From the NCBI GenBank assembly GCA_021234155.1, contig JAJEKV010000053.1, positions 4,990,488 through 5,054,487 on the forward strand: a DNA stretch of 64,000 nucleotides, written 5' to 3'. The stretch comes from Isoetes taiwanensis. Lineage: Eukaryota > Streptophyta > Lycopodiopsida > Isoetales > Isoetaceae. The notes under the pieces are model-generated. The model did no database searches and was not told the DNA's origin. It saw nothing but the letters and a program-made list of their open reading frames with translations. Below, piece by piece: positions 1 to 64,000 of the stretch; the stretch's first letter is position 1; every line of letters begins with the position of its first letter. The position numbers were made by a program, and so were the translations under genes.

Positions 1-189
1 GTATTTTGATAAATGTAGATCTGCCTTGCCACAGCATCAGAGCATCTATATAATGACAGAGGATATAGGCAAATCGAACTATATATTCAACCTGGTTCAT
101 TAATTTATTAGTTATTAAGTTATCTATTTGCAGAAATTAAGATAACATGAAGGAAAGTTGCAAATATAGTTTAATTTTTGTGGTGTAAT

Positions 190-960
190 GAGAATTGACA
201 TCAGCATTCTTGATGCTTGTGTGAAGGCAACTGCATCCATGCTGAAGTCTTTACTAAAACAGTAGAATATGACATTTTTGTGGGGAACGCTATTGTTAAT
301 ATGTATGGTAAGTGTAGATGTTTGGAATCTGCAAAAGGTATATTTGATAGAATGCCCGTAAGGAAATGTGATTACGTGGGATTCGCCATGGTTTCAAAGA
401 TATGCACAATATGGACATGGATATTGGAAAGATGCACTTCAACTCTTACAAGAAATGCAAGGAACAGACAATTCTCCAAGTGGAGTTACTTGGATCACCG
501 TTTTAGATGCATGTGCTGGGCAAGCAAACCTACTTGGAGGCAAGTTTTTGCATGCTATTCTAGTGAGACGTAAACTGGATCTAGATATAATCATATGGAC
601 TGCTAAACGATGCTTGCTTATTATTTAATTTCATACTTATTCGTAATGTTGCATCATGGAACACCATGCTTGCAGTTTTTGTGCAGCATGGCTGTTGTCT
701 TGAGGTCACAGAACTTCTTTATCGAATGCCATTGGAGGGAGCTATGCCTAACAAGGTTAGCTTTATCATTGTTCTTTCTTCCCTACCATCATTTGGGACG
801 GGCCGTGCTTAATGCCTACAGAATGTATGATGATCTGAAACATGGAAAGCATGCTGCAAAGTGTGCTCTTGAATATAGCCAAACAGAGGATGCAACATAT
901 GTTTTGCTATTAAATATTTATGCATCATTATGCAGGTGGGGTATTATCTCTGAAATATAA
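190..960 (+). pseudogene. Decayed PPR (PLS-class) protein gene
   Basis: Three overlapping reading-frame pieces together resemble a plant PLS-type pentatricopeptide repeat protein, an organelle-targeted RNA-binding family. The first piece (217-573) has the signature HAEVFTKTVEYDIFVGNAIV followed by NMYGKC and a FDRMP motif. The second (368-628) has YAQYGHGYWKDALQLLQEM and VTWITVLDACA, typical of the next repeat. The third (610-960) ends with DATYVLLLNIYAS followed by RW, the usual start of the E motif. The pieces are in different frames and have stops between repeats, so the gene is not translatable as it stands. A DYW domain is not recognisable downstream. Family assignment is firm; the exact ortholog and RNA target are unknown. 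Confidence 0.8.
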
Positions 961-3020
961 AGAAGAATTGATTCCCATGTTACTTTGACCCAGTGAAGGA
1001 GACGGTTTTTTTACAATTTACAGGGCCCTTCCCATTATTGCGTAATGAACTTCATCTTGCTGCTGTTTGACCTATCTGTAGTTGATGGATGTTTTGTTGT
1101 GCATCTCAAAAGGTAGGCATTTACCTATATTAGAAGTAGCGAATAGTAACTTTTTGCCTTCCTAGTGTCACCTGCTTTTCAGGAATGTAATTGCTGATCG
1201 GGTCCCAATCCAACATGAATTAGGTTATCGGCCTTGGTAATATCGACATAGTGGACATATGTTAGTAATGCATTTGAGATCAAGTGCATCTTTGGATGGA
1301 GCGGTTTATGGAGGGGTTTATAAAAACAACTGATTCTGAGGTTAAAGGTGTTGGTGCTGTTTATTCAAAATATGCTCAACATAATTCGTGAAATAGCCAA
1401 AGCACATGGGCAAGTGTGAAATGTTTTTTTAGACAGGGTAAACGGCCATGACTTTGCCATGTGGCATGCAGCTGGATTAAATTGCATAACATCAACAGCT
1501 ATAAATTTGTCGTTTGGCATCTAACAAGTTGACTTACATACCTTGAAGAAGCTTGAGAGATGAACAGGAATGTTTTTCTTGCACTTGAAGAGATTGGGAC
1601 AAAGATATTTGCGGCATTCCTTGCCTTCGCTTTCTTAAGAGCAAGAGGAGATGAGAAAATAAATAGGAGCGAGTACTTACATAAAATGCAATTAAAAGCG
1701 GTAGCATTGTGGCTCCCGGCGATCCTAATGCTAGTATCAAATTTATCCTGAATTAAGAAAAACTTTCACCTATCTTATAGCCTTAGGCTCTACGTATGGT
1801 TGCTGGACCCTATTGTTAGAGGTGCGTCGACATGTAAACAACCCTATCCATGCTATGATTGTATGCTATTGCATGCATGTCTTAGGCAAACAAAGAGCCC
1901 TACTTTGGTATAATTGTTTTGTAGCGGGTGCAAACTCATAAGCATTTCATCCGAATCCAAATTTTGGATATTGGATACATTACTAAGATATCCCCTTTCA
2001 TGCATTTACCTTGACATTCTGAATCTCATTGTCTTATGGCTTCCTAGGAAAGAATCAATAGAGACTAAATAGCTCTCACATATAGCCACCCCCTCCCCCC
2101 ACCCCCAAAAAAAAAAAAAAAAAAAAGGGAGAGAAGAAAAAGAAAAAAGGCGGCTTCCATCTCCAACATCGTGCACCTAACCTTGTCACCACATTAATAA
2201 CACAAAGAATCATTTTAAACCTTAAATCAATTTTACACAATGATCATCTTATACCTTAATCAATTCAACACATTACAACAACATTTTTTGCATCAACTTT
2301 GTGTTGGCCTACTACCACCTTGAGACTATATGATTCTAGAGGTGCTTTCCCAAACTTCACATGCATGAACACCATCCTTCAATGGTATTTTATAATGTTA
2401 AGAGTTGAGTAAGAATGGTCATATTAAACGTTGCTACTTTCGGCTACCCCATTTGTGCAAGCTCATCAACACATTGCTGTGGTCAACTACAAATGTTCTT
2501 TGCCTTATCCATGCATCATGCATCAGCCCAAAAGTATACGCTAGCAATAGTGTAATCCACGAATAGTAATCTATGGGAATCTACACAATATCGCGAAGAA
2601 TCTATACGAACCTTCATAAAGTCCTTGGGACCCAACTTTAGCTAAAATTGGAACACGCACCATAACAATAATGATGGCACCTTCATTGAATTTAAGGGAA
2701 TCTCCATAGAATCTAAGAAAATCTCGCAAAATGTAAGAGAATCTAAGACAATCCTATAATAAGGAAATCTCATAAAAAGGGATCACTCCTGAAACATACT
2801 GAAACATACACACACTAGAATATGCACCGTAGGATCGATTAAAAAACTTGTATTAATATATTATTATTAATAAGCTACATAATCTGTGCGGAATAAATAT
2901 AAATGTTGTACGAAATATGTGTGGATGTGTACGAATACGAAAATTTAAAAAAAAAAACAAAGACGGCCCTCTCCTTTCATACACCATTGCCATTTGTCGA
3001 GACCAAAGTTAGCTAAAGTC
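961..3020. other. Intergenic, no gene seen
   Basis: AT-rich DNA with no supported coding region. It contains a C-run followed by an A-run at about 2088-2126. A weak 63-codon frame at 1560-1751 has no family resemblance. Remnants of the C-terminal part of the upstream PPR gene may extend into the first few hundred bases but cannot be traced. Confidence 0.5.
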
Positions 3021-3226
3021 AACATGCCAAGGTGGCTTACCATTCTTTTAATATATTGATGACACAGTTCTTCAAAAAAAAAAAAAAAAATAAACATGCC
3101 AAGGTGGCTCAAACATGCCACCTAGGCTCCAACATGCCACCTAGGATCCAACATGACACCTAGGCCCAAACATGCCAAGGTGGCTCAAACATGCCACCTA
3201 GGCTCCAACATGCCACGCGGGGCAAC
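3021..3226. repeat. Short tandem array, ACATGCCA-type units
   Basis: Repeated units of about 19-20 bp alternate between AACATGCCAAGGTGGCT and CCAACATGCCACCTAGG. Six or more imperfect copies lie at 3092-3226 and one outlier at 3021. An A-run at about 3074-3090 interrupts the array. Confidence 0.75.
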
Positions 3227-3356
3227 CTATTTTGCATGTATGTAGCGGTATAAATAGCTTCTTCCCATAAATAATTTGGCAATCCTATATGTTTTAGCAT
3301 TGCTCTTGTTACATCCAAAATGGTTCTATTTTTTTGCTCTGCTACTCCATTTTGTT

Positions 3357-3380
3357 AAGGAAGGAAGGAAGGAAGGAAGG
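3357..3380. repeat. (AAGG)n microsatellite
   Basis: Six perfect AAGG units in a row. Confidence 0.9.
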
Positions 3381-6347
3381 TACTTTTATCGTACCTGTTT
3401 TTCTAGCCCATCTAAAATATTAACTTATTGCACTATATTTCTCCCATTTAACTTTTTAAATTGCACAATATATGATAAAAAGGAATATTGAGGTCCTTGG
3501 TGTGGTCTTATTAGGAAACAAAATGAAGAAACCTACTTACTTTCCACTATATATTATATACAAGATTTGAATATAAATAAGCATGAACTATTTATAGATC
3601 CAGGATTAAACCAACTGGATTGAGAAAATTTCTCTATATATTTGCCCTGACTCTATTCATTTTGTCCCCTACAACGATATTATGAATTCTCATTTTCTAC
3701 GAGATAATCTTTGAAATGTGTAAGTGGACTTCCTCATACATTCAAAGTAGCCCACCCTTTAGATAGACAATCTTTCCTAACCAACTAATGATGTCATAAA
3801 TAATGTGGTATATTTGAACTATATTCTAAACAACTGATTAAGATGATGATGTTTTCGAAGTTTTAAATGAGAGGTCATGTGGATCAATAATCGGCATCGA
3901 CATAGCAGTCTATCTTGATCTTCTTTAGTCATAGCTTTTCATATTTTTTCTTGGTTCATCGTGCATTTCTTTCTTAACTTTGGGAAGCTTTGAAATATGG
4001 TGTTTGAAGTTCATCCTCAAGGCACAAATCTAGAGATCAAATATGAAAAACATTTGATGATTACTTGGAATTAATACTAAAAGTTTCAGCCCAAACCTAG
4101 ATATTTTTTATTGATAGAGGGACTTATGAAATATTAATATCCTAAAGTTCAACTTGAGATTGACTAAGGTAAAGAAGTTGTTGATTTAAAATGTACCTAT
4201 GGACCAGTAATGGTCTTAAGTATAGAAACCTTTCTTGATTTATCATGATCATGCATTTTGCTCTTTTTCTTTACTTGTTTTTTCATTAGTCTCATATCCA
4301 CACAAGCATTCATATATGATTTTTTCAATGATATATTATTTCAATAAATTTCCTTCAAAATTAACAAATTAAACATCAATTAAAAGTCACTTAAGATTGT
4401 AACTATAAGTCAAAGCTGAACCTTCAAATTAAGTCAACAATTTTTTTTTTATGCATGAACCAATTAATCAACTATTTATATGTCAAATTTGAAGTAAAAA
4501 ATCATTTCCATGCAAAAATTGTAGAATTTTAATTGAAATAGCCTTCTGGAACCATTATTGATCCACAGAAGACAGAAAACTGTTTTGATTGACTGACTAT
4601 ATCTTCCTTCCTAGACTTCAGATTGGAACAAGATTTTTTTTGTATTCATCCTTATCTCATATAGAAAAGTACCATTACAATGAAAAAAAATAAAAATAAA
4701 GAATCTTTTTATTGAGGCAGTTTTACATTATGTAAAGATGAGCAAATTAGACTTGATCCCCCTTGATTCACCTAAGCATAACTTCCAATTTTAGGGTTAT
4801 ATGCATTTTTAACTATTTTTTCTGTGTAACATGACTGCCATATATTAATGTATACAAAGGGTTTAACTGAATTTTATGCCGGCATATGCCTTGGATCGCC
4901 GTAACCTGCCGCTTGTCAGAAACTCGGTCATCCAGCCCCATTCTTTCGCCAGGCGTGGCTATGGCGCCTTTCGACCCTTCTTCTTCTTCTCGCGGCCGAG
5001 GGATGATCCTAGAGCGAAACGTGCATGTATCGCGTTTTAGGGGCAAAAGGGCATGATCCCACATTATTTTCATAGATTGCAGATCTGCTATGCCAGTCCG
5101 CTTCCGGCGATAATGGGTCCATTTTGCCTCCTCTTGAATACTCACGGTTATAATGGGATCGCCCTTCCCACTTGCTCATCCACATTCTTCTTTGCCCCTT
5201 TTTGAACCATCTCTTTGTTTTTCTCCCTTTCGGAGGCCCCGCTTGGTAAAAGGTTGGATAATAGTTTGCAGAATTGGAATCTATTTCAAGGTGGATGCTA
5301 AGCTCATTTGGAGCCCTTCATTGATGCGAAATGTAGCTTCCGGTTTTTTTTTTTAAACGTAACATTGAAAACTTATGCCCTAAAAAAATTTGCCCGGTGT
5401 ATTGCAAAAATCTCATAGGTTTTTTCCGCGACCGTTGGGTCTCGATTGTAAGGGCGATTGTTGGTGTTACGGTTATACCATTCAGGTTCTTCATTCATTT
5501 GCAATAGTTTGCAGTATAATGGCGTTAATCAGCAATAACTTTTTAGCATGAATCAATAAGTTGTGCAGCAGTGGTGTTGCGACAGTGTTGTAGCAGTGCT
5601 AAAGAACAGATTCAGTACACATTGTTTACTCTCTGTGCTTCGGCGGACTTTCATCTGATAAGGTACTCACGCTGATAGACAGGTATTCTGGAGAAACCCA
5701 CCTTCTTTTGCTTATAATTTCTGTCAAAATGATACAGAAATAGCCTACAAGCAGCCTCTGAAGTGGGCAAAGCTCCGTCTCTTGCTTTCCATTTGGATGA
5801 TCTAGTAATGATATACTAGAATATCTAATGTTCCTTGCATAAAACGGAGAAGGAGAAATATGCCTTTATATCTTTGCACAAACTTTTTTATGTCTTTAGT
5901 TCTGAATGCAATCTCTACTGCATTTTAAGCATGTGGGCGATGGGCAAAAAGCATCGGGTTTTAAGTTAAAGATGCACGGATGATACTCATGCTGCTCTGA
6001 TAGGGGCAATCCACTTGTTCAAAAATCATCTGCTTGGCTGTCAGAATCAAGCGAGACATGATTTACAGAGAGCTCACAAAGAAAATGCATGCGCCATTTT
6101 CATAGGCCATTCTTTCCGGCCCTCAGCAAGGGAATAGGAACCTGCTGAACAGAAGCATCCGTATCACATTTGATCGTACTTAAGTCAAGATAGTTGTACA
6201 GGTATTTGTGATCTAGAATTGCATACTCCTATGGCCATGTGCTTCATATTTATGTTCAGTGGTAGCTTTATTATCAGATTCCAGTTTGTTGGAGAACTAT
6301 TTGAATAGAAGTTTCCTATCAGGTTGAACCCAATTTGTTGGATACAC
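3381..6347. other. Intergenic, no gene seen
   Basis: AT-rich and without recognisable genes. A GC-richer patch at about 4860-5260 carries a 110-codon frame on the minus strand (4813-5145) and a short plus-strand frame. Neither resembles a known family, and both could be chance. Homopolymer A/T runs are frequent. Confidence 0.45.
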
Positions 6348-6360
6348 TCATAAGCATTAT
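6348..6360. repeat. LINE target-site duplication, left copy
   Basis: TCATAAGCATTAT, identical to 14302-14314. It directly abuts the poly(A) end of the LINE (seen as poly-T on this strand). Confidence 0.95.
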
Positions 6361-6389
6361 TTTTTTTATTTTATTTTTTATTTTTTTTT
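6361..6389 (-). other. LINE 3' A-rich tail
   Basis: T-rich run with scattered A on the plus strand, next to the target duplication. It is the reverse-transcribed poly(A) end of the LINE. Confidence 0.9.
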
Positions 6390-6704
6390 GAGAGAATGAA
6401 GTTTTTTCCATTAATTATGTAAAAAAGATACAAAGGAAATCATTGTCACTAAAGTAGTATGACAATGAAAATATAAGTAGCAGTGCATACAATGGTAAAT
6501 TAAAAACCAACTTAGATCTAAGGTCCCAAAGTCTGGAAGCTGAAACATAATTAAGAGACCATGTTGTAATGTCCATGAACAACCAGCTGACAGCCAAAAA
6601 CATAAGAGTTTTGGCCAGGAAGATAGCAACTCGAGAGGAAAATCAGGAGTCAAAATGTGAAATTAAGAAAAAGGTGAGGTGATGGAAATGATAGGATGTG
6701 GAAA

Positions 6705-7184
6705 TTAGAAATGATATGAGGCAATGTATTGGAAAAAGGAAGGGTAGTCTGGTTGGATAATTATGATGTGATTATTTCCCCAGTTCAGTTCCTGAATCAA
6801 AGTATCAGAATATGTTGTTGCCCTCAGAAGTATAAGAGAACCATATGCATCAGCCATACTCCTGTGGTAATAATAGCAGCCCCTATAGTAATCAAATTGA
6901 TGCTCAGTCATGTTGCTGCCAAATCTGTCTAGGAACCACCACAACTCATGCATAAGGTAGGTGCCTCTGCAGAACTCAATTGTCCAGTCAATCTCCCTCT
7001 CTGGTATGTCTAGAATGTCCACATCAGTCCTGCCTCTAACAATTCCTGTCCAAAGGCCTTCAGAATAAACTATCTCTTGATCAAGAAGCTGTTCCACATG
7101 AATCTGGAGTTCTCTTCTAAGGTCTGCTCTGAGGTTGTTCATATAATCTGATGGACAGTAAATCAGTGTTAGTGAATTTATCAT
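6705..7184 (-). CDS. LINE 3' ORF of unknown function
   Basis: A 159-codon open frame overlaps the last 68 bases of ORF2 in another frame and continues into what would normally be the LINE 3' UTR. A second methionine (MNNLRADLRRELQIHVEQLL) lies a few residues in and may be the better start. Composition is protein-like, with Trp, Tyr and Arg rich segments such as EREIDWTIEFCRG and WWFLDRFGSNM. I recognise no domain. It could be a real third ORF, a frameshifted extension of the ORF2 tail, or captured host sequence. Its open length in a decayed element is the main argument that it was once coding. Confidence 0.45.
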   Translation of the reverse strand: MINSLTLIYCPSDYMNNLRADLRRELQIHVEQLLDQEIVYSEGLWTGIVRGRTDVDILDIPEREIDWTIEFCRGTYLMHELWWFLDRFGSNMTEHQFDYYRGCYYYHRSMADAYGSLILLRATTYSDTLIQELNWGNNHIIIIQPDYPSFFQYIASYHF

Positions 7185-10100
7185 GACAATTTAATCGAAA
7201 AAGATTAAAAGAACCATAGAATACACCCAAGCTGTTCCACCTGTCTTCAAAATGATTGTTTTTGCTATTTTTATTACAGAGATCATAGATAATGTGTAAT
7301 GTAATCCAAGTGCAAGAGACAGAATGTTTGCCATGAAGACATCTATTTCTGTGCTTCCAAATATTCCATAGAACAGTGAAGGATAAGGAATTTAAGAAAG
7401 CATCATTATTTGAAAGAAAGTTCAGCATGGAAGTAGGCTTAGGTATGGCAAAATGGTATTGAAACCAATTCCATAAAGAGTTCAACTTAGGACAGATAAA
7501 AATGTGAAACATATCTTCCAATTGATTGCAATGAAGAGGACAATGGGCATTTATAGGAGCAGCATTCCTGGCTTGATGTCTAGCAATAGAGAGAAGATTA
7601 GGAACACTACCATTAGCCAATAACCAGATAAAATATTCAATCTTGGGAGTTAGCTTGGAGTTCCACACACTTTTAAAAAGTTTCAGCTCGGATTCCTCAG
7701 AGATATTCCAAAAAATTTTAGCTTTTGAGGCTGTAGCAGACTTATTTAAAAATTTGTAAATGCTGGAGACTTTGTAAACTGCCTTATTATTTAGAATCCA
7801 GTCAATATTAGAGTTTGAGCATGCCTCCAAGTTATGATTATTGAATGATTGAATGATATGCTTAAAAAGATTCCTGTCAGAAGAGGTTCCCCTTATTTTT
7901 TGTCTGAAGGCAGTCCAAGTAATCCACCTGTTATTATGTCTCAGATCACCTAAGGTGAGGATATTATGATTACTCCACTTCTTATAAATCCTGGGGTGAA
8001 TAACAGCAAGAGGAGATGAGTTGTCCCTAGATAGCATAGGGTTCCAGAAGATAGAAGAGCTAAGGTGACATTTATGAAGATCCACATGTTTGAAAGCTTT
8101 GTGAGACCAATTCCAAGCCAGGATTATGTTTCTCATCAGAGGGGATGTATTTGCACCAGGTTGTAAGTTGTAAAATGCTGAAGAGGGTAATTGGTGCACA
8201 AGAGATGGATGACCTTTAATATGGCTGCCAGAAAGCCAGTATTTGATAAAGATAGAGGCTGGATTATTGCCATGAAAGAGAGATCTCCAGACATACTTAC
8301 CAGCTAGAGCATAACCTTGATAAAGAAGATTCTTACATCCAAGACCACCTTGAGTTTTACTTCTAGCAATGGATTTCCAGTTGACCATATGATGCTTGCC
8401 CCAAATGAAATTTCTAATGATTCTTTCAAGCTGTTGATAAATAGATTTTGGAGCAAGAAGGGCTGAAGAGAAGTAAATATGGGAGCTGGCAATAACAGAG
8501 TTAGCAATAATAGTTCTGCCAGCTAAAGATAAGCAACTGCCATAATTGGATAATTTCTTTTTTATCCGAGAGACAATAGGAGACCAGAGGCCTTTAATAG
8601 AAGGGTTTGTGGACAAAGGCATACCTAAGAGTTTGGTTGAGTCATTTGAGTGCACACATTTAATACCCGAGATATTATCAGAAGAAATATCCCCAATGAT
8701 GACACATTTATCTTTGTTGAGGTGAACACCAGAAGCAGCACTAAAAGAGTCTATGATCTTGAAAAAGAAATCAATATTATTAGGATCATTTTGGAGGAAT
8801 GTGAAGGTATCATCTGCATATTGAGAGATGGTTAGAGAAGAATTATCAGGCATAGTGAGACCATAAATATCATTATTACTTTGATGAAATTGAATAGCAG
8901 ATGTAAGCATTTGAGCCACTACCAGAAATAAATAAGGGGCAAGAGGGCAACCTTGCCTGACACCTCTGGCTAAAGGGAAGAATCTGGTAGGAGATCCATT
9001 GATCAGAATAGCAGATTGGGATCTTTGATTGAGACCAAGAATTAACTTAATCAATTTGCTGGAAAAACCAAGCTTAGACAAGGCCGACTCCAGAAAATCC
9101 CATCTTACTGTGTCAAAGGCTTTGGAAAAGTCGAGCTTCAAGAGAATGCAATTTTGCTTTGATAAAGAATTCCAGTGGAGGCCCTCCATGGCAGCAATGT
9201 AATTATCAAGAATAAACCTGTTTGGTAAGAATGCAGATTGGCAATAACTAATGACCTTCTGAAGATGACCTTTAATTCTATTGGCAATGATCTTGGCACA
9301 TATTTTATAGGAAGTATTAGTTAAAGAAATTGGCCTCCAATCATTGAACTTTGCAGGATTATCTACTTTTGGAATCATGGTGACAAAACACGAGCAAATA
9401 GATGGATGTAAATGATTGAGATTCCAGAATCCATGAATCATGTGCATTAGATCCAATTTGATAACATCCCAGAATTTAATATAAAATTCCACAGGAAGGC
9501 CATCTGGGCCTGGACTTTTATTCTTCCCAAGATCTTTAATTATGGACAAGACTTCATTTTCAGTGGGAAGGTTTTCAATTTCAGGGGATGTAGATATGGA
9601 AGTTAAGTTTGGCAGATTGTTTAGGAAATCCCTGAAATTGTTGCCCTGCAGAGACTGAGGAGAATTGTCCAGGGGTTTGGTAAAAATATCCCTGTATTTG
9701 TCATGGAAATAATTAGAGATATGGCCATGATCTGAGATAATAGATCCATCTTCAGTAGCAATTGCAGAGAGTTGATTTCTCAAAATCCTATTTTTAGCAA
9801 CCCTGTAGAAAAAATTTGAGTTGGAGCTATCCATTTGAGCATGATAGGCTGCCCCTTTAGCCTCCAATTCTTCCATAGATTTGATAGACATTTCCAAATT
9901 CTCTTCCATAGAGTGAAGCTCAGAGTTTAAAGGGTCAGATTGGATCTTTCATCTTTTGGAGCAGATTGTTTTTCTCTGCAATTTTAGAAGCACGAAAATT
10001 CTTGGACCAATTTTTGATCCAAGATTTAGACAGCTTGATGTTGGAATAGAAAGATTTCATGGAATTAGCAGCAGTAACCCTTGGAAGAGAGTTATAATAG

Positions 10101-10899
10101 GCAATAAACTCAGAATTGAATCTATCTGAATCAAGCAGAGAACAGTTTAATTTAAAAGGAATATTACCAGATCCTTCATATTGATGACATGTTTGGTAGA
10201 TAGAAATTGAGGTTGATGATCTGATATAGAAGTAGACTCATCACTAAAAACCATGCAATTGTCCCAGAAAGAATTAGCCATGTTGCTGATATAGAATCTA
10301 TCCAGAGTGCAAAAAACTCGGGCATTACCACTTTGTTTATTGGACCAAGTGTATCTGGCAGTAGAGGATGGGATGTGATTGAGGAGATGCTGATCAAGGA
10401 AGTTGTCCCAATTTACCCTCTCAGAAGCAGACATGTTAAGATTTTTGCCACACTTAAGGTCCTAGCTAGGTGTGTTATTAAAATCACCTGCAATAATCCA
10501 TGTTTGACAAGATTGAGAAAGAATCCAGTCATTGAGGTCTTGCCAAGTGTGTTCTCTAACTCTGGAATCAGTAGAAGCATAAATATTGATCACACCAAAG
10601 GTTATATCATCATGAGCAAGAGTAACAGCTTGCCAGCTTTTGCATGGACTGTTATAAACAATATTATGTTTAAATTTCTTCCAGATAATACATATGCCTC
10701 CAGAAGTTCCTGAGGCTTCAATCCAAATGGAAGAATGACCAGGGCCAATCCAGTCACCTAAGTTCGAGCATTCAAAGTTTGGTAGCCTTAGCTCTTGAAG
10801 AAGAATGATATCAGAGTTGTATTCCCTTATTTGGGAAATAGCCCTCCTTCTTTTAAGGGGACCTTTTATTCCCCTAAGATTCCAAGTAAGAATCTTCAT
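7117..10899 (-). pseudogene. LINE ORF2: APE endonuclease - reverse transcriptase - zinc finger
   Basis: One frame runs from an ATG at 10899 to 7117, about 1260 codons, which matches plant L1 ORF2. The N-terminus is an APE-type endonuclease: MKILTWNLRG, the catalytic LLQELRLP, then AGDFNNTPS, a LDRF motif and a SDH motif. The reverse transcriptase follows, with GPDGLPVEFY, DFSKAFDTVRWDFL, GVRQGCPLAPYLF and the catalytic QYADD. The C-terminus has a zf-RVT-like CPLHC...HIFICP. The pieces 10899-10462, 10434-10147 and 9909-7117 share one frame, so the lesions are a few stops rather than rearrangements. The protein would nick target DNA and copy the LINE RNA. It is inactive as read. Confidence 0.93.
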
Positions 10900-10934
10900 T
10901 GAGAAGAATAGGATGAAGGAAAATGGAGACCAAC

Positions 10935-13657
10935 TTAAAGATTATGGCTCCTAGTAACTCTTTTAGAGCTATTTCTTGTATTAGCAGCTGGAGTACCAGA
11001 GATAACAGTAGACCTTTTGGACTTTTTGGATTTATTCTTATGCTTCTTGGTGGTCTGTCTATTCAAGCCATTGGAATTATGATTATTCTCACAACCTATG
11101 AGAGGATTGCTGATAAGGAAGGAGTCATCTTCCCAAATATCAGAGGAAGATAAGTTTTGAGGAGGTTTGTTATTTTCTTTATCCAAATCAGCATCTGTGT
11201 CAGAGTTTGAGGCATGAGAACAAGACCAAAATTTAGATTTACAACAGGTATGTAATTCAGGAGAATCTAAGTTCTGAGAAGGAGGCAGGATGGATTTATC
11301 ATAATTAGTAATTCCATCAATATCCTTGAGAACAGGGATGCTGTCATTTGAAAGAACTTTATTATTTAAATTATAAGAAGCAATGACTAGAATGGAAGGA
11401 TCTTGCCTGGTTTTGTCTCCAAGTTGGGAGTTGACTTGCTGAGTGTTGAAATCTTGAGCCTCAATTTCCTTAGATACTACTGAGCTGACCACTGAGCTGA
11501 CCCCTGAGCTGACCCATGCAGTATTTTGGAATTTCCCTTGTAGATCTTGATCTGTAATTCTGTCACATGAGGCTGATGTGTTTGTGAAATCACTGACCAT
11601 AGAATGTTGTTGATTTTGCATATGAGAGCATCCATTTGGCTGAACTTCCTCAACACCAACTGATGGCATGACTGACAATTCTTTTATCAGGAATTCTGTG
11701 TAAGGGGAAATAATCTCATGATGATTATTTGATGGGGGGGAGTGAAGTTCAATTAAGGTAGGTGGTGAGAGGTCAATGAGATTGTTTTGTGTGGGCTGAG
11801 CAAGAGATGAATTAGCAGGATAGATGGGATCAAAAATGTCTTGAATGATGGGGGCGGCAGAAAAGTTGACATTATCACTTGTTTTCACATTTGACTCCAT
11901 AAGACCTTCAGTGCAATCATCCTTTAGGTCAGCAAGGACACTGAAGTTGTTATGACAAGGAATGTCGTGATCATCTTGATCAGAATGATCAGAGTGATCA
12001 GAAAGAACAATATGATCCTTGACACATGTAGCATCTTTTCCAGAAATATCTTGAGAACCGTTACACTGCTCGTCTTCCTTGAGATCAATTCTTTTTTCCA
12101 TAATTAATGGAACTTCATAGTCTTTGCTGGTAGATGCATCAGAGATACTACCAACAACTGTGAAATCTTTTCCTGAGTTATGAATGCCCAATTCTCCAGT
12201 CACAGTAGAATTTGATGGAGCTTTGTTTGAATTAGCATCCATAAGAATGTTTGCCAGAGTGCCATGAAGATCGAAACTTGAGGAAATAGGCATTTTACCT
12301 TTGAGAAATGTCTCCTTATTAGAATCTACAATGTTATTCTTAGCAGAATAAATCTTTGTGGAATCAGAGCCATTGGTGTTGATAGCTGCAGCAGTAGAGT
12401 TTCCCTTTATAGTAACACTTTTGTTGAGAATTTTGACTTTAGATTGACTGTCAAGAGCATAAGTGAATTTATGTGCATAAATAGAAGCAGAATCTTTGAT
12501 GGACTGTTGCTGAGCCTTTAATTCTCTTTGCCTGGACCATTAACTCTTTTCCAAGTCATGAATTGTCCATTGTCATCAGATTTAATGGTTTCTTTGGCAT
12601 GAGGAACAGGAGCCTCATGGCAACTGAGGTCTTCATTAATCTCTGAGTTTTCTTGAGCTGAATCACAGAGGTCCTGATGATTGTGTCTCTGATTACATCT
12701 TTGACATAAATTTGGTAAGCCAACCCATTTAAGTTTCAAGTTAATTTTATTTCCATAAAAGTCAATGATAGGCACTGAAGTAGGGACATGTTTGGAGATG
12801 TCAATTTGAGCAAAGCATTTGGGAGGTCTGTATGGTGAGTATTCAAATGCAAGGTATGTGCCAATGGAGTTAAATATTTTTGAGAAGCAGTCATCATTCC
12901 AGTATATTGGGTTGAGATCACTCATGGTGACAGAGGCAACTTGGAATTTCTTGAACTCATTCAAAGGTAAAGTGGGAAACCATTTGAGGAAAGAAATCTG
13001 ATATGTATCACAAGTGGATCTGCCAAGTTTCAGCAGAAAATTGGAGGTTCTTTCACATCCACATTCTGCTAAGAGATAGGGGTAATTGAGCCAGTATATT
13101 GAGTTAATGGTAATCCCTTTATGCATTCTAAACAAATGATCCCAAAGTTTCTCAATTTTAAGGCCAACTGAGTCAACCTTTATAATGACAGCACATTTAG
13201 ATAGACAGTCAATTCTAGAAGAAATCAGAGGAGAATTCAAATGGATACCTCTGAAAGGTTGGACATTGACTGGTGATCTTGATTGCTGATATGCAAATTC
13301 CTCGGCAAGATCTTGATCAGTAATGATAGGCTCAGTAGGTCTCGGTACCAATTGCGGAGGAGCTCCATTGGCATCAACAGCAGGATCATTGGCTAGATTG
13401 TCCCATCGAGGTGGAGAAGTACAGAAGTAATGCATTTCTTTAGTAGGACAAATCAGGTCAGAGAAATCCCCAAATTTTAAAACTTTAGAAGGATCAGAGT
13501 TGAAAGAGCTTAACTGAGATAGGAGGCCGGATCTCTGGTCAGCAGGTAGGAGTATAAAGTTATGAAGCAAAGCCAAAGACTGAGTATTTAGGTTAGGCGG
13601 AATGGGTGGCAATTGAGGAATTTGAATATTTTGAATTTTTGAGGTATATTTAGCCAT
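10935..13657 (-). pseudogene. LINE ORF1, nucleic-acid-binding protein (one frameshift)
   Basis: The 13657-12518 frame (379 codons, MAKYTSKIQ start) and the frame ending at 10935 join across a single frameshift near 12530, giving about 900 codons. The first part has an RNA-binding domain typical of plant LINE ORF1 and a knuckle CQRCNQRHNHQDLC. In this knuckle the histidines sit one position either side of the usual place, so CX2CX4HX4C spacing is not met exactly. The second part is long, low in hydrophobic residues and Ser/Asp/Asn-rich, ending in a basic KKHKNKSKKSKRS stretch. It stops 35 bases before ORF2. It would coat LINE RNA. Confidence 0.85.
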
Positions 13658-14301
13658 TAAAGCAAGAAAAGGTTAAAGGTAAAGAAGAAGGCAGGGGATG
13701 GTGATAAAGATGGACGAGAGTGGAAAAAGAGGCAATGGGAGATAGGAAAAAAATTAAATTGAAACTAGAATTGACTTACCAAATTATAGTCAAAGAAAAT
13801 TGAGTCCCCATTGCAGATCATCAATCAGAATAAATCTTGACCGAGATCTTTTGATCGGACCAGTTGCAAAATACTTGAAAATGAGCAGTGGGAGAGATGT
13901 TTCTTTTCCCTGTAAATTCCAAAGTCCAAGCTTCAATGATCTCGTTTGCGAATTCTTCAGAGTCCGGTACAAAGGAGTATTCGGGTTGAAATAGGTGATC
14001 AGGGAAGAACTGCTTGCAAAAGAATTGATACCAGAGTTCAGAGAAGGAGCCTTGTAGAAAACCACAAGAAATTCTTTGATCCTGCTTCAGAATTGTAAAG
14101 AATTTTATGTCCATAGATAGATCAGAGCACGGGGAATGCAATGGAATCCGGCTGGAATCAAGCAAAGGAGGGGATCAATCAAGCAGAGAATAGAGAAACG
14201 GGGCCAAAACTAAGCCAAGAAGTTTAAAATTCGAAAAAGACAAAAAAATCAAGAAAATAGGCGCTCATTTTTTTCAGAATCGTTGCTTTTTACAGATGCC
14301 G
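13658..14301 (-). other. LINE 5' UTR
   Basis: Runs from the target duplication to the ORF1 start. It holds a 114-codon open frame (14165-13821) in a different frame from ORF1. A GTAAGT splice-donor-like site follows shortly after, then a pyrimidine-rich stretch just before ORF1. This could be an upstream ORF or a spliced leader, but no proof is visible. Confidence 0.6.
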
Positions 14302-14314
14302 TCATAAGCATTAT
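14302..14314. repeat. LINE target-site duplication, right copy
   Basis: TCATAAGCATTAT, identical to 6348-6360. Confidence 0.95.
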
Positions 14315-17142
14315 AACAAAACCAGCATCAATAGATGGCACTAATTTATTCTAGACCAAAAAAACATGATGAGGTTCTTGCATCACATTCATTGCGTCTC
14401 TGTAGGTGCCTCTTATAGGCAACTGCATTGGGGAGTTGTAATAGTATGATTACACTTGAATTTCTTTAAATTATAAGGGATGTCATTTTTCTTGCTTGGC
14501 TTGCCCTACGTAACCCCCCCGTGTGAATATGCACCCAAACCAGAGGGGGTTTAAGGGGGATTTTAATTTAAATGTGTTAAATGCAATGGTTTGTGTTAAT
14601 AATGTTAATGGTAGTTGTGTGTTAATTGTTATATTAAAAAAAATTTTGGGCCCTTCGGGCCCTAACTAAAACAAACATAGGCAAACTTCATGGGCCTAAA
14701 CATTAATTACTAAAAAGCACAATAACATCAAGACAAACAAATTATTTCTATTGCAAACAACTATGAGTACATTTTGTGCAATCAATATTTAGCATTATAT
14801 TCATTATATTCATTATCTATAATCTGAATATTGCAATACAAGAATCATGTAAACTATTGTAAACTACACATTTCATGCATATGCTCGCATATGGTAGCAT
14901 GTGCTAGTATCAATGCAAACTGCTTTGCCCCGAAGCACATAATCTGTAACATCCGGTGCAAGATCTCCAACAAATATGGAATGATTTGGACCGAATCACC
15001 ACCTTTTGCCCTCTATGCCAAAAATGTTGACCTAGACCTTAAGCATGGAACTTTGCTGCAAAGCTGTGGCATTTTGTTTGCAGATTGAAACTTAAGTGAA
15101 TAATTTTGCTATCTGCTGGAAGAGAATATTGCTACTAAACACATTAAAAACTAGAGTATGCTAAGTATGAGAGCTTAGTTAGATTTTAAATACTCGGAAA
15201 GAGAGACCGAATAGAACTAGTTGCAAGTGGTATTTGAATAATAGAAAGTCCGGGTCACCGGGCCGCCATCGCCATAGCCAATAGAATAGCCATAGCCATG
15301 GCCACTACTTAGCCAAGAAGCTCTCCGGCCGCTCCATTCCACATGACCTCTGATCGTCGCCATGGGGGTCGCCAAGCTCCTAACCTAGACAAACTATGCC
15401 GATTTTGTGCCGGACCGCTCTCTTCTTCTTAGCGACATGAAACGCCCAAAAGCTTTGGACGCAAAATGCACCGGAGAAAGATTTGGCGTATCCTTGTCCG
15501 GGATATGCGGGGATCATATCGAAAAGATTTTTTCACAAGAAATCTGCCGTTAGTAGGGATGTGCTCAAAGTTTTGTCACGAATGGGAGACTAATTTGGAG
15601 AAATCTCGATGTGGATTGGGGGTTTTAGGCCCGGCATAATTTTTCAATTGCTTTATGCTCAAGGGCAAGAGCTAGAGACCGGGCTAGCTAGTATATTACA
15701 AGGAATAGATATTACAACTCCGGCTAGTCTTTTCAAGCAGAAAGCGGATGCAAAGAATTAATGACTTGCAAGTGAAGGTGAATGAGGAAGAAGGAAATTT
15801 ATCTCATCGGATGGAGAAGATCCAGGACTCTCGTAGTTAATGAGCCATTTTTTCTCGCAAAGCTTCATACCTGAGTGTCAAGTATTCTAAGGATGCTAAA
15901 GATTAAAATGGGCTATTTTAAATAACCATGCCCCTCTTTTTCCTATTACGCCATGAATGCCGGTTATAAGGACAGCTTATAAGGAAATCAAGAAAATGCA
16001 CCGATTCAACCGCTTTGTATTTGCAAGTTCTATAACCCGACGGGTAGTTGCCCTCTGGATCGGCTTTTCTGGCGAGAAATGACACATGGTTCATAGAAAA
16101 CAAAACCATTCTTGTCTTGTTTTCGTATTTTGGAGACAAGATAAAGTCGACACATTCAAATCTTTGTGTCTATAATTCCTTCAATTGAGAAACATCAAAG
16201 CCCGCAAGAATCCAAAAATCCCTTTGCATTGAGTAACCTCGCCCTTGTGTCCTCTGAAAAACAGATTTGAACGGAGGCCTTTTTACAGACGAACTATGGC
16301 AAAGCATGGCAAGAACAGGTCACGGCTTGTGCCTGGCCCTTGACCTTGAGAGATGAGCAACTGGCATTACCAATCAGACACAGAGGTGAGGAATAGAGAT
16401 GCGAAGGCAAAGAATCAAGCGTGAGGTAAGCCAAAAAACAAAGATTCCTTTGCGCATGATGCTTCCGTAAATCTGCTCCCCGTTGTCTTGGGGGCATTTC
16501 CGCGCTTTGCAACTCTGTGAGGGAAGATCGAAGATAGCAACCGAAAAAGATAGAAGCGGGGAAGGAAGCGGAGATCATGATTGAATATAGAAGCGGCTGG
16601 AAGAAACACATTGCCCTGAGAGGCTTGCATGTTCAGCCCCTAAAATAAAAAGAGGGCTTTTGTTGTGAGCCCTTGGATGTTGGACCATTGAAAAAAAAAA
16701 AGCTAAATCAACGACTAAGAAATGGTGCACTCTAGATGTACGCATTAGTACATCCATTCGAATACGCCATGAAATCTTAGGAAAACCTTTGTGAAAAGCG
16801 TACAAAAACACAAAAGAAACCCCCTGTTATTATGCTACATATTGCCCTTGAAGGGGAGGTGATAAGAAAAACTCAAGGTGTAGCTTTTCTATTAAGCAGA
16901 GGAACTTATATGGTTGTGTGACTCTTGAAGGCATTTCTTCAAAGCTGGAAGCAAACAACGAACAACCTGGAAGCTTGTTTCTTTTGGTAATGATCCAAGA
17001 AGCAAACATATCTTTCTATAGTTTTAGAAGATTTGGAGCAGAAGGATTTGTTTTGGTCAAAAGTCAATAAAGAGAATGAGAATGATTTTTTATCGTCCAC
17101 TGAGGCCAATCGGCCTATGGGACCCACAAGGAGCGCAGCAAA
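14315..17142. other. Intergenic, no gene seen
   Basis: No supported gene. A perfect GGGCCC-TTC-GGGCCC hairpin lies at 14648-14662. Small frames at 15918-16139 and 16294-16811 (minus) have no family resemblance. Confidence 0.45.
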
Positions 17143-17213
17143 CTTATTACTGTCCGGGTTAAAAAACCCCCGCCCCGAAGGGTTTTCGAGGGAAAAACCG
17201 TGGCAGTAATAAG
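17143..17213. repeat. 71-bp hairpin with inverted ends
   Basis: CTTATTACTG at the left pairs with CAGTAATAAG at the right, and the stem continues imperfectly (CCGGGTT with AACCGTGG). The loop is GC-rich. It could be a tiny foldback element or the remnant end of a DNA transposon. Confidence 0.6.
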
Positions 17214-17220
17214 AATGCTG

Positions 17221-17570
17221 TCAAACTGTACAAGTATACATCAATGTATATACACATGTCAAGTGTGTGCCCGAGGACATAGCTGATCTCGCATGTCCAT
17301 AACCTCCTGAATGTATGATCCCAAAGACCCGCATGAGATGCCGTGGCTCAATGTCACATGTAATGGCCGGCGTGCCCGACCAACTTAGCATAGCGTCCCT
17401 AATTTGATCATATGCTGGGCAACTTTGAAGGGTATGAGATTCATCCTCAATGACTCCCATTTGGCAGCATTGACAGAGCCTGTCCTGGCGTGGCTCACCA
17501 ATCCATCTGCCCGTCTCAATTCGAAGATAAGGATCCAAAATATCTAGCAATCCCGAGTTAAAGGTGCTGC
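17221..17570 (-). pseudogene. Fragment of a non-LTR retrotransposon C-terminus (zf-RVT)
   Basis: A 109-codon minus-strand frame contains RIETGRWIGEPRQDRLCQCC and EDESHTLQSCPAYDQIRD. This resembles the cysteine-containing segment after the reverse transcriptase in several non-LTR elements (IETGR...R.C..C....EDE.H.L..CP.Y...R). It starts abruptly and nothing upstream looks like a polymerase, so it is a truncated relic. It is not the same family as the LINE at 6361-14301. Confidence 0.65.
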
Positions 17571-19985
17571 TTTTGATATAATTTTCTTTTTAGAATTTTG
17601 TTACGATCAGCCATGCTCACTAAATTGAGGACAAAATAATACTATTGAAATATTAGCTTGCTTCCTCCTAAAATATTAAATCAATGGCTGCCCTAGCAAC
17701 ATGGTGGCACCTTGCAATTTGGGTGTTCATCTTTTTTGAAATAGGATCCTTTGACTTATTTTGTAGCTACATTTAAAATTTTAATGTCTTAGGCTTTAAC
17801 TTTTGCAAATTTCAAACTATTATTGCAAGTTTGATATTCACACTACTTTATTAAGCAGCCATTGCATTTTCTGGAACCACTGCCATGATAAATTTCTTGT
17901 AGTTCTAAGTGATCCTAACATACCATAGGTTAGGATCCATGGTGTAGGACTTCGCTTGCTCCATGCTTTAAGTGCACTACACTTGCACTTTCCCATGAGG
18001 CAACAATCTGTATGGGTTCATGTATGGGTTCCACCGAACAAAATTAGCATGCAACATCAGGTCCTATATCTACCACTATATCATTTTCCTATGAGAATAC
18101 ATCCTGCATGGGTCTGCAACTCAACATATCGTTGCCATCATGCAACAATAAATTGCAGGTCTAAACATGACAATCATCCAATATTAAAATATAAAACATG
18201 ACACACCTTAAGGTTTAACGACATGCCATCTTGCTATTTAAGTCCTACATGTGCCATGCTTCATCTTCATTCTGAACAAAACAAGGGAAAACAATGGGTC
18301 CATTGTTTTCCTTGCAAATGTTAGTTGTCAGAAAATCCTTTTGGGACGAATTCCAAATTCCAGTTCATGGTTAGGCTTAGCAAGAATAACCTAGCTAGCA
18401 TGATGTCCTATGTGTAGGTCAACATAGTGCCATGTAGGTCACCCTCTTACTGATTTAATGTAAAATCAGATCCATGCCAAAATCAAGTGAGAAATCCATG
18501 GACCATGGCAGACTGAAAAACGAGATTAGAGAATATTACCATTTGAAATAATTTCAACAGAATAACGTTAATTGGCCAAGCTCCATGTTCATGGTAGGGC
18601 TCAGCTAGAAATAACCTAGCATGTACCATGTCTTATATGTGCTACACCTGCATTTTCCCTTGCAAAAATATCCATCATGGTCTAAAAGTCAAAATCCCTA
18701 TGTCAAGGTAATGTGCATGCTCCAGTTAGTTCCAAGCATCAGGATGCTAGGTCTTTGCTTAACCCTATTTATTTAGAGGAAGGTAAAAAGTTGCAACACT
18801 GTGGGCATCACCAACACAAAATGTCAATGTTTTAAAATAGCAATTTTTGTTGATTGTAAAAATATGACTTTCAAGTATGATTTAGGCCACTTCAACCTCC
18901 GGCCATGGAGGGCAACCCTCCGTGCGCAGCACCTTGTTATATGAATTTTAAAGCAAACTGTACAAATGAACCATTTATAGTCCATCAAGAGACAACTCTA
19001 GTGTTAATCTTTATCCCTGCATCAGAGTCTTCTTCATCAATCTCAACCTCTTTTGCTAAATTAATAGAAGTGTTTTTCTCTCCCATATTTTTCCTTTCTT
19101 TGCCTCTATAGTTACCTCTGCCCCTATGAACAGTCACACTTGGGGACAGAATATGTGAATACTGAAGAACAAGTTGGGATACAACTTCAAGAGCCTGATG
19201 GCAATTCCGAGAATGAGGACCCTTATGGGAGTCATTATAAAAGGCGCCATAGTCAGTGCACGCCTACAGATGATTAAATAATATTTGAATATTAAAAGGC
19301 TTTGCAAAAGCCACATGTTGAAACATTTAGCCAAATGTATTTTACTTATCTTATGAAGGAAAGACATAAAAAATATAAAATCTATAAAAAACCTAAAAAT
19401 TATAAAACAAGAAAAATGGCAAAAGGAGATGAACGTGGAAAAAAACCTGCTTCGAAGCTTTGCCTTCTTTGCTTTTGAATCTGTGCTCTCCTCAACGAAT
19501 TGGTGTGCTAGGTTGGATCTGCTACAACTCTTAGAGGATTTAAGGAGCATCAAAGCAAGAATTGGGTATGTGTGGATGCCGTAACTTTGTGCTATCATTG
19601 TTGTACGTTATGTCTCCTTTTTGCCATTTGAGAGCTTTCATTGTTATTTGTTCCATGTCCATCTCATGAATGCAATGATTGCATACTGTTTTGGCATTGA
19701 TTCATTGTTTTCCAATTGCGATTAGGCCTTAGATCATTCTCTGCAACTCTTGGCATCATGTTTGCGTTGGAAACTTTGGATGATGTGGTCAATTTTGCCG
19801 ATGATCTCTTGGTAAGTGTTTGTTGTTCATGTTTTGGAAAGAGTGAGAGACTTTCCCTTCACATTTTGGTTCCGTTACGGGAACCTGGAATGGCTTAATT
19901 TGATGCTAAATATATGGTCAAATTGTCATAAGAAATTTACAGGTTTTAAAACAAACAGGTTGTGATTTCTAATTCCTAGAGGATT
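17571..19985. other. Intergenic with degenerate 50-bp repeats, no gene seen
   Basis: Three imperfect copies of a roughly 50-bp motif (CTACACTTGCACTTTCCC...CATGGGT type) lie near 17976, 18070 and 18645. An exon-like frame at 19716-19815 ends at a GTAAGT donor-like site, but its product is unrecognised. Nothing else is supported. Confidence 0.4.
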
Positions 19986-19990
19986 GTTCT
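19986..19990. repeat. Element A target-site duplication, left
   Basis: GTTCT, repeated at 63903-63907 directly after the 3' LTR. Confidence 0.9.
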
Positions 19991-20202
19991 TGTGACGTTC
20001 CAGCATAGTATACGGTCCCAGGACGTATACTGTACTGCATCGTCACGCAGACACGCCATCCCGATTGACGTGTACGCCGACGTGTAGATAAGCAAGTAGC
20101 ACCCTACGGGGCAACTTGCAAGTGTGTGCACATTTATTCATGTGTACACTTTAGCCACTTAATTAATATAGGCAAGTGGGCCACATCCATTTATCCCACA
20201 AG
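19991..20202 (+). repeat. Element A 5' LTR, left remnant
   Basis: Matches the first about 212 bp of the 3' LTR at 62368 with roughly ten differences, up to TTTATCCCACAAGC. After that the sequence switches abruptly to the protease region of element D. It includes the AGTATACGGTCCCAGGACGT palindromic end. Confidence 0.9.
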
Positions 20203-20205
20203 CCA

Positions 20206-20760
20206 GGAGTTTATTATTTTAGTAGACTCAGGGTGTTCTCATAATTTTATTTCATGCACCATGGCCACTAAGTTAAGACTCCCAACCAGTCCCCACGACC
20301 AGCCACTTGATGTCCAAGTCGTTGATGGAAGTTCTCAAATATCTTCTGATAAAGTGGAGGACATTACCTATCGAATTCAGACTTTTCATGCATGAGATTC
20401 TTTTGCAGTCATGGAATTGACTCATATTGATATGATTATTGGTCAAGAGTGGTTGTGGAAGTATGATCCGTTCATCAGCTTTCGAAGACATGTTATGAAA
20501 CTTCAAGTGGACGGAAAAAGATATGAATTGCAAGGGGAGAGCGATTTACCATCGACTCCATTACTCTCGGCCATTCAAGTTAAGAAGTTGGTACATAAAC
20601 AACAAGCTCAATTGTTTACCTTACTTGTACATGATAAAGCATATGAAAATGAGGAAACTACGAAGGGTGTTGACTTTTCCGTCTTTCCACCTAAATTTCC
20701 TCTTCATGAATTTAAGACCTTTCTAATGCAGGACTCCAGTCCGGAGCTCCCTCCACGAAG
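20206..20760 (+). pseudogene. Element D protease region
   Basis: Begins with EFIILVDSGCSHNFIS, the aspartic protease active site (DSG) of Ty3/gypsy elements, and continues to HIDMIIGQEWLWKYDP, the usual conserved C-terminal part. A stop at about 20393 separates two frames. The upstream gag is missing. Confidence 0.8.
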
Positions 20761-22203
20761 GAGTGTGGACCATGCGATTGACATTACTCCGGGATCCGCT
20801 CCTCCATCTCGAGCTCCATATCGAGTCTCGCATCAAGAATCTTTGAAGATCGAGCGTCAGCTTGCCGATCTTCTTGAGCGAGGTTATATCCGCCCAAGTC
20901 GTAGTCCTTACGGTGCACCTGTGTTACTGGTAAAGAAAAAGGACGAGCATGCGGCTTTGTGTGGATTATCGTGCGCTCAACAAGATAACCATCAAGAATC
21001 GATACCCGCTGCCACGGATTGATGGTCTTTTAGATCGTCTTCAAGGTAGCAAATATTTTTCTAAGATTGATTTGAAAAGCGGATATCATCAGATAAGGAT
21101 TAAAGAAGGTCATGAACATAAGACGGCCTTTAGAACACACTTTGGTCACTATGAATATATGGTTATGCCTTTTGGTCTAACTAATGCCCCTGCCACATTT
21201 ATGGCAGCCATGAATGATCTATTTCGTGACCATCTTCAGAAGGGTGTTATTGTGTATCTCGATGACATTCTTGTGTATTCTAAGAGCCTAGAAGAACATG
21301 AGGAATTGGTAAAAGTTGTTTTGACTCTATTGCAAAATCATAAATATTTTATTAATCCTAAGAAAAGTTTCTTCTTTAGAGATCATATTGAATACTTGGA
21401 ACATTTTATCTCTGCCCAGGGAATTTCAGTTGATCCACAGAAGGTTATGGCAATACGCACATGGCCTGTACCAAAGAACCAACATGATGTAAGATCCTTT
21501 CTTGGTCTTGCAAGTTTTTATCGTAAGTTTGTTAAGAATTTCTCTCTAGAAGCAACACCTTTGACTAATTTGTTGCGTAAGAATGTTCCATTTCAATGGA
21601 CTCAACAAGCTGATCGAAGCTTTATGAACCTTAAGAATGCATTAACAATGGCTCCTATTTTGACCATCGCAGATCCTCACAAGCCTTATAATGTTATGAC
21701 AGATGCAAGTGATTATGGGATCGGAGCTGTAGTAATGCAAGAGGAAAAAGTTATTGCTTATGAAAATCATAAGTTTTCTAGTGTAGAAGCTAATTATTCT
21801 GTTTTATGATAAAGAATTTCTAGCTATGATTTATGCTCTCCAGAAATGGAAGCATTACTTAATGAATGCTCACTTCTGTGTTAAAACTGACCATCAAGCT
21901 TTACGCTATTATTCTACACAACCTGTTATGAATAAACAACAAGCAAGATGGCTTGCATTCATAGCCAACTTCCAGCCCTTTGAGATCATTTACATTCCTG
22001 GAAGTAAGAATGTGGTGGCAGATGCTCTGAGTCGACGAGCTTATGCTAATGCAATTTCAGTGGTCACCACTGGCTTTGCTAGCCAATTTCCATCACTTTA
22101 TAAGCACGATCCAGATTTTACGCAGCTTTTCTCTAGCTTGACTAGGAAAGAACAGAGTCAAGCCGAAATTTCTCTCTATAAAGATTATCAAATGGATAAC
22201 TAG
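20761..22203 (+). pseudogene. Element D reverse transcriptase and RNase H
   Basis: The RT motifs are in order: GYIRPSRSPYGAPVLLVKKK, then after a one-base shift [37 protein letters not shown] and the catalytic VYLDDILVYSK. RNase H follows, with DASDYGIGAVVMQ, the KTDHQALRY motif and the end motif VVADALSRR. A frameshift near 20950 and a stop near 21810 break it. Classic chromovirus layout. Confidence 0.9.
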
Positions 22204-23455
22204 TCAAAGAGTTCTTCTACTACTTAAAGAGTTTTAAGACTCATTTTTGCTATAATTTAAATAGCAATAAATTTTTAAAGGAATCTATTGTGAAAAGTAG
22301 TCAAAGACTTCTTGTATTAGAGGTATCTAAACACAAACACCATAACCTTTGTACTTCAAGAATGTATAAACCCTTCGCATTGCAAAGTATAATGTCATTT
22401 ATTAGCATCTTCACGGACATTTCCCCTTCCTTATCGGAAGTAGCTCATCTCAAGGAACTGTATTCCCACAATATCCCAGGAGGCTAGAGTTACCGTCACC
22501 ACAAAATCGGACTAAACTTGAAACGTCCCGAAATGACGGTTTCTTGCCACTCAATGGATCCAATGGATATAAACTGCCATCCGCCCAGATGTCGACACTT
22601 TTTGAGTCTGCAAGACGCAACACGTCGAGGTCTAAGTTCTTATTTTTTAGACCTCCTTTTTTGCGATTGAAGACTGGAGCATATTCGTGAGTCAGTTGGA
22701 TCCTTATCCACACATCATTTGCAGCTTCCATACTGCGTGGATCGCACGACACGAAATGAAGGTGTACAATTTGTATGCCCCGACACAATTCGCTTCGTGT
22801 GAGCCGAACGTCCGTACTAACCTCGTTTTTGAAATTTGCAACGTGCATATGGAAATCGAAAAGTCCATTCTCCTACAATCCATGCTTTTATACATAAAGC
22901 AAATTCAAATTTCGAATTGTAGGGGGCAGGAAGCCTGTATTGGGATGAAGTAAAGATCCCGGTTAAGGGTGCTTTCCCATGAATTGCAGACTTGAAAAAG
23001 CCATACTGAGGTCAAAAACCTGAGGCTCAGAATTGTGTGGAGAATACTTTGCGACTCAGGTCCTAAACCTGAATCAAGCAAGTAAGGCGCTCATGGGAAC
23101 ACCGGAGCCTTCGGCCTGACCTCAAGAAAATCTCCGGGTTTTAGTCCCATGGGAAGGCGCAGCCGCAGCGCCTCGAAATGAAAGTCAGATACAAGGTATC
23201 TGACAAACCAAGAGACACGGTCATGAGTTGCCGGTATGCTATAATGCAAGTGGCTTTTTAGAAGCGCCACGTGTTGCATCAGTCTGTCTAACAACCAACA
23301 GAATTAAATACATATGGCGCCATGAATGCGCGATCCCCCTTATTCCGGGAGAATATTCCAAGTAAATCTGTAATGATGAGATTTTGGTATCCTAGGTATG
23401 ACGTGGAATGGCTGATAGGAGACCATTTTGAGACCCCAAATCCGCCCTAATGTAA
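22204..23455. other. Foreign segment replacing D's integrase N-terminus and core
   Basis: Between the RNase H end and the HPETDGQTERTNR motif of the integrase core there should be about 0.65 kb of integrase (HHCC finger, D and D residues). Instead 1.25 kb of unrelated DNA is present, with no integrase motif in any frame. On the minus strand it holds a 132-codon frame (22848-22450) containing TRSELCRGIQIVHLHFVSCD and VDIWADGSLYPLDPLSGKKP, and at 23160-23300 GC-richer DNA with another minus frame. It may be a captured gene fragment or a further nested insertion. The origin is not recognised. Confidence 0.6.
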
Positions 23456-24269
23456 GTTTAGTTCATCTTATCATCCTGAAACGGATGGTCAGACAGAAAG
23501 GACTAACCGCACTCTGGAAGCTATGTTATGAAGCTATACTGCAAATAAACCTACATTGTGGGAAGATTATCTTCCACTAATAGAGTTTGCCTATAATAGC
23601 TCATTGCATGCTTCTACAGATGTTACTCCTTTCCATGCAGCATATGGCTTTACTCCTCAGACACCTGCTAATTGGTTGGCAAATTCTCGAGTAGAGATGG
23701 CTAATCAAGTTGTTGAGGAGATGGGTGGTATTATTACTGCCGTAAGAGATAAGTTAAGTCATGCACAACTCCAACAAAAGAAGTTTGTTGATCGACATCG
23801 AAGACATTTAGAATTTTTGGTGGGAGAGAAGGTGTTGGTGTACATTGCACCACACCGTTATGCTTCCGTGAACAAGAAGTATCCAAAGTTACGAGCAAGA
23901 TACTTTGGACCTTATGAAATATTGCGCAAGTTCAATGATGTCAGTTATGAACTTAAGCTTCCCGTCACGTGGAAGAAAATCCATCCAGTATTTCACGTTT
24001 CACTCTTGAAACCTTTCATTGAAAGTGAAACAACTCAGTTGGAACCTGAGGATGCACCGCCACCTCAGTTTGTTGAAGGCAATAAGGTTCTAGTGGAACC
24101 TCTTAAGATCTTGGATACGAGAGAGAGAGTTCTGACCCGTCGAACAACGGTCTTGGAATACTTGGTCCAATGGAAAGGTTTGCCTATCGAAGATGCAACA
24201 TGGGAATCATCTTCCTTTGTCGCTGACTATCCTGAGATTCTGAAAGAATACTTGGGACTTCGACAATGA
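23456..24269 (+). pseudogene. Element D integrase C-terminus with chromodomain
   Basis: Starts with YHPETDGQTERTNR (around the third catalytic acid) and continues with WEDYLPLIEFAYNSSLHAST and HPVFHVSLLKPF. It ends in a chromodomain, LEYLVQWKGLPIEDATWES, followed by a stop after about 25 more residues. The chromodomain is the usual chromovirus targeting module for heterochromatin marks. The first part is out of reach of any start, so it is a fragment. Confidence 0.88.
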
Positions 24270-24298
24270 GGACATTGTCTTCTTTAAGTCGAAGGGAA

Positions 24299-24481
24299 TG
24301 TAAGAAACCATGATCATGGTAGAAATACATAAGATATTGTATTTATACTTTTATACGTCTTTTGAGACATGACTTTTCATTTTGGGACTTATGTCCTCTA
24401 TTGTACCATTTTTGAGTTACGTAATATAAGAAAGAGTATTATATAGTAAAACTGGCATTCTCTCTCTTGGGGTTCCTTTCA
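24299..24481 (+). repeat. Element D 3' LTR (short)
   Basis: Begins TGTAAGAAACC directly after the purine tract GTCGAAGGGAA and ends CCTTTCA where A's LTR resumes. At about 183 bp it would be a short LTR as in Reina-type chromoviruses. There is no second copy to confirm the boundaries. Confidence 0.6.
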
Positions 24482-24537
24482 GATGAGCTCCTGTTTGTAT
24501 ACGGTGTGTGCACCGTATATGAGTAGGGGACGTCACA
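24482..24537 (+). repeat. Element A 5' LTR, right remnant
   Basis: Matches the last 56 bp or so of the 3' LTR (GTATACGGTG and CACCGTATA palindrome, then GTAGGGGACGTCACA). It is directly followed by the primer binding site. Confidence 0.92.
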
Positions 24538-24538
24538 G

Positions 24539-24550
24539 TGGTATCAGAGC
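24539..24550 (+). promoter_or_regulatory. Element A primer binding site (tRNA-iMet)
   Basis: TGGTATCAGAGC, one base after the LTR end. It is the standard plant sequence complementary to the 3' end of initiator tRNA-Met, which primes minus-strand synthesis. Confidence 0.95.
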
Positions 24551-24743
24551 AATGTTCTTGGAGACCAAGAGCAAAGCACTTGCCATGCTCCCAGTAGTAC
24601 TAACTTAGTAGAATTCTCAAACCTCGAAAAAGTGGGAAAATGTTTTTCTCAATTTTTGTAATTTATGCTAAGCTAGTAACAGTTAGAAGAATTGAAAACC
24701 AAACTAAAAAGTTGAACTAAACCTTGACCAAGTGTGGAAATTG

Positions 24744-25010
24744 CTCACGGTATGCGCCAGGGCATCGACCTAAAATTTAGGTCAGGCCCCAGGCGCACAC
24801 CATGAGTAACTCTACCACACTCACCTTGAAACTTGAAGAATTTGAACAAGATAATATGCTAGATCGAGTTTTAAGGTAAGGTTTAGCTAGAATTATACAT
24901 CACACCCCTAGGAATATGTCTAGAAGTTGTATATTTTTAGACAAAAATGCAAAATTACTCACAGTATGCGCCAGAGCCTCGACCTAAAATTTAGATCAGG
25001 CCTCTATGAG
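24744..25010 (+). promoter_or_regulatory. Two palindromes upstream of ORF1 (element A)
   Basis: Palindrome 1 (24744-24806) runs CTCACGGTATGCGCC ... GACCTAAAATTTAGGTC ... GGCGCACACCATGAG. Palindrome 2 (24958-25010) is similar but slightly decayed, and its outer arms extend to AAAATTACTCA and TGAGTAATTTT. Equivalent pairs precede ORF2 in this element and both ORFs in element C. They lie upstream of a TATA box, so they are more likely DNA control sites than mRNA hairpins, although they would also fold in full-length RNA. Confidence 0.85.
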
Positions 25011-25115
25011 TAATTTTACTTAGAAAACTCTGAAGTAAGTACATGTTTTAAGTCAATATGTGCCTTGACTCATGAAAATGAGCATTTTAGAATTTGACCT
25101 AAAATTTGCCCAAGC

Positions 25116-25123
25116 TATAAATA
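25116..25123 (+). promoter_or_regulatory. TATA box of ORF1 (element A)
   Basis: TATAAATA, 103 bp before the ORF1 ATG. The same octamer stands 100-120 bp before ORF2 here and before both ORFs in element C. The following leader holds GAGGCGATTTTTAGGCGCC, shared in part with the ORF2 leader. Confidence 0.75.
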
Positions 25124-25225
25124 GACCCAAACCCTTCTCATTTGTAGACTTTCTGCTTAGAAGTTAGCTCCCGCACTTTGAGGCGATTTTTAGGCGCCAG
25201 AGCTCCGTTTGACTTGAAATAAAAC

Positions 25226-26174
25226 ATGGCGCGCACCAAACAGACTGCACGCAAATATCGACCAGGCGAATAGCCCAGCGCCCAAGACAGGAGGAGGATT
25301 CAGCAGCTACTTCAAGAGCAGCTCCTCGCAAGAGGAGACCAACTCTCGTCAACCGAGGAGAGTACTTTTGATGACTCACATGTACAGGAGTCAAGGCAGG
25401 ATTCACTAGAAGGACTGGCTGACCTCATCAATCAGGAGTTAGACGAAGAAGCAGACATTGACTCTGAGGGTTCAATGGATGAAGAAACCCGCGAAGTATA
25501 CGAGCAAATTGAAGAGGAAATACAAGAACACTAGAGGGCAGAACGGGAGCAGGCTGCCAATGAACAGGCGGAACAGAAGGAGCCCACTCCCGAACCCACC
25601 TTAGAAGAAGAGATCAAGGCCTGGATTCAAATGCAGGGGGCGAAGTCACAACGCAAGAGGAGGAGAAGGGCCGAGAAGAAAAGAAAACGAGAAGAACAGG
25701 AGGCGGAGAAGAAGAAACTCAAGGGAAAGGGCAAGGAGGAGTCCAAGAGGAAGCTCAAGAAGACCCCACTGACCAAAATCGTCATCAAGGAACGGCAACC
25801 TGACCAGACACCATCCTCTGATGACGAAGATGATGAAGACTACAATCCTTATCAAGAGGTAGGGAGCCCCTCCAAACCAGCAGATGAGGATCGGACGGAC
25901 AGGGATCGGCAGGTACAGACACCCCCACCCTACCCCACGTGGGAGAAGGAGAAGGATCTAAAGAAGCTGCCCCAACCTGCCCGGGAGTCTTACGTGGTAG
26001 ACCATCTCAGGGTCTACCAGAAGAAATTGAAGGCCTATAAGGAATATATGAAGAAGTGGGAGGCCTACAACTCCTACTACCAGGCCAATAAGCTAACGTA
26101 TGCCGAAGGAGGACGGCCATCGAAGAAGAAGACCCTCAAGCCACCTCCAGACAAACCTATTCCACCCAAGAAGC
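25226..26174 (+). pseudogene. Element A ORF1, part 1: histone H3 tail plus charged insert
   Basis: The ATG opens MARTKQTARK, identical to the first ten codons of histone H3 (the Met plus residues 1-9, including K4 and K9). Residue 10, serine in H3, is Tyr here. The same frame then runs 317 codons: an acidic segment (MDEETREVYEQIEEEIQEH), a nuclear-localisation-like basic cluster (KRRRRAEKKRKRE, about residues 143-156), an acidic block SSDDEDDEDY (about 197-207) and Lys/Pro-rich sequence ending PPKK. In-frame TAGs at 25271 and 25532 replace probable CAG codons. The frame is cut at 26174 by element C and resumes exactly at 51502. The insert between tail and fold is not from H3 and is unrecognised. 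Confidence 0.9.
26170..26174. repeat. Element C target-site duplication, left
   Basis: GAAGC, repeated at 51497-51501. Confidence 0.93.
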
Positions 26175-26676
26175 TGTGACGTCCCCTACTCGTATACGGT
26201 GCCCTCACCGTATACAAACAGGAGTTCTTCCCCCACACCAGCTCCATGCTGATACAGGGCCCTCCACGTATCACTGCACCCGTAACGAGTCCCAGTGGGA
26301 AGAGTGAAGGTGTCATTCTACCCTGTCTCCCTCAGGGCCTACCTAGCTGCGGAAGCGTAAACATACATGTCAGTACTCAACATAATCCTCCATCCACCCA
26401 GAAGGGTGGTATATCAACATCTGCATAGACAATGGTCAGCACATCATATAGGGAATCCTACCCAAGGCTTAGACTCAAAGGGATGACTGACGGCTTGGGT
26501 CTCCAGAGTTCATTGCAGACAGAATTCATGGCAATGGATTTGGCTGGCATAGGAACATGGCATAGGGTTGTCCACTCCATCCGCCCCTCCTGTGCACACT
26601 TTGCAGAGTAGGCTGAAAAGTGTCGGGACCTGACTGTAGCCCGCCGGATGCATAGCCAGAGGGGCTATTCCTGGGG
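26175..26676 (-). repeat. Element C 3' LTR, distal part
   Basis: Starts TGTGACGTCCCC (complement of the LTR end) and carries the GTATACGGTGCCCTCACCGT palindrome. It matches 49952-50448 closely, then stops at the target duplication of element B. Confidence 0.93.
26672..26676. repeat. Element B target-site duplication, left
   Basis: TGGGG, repeated at 38902-38906. Confidence 0.9.
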
Positions 26677-29108
26677 TGTTGCCCCTTTTTGGGCAACATG
26701 GACCAACATGATACTTAGAGTTTCAAGATTGGAAGATATTTGTTGAAGTTTGGAAGACATGTGGTTAGCTTTTGAGGTTTCATCTTAAGTTATTTCCTAT
26801 CACTCATGGGGTAAGAGTTAGTGCTATTTTGATCCTGCTAGAGTTTGGAAGAAATTTGTCCAAGATTGGAAGACCCTTGGGATCTTGCTTATATAGCCTA
26901 ATTCTTTCCTTTGAGGAAGTTTTTCTAAGTTACATTTTTATTTCTTGAAGACCAGGCAGAGGATATAGCAAGTTATACAAGGAGCTACAAAGCATTTTGC
27001 TCAAATTCATTTATATGGAGCTTAATTGAGTTGCACCAATGGTTTAGGAGTCACACTTATGAAGATGGTCACTTGGGAATTGATATTTGCTCTTATATTG
27101 GCCTTGAAGTTTGGAAGATTTTTTAGAAGATTGGAAGACCCTTAGGCCTTGAGCAAAACTATGTTCATCATAAGGTATGATTTGAGCTTTTGAGATAAGA
27201 TCATGTGCTGCTGTGGGTTTCCATCCTTCATCTATTCCACCTTTCCATACCTCACTTCCACCTTTTCATACCCTCTTCCATTACTTCACTACCTATATTT
27301 TTATTGGCCTCACCATCACTTGTAAATTGCTCTCAAAAGATCATAAAAAACCTCAAGAGCAATGGAGTTTGATTTTTACCATCATCTCATCCTTCTAAAC
27401 CCCACCATAGCTTTTTCCACTATTTTTCCATTTGTTTTATGATTTTTTTCCACCATTTCCAAGTTTGAAAATCCATTGACCAAGGTCAAAAGGGCCAAAA
27501 TTTCGAGTATTTCAGTTTGACCTGGAAACCCTCCAGATTTGAAGCTTGACCAAAATGAGCTAAATTGGCTTTTTAAAAATCAAAAAAAGACCTTGGGAAG
27601 CCTCTCAAAATTTATTTCTTGGGATGCGTGCCAGAGAAAATAAAAAATAAAAACCTATTCTAGCCTATATCTACCCTATCACTATTTTCCACCTCAGCCC
27701 CCATTGGTCCACGTGGGCGCCAGGCGGTGGCCTCGCAACACGAAATGGCACAACCCTTTCAGATGGCACGCACAGTTATTAGCTGGGTCAGCATTAAGCC
27801 TTATATACATGAGCCTCCAGAACCATTTTAGCCTGTGGGATATATGGCCTTCAAGAATTTTTCGATGAACCCTAAGAAATAGAGGAACCTGCTAAATCTG
27901 GCCAATTCGTGCCATAACTTGATTGGATCCCGCCCTTTTCCTCCCGATTTATCCTCCTAGACCTTTTCCGAAATCCCTGGAACCCTTTGTGGCACTTGAT
28001 TGATAGAAACTTGCTCAGATTAGGCCGGAAATCATTGAACCGAGCTGGTTTTTGGGAAGGACAGTTTTTAATCTGGGAATACAGATCATTTTTTACCCCC
28101 TGAGATATACCTCCGCGGATCCGGGCGCATTCTATATTCTTGATATTTTCATGATCCGTTTCTACTCCAAATTCAGCTAATTTCGCCGAGATTGAAGATT
28201 GACTGCATTGTGTTTGAAGACCGACTGTGTTGTGACTGACCCGACATCAAAACTTCTACTACAACTCAAATTATCTTCTTATTTTCTTCTTTTGATGATT
28301 TCTGGATTTTTAGAAGCTCACAAGTGCCTTGAGATTTATTCTCAGGCATTATCTTGGGAATTATTTGTCGAGACTTTAACTCTGTGATATCTCTCGGTTA
28401 TAATGCATATTCTCACTCGAAAAATAGTGTTAGCATTTTCTCATATTACAAATCTATTACTGCCTGTCAAAACCAATAGAAATCAGATATTTCAAGATGA
28501 AACCAAATTTAATAGTCATTTCTCATCCTTAAATAGACTTGAGTAGTGTTTATATGCAAAAAAGACAAAGGAAAAGTAGCTTTTCCATAACTGTTACAGA
28601 CTGTGACAGAAATTGAGTCTGTGGTCTATCTCAGAAAAAATCATAGTGTTTGCTTATCAATTAAACCTTATGCACGTGATCTAGGGTTCATTTTGAAGCT
28701 GTCTGCACAAACCCCAACTCAAAATTCGTCACCAAACTCCATCTGCAAATTTTGGTTCTCTGTTTTGGCATTGACCACTTTTTGACTGAGCTTTGACATT
28801 GATTTTCTTGGTCTTCCTTTATCCAAATCAAGACAGACTTTCACCAGTAGCTTCCTCTGCTTGTTTGTGAACCATACCAAAAATCCAAACTCAAAAAATC
28901 TTTAAAGTGTGATTGCTGGATTGATTTTGGCTCTGACAGTCTTTTCTGCTTCAGGGATTGTAGTGATTTGGAAAAATCTAGCATTTCAAATTGAGTTCTT
29001 TTGCTTATATGATTGAGGATTGATCACCCTAAGTGATCTGGAGGTCCTGACCAGTTTTCTTTGTACTTCCTTTGAGGTTAGGCTAAAATTCCAGGTTTTA
29101 GGCTAACA
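26677..29108 (+). repeat. Element B 5' LTR
   Basis: 2432 bp, TG...CA ends, nearly identical to 36476-38901 apart from small indels clustering at CAG/CTG. The start folds as GCCCCTTTTTGGGC. Confidence 0.95.
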
Positions 29109-29111
29109 TTT

Positions 29112-29128
29112 TGGAGGTCCTACCGAGA
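29112..29128 (+). promoter_or_regulatory. Element B primer binding site (tRNA-Gln type)
   Basis: TGGAGGTCCTACCGAGA, three bases after the LTR. Its complement ends TAGGACCTCCA, which fits the 3' end of plant tRNA-Gln as I remember it. Confidence 0.65.
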
Positions 29129-29151
29129 TCTTTACCTGGAAATTGAACTCA

Positions 29152-30340
29152 ATGGCACCAAGGAAGATTTCAGAGTCTGCTGAACCACCTGAGGAGACAA
29201 ATCAACCAGATTTGGTAGGAGTAAGCATGAGAGTGGCTACCAGATCTACCACTAATGCTACAAATACTCCCAACTTGCCTATTCCTCCACCAGCTCCTCT
29301 CTATCAGTCTACAAATATTACAAATATTTCCTCTGTGCCCTCTTCTTCACAAATTCATAAACTTTTTGAACCAGATCAACTCGCCACTGTTCCTCCATCA
29401 GCACCTTATCATTTTGAGTTGACTATACCGCTTTCCCCTTGCTATGATTCTTCCATGAATGCCAACCATTTTCTAAAAACTTTGAAGACTATTATGAAGA
29501 ACATGGGAGAAAGAAGGGTTCCGTGTTTGCGTGAATTCATCAAATGCATGAAGGGTGATGAGGCCGATCTTGGCCTCGATTTTTTGAGCTGCCTATAGGT
29601 ACCAAAGGGGATGAATTGGAACACAAGTTTCTATCAAGGTTTGGTAAGGCTACTTCACCCCGTGATCTTGTCTTTGAACTCAACTCATTTTCCATTAGAC
29701 CCGGTGAGAGTGTAAAGCAAGATGTGGAGAGATTTAATTTTATTTGCTAGTGTGTAACAGAATCGTGTTACTCATCCAACATTGCACCTAGTTGCTTCCT
29801 TTATCGAGGTTTGATGTCTAGACCTAGGATCTATAGGAAGTTATTAAAATTACAAAAATTTGGTGAGTTGGATTCTATCCATAAAACATTTGTAAAGGTC
29901 AGAGATCCGCGTAACTATTAAGCTATCTTCCCGATGAAGAGATCGAGATCCATTTTATCCTCCTCATCATGGAACTGAACATGATTTACATTTTGCTAAT
30001 GCCGCCCCGCTTATGCAAGACAAAAAGAGAAGAAGAAGTCCAAGGTGAAGAATTGATCCTCATGTTTCGTAGATGAAATCGAGATCAAGAAAGTGTCCGA
30101 GGCACTTTTGAAGTTACCAAACAACTTAATCAATTAAAAAAAACAAGAAAGATGCCCCACCTCCCGAATGCACAAACCGTGGTAAACCTTACCATAGAGT
30201 CGAAGCAAAAGTTGTTTTGCAAGGCAATGTCCTAAGTGTCATAGAAGAGGTCACTTTGGTAGAGAATGTCCCGTTTGCTCTTTTGCAAGGAAATAGGTCA
30301 TGAGGAGAAGTATTGCAAGTTGTTAAGGCTTATTTTGAAA
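29152..30340 (+). pseudogene. Element B gag
   Basis: ATG at 29152 (MAPRKISESAEPPEE) opens a frame that is open to about 29598 and continues in other frames. Downstream pieces read like a retrotransposon gag core (FLSRFGKATSPRDLVF type). Near the end a CCHC zinc knuckle CPKCHRRGHFGREC lies at 30228-30269, with CX2CX4HX4C spacing. It would package element RNA. Broken by several frameshifts. Confidence 0.75.
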
Positions 30341-30635
30341 AACAAGATAAAGGTAAACAAATGTCAAATATAAGTTTTATTGAGACTTGTGCAGAGAACA
30401 GAAGAGCAAGATGTTATGGTTGTGCGCATTACGCGCCGAGCTCATCCAAATGCATCTACTGTGTTTCGCTCCACCTCATAAGGTAACATTTCAATCAGAT
30501 CCTCTAATATAGCTCCTCCTCCCCGCCAAAGGTATAAAACGTAAAGATTCTCGAAGTTGGATGAATTTGAATTACTTATGAAAAATTCTAAGGTTACCGT
30601 GGATTTATTAACTCACGAGAATTGCACCATCATAC

Positions 30636-31100
30636 GTGGAAAAGTTGATCAAAAGCACTCCAGATATTGAAGAGGTTGCTGCTGAAACCCGCAACAATAT
30701 TTCGTGGCTTTGCCTCGAAAGCAAAACCGAAGATCCGTGTGCTTTTACTTGTAGTGCTACTATAGGAACTTCCCATCTAGACAAAGTTTTGCCGGATGGA
30801 GGTTCTTCTCTTAATGTTATGCCTTATCATGTTATGAAGGCAATCGGATCTCAAGGTAGAAGATAATACTTCCATTGTTCTAAAATCTTTTTCAAATGCT
30901 AAAGTTGTGCCTAAGGGAATAGTAAGAAATGTATCCGTGGAATACTGTGGGGAATCATTGTGTCTGGCCACATTTGTGGTTGTTGATTTTGAAAATGTTA
31001 ATCAAGCTAATATCTATGATCTATTATTAGGAAGGAGATGGATGAAAACAAAGGATGCCGACCTGATGGTTCGAAGGCACTTGCACCATTTCCAATGGAG
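30636..31100 (+). pseudogene. Element B aspartic protease
   Basis: DKVLPDGGSSLNVMPYHVM is the Tat/Athila-type protease signature (D-x-GSSxNVMP), here with Gly in place of the usual Thr or Ser after Asp. The second half, FVVVDFENVNQANIYDLLLG then RRWM, follows in the next frame. Confidence 0.8.
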
Positions 31101-31259
31101 CAACTTCACAAACCGCAAAACAAAACCGATCCATCCGCTAACATTAGGTTCATAGATGTGGACATACTACGTGAAGAAGATTTGGGTGTTTACAATTTAG
31201 GCCTGGATGCTAGTATACATGAAGAGGTTGTCAACTTTGCTTACATGCATGTTGAATCT

Positions 31260-31690
31260 CCCGACCAAGGCAAAAAGCCTATCTCCGGGTTTGATGGAGG
31301 TATGTCAAAAAACTGGGATTGCTTCTTCTCACGCTATTTTGAAGGATGCAGATTTTAAGTTGATGACTAAGATAGGGAGAATTCACCCTAATATTTCTTC
31401 TAATGCAGCAGTAATACAAAGCCCCTCATTGCGTGTTTACAAGAAGCAAGATGTATGAGTATTTCTCATATTGTTATTTATGGAGACTCACAACTTGTTT
31501 GTAGACAAATCTTGGGAGAATATCGAACTAAACATCAAGACATGGAGGATCTGAAAGTGCTCAAGCCGAGAATTATTAACTTTTTTGATCATTGGGAGAT
31601 TTTACATATTCCTAGATCTAAAAATTTTGAAGTCGACTCATTGTGCGTAAAAACCCTTATGGAGTATTTGTCTGAAGGAGCTATTCAAGA
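31260..31690 (+). pseudogene. Element B extra RNase H placed before RT
   Basis: FDGGMSKN (first Asp), GIASSHAILKDADF, SNAA followed by a damaged EYKAL-type segment near 31410, and IVIYGDSQLVCRQILGEYRT with HIPRSKNFEVDSL make up a complete type I RNase H of the second (archaeal-like, RVT_3) kind. Its last part is in the same open frame (31455-32444) as the reverse transcriptase that follows. In the Tat elements I know, this domain sits after the first RNase H, next to the integrase, so the order here is unusual. The function would be RNA-strand removal during reverse transcription. Confidence 0.75.
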
Positions 31691-32520
31691 GGATGTCTTA
31701 GATGAAGAGGAGCTTTCCCAATTCCATCCCATCTTAACTATCAACCTAGCACAAGAGGAATCACTTAAAGAGCTTGAAGTGCATAAAGGAGGTATATCTA
31801 GGACCCTGCAAATGGGAGACTTATATAATGAAGGTGATCAAGGTAAAATGGTTGAGTTATTTGAGGATTGGGTGGATGTTTTTGCATGGGAATATTCAGA
31901 ATTGAAAGGGGTTGATAGGAGCATTTGTGAGTTTGAGATAAAAGTTCGTGAAGATACTAAACCTGTCATGCAGAGATTGAGAAGAATTAATTCCTCACTT
32001 TTAGATCTTATCAAGCAGGAATTATTCAAAATGCAGGAATCAGGATTGATAGTTGACATTGTGAACCCCTCTTGGGTTTCTTGTATTGTTCCAGTTCTAA
32101 AAAAGAATGGTTCCTTAAGAATATGTGTGGATTATAGAGATCTAAATAAAGCTACTGTTAAAGATTGTTACCCTTTGCCTTTTTTGGAAGAAATCCTTTA
32201 TGCAGTGGCTGGTAAGTCTATGTACTCATTTTTGGATGGTTTCTCTGGTTTTAATCAGATTAGCATCAAAAAGGAAGATCAGTCCAAGACATCCTTCATT
32301 ACTCCATGGGGAACTTATGCAATGAAAAGGATGCCTTTTGGCTTAATGAATGCCCCTGCCACATTTCAGAGAGCCATGGATGCTGTCTTTGCAAACATGA
32401 CTCCTCGAAAGCAATTCAGAGTTTATCCGATGATTTATGCTTAGGTACCGATACAAGTGATCATATTTCAGAGCTAACAAGAATATTTACATTGTGCGCA
32501 TAAACCGAGTTAATCTAAAC
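31691..32520 (+). pseudogene. Element B reverse transcriptase
   Basis: Motifs are FAWEYSELKGVD, PVLKKNGSLRICVDYRDLNK, YPLPFLEEIL, FLDGFSGFNQISI, FITPWGTYAMKRMPFGLMNA and, after a frameshift near 32400, SDDLCLGTD in place of the YxDD core. Tat/Athila type rather than chromovirus. The thumb and connection (32520-32860) are degraded. Confidence 0.88.
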
Positions 32521-32859
32521 CCAAAGAAGTGCATCTTTTTGGCATCCAAAGGCCAGCTCTTAGGCCATGAGGTTTTCGCTAAAGGCCTTCAAGTAGTGAA
32601 GAGAAGATCATAGCTTTAAAAAGCTTCAAACACCCGTGACAATTAAAGAAGTCAAGGGATTTATGGGAATGACCTCTTTCTTAAGAGTGTATGTGCCTAA
32701 TTTCTCTCACCTTATTAGTCCTATCTCTAAGTTGACTAGAGTAGGCCAAGTTAGTAAAAAGAGAAAGTAAATATAGGCCTGTTGTTTGACCGATGAGTGT
32801 GAAAAGCTTTTTTTGCAGATCATAGAGGCCATTTGCCATTCTACACTTTTTAAAAACTC

Positions 32860-33250
32860 CAGACCTTTCCTTACCATTTAAAGTTTACATAACTATCACT
32901 AAAAAGGCTGCTGGAGTTGCCATTTTGCAGGATAGGCACCCCATTGCCTTTGCAAGCAAACAATGGTCTCAAACTCAAGAAAGGTATGCCAAGATTGAAA
33001 GAAGTGCAAATGCTTTATTTTTTTTGATAGAAAGACAGGGACATCTTCTCAAGAAAAATCTCGCACCATCGCCTACATGCAGCAGTAATCCCATGCCTTT
33101 TTGTATGGTAAGAAATTGAAAACCCAAGCTTCATAGGTGGGCTTGTAGGCTCCAATCTTATGATTTAAAAGTAAAGGTCATCCATGTCTTAAACAACCCG
33201 AAGTTTGTATTTACCCGCCGCTTATTTTGAACATGAGGAAGTAGTACAAG
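32860..33250 (+). pseudogene. Element B RNase H (native position)
   Basis: Short open pieces show AGVAILQDRHPIAFASKQWS and QERYAKIERSANALFFLIE, the normal Ty3/gypsy RNase H that follows RT. The catalytic end is scrambled by frameshifts. Confidence 0.75.
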
Positions 33251-33277
33251 AGGAAGAAATGACCAACCTTGTTGTAA

Positions 33278-34310
33278 ATGGGCAAGACTTTTCGTGATAA
33301 ACAAAGCTCAAGGTTGGCAAAGAACCTATTAGAAGATTCCTCCAATATCAAGAGATACCTCCCTGAATTTTCTAAAAGCCAAGCTTACAAGTTTAGACTA
33401 AAATGTTTGACTTACTCTTTGGTTGGAGATATTTTGTGCAAGGTAAACAGGGATGGTGTTCTTCTAAGGTGTGTTGATGAAGATGAGGCTGCCCCGGGTA
33501 CTTGCCGAGAATCATAAAGGTGTTTGTGGTGGTCATTTTTGCAGCACAACAACCGCCAAGAAGATATTAAGGTCCTGATATTTCGGCCTCATTTATTTAG
33601 AGATTGTTATCATGTCATAAAAACTTGTCACCAATGCCAAATATTTGGTAAGAAAATTTTGCATCCCCGCCCTCTTATCGAATTGTGTCCCCTGTGTCCA
33701 TTTCAAGTTTGGGGACTAGATTATGTTGGCCCTATAAATCCCCCATCTTCAGCCCAAAGATGAATACATTGTTGTAGCCACAGATCTATTTACCAAATGG
33801 TCGGCAAAGACCTTTGAGAAAAGCAAATGCATATACCATCGCCAGATTTTTACATGAAAACATTTGCTCTAGGTTTGGCATCCCTTTTAAAATTTTGACC
33901 GATAGAGGCTCTACTTTTATTAATGAGGTTATTAATTTTCTCGCCTCAAGTCTCAAAATCGCATGTGAAAAGCTCAGCCTATTATCCTCAAGGAAATGGC
34001 CAAGTCGAAGTCTACTAACAAAGTGCTTAAGGGTATTTTGCGTAGAAGACAGCTTTGCCAAAACCAAAAAGATTGGCATTTGAAATTATATGATGCCCTT
34101 TGGGCTCATAGAATCATCGCTAAAGTCGCTACTAATGCTTCTCCTTTCAGTTTGGTTTATGGAGTTGAAGCAGCTTATTCCCTTGTTGAGTTGGAAATTC
34201 CCTCATTGAGGATGGCACTCAAATTGACCCGAGTTTATCAAGCATTAAAACACGTGTATGAAGTTTTGCTAAAATTGGATGAGGATAGATTTGATGCGTA
34301 AAAATCTCAA
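33278..34310 (+). pseudogene. Element B integrase
   Basis: Successive frames give the HHCC region (GVCGGHF ... CHQCQIFGK), the core start VWGLDYVGPI, IVVATDLFTKWS, FGIPFKILTDRGSTF and LVYGVEAAYSLVELEIPSLR. The latter is the conserved YG.EA..P.E...PS segment typical of Tat/Athila integrases. At least five frameshifts. No chromodomain downstream. Confidence 0.85.
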
Positions 34311-34929
34311 TCTACTTAAGAAAGCTAGAGTGCAAAGAAATTTTTTAAGGCAGCTCACAAGCTCCAAGATAAATTTTCTCCATTAGAGCTGGTGCTCAAA
34401 TGGAATGTCGCAGATGAAGGTAAGCTATCTAAATTTGAAAATCCTTGGGAAGGTCCTTATCGATTCTAGGAGAGGTCGGGCTGCTCATCTTATAGGTCCA
34501 TTGATCTTAATACAAGTTTAGAGCTGCCAAATCCTATTAACATTCAAAGATCTTAAGAGATATTGGCCTCAAAGATGCATGCTTGAGCCTATTTGCTTCC
34601 ACATAATTATCTATTTTGGCTTAAATTAGGCTAATTAGTTGAAACTTTAAATTTCTTTTGAATAGATTTGCATATTTGACGCTTATGTTGTCGGATTTGA
34701 ATTGGTTTCTAGTTGTAATTTTACTTAGGAGTTTGCTAGTGTGGTTGTATTGAAATCTCTTATAACTGTGCCATCAAGATAATTTTTCTTTGAGGTTGAC
34801 TAATGTGTATTCTTTTGAAGTAAAGCCATGCTCACAGATTAGACAAGTTTCAAAAAAGAAGACCAGAGATTTTTCATTGATCAAAAATAAAAACATTACA
34901 CATGTTACATTTCAGATGAGTCTTTAAAA

Positions 34930-35700
34930 AGGCTAGATCTTTTCATCAAGCCCCAATGCTATCGGGCCTTGGCCCGAATGAATGGTAGGTATCCCGCTTG
35001 AAGGATCAAAGATCTCAGTAGCATCCAAAAGACTATTGAACCCGGTAAAAAAGCTTTTCATGGTGCCAAATACATAGTGTTCTTCATCCCAAAGGTTCTC
35101 TTTGAGAAGTTTAAAATGCATTTTTTTTATCATAAGAAGCATCGAGAGCCATAGTTATCCGCTAGCATCCCGTGGAGAGTAAAATAATTGCCTATATCGC
35201 CAAACCGAAAGATCGCCGCCACCATGGTGGTGCTTACATAAGAAGTAGTGTATATGTAGCATCTCAGATGCATTCCCTTGAAAAATTCTCGCCCAAAGAG
35301 CCTTTTTGTGTCCCGGATATCCGCTCGTGAGTCGTTAGTTTTTCCCCGATAAGTTTTTGTCCAAGAAAGAAAGACATTGCATGGTGCTCATGGTTCATGT
35401 CTTCTTTGAAGAGTTCTTTTCTAATCGTGGAAGCTTGTGTCAAAAATTTTACCCTCTATTATGCATCGCCTCGATATGCATGTGCACCGAGTAAATTTGA
35501 GCGCGGAAGAGGTTCTTCATTAATTAAGACATTGTCCCATTCTCAAGATCTCAGATTTACTTTTGCACAGTGTCTGATCACCCATAAGGAATGGGAATAC
35601 CGTGTATCGGATCAATCTCGTGGAACACTCCTAAATTGTTTGGTTCAAATTGCTACATTGTCCCGCATGGGTGTGTGGTAGGAAAAAGGAGCCATGATCG
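34930..35700 (-). pseudogene. Antisense ORF region of element B
   Basis: Between the integrase and the 3' LTR the minus strand reads as a degenerate protein from MAPFSYHTPMRDNVAI near 35695 to a 69-codon frame at 35142-34933 that contains ENLWDEEHYVFGTMKSFFTG and ends DEKI before a stop. Some Tat-lineage elements carry an antisense ORF in this place, which is the basis of this call. Product unknown. Many frame breaks. Confidence 0.45.
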
Positions 35701-35811
35701 TGAAAGGAGCTCGAGATTACCGAGCTCTAAATGAGAAGAAGCAGATTAGGTTTTCGATTCTCGATGGTATGAATTTTTGAAAAATTCAAATGGTTGTATG
35801 AGTAAGATTTG

Positions 35812-35849
<38 letters not shown>

Positions 35850-36475
35850 CCAATGGTTCTATGAGTAAGATTTTTGAATAGTTGAGGTCTAGTTAAGTAT
35901 GGTAGAGATTTGCTATGCTTTAACAAGTTGAGTGTTGTCATTTCAGGTCCATCTGCTTACCACTTTCATTTGTCTTGAGTTGGCCTCTTTCCATCTAGCC
36001 TTGTTTCCTTGTGCAATCCCAAGAGTGCTAATCCTATATTGCTATTCACCTTTTATTTAGCACTCAGGCTAATTTGCTTCTCATTGTCATATGCAGGTTC
36101 ACTTGTTCTAAATTCTCACTTGTCTTAAGTTGACTTGCCTTCCATTTAGCCTTTGCTCCCCTAATGAACTCTCAAGAGTGCTAATCCTATATTGTTATTC
36201 ATCCTAATTAGCACTCATGCTAACTTGGTTATTATTGTCATATGTAGGTTCATCCACTTTTTCTCCATCTTCACCTGTCTTGAGTTGACCTACCCTCCAT
36301 TTGATCTTCTTCTTCTATCATTCACTTCATCACCCTATGCTCTGCCCCATATTTTCCATCACTGCAGAGTAAATCTACCCCTCTCACCACTTGATGATAT
36401 TTGAAGACCCTTCAGTTAGCATTTTTCCTTTGAGGCCGAGGGGACCAGCCTCATTCTTTCCTTTTTTTGAGGAGA
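35701..36475. repeat. Element B 3' noncoding: poly-A run and 153-bp tandem repeat
   Basis: A 36-A run at 35812-35847 is flanked by two direct copies of an AATGGTT.TATGAGTAAGATTT segment. At about 35940-36330 a unit of about 153 bp (AAGAGTGCTAATCCTATATTG at 36021 and 36174) repeats two to three times with the pyrimidine-rich text CTTGTCTTGAGTTG. Such repeats before the 3' LTR are common in Tat elements. Confidence 0.75.
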
Positions 36476-38901
36476 TGTTGCCCCTTTTGGGCAACATGGA
36501 CCAACATGATACTTAGAGTTTCAAGATTGGAAGATATTTGTTGAAGTTTGGAAGACATGTGGTTAGCTTTTGAGGTTTCATCTTAAGTTATTTCCTATCA
36601 CCATGGGGTAAGAGTTAGTGCTATTTTGATCCCCGCTAGAGTTTGGAAGAAATTTGTCCAAGATTGGAAGACCCTTGGGATCTTGCTTATATAGCCTAAT
36701 TCTTTCCTTTGAGGAAGTTTTTCTAAGTTACATTTTTATTTTTGAAGACCAAGCAGAGGATATAGCAAGTTATACAAGGAGCTACAAAGCATTTTGCTCA
36801 AATTCATTTATATGGAGCTTAATTGAGTTGCACCAATGGTTTAGGAGTCACACTTATGAAGATGGTCACTTGGGAATTGATATTTGCTCTTATATTGGCC
36901 TTGAAGTTTGGAAGATTTTTTAGAAGATTGGAAGACCCTTAGGCCTTGAGCAAAACTATGTTCATCATAAGGTATGATTTGAGCTTTTGAGATAAGATCA
37001 TGTGCTGCTGTGGGTTTCCATCCTTCATCTATTCCACCTTTCCATACCTCACTTCCACCTTTTCATACCCTCTTCCATTACTTCACTACCTATATTTTTA
37101 TTGGCCTCACCATCACTTGTAAATTGCTCTCAAAAGATCATAAAAAACCTCAAGAGCAATGGAGTTTGATTTTTACCATCATCTCATCCTTCTAAACCCC
37201 ACCATAGCTTTTTCCACTATTTTTCCATTTGTTTTTGATTTTTTTTCCACCATTTCCAAGTTTGAAAATCCATTGACCAAGGTCAAAAGGGCCAAAATTT
37301 CGAGTATTTCAGTTTGACCTGGAAACCCTCCAGATTTGAAGCTTGACCAAAATGAGCTAAATTGGCTTTTTAAAAATCAAAAAAAGACCTTGGGAAGCCT
37401 CTCAAAATTTATTTTTGGGATGCGCCGAGAAAAAAAAAAATAAAACCTATTCTAGCCTATATCTACCCTATCACTATTTTCCACCTCAGCCCCCCCCCAT
37501 TGGTCCACGTGGCGCCAGGGGTGGCCTCCGTAACACGAGTGGCACAACCCTTCTGCATGGCACGCACAGTTATTAGCTGGGTCAGCATTAAGCCTTATAT
37601 ACATGAGCCTCCAGAACCATTTTAGCCTGTGGGATATATGGCCTTCAAGAATTTTTCGATGAACCCTAAGAAATAGAGGAACTCGCTAACCGGCCAATTC
37701 GTGCCATAACTTGATTGGATCCCGCCCTTTTCCTCCCGATTTATCCTCCTAGACCTTTTCCGAAATCCCTGGAACCCTTTGTGGCACTTGATTGATAGAA
37801 ACTTGCTCAGATTAGGCCGGAAATCATTGAACCGAGCTGGTTTTTGGGAAGGACAGTTTTTAATCTGGGAATACAGATCATTTTTTTTACCCCTGAGATA
37901 TACCTCTCGCGGATCCGGGCATTCTATATTCTTGATATTTTCATGATCTGTTCTACTCCAAATTCAGCTAATTCTGCTCGAGATTGAAGATTGACTGCAT
38001 TGTGTTTGAAGACCGACTGTGTTGTGACTGACCCGACATCAAAACTTCTACTACAACTCAAATTATCTTCTTATTTTCTTCTTTTGATGATTTTCGATTT
38101 TTAGAAGCTCACAAGTGCCTTTGAGATTTATTCTCGTGCATTATCTTGGGAATTATTTGTCGAGACTTTAACTCCCCGTGATATCTCCGGTTATAATGCA
38201 TATTCTCGCCTCGAAAAATAGTGTTAGCATTTTCTCATATTACAAATCTATTACTGCTGTCAAAACCAATAGAAATCGATATTTCAAGATGAAACCAAAT
38301 TTAATAGTCATTTCTCATCCTTAAATAGACTTGAGTAGTGTTTATATGCAAAAAAGACAAAGGAAAAGTAGCTTTTCCATAATCAAGTATGTGATCGTGA
38401 TGTAAATTGAGTCCTGTGGTCTATCTCAGAAAAAATCATAGTGTTTGCTTATCAATTAAACCTTATGCACGTGATCTAGGGTTCATTTTGAAGCTGTCTG
38501 CACAAACCCCAACTCAAAATTCGTCACCAAACTCCATCTGCAAATTTTGGTTCTCTGTTTTGGCATTGACCACTTTTTGACTGAGCTTTGACATTGATTT
38601 TCTTGGTCTTCCTTTATCCAAATCAAGACAGACTTTCACCAGTAGCTTCCTCTGCTTGTTTGTGAACCATACCAAAAATCCAAACTCAAAAAATCTTTAA
38701 AGTGTGATTGCTGGATTGATTTTGGCTCGGATCTTTTTCTCGCTTGTGGATTGTAGTGATTTGGAAAAATCTAGCATTTCAAATTGAGTTCTTTTGCTTA
38801 TATGATTGAGGATTGATCACCCTAAGTGATCTGGAGGTCCTGACCAGTTTTCTTTGTACTTCCTTTGAGGTTAGGCTAAAATTCCAGGTTTTAGGCTAAC
38901 A
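36476..38901 (+). repeat. Element B 3' LTR
   Basis: 2426 bp, the partner of 26677-29108. Ends GGCTAACA followed by the TGGGG target duplication. Confidence 0.95.
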
Positions 38902-38906
38902 TGGGG
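38902..38906. repeat. Element B target-site duplication, right
   Basis: TGGGG, as at 26672-26676. Confidence 0.9.
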
Positions 38907-39964
38907 TCATCATCCCAGTTCCGATGGGGCAGGTAGGGATCACTCCCTCCAGAGATCTACATGCTGACTCAAGGTGACTAGAGGGCCACTACCCGTATTC
39001 GACTGAACCCACTGGAAAGTGTACACCACTTCACGGGTGTCGAGCCCATGCCTTACCCACACTCAGTGGTAAGCCATTAGGCCTAGTCACAATGATCCCC
39101 GGTAGGCTTTACACACCAGAGGGATCGTTCAAGAGTCAGAACATGAACCTCCTTCTCCCGGCCTGCCCCTTCACCCACAACTGTGTGTGGCTCTCAGACA
39201 ATGTGTCGAATCTACAGTGTGCTAGAGAGGCTACTCTAGGAGCATCAACTACAAGCTTTAGGGCCTCTACCCCCCTTCCCAATACAAGGAGTTCACAGAG
39301 ATACATCATCCAAATACATCACAGAAGAACTAAAGAACTAGATCTAATCATAGAGTTAGGTTCTTTAGTTAGTGTCCGAGATCTAAGATCTAGATAGCTG
39401 CTATGGGCAATTTAATAGTCTAAACCCACCGATTCTATGACTAGAAGACGGTTTAAGCTATTAAATTGACCAAATACCTGATCCTTGAGTGGCTCCTCCC
39501 GACCTCGAAGTTCAACCATCCCGGCCGGGCTGATCAATTCGTGGGAACCGATGGCGCATTCGCTTGGGCGGTGTTCTGGGAGGCGGTTTTGGCCTCGGGC
39601 AGCCAAAACCGAGCTCTAAAACCCTAAGGACTAAAAAACTAGCAAGCTAGGGTTTTCCTACCCTAAATAGACATGGGGTTTAGGCTAGGGTTTCCAATTA
39701 CCCATTTTGGCATGTGGGATAATTGGAAAGGCCCCACTTGCCTTTAATGGCTCGGTGGCAAAATATGCCAACATGGAAAGGTGTGCCCACATTAATGTGC
39801 ACATATGCACATTAATAATATATGAACACTCCTAGCAAGTTGCCCCTAGGGCTACTTACCTGGCTATCCGTTGGCGTACACGTCGGTCGGAGTGGCGGCG
39901 GTAATGCTGCGTGGCAAAGCAAAGATACGCCCCGGGACCGTGATAATCGCGGCCGAACGTCACA
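38907..39964 (-). repeat. Element C 3' LTR, proximal part
   Basis: Continues the LTR cut by element B and matches about 50450-51496. Ends GAACGTCACA, the complement of the LTR start, directly next to the polypurine tract. Confidence 0.93.
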
Positions 39965-40849
39965 TTCTCCCCACCTTGAAATGATGATGTCCGCAGCATC
40001 GTGGGTCTCCCCACCTTGGGATCTTCCTAACCTGCAACCTGCAATCAACGTGATGCCTACAATATAATATTTATACATTTATCAAGATTACCCTAAGGTA
40101 ATATTTTTAGAACATTATTACGTCATTATACTATGGAATACTTATCAATTCATAACACCATTAACAAGTTATTCACTATCTTAAGTTAGACAAAATTTCA
40201 ACATTTCATATCTATAATTATTGTCCGAGGTACTCTTCATTCCTTGCAACACATTCCAACAAAACTTGTGTTGCAAGTCTTAGCTCTCGACCTCCTTGCC
40301 CTCCCGAGCTTCCACCGCCTCGCAGTGCGACACCACGTTAGTACCGCTTTTAATTATTTAATAAATTTTGGTTATATGGTGACCACCCCACCTATCTACA
40401 TGAATGCATGGCTAATCTCGTAGGAAGAGGATGAATCTTCCATAATGGCCGTGGAGACAGCCTATATGCCTATATGTCGCTCATGCCTACACCTCTAGTT
40501 GCTGGGTGGAGGATATCCTTCTCGTGGGGGCGTGAAGGATGGATTCCTCCTATCAAGGCATATATGGGGCTAAAGGTGCTTTCCCTATCAATGCATTCCT
40601 TAATGACCTCTTTTTTCTCGAGGTCGCCTACTCCGCGGGACGAAGTAGACTTTCTAATCTACCTTCCACTCGCCCAAGCGAAACGGTCATGCCTACGTTG
40701 ACACACACCACGCCCCTAGAGATCACCGTAGTGGTCTCATCATTTCGGTAACAACGCATGCAACCCATACTAAGCATAGGTGGCACGCGAGATTAATCCT
40801 AACTATACAAGAATTAACCTACACAAATCGACATGCCCGAGCCGATTTC
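39965..40849 (-). other. Element C 3' UTR with polypurine tract
   Basis: TTCTCCCCACCTT at 39965-39977 is the polypurine tract AAGGTGGGGAGAA on the minus strand. A second copy (TCTCCCCACCTT) lies about 40 bp further in, as in element A. The remainder matches A's 61410-62354 and is noncoding. Confidence 0.85.
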
Positions 40850-42470
40850 TTCTGAGATGACCTTGCCGCCCCATTGCTCCATAAACCGTGGGTACCGCTT
40901 ACTAAATCCTTCTTAAGTACCCACGTCGCGTTTTCCATCGGCAAGTGTTTCCACTTGACCAAGTATTGAGGAACTCCGACCTCCTTGTCTTCTTGAAAGC
41001 TTTATCAAGAATCATTTTCGAACTATTTCCGGTTGCTCTCCGTCATTTCCAACAACGTTGAGTGTCCAAGACTTCGTTCTCGATTTGGAGTATGCTTCTT
41101 CAAAGAAACTCCTTTTGGAAGACCTTATGAATCTTTAGGTGTGCTGGCAAATCCAACTTGTAGGATTGATTACCTACTCTCTTGATTATTCTCAAGGGTC
41201 CAGCCCACCTTGGAGCAAGCTTCTTGCAATTGCCAATCTCGAAGCCACCGCTTCACCTTTATCTTGAGCCATACATCATCTCCAACTTTGAACTCTCTCT
41301 TCCATGCTCGATGCTTGTCTACGATGCTCTTCTCGACGACTTCTGCTGCTAGCAGATAACCTCGAACTTCTTCCACGAAGCCGCCGATATCGGCCAACAT
41401 CCGGCAAGTAAACTTCTACTTTTGACACGGGGTTGTGCCAAGTGTCCGGAGTTAGGCAATCGATAGCCATAATTGATCATAAATGGCTACATTTGGGACG
41501 ATTCCCGCTTGGTGCTATTGTATGCAAACTCCACCAAGTGAATAAATTCTTCCCACATACTTTGCTTATTCCGCATATAGTTTTGTAGCATGTCTTCTAA
41601 GATCCTCGTTGGTCCGCCTCCGTCCGCCATCCGTCTGAGGATGATACGCCGTGCTCATGGATAGCTTGGTCTGAATCGCCAGAAAGAGGTCTTGCCAAAA
41701 GGCACTCATGAACTTCGGATCCCCTCGCCTGAGATAATCTCCTTGGCATGCCATGAAGCCTGAAGATCTCTTTGGTGAAGAGCTTTGTCAGATCCATAGT
41801 CAGATTCAGGGTCCCCGCAAGGCACAAAATGTGCCATCTTCGACAACTTGTCGACCACTACCATCAAGGCATCCTTGCCTCTCACTGTTCTTGGGAGTCC
41901 CGTGGATGAAATCCATGCTGATTACCTCCCACTTAGCGCTTGGCACCGCTTAATGGCTCTAGTGCCCCCGAATTTGAGTTGCTCCGCCTTCGTCACGGCA
42001 TATTGACATTCCTTGATGTAGCGAAGCTATGTGCTTCTTCATTCCTGGCCAATAATAGCTGCCGCAGACTTTGAAATATGTTTTCATGAATCCCGCATGG
42101 CCAGCTATTGGGTCAACAGCGGTCGTGGAGGATCAATTTCTTACCCCCGATGACTCGGGCACGCACAACTTATCCTTATGATATAATAGGTTGCCCTCCT
42201 TCTTAAAATGCTTGAAGGCTTCCCGCTCTTTATCTGTTCTAGCCTCCCTAGAGAGGCTTGCCCATACTTCTCTGAAGTCTACATCCATTGGCAAGGACTC
42301 CTCAATCTTCTTACCAAAGTCGCTGGAGAGCGTCGAAATTGCGTTGCAATGCACTCTAGTTGTCAGGGGATGCCTTGAAAGCGCATCTGCTACCACATTG
42401 AGCTTCCCCGGCTTGTAGACTATATCAAAGTCATATTCTTCGAGGAACTCCATCCATCTCCTGCCTACCG
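40850..42470 (-). pseudogene. Element C integrase with chromodomain
   Basis: On the minus strand LNVVADALSRHPL marks the RNase H end, then come DKLCVPESSG and the HHCC region, the core (frames 41827-41566, STAYHPQTDG), EFKVGDDVWLKIKVKR, and a chromodomain EFLQYLVKWKHLP ... ATWVLKKDL near 40970-40900. It closely parallels A. Many frame breaks. Confidence 0.85.
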
Positions 42471-43650
42471 ATTAAGGTGTGGTTGCGTGAATACATATTG
42501 AGGCTCGATGGTCGGTATCCAATTGGAACTTCCTTCCCAAGAGATAGTGCCTCCATATTCTTAATGCCCCGACAACCGCAAGCAATTCCGATCGCGGCGT
42601 TGGCGCCTCTCGGCCGTTCATCTTCCCCGAATCATACGCTACCACACGCTCTTCTTGCATAAGCACCGCACTGTAGCTATCTTACTCGCGACTGTTGCTA
42701 CAAGCTTGTCTTTCTCCGGTCCCCAGGTCAAGACAGGCCGCCGCCGAGCTTCTTTCAACAATTCAAACCCCTTTTGGGCTTTCTTGTGCCAATGCTCTAC
42801 CCAATCTTTTCACCTTCTCTCGCCTCGCCAGTCCGTTAACAGGGGCTGCTATCTTAGCAAAGTTCTTCACCTAACTTCCAGTAGTACCTCAAGCTAGACC
42901 GAGAAAACTTCGACCTCGCACATATTCTTCGGCCGCCCCAATCATCGCTTCAATCTTGGCGGGTCCGCCGAGATGCCTTCGCCGAGATCACATGACCGAG
43001 GTATTCCACCTTCTCTGCTATGGCGGCACTTCGACAACTTGGCGCATAACCGTGCCTCTTCAACTTTCTAGCACCCCTTCTCAAGTGTTGCACGTGTTCT
43101 TCAAGGGATCTCGCTATACACCAAAATGTCATCAAAAAAAACAATCACAAAGGTGTCTAGGAACTCCTCGAAGATATCGTTCATGAGCCTCATGAACGAT
43201 GGGGCATTTGATAAGCCGAAAGGCATTACCGCGGAACTCATAATGCCCATACAAGGCGTCCCTCGGCGGTCTTGTGGATATCTTCCTCCTTTATCCGTGT
43301 CGATGATAACCCGACCTTAAGTCGATTTTTGAGAAGATCTTTGCTCCTTGAAGCTGATCCATCAAGTCGCCCCGATCTTGAAGCGATACTTGTTCTTAAT
43401 GGTGTGCTTATTCAACTGTCTATAGTCTATGCACATCCTCAAAGATCCATCCTTCTTCTTGACAAAAAGAATGGGCGCTCCAAACGGCGAGACACTAGGT
43501 CTAATGAAACCTAGGTCGAAAGCAGCCCTTGAATCGCTTTTTCAAACATAACAACTCCGTTGTCATTCTATATGGAGCCTTGCTTGTTGGCTTTGTTCCT
43601 GTTCGAAAAGTGCTATCTCGCACTCGACTCCCCTATAAGGAGGGAGCTGC
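42471..43650 (-). pseudogene. Element C reverse transcriptase and RNase H
   Basis: Degraded pieces correspond to A's RT. The catalytic motif near 43120-43140 reads FFDD, as in A, instead of YxDD. RNase H remnants such as VLMQEERVVAYDSGKMN (42666-42472) follow, with later frame breaks. Small indels at CAG/CTG-like sites are dense here. Confidence 0.8.
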
Positions 43651-43656
43651 TTGATC

Positions 43657-44553
43657 TCATCCGGAAAGAGATCGTGGAACTCCGCGGATCAACTTAGTTA
43701 TTTGCTTCGCAACTTTGAGCATCTTGTCTTCTTTGCTTCCTTCCAATTCCGGCTCACTAATCTCAAGCTTGAAGATGTATGCCACTTGCTCACTCTTGAT
43801 GCACTTGAACAGTCGTTTAGAAGACATACACTGCATGATGGGAACAACTTCTTTACCTGTTATCTCAATGATCTTGCCGTCGGGTGTTGGGAAGGTCACC
43901 TTCCGCTTTCCACAATCAATAATGGCCCCTGCTGGTCCAAGGTACTCCATACCTATTATCAAGTCGTATTTGCCGATGCCCATTACTTCTGCCCCCATCT
44001 GGATCTTAATCCCTGGCAAGTCGATGTCAAAGTTGATTCTTTTACCTGCCGTCTGCCTTACTGCTCCACTTGCTAAGACAACGGGCCTTGGCTTTGACTT
44101 TAATGGTTTCAACTTCAACATTTGAACCATTCTGGGGGATGCAAAGTTATGGCTACTTCCCGAATCTATCAGGACTATAAATGACTTGGCCTTGGCCTTC
44201 CCTACTGTGGAAATTACTTTATACTGGCTCTCTGCTTGCTCTGTATCTATTGCGGCAAAGATATGACACTCACCCTGAATGTAGTCGCGGGCCTCCTCGC
44301 CGCCGCCGCGACAGAAAGTGTCCCAATCTCCCAACTCGCTAGGCCGCAGACTCATGACATATGGGCAGTTCATTGGCCCTATGGCCCCGGCTGGAAACAC
44401 CTGAAGCAAAGCTTCTTTTCTATGCACTCTGTCTCTTTTCCTTGGGCATGGCTCCGCGTAAAGGATCGACCGCTTTGGAGTAGTTTGACCCTTCCCGCTT
44501 TTGTCTTTGAAAGACACCCGCTTCTTCTCCCCGCCGCTTCCCTTGATTGCCAC
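43657..44553 (-). pseudogene. Element C gag zinc knuckle region and protease
   Basis: A 298-codon frame contains sequence matching the end of A's gag, then SFIVLIDSGSSHNFASPRM with the protease DSGS site, GKYDLIIGMEYLGPAGAIID and the linker to RT. A lacks about 40 residues of this linker after the MQCMSSKRL motif. Confidence 0.85.
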
Positions 44554-45625
44554 TATATGGGGCTCTAGCTGGTCCTGGGCGGGCCGTCCCTCGGGCTAAA
44601 ACCGCCGCCTTGCCTTTATCTTGGTAATCTACCTGCCTCCGCCCGCTATTCTCGAGGTCCCGTTCCTTGCAAGCTTATTGCCTTGGACTCCGCTCGACAT
44701 CGTTCTAGGGTTTATTGCCCTTACAAGCTTGCGTGGATCTCCTCATTCAGACCTTCAATGTAGCTTTCCATCGCATGCTTCTCACCTAACTTTGGCACAT
44801 ACAAATTTTAGCCTCATAAATTCCTCCGTATATTTTCAGACGACTTGTTGCCTTGCTGCAACCTCGTAGAACTCGCCGCATCATACCGACTTGTGCTCTC
44901 TTGGAACGTAATGGCGCTTTGAAGGCTTTTAGCAAACTTCTTGAACCCGCAAGCATCCCCGCTTAAGCCATGAGCCTTGGCATAGCCCTTCCACCAAATG
45001 CGCTTACGCTTCCCTTCGTGTTATTTTGCCACCCCCGCCTTTATCCTTATCCTTCATACCATAGGCATTGCCGATTCGGCTCATCTCGCAAGCTGCTTGC
45101 CTCGCCTCCATGCTCGACCCGTTTCGCCCGAGAATTGCTCGAGCTTCCTGGCCTTCCAAACATTTCCCAATGCGTAGTCTACTTTCTTCCGTAGTCATAG
45201 GTTCTTGTGTCCCTTTGTCGTTCGTCCGGGTGTTCCTCTTCGCCTTTAATGCATTAGGACTTGGTTCTCGCCCTTCTTCTTCCTCGAATCGAGTCCGAAT
45301 CGAGCTTGAGTCTGAGGAGTCCGAGCTGGGGACCTTCCTCTCTTGCTCTTCTTCTTGTCTCTACCGTTCTCCGAGCTGATGCTTGCGGCGGCTTGGCGTT
45401 ACCCACCGAACCCGCTTCAGCATGCGGCTAGCAAAGCCTTTATCCGCTCGAGGTCCGTCCTCATTTGCGATATTTCTTCTTCTCGGGGTCATTTGTCCAA
45501 ATTCTTCAAGCTGGTTTTGCCGGGCGGGCTCCGGGCGGACTCTCATTCCTCTATAAGTTCCCGCAGATTTGTCGTTCTCCTGGCGCTTAGGCCTCTAGTC
45601 GCATACACAAGTGGTTCATAGCTAC
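44554..45625 (-). pseudogene. Element C gag
   Basis: Minus-strand pieces match A's gag: RIGNAYGMKDKDKG (45004-45198), the WWKGYAKAHGLS segment, YVPKLGEKHAMESYIEGL and the RAINPRTMS region. Broken by many small frameshifts. Confidence 0.75.
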
Positions 45626-45775
45626 ATGGTTAGTTTTCCTTGTTTTCTTGCATTATTTATGTTTGTTGGCATGGTTGGGGGGACACAAAATATATCAACA
45701 AAACATTTATAGTGCAAGAGAATATTATATTTATATTTTATATTACACTAATACAAAAATTACAACTACGGCTAA

Positions 45776-47311
45776 TCATTCCTGTTGTCGCCGGTAAGAT
45801 GGATTATCCTCCAGGAACTTTTTCACTTGGGCTGTTCCCACTGAATGGCCCAAGTTCCTAAGGACATTGGCTGGAGATCCACCTTGTAATGCTCTTGCCA
45901 AATCTTCTATTCTCGGTGGGAGGTATAAGCATCGCCATCTTACTGCCTTGCCTTTGTAAGGTATGGCGAAGTCGAAGACGTCGAGTGCTACCGCTCTCTT
46001 CACCAGGATTGCATACTCGGTATTAAGGGGTAACCGCGCATGCCGGCCGAATCCTGAGAGTGCAATCAGCAACGATACTCCTTCCTCGCCTCTGGGGGTG
46101 AACTTGCGGTGGATAACCGCTATTCTTCCATCCATCAGCAGTGGCAGGTAATACCGTAGTGACCTGTCGTTGAGGCCGGGTCCTCGGCCACTCTGCAGAT
46201 CCAGCTCTCAGGTTCGCTTCGAAGTCATCAACCTCCACCGTGGTGGGCTCCCCCGTAGTCTCTCGACAAGGCTGGGCCCTCCCGAGGTCGAATTCGCTGT
46301 CCTCTCCGGGGAGGTGCTCATGGACGAGCTTGCCGTTAGGATGTTTGAGGTCGCATAGCGGATCCCCATCCGTCCTGAAGAGCAAGGAACTCTTCCTCCG
46401 CTCGGTAGCTTGTTTCTCCGGCTTTAATGCGCCTCCATAACCCCGCCTGATGTTGCCGTAGGCTTGGATGTCGAGGTAAACTCTCGTGTAAGTGTCGGCT
46501 TCCCCTTACTTGGAGGGGAAAGTCCGGATTCTCCTGGACGATGAAGTCGCCCAAGTCCGCTCTTCTGAGTTGGTGCAAAGCAACTCTTCGAGTGCCTGCT
46601 CCTTTCCCCTCCGGGAGGTTTTGAATGTCGCTTAGGAGCAGAAACTCCTCACCTTCGACAATAATGGGAGCTAGGCTTGTGATGCCTAACCCAAGGGGTG
46701 GCGCGACTCTGAGAGTCTGCCGGCTTCTTCGGGGTCTTGCCACTCTGCTCACGCTTGCCCGCTCTTCCGCTGGGTCGAGCTCGACATAGTCTTCCTCTTC
46801 TTCTGATTCCTGTTCATCCGAGTCTTCTTCCTTCCCTTCGTGCTCCTGTTCATACTGTGTGAGGAGCCGTTGTTCTGCTGCTATGGCCAATGGGTCCACG
46901 TCCATGGGGGAATGGAGGTTTCCCCCACGGTGTTCTCGGCACGGTGGGTGAGAAAGATTGTCGGCGGTGTTGAAAGAGAAGTACTTGGTCCCGCTGGGAT
47001 TAGGACCATTGGCTCGGTGTGCGGTGCGCCTTTTGTTTGTGAGGTATTTGGCGATGTTCGGGACATCGCCTAATGCGCCCTAGTGGACCTGCCTTTAGGA
47101 ACAAAATAGCCTACACAAAGGGGAGTTGCACTAGCCGGGTTCTACCCTAGCTTGGAACTCAGTCAAGACTCTACTATAAGCTTGGGTCGCGTGCAAGGTT
47201 GCTTGGACATCTACCTCCTTCCTGAAGATCTGGAAGATTTGGTCGACGTCGGCCTCGGTGATATGTTACCGGGCGCTGTACTCATCATCCGGTGGAAATC
47301 GAAGTTGCCAT
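45776..47311 (-). pseudogene. Element C ORF2, unknown accessory protein
   Basis: Starts with an ATG at 47311 (MATSIST) about 111 bp after a TATAAATA box and ends with KKFLEDNPSYRRQQE. It aligns along its length with A's ORF2: EADVDQIFQIFRKEVDVQAT, LGDVPNIAKYL, MDVDPLA, an acidic stretch (EEEEDYVELDPAEE), ITSLAPIIVEGEEFLLLSDI, then MDGRIAVIHRKFTPRGEEGV and LIALSGFGRHAR. No known domain is recognised. Conservation between two diverged copies shows that it was under selection in the element. Several frameshifts. Confidence 0.75.
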
Positions 47312-47421
47312 TGATTAATTGCGTAAGAGGGTAACAAACGGTTGCAAGAGCCAGGGAGTTGAGAAATCGGCTAGAAGGGCAGGAGCAGATTTGTAGGGTG
47401 CTATCCGAGAAGTGAGGGGTC

Positions 47422-47429
47422 TATTTATA
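47422..47429 (-). promoter_or_regulatory. TATA box of ORF2 (element C)
   Basis: TATAAATA on the minus strand, about 111 bp before the ORF2 ATG. Confidence 0.7.
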
Positions 47430-47619
47430 GAAACGGGAAAACCCTAATTTTTGGATGACTTGAAAATTTCCTAGGGTTGGGTAATTCTAGCCTATCCGAG
47501 GTCAAAATGGGAGTTTGAGGACTATATGGGATGCTTGAACAAGGCTAGATTACCTAAAAGATGCTATGCAATAGGTTGAAGGTGACTTTGACAAGTCCCT
47601 GGTGAAGAAATGGTAAGAG

Positions 47620-47890
47620 GTCTCACTTGCGCCTACCGCTTCAAAACTAACTTTTAGTTCTTTGACCCGGCGTTGAAAGCCGTGAGACATCGGGCCTCAT
47701 TTCGATCAAAAGCTGTCTAATTTGGGTAAACTAATGGTGTAAGGGTGATGGGCTCATCAAATCAGGCAGAATTGACCCCTTTATTTGGTCGATTTGGAGC
47801 TGTTTTGGTCAAGTTTATGAGGTCTCGACGGCTTGCGCCTCGCTTCAAAACTAACTTTTAGTTTTCGCGACCGGCGCCGAGTGTGAGACA
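47620..47890 (-). promoter_or_regulatory. Two palindromes upstream of ORF2 (element C)
   Basis: 47620-47688 and 47821-47890 each have GTCTC-type outer arms, GCGCC/GGCG inner arms and a central AACTAACTTTTAGTT. They are slightly decayed copies of the palindromes before ORF1. Confidence 0.8.
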
Positions 47891-48015
47891 TCATGTCTCG
47901 GCTTGCAAATGTCCTATTTCACTGAAATAAAAGCTAAAACTTATTAATTTGCTCTAATTAACCAAGTTTATGTCATCAAGGTACACAAAATTGCTCTATA
48001 TTACAAAATTTTTAA

Positions 48016-49271
48016 TTATTTACAACAAAAAGTTTCTAAGGCCGTTCTCCTTTTTATGCGGGTCGCAAGACTCATGTCTTGTCGCATTAGGGTTACCGCT
48101 TTGGCGTGGGCGGCTGTTGAATCTTCAAAATGTTGCACTATCTTTGCCTCAGCCGCCTCTTGCATTGCCGGCGCCCTCGTCAAGTGACTCTAAAGTACAT
48201 TGTAGGCTGCATCACTTCTCGCACCAAAGGCGAGGGGGCCGCGAGGAATGGGGAGACCCGTGGCTACTTGTTGGAAGTGTCTAATCTCCCTTAGCTCTTC
48301 TCTCCACCTCCTTTCTATCAGCTTTCTTCTTTGGTGGTGGCTTGGGAACCTTGGGCTTGATTGGTGGCGGCTTCAAGGTCTGGCACTTTGTGCGCCCTCC
48401 CTCGATGATCGACCACTGTTTTCTTCATAGTACTTCTTTGTAGGCTTCCCATTTCTTCATATAAGCCTCGTGCTCCCTCATCTTTCTTTTCGTATATCTT
48501 TACCACATGCGGTGGCGTAAGCTTCAAACAGGCCAGTCGTGCTACTTCTTTCTATCCCCTTAGAGATTTTCGGGGGTTTACGCACTTGGTCTTCTTTGGG
48601 GTTGCTCGGTCTTGGCTGGTCGGGCACTACACGTTGCGTCGTCAGGGTGCTTAGAAGAGCTTCCACCTGCAGCATTAGGGTTGAAGTCCCCATCGGAAAG
48701 TCGTCGGAGGAGTTGGGAGGGGTTGCGTCGGCTTGCGGCTCCTTGATGGCGATCTTGGGGTTAGGCCTCTTCCTCGTGAGGCGATCCTTGACTTCCTTGT
48801 GCCAATACGAACTTCCCTTTCGCCTTCTTCTTCTCTTCTGCTGCCTTTTGTTCCTCTTCCTCCCTTTTCCTCTTTTTGTCTTCCTTTTTCTCTTCTGGCC
48901 TTTCGTACTTTTCGATGAACCTTCTAAGATGCGCTACCTCTGGTAGCTCGGACTGTCACTTGCTCATCTGCTCGAGGATCTCGGTGGATCGCGTCTGAAT
49001 GGTCTTACGCTTGTTCTGCTGCGGATCTCCGCTTCTATTTCTTCATACACCTCCCTCGTCTCCTCGTCCATGGGTTGGTGATGTGGCCTCGTCACTCCGC
49101 TTTGCTGATTGAAGACATCAATCGGCTCGGATCAATCCTGCTCCTCGTCAGAAGGCGAGCGACCCCCTCGCTTGAGCCTCTCACGAAGCATCTTCGAATG
49201 ATCTCCATCTCAGTGGCGCTGGTGGTTTCGCCTGGGCGACGCTTCCTTGCGGTCTGTTTGGTTCGGGCCAT
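48016..49271 (-). pseudogene. Element C ORF1: histone H3-like protein
   Basis: The ATG at 49271 opens MARTKQTARK followed by RRPGE, the same H3 tail as in A. Five of the ten codons differ synonymously from A and none differ in amino acid. Further on come MDEETREVYEEIEAEI, a basic KRKREEE-type stretch, EAYMKKWEAYK and a Pro/Lys tail (LKPPPIKPKVPKPPPKKK), all parallel to A. The H3-type fold follows at 48300-48016: LREIRHFQ, then a damaged middle, then MQEAAEAKIVQHFEDS and HAKAVTLMRQDMSLATRIK. This keeps MRQD where H3 has MPKD and TRIK where H3 has RRIR. Frameshifts occur in the insert and there is one stop in the fold. Confidence 0.9.
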
Positions 49272-49372
49272 GCTTTACGGATCGTCAATCGGATAAAAGC
49301 GCCGAAAGATCGCCTAAGTTGGGAAGAGCGGATTTCTAGGGCTTGGACGAAAAAATGAGGGGGTTCTACATC

Positions 49373-49380
49373 TATTTATA
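49373..49380 (-). promoter_or_regulatory. TATA box of ORF1 (element C)
   Basis: TATAAATA on the minus strand, 102 bp before the ORF1 ATG. The leader contains TTAGGCGATCTTTCGGCGC, related to the leader in A. Confidence 0.75.
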
Positions 49381-49483
49381 GCTTGGGAAATTTTAGGTCA
49401 AAACTCAAGTTGCTCTGTTTAACATGCTAAGGCACCAACTTAGTTAAAGCTTATACTTATTTCAGACTTTTTCTACCTATTGG

Positions 49484-49739
49484 TCTCACAGCTTGCGCCT
49501 CGTTCCAATACTAATGTTTAGTTTTGCGACCAGGCGCGAGCTGTGAGATCTCATACATTTCTAGGGTTTTTAGGTAATTAAAACATGCTATTCTAACTAA
49601 TTCCTACCTTAGAATTAGCCTTACCACATTATTTTTCTCAAATTCATCATGTTTTGGTGTTCTTGGCTCGATGTCTCACAGCTTGCGCCTCGCTTCAAAA
49701 CTAAAATTTAGTTCTGCGACCAGGCGCGAGCTGTGAGAC
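49484..49739 (-). promoter_or_regulatory. Two near-perfect palindromes upstream of ORF1 (element C)
   Basis: 49673-49739 runs GTCTCACAGCTTGCGCC ... AACTAAAATTTAGTT ... AGGCGCGAGCTGTGAGAC. 49484-49549 is its close copy. Compared with A's version, arm bases have changed on both sides so that pairing is kept (CACGGT/ACCGTG against CACAGCT/AGCTGTG; GACC/GGTC against AAC/GTT). Confidence 0.88.
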
Positions 49740-49938
49740 CACCTCACTTGGAAAAATTTTGGCTCATTCTTTTTAATCTTGTTAAATTCCAATTCACTTA
49801 ATTGTTACTAGCTTAGCATAAACTACAAAATTGAGAGAAAAAAAAAAAAATTTCCCACTTTTCGAGGCTTGAGGATCCTATCAAGTTAGTACTACTGGGA
49901 ACATGGTCAGTGCTTTGCTCTTGCTCTCCAAGAACATT

Positions 49939-49950
49939 GCTCTGATACCA
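49939..49950 (-). promoter_or_regulatory. Element C primer binding site (tRNA-iMet)
   Basis: GCTCTGATACCA on the plus strand, that is TGGTATCAGAGC on the element strand, one base after the LTR. Confidence 0.95.
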
Positions 49951-49951
49951 T

Positions 49952-51496
49952 TGTGACGTCCCCTACTCGTATACGGTGCCCTCACCGTATACAAGCGAGA
50001 GTTCTTCCCCACACCAGCTCCATGTCGATCTGGGGCCCTCCACGTATCATCGCACCGCAAAAGCGAGTCCCAGTGGGAAGAGTGAAGGTGTCATTCTACC
50101 CTGTCTCCTCGGGGGCCTACCTAGCTGTGAAGCGTAAACATACATGTCGGTACTCAACATAATCCTCCATCCACCCGGAAGGGTGGTATATCAACATCTG
50201 CATAGACAATGGTCAAGCACATCATATAGGAATCCTACCCAAGGCTCGAGACTCAAAGGGATGACCACTCGGCTTGGGTCTCCGAGTTCATTGCGCACGA
50301 AATTCATGGCAATGGATTTGGGCGGGCATAGGAACATGGCATAGGGTTGTCCACTCCATCCGCCCCTCACACACACTGCGAGTAGGGCTGAAAAGTGTCG
50401 GGACTGGATCAGAAGCCCCCGGATGCATAGCCGAGGGGCTATTCCCGGGTTATCATCCCAGCCCGATGGGGCAGGTAGGGATCACTCCCTCAGAGATCTA
50501 CATGCTTGACTCAAGGTGACTAGAGGGCCACTACCCGTGATTCGACCGAAACCCGGAAAGTGTACACCACTTCACGGGTGTCGAGCCCATGCCTTACCCA
50601 CACTCAGTGGTAAGCCATTAGGCCTAGTCACAATGATCCCCGGTAGGCTTTACACACCAGAGGGATCGTTCAAGAGTCAGAACATGAACCTCCTTCTTCT
50701 CACCCGGTCGGCCCCTTCACCCACAACCGTGTGTGGCTCTTGTACACAGGCGAATCTACAAGTGTGCTAGAGAGGCTACTCTAGGAGCATCAACTACAAG
50801 CTTTAGGGCCTCTACCCCCCTTCCCAATACAAGGAGTTCACAGAGATACATCATCCAAATACATCACAGAAGAACTAAAGAACTAGATCTAATCATAGAG
50901 TTAGGTTCTTTAGTTAGTGTCCGAGATCTAAGATCTAGATAGCTGCTATGGGCAATTTAATAGTCTAAACCTACTGATTCTATGACTAGAAGACGGTTTA
51001 AGCTATTAAATTGACCAAATACCTGATCCTTGAGTGGCTCCTCTAACCCGAAGTTCAACCATCCCTTTGGGCTGATCGAATTCGGAGGCCCGATGCATCC
51101 GCGGCAGGCGCCGGGAGGCGATTTTGGCTCCTGGGGCAGCCAAAACTGAGCTCTAAAACCCTAAGGACGAAAAACTAGCAAGCTAGGGTTTTCCTACCCT
51201 AAATAGACATGGGGTTTAGGCTAGGGTTTCCAATTACCCATTTTGGCATGTGGGATAATTGGAAAGGCCCCACTTGCCTTTAATGGCTCGGTGGCAAAAT
51301 ATGCCAACATGGAAAGGTGTGCCCACATTAATGTGCACATATGCACATTAATAATATATGAACACTCCTAGCAAGTTGCCCCTAGGGCTACTTACCTGGC
51401 TATCCGTTGGCGTACACGTCGGTCGGAGTGGCGTGTACGCGTGACAGGGCAGTACAGTATACGTCCTGGGACCGTATACTGTGCTGGAACGTCACA
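49952..51496 (-). repeat. Element C 5' LTR
   Basis: 1545 bp, TGTGACG...GTCACA on the element strand. Both ends carry GTATAC-based palindromes. Matches the split 3' LTR at 26175-26676 plus 38907-39964. Confidence 0.95.
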
Positions 51497-51501
51497 GAAG
51501 C
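51497..51501. repeat. Element C target-site duplication, right
   Basis: GAAGC, as at 26170-26174. Confidence 0.93.
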
Positions 51502-51830
51502 CAGCAGCAAGGAAGCCAGGATCGAGACTGTTGCAAGCAGTCCGAGAGATCCGGCATTTTCAGAGAAGTTACGGCCTTCTCATTCCCCGAGCATCATTCG
51601 CCAGACTTGTCAAGGAGGTCGTACAGGAGTTCGACACGAGCATGAGAGTCACAGGCGAGATGCTGCTAGCCTTACAAGAAGCAGCTGAGTAGAAGTTGGT
51701 GCAGCATTTTGAAGACTCGAGAGCGTGCACCTTGCATGCCAAGAGAGTGACTCTGATGACCAAGTACATGACTTGGCAAGTTCTATTAAAGGAGAATGTT
51801 AATTTTGTAAATAATAAATTTTGTGAATAA
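51502..51830 (+). pseudogene. Element A ORF1, part 2: histone H3-type fold
   Basis: After conceptual removal of element C and one target copy, the frame of 25226-26174 continues here without a shift (PPKK joined to PAARKPGS). The sequence follows the H3 histone fold from alpha-N to alpha-3: AVREIRHFQRS, LLIPRASFARLVKEVVQEF, LLALQEAAE, an in-frame TAG at 51690, LVQHFEDS, then ACTLHAKRVTLM. Roughly half of the residues match canonical H3. Loop 1 has H3 length, not the longer CENH3 form. H3 Cys110 and His113 equivalents are kept. Lys56 is Arg and Lys79 is Asp. The C-terminal helix diverges after LMTK. Stop TAA at 51828. Confidence 0.92.
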
Positions 51831-51920
51831 AAAGTTTTGTAGAGTAAGTTCTGAGTGCATAAATATTGATAATCAGGGTAAATTAGTAGTATTTGCTTTT
51901 TGTTTTAGTTAAAATGGACA

Positions 51921-52193
51921 TCATATGGTCAAGGAATGCGCCAGAGCATCGATCTAAATTTTAGGTCAGGCCCCAGGCGCACACCATGAGTATTTCACAT
52001 CAAAAAAGGTCCCAACCATCTCCAAATCGGCCAAGAAAAGGGTCAATCTTGCATATCTCGGTGAGACCATCATGTTTTGATCCTTAGTTTATCCTGTTTA
52101 GATAAGTTTTGACCAAATAGGGCCAAATTGCTCACGGTATACGCCAGGACCTCAACCTAAATTTTAGGTCAGCCTTCTAGCGCACACCGTGAG
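51921..52193 (+). promoter_or_regulatory. Two palindromes upstream of ORF2 (element A)
   Basis: 52131-52193 runs CTCACGGTATACGCC ... CCTAAATTTTAGG ... GCGCACACCGTGAG with perfect outer arms. 51921-51990 is a more decayed copy. Same module as before ORF1. Confidence 0.82.
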
Positions 52194-52388
52194 TACTTTC
52201 AGCATTATCTCTCTCATGCTACCTCCAATTGACCTCAAATTTGTTGTAGTAGGTTCATTAGATATTCTTAATCATGCTCATACCTTCAAACTAGCCTTCA
52301 AATCCTCATTTTGACCTCAAAATAGGTGAGAATTGCCAAACCCAAAAATTTTCCAAGTTTTCCAAAAATTAGGGTTTTTCCCTTTTCC

Positions 52389-52396
52389 TATAAATA
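52389..52396 (+). promoter_or_regulatory. TATA box of ORF2 (element A)
   Basis: TATAAATA, 121 bp before the ORF2 ATG. The leader holds TTAGGCGATTTTCCAGC and TTAGGCGCTTCAAGAGCT, echoing the ORF1 leader. Confidence 0.72.
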
Positions 52397-53013
52397 GGCC
52401 CCCCATATCTCACTTAGCATCTTACAGGTTTGCTCTCAGCTTTTAGGCGATTTTCCAGCTCCCTTAGGCGCTTCAAGAGCTGTTTGTTAGTCTCATTCAG
52501 TCAAGATCAATGGCAACTATAGATTTCAGGCGATGGTACAGCGCCAGTGCTCATGTGGCTGAAGCTGATATCAATGCCATTTTCCAAGTTTTCCAGAAGG
52601 AAATAGACATCCAAGCCACTTTGTAGGCAACCCCATCCTATATGGAAGTCATGACTGAGTTCCAAGCTAGGGTAGGACCATCCTTAGTACAGCTTCCCCC
52701 TTGTACAGAATATTTTGTTCCGAAGCAATCCCTTCAAGCAGCCTTGGGTGATGTCCCGAACATTGCCAAGTACCTGAACAACAAAGTTGCTAGGTTGCCA
52801 GATTACATGGTCATGACAGTTAATAAGGCCAAATATTTCTCCTATACCGCTGCCTTAGCCATCTTTCTCTCTCACCGTACCCAGAACCCCTCCATCCCGG
52901 CCATGGATGTGGACCCCCTAGCCTCTTCAGCAGAGGGTCAGCTCCTCTTGCAAAAGCAGAGCAAGAAGGGAGAGCCGAAGACGAAGAGCTCGACTCAGAC
53001 GACGAAGACTACC

Positions 53014-53555
53014 ATTAGGGATTTTTTGAGATCATAAAAGGGCCTTCTAAGAACTGTTGACTAAGCTATATGAACTACCAATCAGAAAACATAACTGATA
53101 ATCCAGTCAGCAAAACAGTTATAACTAACTCACTGGATCACATTTTCTAGCATAAGTGTTGATAGAAAAGTCCAAATGAGCTATTGTTTGGTGCAATAGA
53201 TAGATCTCATTGAGATCTTTCCAACCTTAGGTGGTTTGCATATCTTTTAGCCCCGTAGGATAGTAAAAAATGGTAAAACCATATTTTTTGGAGTTTTGAC
53301 AATCATAAGTGGTTAAAATATGTGCAAAGCACCTAAGGTTAGAAAGATTTCAATGAGATCTATCTATTGCACTAAATTAGAGCTCATTTGGACTTTTCTA
53401 TCAACAGTTATGCTAGAAAATGTGATCCAGTAAGTTAAACAGCTTTGCTGACTGGACCCGTCAGGCTCTGATTTCTGATTGGTAGTTCATTTATCTTCAT
53501 TTGGCTTAGTTGGCATGTTTTGAAGGCCCTTTTTTAATCTCAAAAAAACCCTAAT
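53014..53555. mobile_element. Foldback MITE-like element in ORF2 of A
   Basis: Ends are inverted repeats: ATTAGGGATTTTTTGAGAT at the left against the complement of ATCTCAAAAAAACCCTAAT at the right, continuing through AAAGGGCCTTC on both arms. Internal halves also pair (CAATAGATAGATCTCATTGA with its complement around 53360), so nearly the whole 540 bp folds. No ORF. C's ORF2 lacks it, which shows that it is an insertion. Target duplication not resolved. Confidence 0.85.
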
Positions 53556-54353
53556 CGAGTTCGACCCAGACCAGGAGCGGCGACAAGCAGAGTAGTCTTT
53601 CGACCAGGACCTGCAGACCCACAGGATCGCTCCTCCACTCGGGCCAGGTATCACAAGCCTAGCCCCCATCATCATCAACGGCCAGGAGTACCTGCTCCTG
53701 AGTGACATCCAGAACCTCCCCGAATGCAGAGCCAGGGAGTACAGGCGCGACGAGTTGCTGCACCTTCTGCGGCAACAACCAGATCTGGATGACTTCATCA
53801 ATCGGGAGGCTTCCAACTTCCCAATCAATGTAAGAGAAGCCGACACCTACACCGGGGAGTCGACTTCAGATATCCAGGCATATAGCAGCATCCGACAAAT
53901 GATGACAACTCGGGACCTGCCTTCAGAAGAAGAATTCTATGCCATCCAAGAACGGATGGGGATCCGTGGCAAGACCGCAAATATTTTGATGCCAAGTCCT
54001 TCGACACCAGCTCCCATAGGTGTTCAGAGAAGAGGCGAGATCGACCTGACAAGAATCGCATCAACAATAAGGGACCACAGAAACCTGACGGAGATTCACG
54101 TCGATGAATATGTGGGAAGACATAGAGCTGGTGCCGGACCCGACGAAGAATCAACAGCGACAGGCAGGGACAGGTCGCTAAGGTATTACCTTCCTCTACT
54201 GTTGGACGGGAGAATAACGGTCATCCATCGCAAATTCAGCCCAAGGGGCGAAGAAGGAGTATTCATGCTCATCGCACTCTCAGGCTTTGGTAGGCATGCT
54301 CGACTAATTCCAACAGTTGACCATGTCATCCTAGTCAAGAGAACGGTGGCACT

Positions 54354-56406
54354 CATTAGAAAAAATTTGGGGTCTCGAATGGACCCCGTAACAGAAAATA
54401 AAATTAGTTTCCTTTTATTTCCACCTCATATACTTGTGCAATTATTATACAAAGATATGAAATCTTAAAGGTCTATTTGGAATATCTAGCAAGCATGCCA
54501 CATGTGTGTAGGTCAATTTGGCTCGTGCAAAAGAGATTTGCAAATTTTACAGAAGCCGTGTGCGAGCTGACGTCAACAGCAAAATTTATTCCTCTTCTGC
54601 TCTTCTGAGAAAACAATATCTTCTTCGCACGTTTTGGACTCAATGCTTCAAGCATTAGGTGATTTTCCGATAAGGCTACACCATCTTCTCATATTCTGAA
54701 CTCTATGATCCAATTATTTCATATTTATGAAATGGCTTTAGTAATCGCGTTTGTTAGTTGAGACAAGTTTATGTTTGAAAAGAAATCGAGATCCTACTTT
54801 ACTTCTTCACTGGCATGTATACAGGTTGTTTTGGTTTTGGTCTTGATTGAAGAAAGAAGTAAATCTTAAATGGTTATAGTGTTCACAGAAAGTTGTTTCG
54901 AGAGCCAAAAATTCTATTTAGAGGGGAATAACCATTTAGGTTTGTTGTCTATATGCATTACGGTGAGAACTCAGAGAAAAAAGGAAAAAAGTGATTAGAT
55001 TGTATCCTGCTTTGCACTTGTTGCATATCCATTCTTGATATCTTCCTTAGTCCATTTCAGGCCAAGCTAGATATTCACTTTTGGTTGATAGAACATTGTG
55101 GTGACATGCTTAAAAAATGCTAGCGATCAATGCAACTATTTATTGACTACTTAAACTGCTTGTTCAACATCTGAAGATCCAGTAAGCTTTACAAAGCTTG
55201 CACCTCTATTGATCACATAAAGGTAAAATAAACTATCTTTCTGCCAGAGACTAAGGAGATACAGCTCTATGAAATATAATTGTTTGAATTGAACCATATT
55301 TAATGCTGAATGACATACAGTCATGTCAAGAAGTCAATAAGAATTTTCAAATGCCTGCCAATGCAATTTTGAGATGCCGAAGAAAGATCTTTGACAGAGG
55401 ATGACCTGTTTGTGCATGGATACTGAATCTTTTTCTAACGTTGATCTTTGTTACGACCATGCATGTGTAATGCAATGCCTGGATTTCCACCATTCTGTAG
55501 AGCCCAATCATTGTAGTTTGAATCCACTTCTTGCAACCTGCCAGAAATGAATCGTCAATCAAACGCTCATTTACAGCTCAAAATAAAAAACAAAGGCTTT
55601 GCACCTTAAAGAGGATCTCGTCTTTCATCAAATCTTCTAAAATGAACTTATATCTAAATACACCTTTCAGGAGTTGAACCTGATTTGCCAATGAGCCTTT
55701 TGCATTGACATCATGCATCCAGCTTTATAAAGAGTATTTACCCGATGGAATGAGTTGCATTATACTTATGAACCAATATAAGAGGGCAATACATCGATCG
55801 TGACTGTTTTGTCTCTGATCTGGGATTGGGCATAAATCACAGAACAAAACAAGTTAATAAAAACACCAAAATTGATAACAAAAGGATATATTTTCATGCT
55901 AGTGCTTACCAGATCTATTGGGATGGTTGAACGATGCCAAAGCTTCTACCGTATCCATTAGGATGGTCGTATGAGAAGACGCTGTGCAGATAACCAAAAA
56001 AAACATTCATGGCTTCGACAATCGGAAGAATAGCTTCGTCGCACCTCTATCCATACCTAACCTTATTTCCTAATACTGCATCCTAAATCCACAACAATCC
56101 GCGGAAAGTTTTTACAATCCGCGGGAATTTTTAATTCTTAGCTCGCCTTTCAAGGACGTATATTTTGGAGAAGGGGCTCAATATCTCACGACCCTTTTAT
56201 CAAAATATTTAATGGGCCATTGGGACAAGTGACCATAGAAACACAGCCATGTGGATGCTACTTTATAAAACTTCAAAAAACCCTTTGCCACGTAGTATGC
56301 ATTACAAACAAAGGGCATGAGCTCCCATTGGTTGCCATAAAAAGCTGACGTGGATTTTTTGAATATCCATAATGGGCCCATATGAGATCCCATATTTTCT
56401 CTAATG
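54354..56406. mobile_element. 2-kb non-autonomous TIR DNA transposon in ORF2 of A
   Basis: Absent from C's ORF2 at the corresponding codon (VAL then DxFDF). The left end, CATTAGAAAAAATTTGGGGT, is inverted at the right end, ATCCCATATTTTCTCTAATG, with about 80% match over 34 bases. Inside are only short frames and no transposase motif. The superfamily is not assigned and the target duplication is not visible. Confidence 0.75.
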
Positions 56407-56608
56407 GGATATCTTTGATTTTGTGGTACCCTACCGACGGCAGGGAAGATTAGCAGTGACTGCGGCCTACACTTCCGACCGCAGGGTGGAAGACTTGGTG
56501 ACAGCTTTGCAGGGCGGAACACCAACGAACATCCTCAGGAACTTGGGACGCTCGGTAGGAACGGCCCAGGTTAAGAAGTTCCTTGAGGATAACCCGTTAG
56601 ACTCTTGA

Positions 56609-57100
56609 TCGCGGAAGCATTGTAACTAAATTTTCTATATATATAAATACATTTTGTTTGGCATTCTAAATGTTTTTGTTGATGTATTTTGCTTCCACAA
56701 CTATATCAGCAAACACATATAATGCAATAAAACAAATAGAGCTAACCGTAAGGCTACGATCTACTTGTGTATGCAGCTAGAGGTCCAGGAACAGCTGAAC
56801 AAGACCGGCGAGTCCATAGAGATGAAGAGACGCCGGCCAGACAGCTCCTAGCAAGGAACCTGTACGAAGAATTCGGTCCCATGACTCCCGAAGAGGAGAT
56901 GTCGCAGATGAGATATGATCTTAAGAGATAAAGGCCTTATTAGCAGCACAAGCAGCAGTTGGGCCAGACCACAACGTCCAGTTAGCGCAAGCAACACCTC
57001 GAAAGACGGGAAAGGATAAGAAGAAGAGCAAGAGAAGCAGGTTCCCTAGCACGGAAGCCTCCGACACAAGCTCGGATTCGGACTTTGATTCCGAGAAAGA
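56609..57100 (+). other. Element A spacer and possible gag N-terminus
   Basis: A T/A-rich spacer with TATATATAAATAC at about 56635, then a possible gag start near 56771 (MQLEVQEQLNKTGESIEMKR) that meets a TAG after about 23 codons. The 56900-57100 stretch reads acidic and basic low-complexity protein in shifted frames. C has a related spacer at 45626-45775. Confidence 0.5.
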
Positions 57101-57955
57101 GGTGGAACAGGTGCAGGACCGTAGAGACGGCAGACACAGGGACACAAGGACCTCAGACTATCAGAAGAAAGTAGACTCCGCACTGAGCAATGTGTGGAAG
57201 GCAAGAAAGCTCGAACAATTCTCAGGTGACAATCGGTCAGGCATGGAGGCAGAGGCCTGGCTGGACGAGATGAGGGAATATAGGAATGCATACGGAATGA
57301 AGGACGAAGACAAGGGCAGGGTGGCTACAGCCAACCTTAAAGGAGCAGCCAGGATATGGTGGAAGGGCTATGCCAAGGCCCATGGGTTGAGCAGGGATAG
57401 TGCAGATTCAAGAAATTTTCAAAGGCATTCAAGCGCCACTATGTGCCAAAGGAGCATAAATGCCACATGATGCAGCAATTCTATCGGCTATAGCAGGGCA
57501 ACAAGTTCGTGCAGAAATACACGGAAGAGTTCATGAAACTGAGGCTTTATGTGCCGAAGCTGAGTGAACGCCATGCAGTGGAAGGGTACATCGAGGGATT
57601 AAACGATGAGATAAGGAAGCTGGTAAGAGCAATCAACCCTCGAACAGTATCAGAAGTGGAATCGAAAGCAGTCAGCCTGCAAGGATCCGGGCCCTCAGAA
57701 CAGTGGGCAGAAATAGCAGTACTATCAGGATAAGGGCAAAGCATCGGGGAGTTATAGCCCTAGAGCAGCTAGTCCAGGACCAGCAAAGGCTCCATACAGT
57801 GGCAGTTATGGGAAGCAGCAGGAAAAGAAACAAGTATCCTTCAAAGATAAGCCGCAGCAAGAAGGGTCAAGCTACTCGAAAGTGGTGCGATCCTTTTTAC
57901 AAGCAATGCCTAAGGAGAAGAGGCAGGAGTGCATTGAGAAACAACTCTGCTTCAG
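57101..57955 (+). pseudogene. Element A gag
   Basis: A retrotransposon gag core: KARKLEQFSGDNRSGMEAEA, WLDEMREYRNAYGMKDEDKG, then, after one shift, KRHYVPKEHK, LQQGN with the first Gln as TAG (57491), YTEEFMKLRLYVPKLSERHA and IEGLNDEIRKLVRAINPRTV. A CCHC knuckle, CFRCFQPGHRTA, follows near 57950. It would form the particle shell and bind RNA. Frameshifted twice. Confidence 0.87.
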
Positions 57956-58575
57956 GTGCTTCCAGCCAGGCCACAGAACTGCCCTTTTGTCATGAATGCG
58001 GCATTAGCAGAGTTGGGTGGATGGGAGACTCCCTCTGACGACGACGGCGGAGAAGCACGCGACTTCATTCAGGGTGAGTGTCATATCTTTGCAGCCATAG
58101 ATTCAAACCAAGCAGAAAATCAGTATCAGGTAATCTCCACAGTAGGGAAGGCCAAGGTCAAGTCTTTTATAGTCCTGATAGATACGGGGAGCACCCACAA
58201 CTTTGCGTCTCCAAGAATTTGAGATGTTGAAGCTCAAGCCGTTGAAGTCAAAGCTGAGACCCGCGGTGTTAGCAAGCGGGGCAGTGAGACACACGGCAGG
58301 CAAGAGGATAAATTTTGACATCGATTTGCCAGGTATCAACATCCAAATGGGAGCGGAAGTGATGAACATTGGGAAGTATGATTTGATCATCGGCATGGAG
58401 TACCTCGCTCCAGCAAAGGCCATCATCGACTGTGGGAACCGTAAAGTGACCTTGATGGTGCCCAACGGTAAAATCATAGAAATTGCAGGTAAGGAAGTTG
58501 TTCCTATCATACAGTGTATGTCTAGTAAGCGGCTGCTCAAGGGTGCTCAGCAAATTACCAAAACAGGTAGCTAAA
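57956..58575 (+). pseudogene. Element A protease
   Basis: The frame continues from the knuckle with CPFVMNAALAELGGWE and FIQGECHIFAAID, then FIVLIDTGSTHNFASPRI with the DTGS catalytic site. A one-base shift near 58200 leads to RINFDIDLPGINIQMGAEVM and GKYDLIIGMEYLAPAKAIID. The linker to RT is about 40 residues shorter than in C. Confidence 0.88.
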
Positions 58576-59211
58576 TTGGTAAAGGAGTTCCACAATCTCT
58601 TCCTAGACGAGATCAAGCAGGTTCCTCCTTACAGGGGAGTCGAGTGTGAGATAGCACTCGAACCAGATACGAAGCCGACGAGCAAAGTGCCGCACAGGAT
58701 GACAACGCAAGAGCTAGCCGAGTTGAAGAAACAATTGCAGGAGTTGCTTCACCTAGGGTTCATTAGACCTAGCGTCTCACCATTTGGGGCACCCATCCTT
58801 TTTGTGAAGAAGAAGGATGGCAGCTTGAGGATGTGCATAGATTACAGGCAGCTAAACAAGCACATCATCAAGAATAAGTATGCACTCCCTAGATCGGACG
58901 ACCTGATGGATCAGCTCCAAGGCGCGAAGGTTTTCTCCAAGATAGACCTGAGGTCAGGGTACCATCAGATCAGGATTAAGGAAGAAGGCGTCCACAAAAC
59001 AGCATTCAAGACCAGGTATGGGCATTACGAGTTCACTGTAATGCCGTTTGGCTTGTCAAACGCCCCAGCAACGTTCATGAGGCTTATGAACGATATCTTC
59101 AGGGAATTTTTGGATACTTTTGTCATAGTATTCTTTGATGATATTCTGATGTACAGCAAATCCCTGGAAGAACACGTGCAACACCTAAGGAAAGTGCTTT
59201 CGAGAAGCTAA
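58483..59211 (+). pseudogene. Element A reverse transcriptase
   Basis: A long open frame with [83 protein letters not shown] and the catalytic [12 protein letters not shown]. The usual Tyr of YxDD is Phe here and in C, so FFDD seems a family trait. The frame ends shortly after, in the thumb, by a frameshift. Confidence 0.92.
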
Positions 59212-59890
59212 GAAGGCACGGTTATGCGCTAAGTTGTCGGTGCCGCCTTCGCGAATCCGGAGAGGGTAGAATATCGGGGCACGTGATCTCAGCGGAGGGA
59301 TTTTGGCGGATCCCACGCCAAGATCGAAGCGATCATACATTGGCCGGCCAAGAAGAAACATCGCAGGTCGAAGCTTTCTCGGCCTAGCAGGGTATTATAG
59401 GAAGTTCGTGAAGAACTTTGCAAAAATAGCGGCCCCGCTAACGGATTTGACGAGGGCGAAAAAAGTAAAGGATTGGGCAGATCACTGGCAGAAGAAAGCC
59501 CAAGCAGGATTCGAAATGTTGAAGGAAGGTTTGACAACCGCCCCTCCCCGACCCGCCGGACCGAGAAGGACAAACTTGTGGCGACGGATGCAAGTAAAAT
59601 TGCCACAGGTGCAGTATTGATGCAGGAGGAGCGGGTAGTGGCTTATGACTCCCGGAAGATGAACGACGCCGAAACGCGCTACCCGAATCATGACCAAGAG
59701 TTGCTTGCAGTTGTCAGAGCACTGAGAATTTGGAGGCACTACCTGTTGGTAAGGAAGTTCCAGCTGGACACGGATCATCAGAGCCTCCAATACGTGTTCA
59801 CGCAACCACATCTCAACCTGAGGCAGCGAAAGTGGATGGAGTTCCTCGAATAATACGATTTTGTTATAGTTTATAAGCTGGGGAAGCTCA
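59212..59890 (+). pseudogene. Element A RNase H
   Basis: FLGLAGYYRKFVKNFAKIAA begins the connection. DASKIATGAVLMQEERVVAY, TRYPNHDQELLAVVRALRIW and LDTDHQSLQYVFTQP are the RNase H motifs. A TAA at about 59851 stands where C has Glu, just before YDFVIVYKLGKLN. Confidence 0.88.
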
Positions 59891-61050
59891 ATGTGGTAAC
59901 AGATGCACTTTCAAGGCATCCTCTGACACAATCTCGACGCTCACCAGCGACTTCGGAAAGAAGATTGAAGAAACCTTGCCGACAGATGCAGACTTCAAAG
60001 AAGTGTAGGCGAGCGTGCAAGGAGGCAAGAACAGATGAGGAGAGGGAGACCTTCAAGAATTTTAAGAAGGAAGGTAACCTTTTATACCATAAGAATAAGT
60101 TGTGTGTGCCTGAATCATCAGGAGTGAGGAAGTTGATTCTCCACGACACCCACAACAGTCCAATAGCTGGCCACGCAGGATTTATGAAGACATATTTCAA
60201 AGTGCGCAACAGTTATTATTGGCCAGGGATGAAGAGGCAGATAGCTCGCTACATCAAAGAGTGTCAACTGTGTCAGCAGACGAAGGCAGAGCATCTTCGA
60301 ATTCAAGGAGCATTGGAATCATTAGCGGCGCCGAACGCTAAGTGGGAAGTCATCAATATGGACTTCATAACAGGGCTCCCGAGGACAGCAAGAGGAAAAG
60401 ATGCCCTGATGGTTGTGGTTGTGGTCGACAAGCTGTCGAAGATGGCACACTTTGTGCCTTGCAGGACCACCGACACAACCTTGGACAACGGCTCTCTTCA
60501 TCAAGGAAATCTTCAGGCTCCATGGTATGCCGAGAGAGATCATCTCCGACAGAGACCCGAAGTTCATGAGTGCCTTTTGGCAGGATCTTTTTGCGACGAT
60601 CCAGATGAAACTGTCCATGAGCACGGCCTATCATCCTCAGACAGATGGGCAAACAGAACGGACCAACAGAATCTTGGAAGATATGCTAAGAAACTATGTC
60701 TGGAACAAGCAGAGTAAGTGGGAAGATTACATTCACTTGGTTGAGTTCGCTTATAATAGCACCAAGCAGGAATCATCCTAGATGTCGCCGTTCATGATCA
60801 ACTACGGCTACCAATGTCTAATTCCAGACACTTGGCACAATCCTGTGTCAAAGGTAGAGGTTTCACAGCAAATGTTGGCCGACATGCAGCAGCTGGTAGA
60901 AGAGGTCCGAGGATATCTTCTTGCAGCAAGGAGTCAACAAAAGAGCGTCGCCGACAAGCACCAGACGGTCAGAGAGTTCCAGGTTGGCGACAACATTTGA
61001 CTCAAGATCAAAGTGAAGCAGGCAAAGCTCCGCATCGAAAATTGTAAGAA
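59891..61050 (+). pseudogene. Element A integrase
   Basis: The HHCC finger (HDTHNSPIAGHAGFMKTYF ... ECQLCQQTK), core [37 protein letters not shown] and AYHPQTDGQTERTNRILED cover the D, D and E residues in two frames shifted near 60480. YVWNKQSKWEDYIHLVEFAY follows. Stops at 60778 (TAG) and 60998 (TGA where C has Trp) fit CHG or CHH deamination. Confidence 0.9.
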
Positions 61051-61409
61051 GCTTGCTCCAAGGTGGGCTGGCCCCTTCAGAATAGCCAAGAGAGTAGGTA
61101 ACCACCCATGTGAGTTTGCTAAAGAAGCATACTCCAAACCCAGAAGAAGTCTTGGACACGCCAACGTTGTTGGAAATGACAGAAGAGCGGCTAGAGATAG
61201 TCCCAGACTTGATCCTTGATAAGGCAATCAGGAAGACAAGGAGATCAGAGTTTCTCCAATATTTGGTCAAGTGGAAACACTGGCCGGTGGAAGACGCGAC
61301 ATGGGTACTTAAGAAGGACCTGATAAGGCAGTACCCACAGTTCATGGAGCAATGGGACGGCAAGGTCATCTCCGAAGTAATCGGCTCAGGCATGTCGATT
61401 TACGTTTAG
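61051..61409 (+). pseudogene. Element A integrase C-terminal chromodomain
   Basis: After the GPF segment, TRRSEFLQYLVKWKHWPVED and ATWVLKKDLIRQYPQF form a chromodomain with the aromatic positions Y, W and W in place. In other chromoviruses this domain binds methylated H3 and steers integration. It ends at a stop at 61407. Confidence 0.9.
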
Positions 61410-62354
61410 ATTAATTTCATGTGTAGTTAAGATTAATCTATGCATGCAGCCTATGCTAGGTATGGGTTGCATGCGTAATTACCGATGATGGGACCACTAC
61501 GGTGATCTCTAGGACGTGGTGTAATGTCATTGTAGGCATGACCGCGGTTTTGCTTGAATTAGTTACGCAAATAGTGAACATGAGCAATGTTGCACCGTAA
61601 TGTAAGCATGTCCATAGGGGAAGGACATGCGATTAAAGGTAGAAGTGAACATGGGCGAGGATGAGATTATCAGGGATGTTCTCTAGCTTAAACCCTTGGG
61701 GCCATGATGCACTGGGGTATGCATGATCAGGGAGGTCATGCATAAGGTAGCACCCAATCATGGGCTATGATAGGATCGTCTTAAACGACCCTTACGCTTA
61801 AACCCTCACGGGCTATGATCAAGTGCGTGGTATAGGCATTATAGGCGCTATCTCCACGGCCACGATGGAAGAAGCATCCTCTTCCTACGCCGGGAGATTA
61901 GTCATGCATTCATTTAGTTAATTAGATGGGTGGTTACCTTATAACCATAATTTTATTAATAATTAAAATGGTACTAACGTAGTATCGACCTGCAGGCCAA
62001 TAGAGCGCTCCGGAGGGCAAGGAGGTCGAGCTACGAAGACTTGCAACACAATTTTTGTTGGAATGTGTTGCAAGGAATGAAGAGTACCTCGAAGGATAAT
62101 TGTATATGAAATTGTTAAATCTTGATAAACTTAAATGTTGTATTAAGTGAGGCTAGTAAGTACCTTGCTTTAATGAAGTTATGAATTGATAAGTTATTGG
62201 GATAATGTAATGTCGTAGTAATGTTTTAAATATTACCTTAGAGTAATTCTAATAATTGTGTGAGTAAAATAATAAATTGTATGCATCAAGTTGGTTGCGG
62301 GACAAGAAGATCCCAAGGTGGGGAGACCCACGATGCTGCGGACATCATCATTTC
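61410..62354 (+). other. Element A 3' UTR
   Basis: Noncoding and matching C's 3' UTR. A first purine tract AAGGTGGGGAGA at about 62314 precedes the true tract by some 40 bp. Confidence 0.8.
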
Positions 62355-62367
62355 AAGGTGGGGAGAA
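62355..62367 (+). promoter_or_regulatory. Element A polypurine tract
   Basis: AAGGTGGGGAGAA directly before the 3' LTR, the plus-strand primer in reverse transcription. Identical in element C. Confidence 0.9.
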
Positions 62368-63902
62368 TGTGACGTTCCAGCACAGTATACGGTCCCAGGA
62401 CGTATACTGTACTGCATCATCACGCGTACACGCCACCCCGATTGACGTGTACACCGATGTGTAGCTAAGCAAGTAGCACCCTAGGGGGCAACTTGCAAGT
62501 GTGTGCACATTTATTCATGTGTACACTTTAGCCACTTAATTAATATAGGCAAGTGGGCCACATCCATTTATCCCACAAGCCCAAAGGTTAATGGAAACCC
62601 TAGCCCTAACTTATAGCCTATATAAGGCATCTGAAACCCTAACTTTCCATTTTCATCCACAGCCTTCTAGAGCTCCGTTTCGCTTACTCCAAGAGCCAAT
62701 CTTGACTCCCAAAGTCTGTCTGGGCAGCCTAGCTCATCAGCTTTCCCTTCCGGCTTCATTTTCAAGCAGTTCTGCAGCATGGACGCGTTCAGAGCAGGAG
62801 GAGCAAGCCAGGAATCAGGTATTTTGCCAATTCAATAGTCTAATCCGCCTCCCAGGCATAGTGTAAGTAGGTTTAGCCTATTGAATTGCCCATAGCAGCC
62901 ATCTAGACCTCTAGATATCAAGCCATAACTAAAGAACCTAACTTCTGTGATTTAGATTAAATCTTATTCTTTAGTTCTTCTATGGTATGTATGTGATGAT
63001 GATCTCTGTGGAATCATTGTATTGGGAAGGGGGGTAGAGCCTTAAAAGCCTAGTGGTTTGATGCTCCTAGCTAGCCCTCTTTAATGCACTATTAAATTCG
63101 GCCTGTGTACAAGAGCCACACCTGGTTGTGGGTGGAGGGGCCAGACTGGCTTACAAGGAGGTTCATGTCCTGACTCATGATGGTACTAAAGCCTATCGGG
63201 GACTATAGTGCACTAGACCTAATGCTCTGCCACTGCGTGCAGGCTTTGCATGGGTTCGACACTCTTGGGGTGGTGTACACCTTCCATGGAGTTCAGTCGA
63301 GTACGGGCAGTGGCCCTGTAGTCACCTTGAGTCAGCATGCCAACCTCTGGTGGGAGTAATCTCTACCTGCCCCATCGGAACTGGGGAGATGCAACCCAGG
63401 AGTAGCCCCTCTGGCTACGCATCCGGCGGGCTACAGTCAGGTCCCAAGACCTTTCAACCTACTCTGCAAAGTGTGCACAGGAGGGGCGGTTGGAGTGGAC
63501 TACCCTAAGCCATGCTCTTATGCCAGCCAAATCCATTTGCCATGAACTCTGTCTGCAATGACTTCTGGAGGCCCAAGCCGTCAGTCATCCCCCTTGAGTC
63601 TGAGCCTTGGGTAGAATCTCCATATGTGATGTACTGATCTCTGTCTATGCAGATATGTGGTGAGCCATCCTTCGTGATGGTCATGTGATATTGATGTATG
63701 TATACTTACATGTGTGTTACGCTTCCGCAGCTAGGTAGGCCCTGAGGGAGACAGGGTAAAATGACCCCTTCATTCTTCCCACTGGAACTCGTCAAGGTTG
63801 CAGTGATACGTGGAGGGCCTTGTATCAGCATGAAGCTGGTATGGGGGATGAACTCTTGTTTGTATACGGTGAGTGCACCGTATATGAGTAGGGGATGTCA
63901 CA
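62368..63902 (+). repeat. Element A 3' LTR
   Basis: 1535 bp, TGTGACG...GTCACA, complete. A TATA-like CTATATAAGG at about 62618-62627 is the likely promoter of genomic RNA. Palindromes AGTATACGG...CGTATACT and GTATACGGTG...CACCGTATA lie just inside the two ends. Confidence 0.95.
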
Positions 63903-63907
63903 GTTCT
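63903..63907. repeat. Element A target-site duplication, right
   Basis: GTTCT, as at 19986-19990. Host DNA follows to the window end. Confidence 0.9.
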
Positions 63908-64000
63908 GGAAGGATGGTAATAGATCTCTAAAACTTTGTTAATCCATGTCCATTAAATCTGAAACTTGACAATAAGTTTAATCCATTAGTAAGCAACTAT

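Follow-up and report, generated by a model that had tools for sequence, protein, structure and literature searches.

Can an LTR retrotransposon carry a histone H3 of its own? Few host proteins are as conserved as the core histones, and histone marks are the normal means of silencing mobile elements. The question was raised by a stretch of 64 000 nucleotides of the Isoetes taiwanensis genome (contig JAJEKV010000053.1, positions 4,990,488 to 5,054,487; the window), for which a preliminary description had interpreted the first ORF of an LTR element as a captured and remodelled H3 gene. This interpretation is supported and is the best-supported reading of the locus: almost certainly, a chromovirus lineage captured H3 genes and has kept H3, in remodelled form, as ORF1, which follows the 5' leader and precedes gag.

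The element in question (element A) is a Ty3/gypsy chromovirus with a chromodomain, which spans 19991-63902 (+) and holds nested elements, among them a second member of the family (element C; Table 1). Both have TG..CA LTR ends and 5-bp target duplications (GTTCT for A, GAAGC for C); the proposed nesting of element C at a GAAGC duplication was borne out by its boundaries and by the duplication on both sides. The start of the LTR of element A (19991-20204) is 96 % identical to 62368-62581, and other chromovirus sequence breaks up its 5' LTR. The reverse transcriptase (RT) of element A shares mostly 73-81 % amino acid identity with that of the type I elements described below (two short pieces, 57 % and 63 %). 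Its ORF2-like remnant matches element C at 43-48 % and the ORF2 region of locus L014 at 29 %, and gave no Pfam family. The order gag, RT, integrase was found by tblastn across loci. Hairpins lie on both sides of the H3 ORF in both elements; Rfam gave no match to a hairpin in the window at gathering thresholds, nor for five of eight leader loci at E<=0.1.

Table 1. Coordinates of features of elements A and C in the window.
Feature	Position	Strand	Remarks
GTTCT target-site duplication, element A	left 19986-19990, right 63903-63907	n/a	
5' LTR of element A, 3' end	24482-24538	+	93 % to 63847-63904
PBS-like TGGTATCAGAGC	directly after the 5' LTR of element A	+	
Leader hairpin 1 (distal), element A	24736-24812	+	upstream of H3 ORF; z=-7.0, covariation
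Leader hairpin 2 (proximal), element A	24950-25014	+	partly eroded; z=-2.9
ORF1 of element A, part 1: MARTKQTARK tail and charged linker	25226-26174	+	two in-frame TAGs
Element C, nested second family member	26175-51496	-	GAAGC duplication 26170-26174 and 51497-51501
Hairpin, element C	47815-47900	-	downstream of H3 ORF; z=-3.1
ORF1 of element C, H3-like	48040-49271	-	broken; MARTKQTARK from 49271 downwards
Leader hairpin (proximal), element C	49475-49555	-	z=-7.7
Leader hairpin (distal), element C	49660-49745	-	z=-7.9
5' LTR of element C	49952-51496	-	89 % to 26175-26675, 94 % to 38904-39897
ORF1 of element A, rest: H3/CENH3-like histone fold	51502-51830	+	one in-frame TAG, apparent frameshift near end
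Hairpin 3, element A	51920-51998	+	downstream of H3 ORF; z=-3.5
Hairpin 4, element A	52127-52195	+	downstream of H3 ORF; z=-5.4
Second pre-gag ORF remnant (ORF2-like), element A	52627-54465	+	foldback interrupts
gag region, element A	56925-58035	+	40 % to element C, 43-63 % to type I elements
Protease, reverse transcriptase, RNase H, integrase region, element A	57938-60778	+	
Chromodomain, element A, 3' of integrase	61098-61406	+	Pfam Chromo E=9.9e-11
3' LTR of element A	62368-63902	+	

The MARTKQTARK start described for ORF1 of element A is encoded at 25226-25255. The histone fold beyond element C, set beforehand as the test, gave a significant match to Pfam Histone (51504-51689, E=3.2e-11, 44 bits, cut-off 26.4); the piece at 51693-51830 (E=0.0026) is under the cut-off alone. 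Matches to this fold in the PDB were H3 in the best 60 of 178 (top E=4.5e-10). The ORF of element A in the window is disrupted by three in-frame TAGs, by an apparent frameshift towards its end and by the insertion of element C. In relatives elsewhere in the genome a single frame covers tail, linker and fold, so the reading is independent of joining the flanks of element A. A second copy, on the minus strand in element C, excludes chance for the H3 ORF of element A; its fold (REIRHFQ and further pieces at about 48290-48040) lies in a different frame from its tail, and the MARTKQTAR tails of the two elements differ synonymously only. With two copies in the window and many elsewhere, a chance match and a host gene split by insertion were both ruled out.

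The Isoetes taiwanensis assembly (1.658 Gb) was searched for further copies, and at least 267 H3-fold loci were listed beyond 15 counted as host H3 genes. The H3-like ORF is present in other family members genome-wide, relatives of ORF1 of element A being among 126 scored candidates, and the H3-fold ORFs upstream of gag fall into two classes. Type II, the kind found in element A, consists of ARTKQTAR, a charged linker (an insert of ~300 residues after the tail) and an H3/CENH3-like fold, which in three relatives matched Pfam Histone at E=7.8e-24 to 5e-25 (85-89 bits, cut-off 26.4). Twelve type II copies with long open frames were retrieved. MARTKQTAR is exact in eight, with K9 in four of these and V in the other four; S10 is absent, and in the remaining four the start codon is gone and/or one or two tail residues are altered. 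P and V stand at H3 positions R63 and F84 (by eye).

Type I consists of a ~200-residue domain followed by a near-canonical H3 fold (142-149 bits in three copies, cut-off 26.4) and was sampled as 20 copies selected by histone-profile score and open frame. In 18 copies the 9.9 kb retrieved include same-strand downstream matches to gag, protease or RT; ORF2 is present in the other two (L011 and L022). An exact PBS was found upstream in 16/20. One copy (L015/L042) has 1.6-kb LTRs on both sides and a target duplication with one mismatch (ACTGC/ACCGC), L018 matched Pfam Ty3_capsid (8.1e-15) and Retrotrans_gag (1.9e-13), and chromodomain matches were obtained by tblastn at L010, L018, L041 and L042. 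All 20 copies keep T45, R49, R69, R72, R83, F84, H113, K115, R116, T118, K122, D123 and R129, which are H3 positions with roles in the nucleosome; the contact positions R42 (15/20) and K64 (6/20) are less kept. A PDB profile search with the N-domain gave nothing under E=0.47. AlphaFold models of type I and type II were of low confidence (pLDDT 54.7 and 57.1), and the type I model, used as a structure query, matched nothing at E<=0.001.

The protein sequence of the element-borne H3 is maintained by selection, which suggests that the elements use a histone of their own. In the type I fold, median dN/dS is 0.033, with synonymous sites near saturation and with dN biased downwards by the selection of copies on profile score and open frame; the closest pairs differ in the fold by eight synonymous and no nonsynonymous changes, and by four and two. 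The tails of the eight type II copies in which it is identical differ at synonymous sites only (pS 0.578). In the type II fold the ratio is 0.083, and codons 10-60 beside the tail are loosely constrained (0.53). Copies are numerous, long open frames persist in some of them, and position and frame were the same in those retrieved. A chance passenger, either a defunct H3 copy or an element that landed in a host H3 gene, would fit the broken ORFs of both window elements, yet it is largely contradicted by the many loci, the constant position and frame and the low dN/dS, and is scarcely credible. The many open-frame copies and the near-canonical second class extend the finding beyond the window.

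Direct support covers the H3 fold, its LTR-element setting (PBS, gag-pol, chromodomain), the many copies, the low dN/dS and the two classes. As to function, the H3-like fold would, like H3 itself, pair with host H4, and together with host histones could be deposited on element cDNA or target-site chromatin to give element-specified nucleosomes. The effector would be the remainder of the protein, namely the ~200-residue domain of type I and, in type II, the charged linker with the ARTKQTAR tail; it would either anchor the element nucleoprotein to chromatin or determine the chromatin state of a new copy. This mechanism, proposed from sequence, has somewhat less than an even chance of being right. 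The best explanation overall, to which we give a probability of roughly 0.55, is a captured and kept H3 ORF that would act by pairing with H4. No Pfam match for an H4 partner was obtained in ORF2 pieces of six type I elements, in ORF3 of L018 or in two pieces of element A. That the protein might instead condense cDNA or RNA within the virus-like particle, outside host nucleosomes, or carry it into the nucleus, is very unlikely: the position upstream of gag and the charged linker are in its favour, as are giant viruses, which use their own histones for their genomes according to the portions of the sources available, but no other core histone was seen in the ORFs tested and type I keeps most nucleosome-contact positions.

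The regions before the fold bear on two further alternatives. Type I might replace host H3 on a new copy with a histone whose tail cannot be given the silencing marks usual at K9 and K27, which would prolong the activity of that copy. This special case of the best explanation is unlikely, although the fold is nearly canonical and ARTKQ (0/20), AARK (the K27 context, 0/20) and ARKS (1/20) are missing or nearly so before it. RKS (4/20) and TGGK (13/20) stand against it, since parts of the tail may remain, and type II retains ARTKQTAR, with its exact-tail copies split evenly between K9 and V. In type II, the ARTKQTAR N-terminus could itself bind H3K4 readers or enzymes (PHD fingers, WDR5-like proteins, LSD1-like demethylases) and so recruit or sequester them. 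The exact tail in 8/12 copies and in both window elements, its purely synonymous variation and the loose constraint on the adjoining codons would be expected of such a mimic; it is nevertheless quite unlikely, given the 4/12 copies with a lost start codon and/or changed tail and a type I that has no such tail. The type II fold is conserved too, and the tail is therefore not the sole function.

The tree was rebuilt because the broken window copies had given long branches; the final version includes relatives and five of the 20 type I copies, and omits the copy of element C. A single retroelement clade for both types was rejected (p-AU 0.009), which suggests two captures of H3. It is possible, as a tentative extension of the best explanation, that one lineage captured H3 twice and builds element-specified nucleosomes, in which these proteins, paired with host H4, would determine the chromatin state or the address of new insertions; type I might then be a near-canonical H3 with its markable tail swapped for a new domain, and type II a CENH3-like H3 whose tail is retained at its H3K4 end only. 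A clade of type II with plant CENH3 is compatible with the tree (p-AU 0.464). The idea that type II is a captured CENH3 which steers integration to centromeric chromatin draws on this compatibility, on the motifs RHFQ and LIPRAPF, and on a protein search topped by Nyssa CENH3 with many named matches CENP-A/Cse4, the candidates being 113 proteins chosen by shared words. Type II loci also have more close neighbours than uniformly placed ones (13 vs 1.9 within 100 kb; 18 vs 9.2 within 500 kb), but these short-range clusters may be local duplications. No strong clustering signal for centromere targeting was seen at 1 Mb (type II 23 vs 17.8; type I 30 vs 20.3). The longer loop 1 of CENH3 was not found in type II, which aligns to type I there without gaps, plant CENH3 rows being longer (by eye). 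A CENH3 query of the genome listed at least 150 H3-fold loci, 15 of them counted host H3 genes, and no host CENH3 was identified among them. Centromere steering is improbable indeed.

An element family with its own conserved H3, probably acquired twice, reverses the usual relation between histones and silencing. It amounts to a natural experiment that can separate the parts of H3 required for assembly from those required for marking, and it lets one test directly whether a parasite is able to write chromatin of its own.

No histone-encoding retrotransposon was found in the open-licence PMC literature among the matches listed. The type II linker gave no protein-database match at E<=0.001 among 4756 candidates. 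Searches with the type II fold gave 11 proteins of 37 candidates and 100 of 113, none recognised as retroelement-borne from 28 of 111 sequences inspected and the names of the rest, taken apart from genomic context. Scans of viral_contigs gave no relative, and plasmid tblastn with RT gave three records, all under 60 % identity. The Isoetes elements share LTRs, a PBS-like TGGTATCAGAGC, gag, protease, RT, integrase and chromodomain with plant chromoviruses, but add the H3-fold ORF and further ORFs before gag; in Selaginella Tcn1, ORF1 is gag in the sections available (PMC2864245), and in a survey of plant LTR elements from 2019 the accessible text uses "histone" a single time, with reference to chromodomain binding (PMC6317226). 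Other plant LTR retrotransposons also carry a conserved extra ORF beside gag-pol; in the available part of a review the most frequent of these lie between pol and the 3' LTR, unlike the pre-gag H3 ORF, and "histone" does not occur in its main text as retrieved (PMC7264820). Type II resembles plant CENH3 in RHFQ, LIPxAPF and TLM features (by eye) and differs in loop 1, in the post-tail insert and in being element-borne. Giant viruses (Marseilleviridae, Medusavirus) likewise encode histone folds in a viral or mobile genome, but in the excerpts available these are DNA viruses, and their histones come as doublets or as several core types, whereas Isoetes has a single retrotransposon H3 with no H4 seen. 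The accessible portion of a study of cytosine methyltransferases captured by retrotransposons in dinoflagellates and Klebsormidium (PMC5890265) describes a chromatin gene likewise captured more than once and under purifying selection (Ka/Ks < 0.2 in Klebsormidium); what those elements carry is an enzyme, encoded in Klebsormidium inside the Pol ORF, whereas in the Isoetes elements it is a core histone with an ORF to itself, upstream of gag.

ORF1 of element A, a Ty3/gypsy chromovirus, had been described in a preliminary description as starting with MARTKQTARK, as split by a nested element (C) at a GAAGC duplication and as running on beyond it into an H3-like fold; all three claims were borne out. 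The frame opening at 25226 encodes MARTKQTARK followed by a charged linker up to 26174, with two in-frame TAGs in this part, and the duplication was located on both sides of element C (see table). Profile searching of the segment beyond the insertion gave a significant Pfam Histone match for 51504-51689 (E=3.2e-11); 51693-51830 scored under the family cut-off (E=0.0026). The best 60 of 178 PDB matches to the fold were all H3. A PBS-like site adjoins the 5' LTR end of the element, its gag and RT-integrase resemble those of its relatives, and a chromodomain is present. This copy of the ORF is dead, carrying the nested insertion, three in-frame stops and an apparent frameshift. Element C bears the same kind of ORF, likewise broken; five of the ten MARTKQTARK codons differ between the two elements, every difference being synonymous (alignment by eye).

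Features of the H3-encoding elements (window positions unless a locus is named)
Feature	Position	Strand	Remarks
Element A	19991-63902		GTTCT duplication
Histone part of element A ORF1	within 51502-51830
Element C	26175-51496	minus	GAAGC duplication on both sides
Target-site duplication GAAGC	26170-26174 and 51497-51501		flanks element C
H3-like ORF of element C	MARTKQTARK from 49271; fold about 48290-48040	minus	fold in other frame
Hairpin family, ~65 nt	24736-25014, 51920-52195	plus	paired changes; before and after H3 ORF
Hairpin family, ~65 nt	49745-49475, 47900-47815	minus	paired changes; before and after H3 ORF
Hairpin family, ~65 nt	L043-L050		paired changes

Other sequence in the window was annotated alongside. 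The ORF2 remains of element A contain a foldback of ~540 bp (53014-53555; arms 79-86 % complementary), and ~2.1 kb of the element (54355-56464) without counterpart in element C is probably another insertion. Most of the middle of its 5' LTR is gone, and 20205-24481 inside this LTR holds pol and a chromodomain from a different chromovirus. Element B (26677-38903), nested in the LTR of element C, has its own 2.4-kb LTRs with a K2P of 0.0097, below the values for A and C. The stretch 6705-13657 (minus strand) is LINE-like by eye, with a 930-aa long frame.

The preliminary description had made its reading depend on the presence of the ORF in other family members; besides element C, it was found with tail, linker and fold in further loci of the architecture seen in A and C (type II). 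The element A linker, used as a genome query, gave 137 matches, from 126 scored among 22,684 first-look candidates. Twelve loci were fetched in which at least 315 of the 316 linker residues were matched without a stop (open frames 403-454 codons); each carries tail, linker and fold in a single frame, L033 missing the fold end. MARTKQTAR is exact in eight of them, and L029, L033, L034 and L035 have an altered start codon and/or one or two changed tail residues. Three tested copies matched Pfam Histone at E 7.8e-24 to 5e-25.

A second architecture (type I) was identified by a Histone-family profile search of the assembly (1,658,258,908 bases, 1110 contigs), which gave at least 150 scored matches from 8705 first-look candidates. 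The first 15 by score were taken as host H3 genes, leaving 135; all eight fetched of the 15 code for a 136-residue canonical H3. A CENH3 query gave at least 150 matches from 7902 first-look candidates (15 the same host genes, 132 new), so that both searches combined yielded at least 267 H3-fold loci beyond the host genes, on 103 contigs. Twenty of these, picked from the Histone-family matches for long open frames, were looked into, and in all 20 a frame of 442-494 codons joins an N-terminal domain of ~200 residues through a linker to a near-canonical H3 fold (L028 without the usual start, L012 without the usual stop). Gag, protease or RT matches lie downstream on the same strand in 18; L011 and L022 have ORF2 and no gag-pol match in the fetched stretch. 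Exact TGGTATCAGAGC stands upstream of the ORF in 16 of 20. L015 and L042 are one element, with 1.6-kb LTRs at both ends (K2P 0.036) and ACTGC/ACCGC flanks.

Two further ORFs separate the H3 ORF from gag (for example at L013:4235-5620): ORF2, of ~450 residues, and ORF3; a Pfam scan of the tested ORF2/ORF3 pieces found no family. The start of ORF3 coincides with an acceptor-like TTGCAG in each of the five loci looked at (L009, L013, L015, L017, L018), which suggests splicing of the pre-gag region. The chromodomains of L010, L018, L041 and L042 read KHLP; a canonical chromodomain has an aromatic cage residue there, and these domains may therefore not bind methylated H3K9.

When all 20 type I folds were put in one tree, they formed a single group (100/95) beside host H3, and the two broken window copies were long branches. 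A second tree (35 rows, including five type I and 13 type II) nested type I, a single group (99/96), in a wider set (81/78) that also contains host H3 and one further H3; type II was a single group (100/100) on a long branch. Constraining both types to one clade was rejected (p-AU 0.009); constraining type II with plant CENH3 was not (p-AU 0.464). Profile comparison of the types gave the same fold with a probability of 99.7. The better reading is two captures of H3, with the long branches as a caveat.

Median dN/dS for type I (20 copies, 190 pairs; pairs with usable dS) was 0.033 in the fold (103 pairs), 0.115 in the N-domain (64), 0.153 in the tail-like part (101) and 0.213 in the linker (80), selection of the copies by profile score and open frame biasing the sample toward conserved folds. 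Fold changes in the closest pairs were 8 synonymous and 0 nonsynonymous (L015/L024) and 4 and 2 (L009/L019). Among the eight exact-tail type II copies of the 12 (28 pairs), the median was 0.53 over codons 10-60 (all 28 pairs) and fell to 0.17 in the linker (26 pairs) and to 0.083 in the fold (17 pairs); the tail translation is identical in all eight at a pS of 0.578, the identity being partly a matter of choice as the copies were selected by tail, the synonymous divergence not. H3 positions T45, R49, R52, K56, L65, P66, R69, R72, K79, R83, F84, H113, K115, R116, T118, K122, D123, R128 and R129 are kept in 20/20 type I copies; less kept are R42 (15/20), R63 (19/20), K64 (6/20, R in 13) and P121 (15/20). 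H3 positions of this kind touch DNA or H4 or bear marks. Changes are frequent at S86, S87, G102, E105, T107 and at the two final residues. Ahead of the fold, ARTKQ and AARK occur in 0/20, ARKS in 1/20, RKS in 4/20 and TGGK in 13/20.

Because the fold is constrained and contact positions are kept, the element protein would act as a histone, pairing with host H4; its N-terminal part, being conserved, may be an attached effector. AlphaFold models (inputs of 19 and 8 sequences) were of low confidence. Among 126 type II loci, 13 have a neighbour within 100 kb (1.9 expected under uniform spread); at 500 kb the count is 18 (9.2 expected) and at 1 Mb it is 23 (17.8). This spacing gives weak ground for centromere targeting by type II, and local duplication could also account for it. 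The corresponding numbers for the 135 Histone-family (type I) loci are 2 (2.2), 12 (10.6) and 30 (20.3), the excess closeness within 100 kb being absent from type I.

The distal leader hairpin, which starts 468-524 nt ahead of the ATG, was within the three best windows in 8/8 type II leaders examined; for the proximal hairpin (258-288 nt) this held in 7/8. Seven copies from A and C gave 16 cells changed on both sides versus 8.4 shuffled and a covariation score of 0.236 versus 0.127 (each 0/500 as high), but 8 pairs with two-sided change versus 6.0 (52/500) and 16 further pair types versus 12.9 (36/500); 18 copies gave two-sided changes in 7/15 predicted pairs, these counts not being independent events as the copies are related. 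An Rfam search found no match for the hairpins in the window or in five of the eight leaders. They may serve in packaging or translation of ORF1.

Literature searches gave no histone-encoding retrotransposon among the best matches, a review on extra ORFs of plant LTR elements makes no mention of histones in its main text, and the word "histone" is absent from the main texts of the Isoetes taiwanensis genome paper (PMC8566536) and the I. sinensis paper. Retroelements with captured DNA methyltransferases (PMC5890265) are the nearest precedent.
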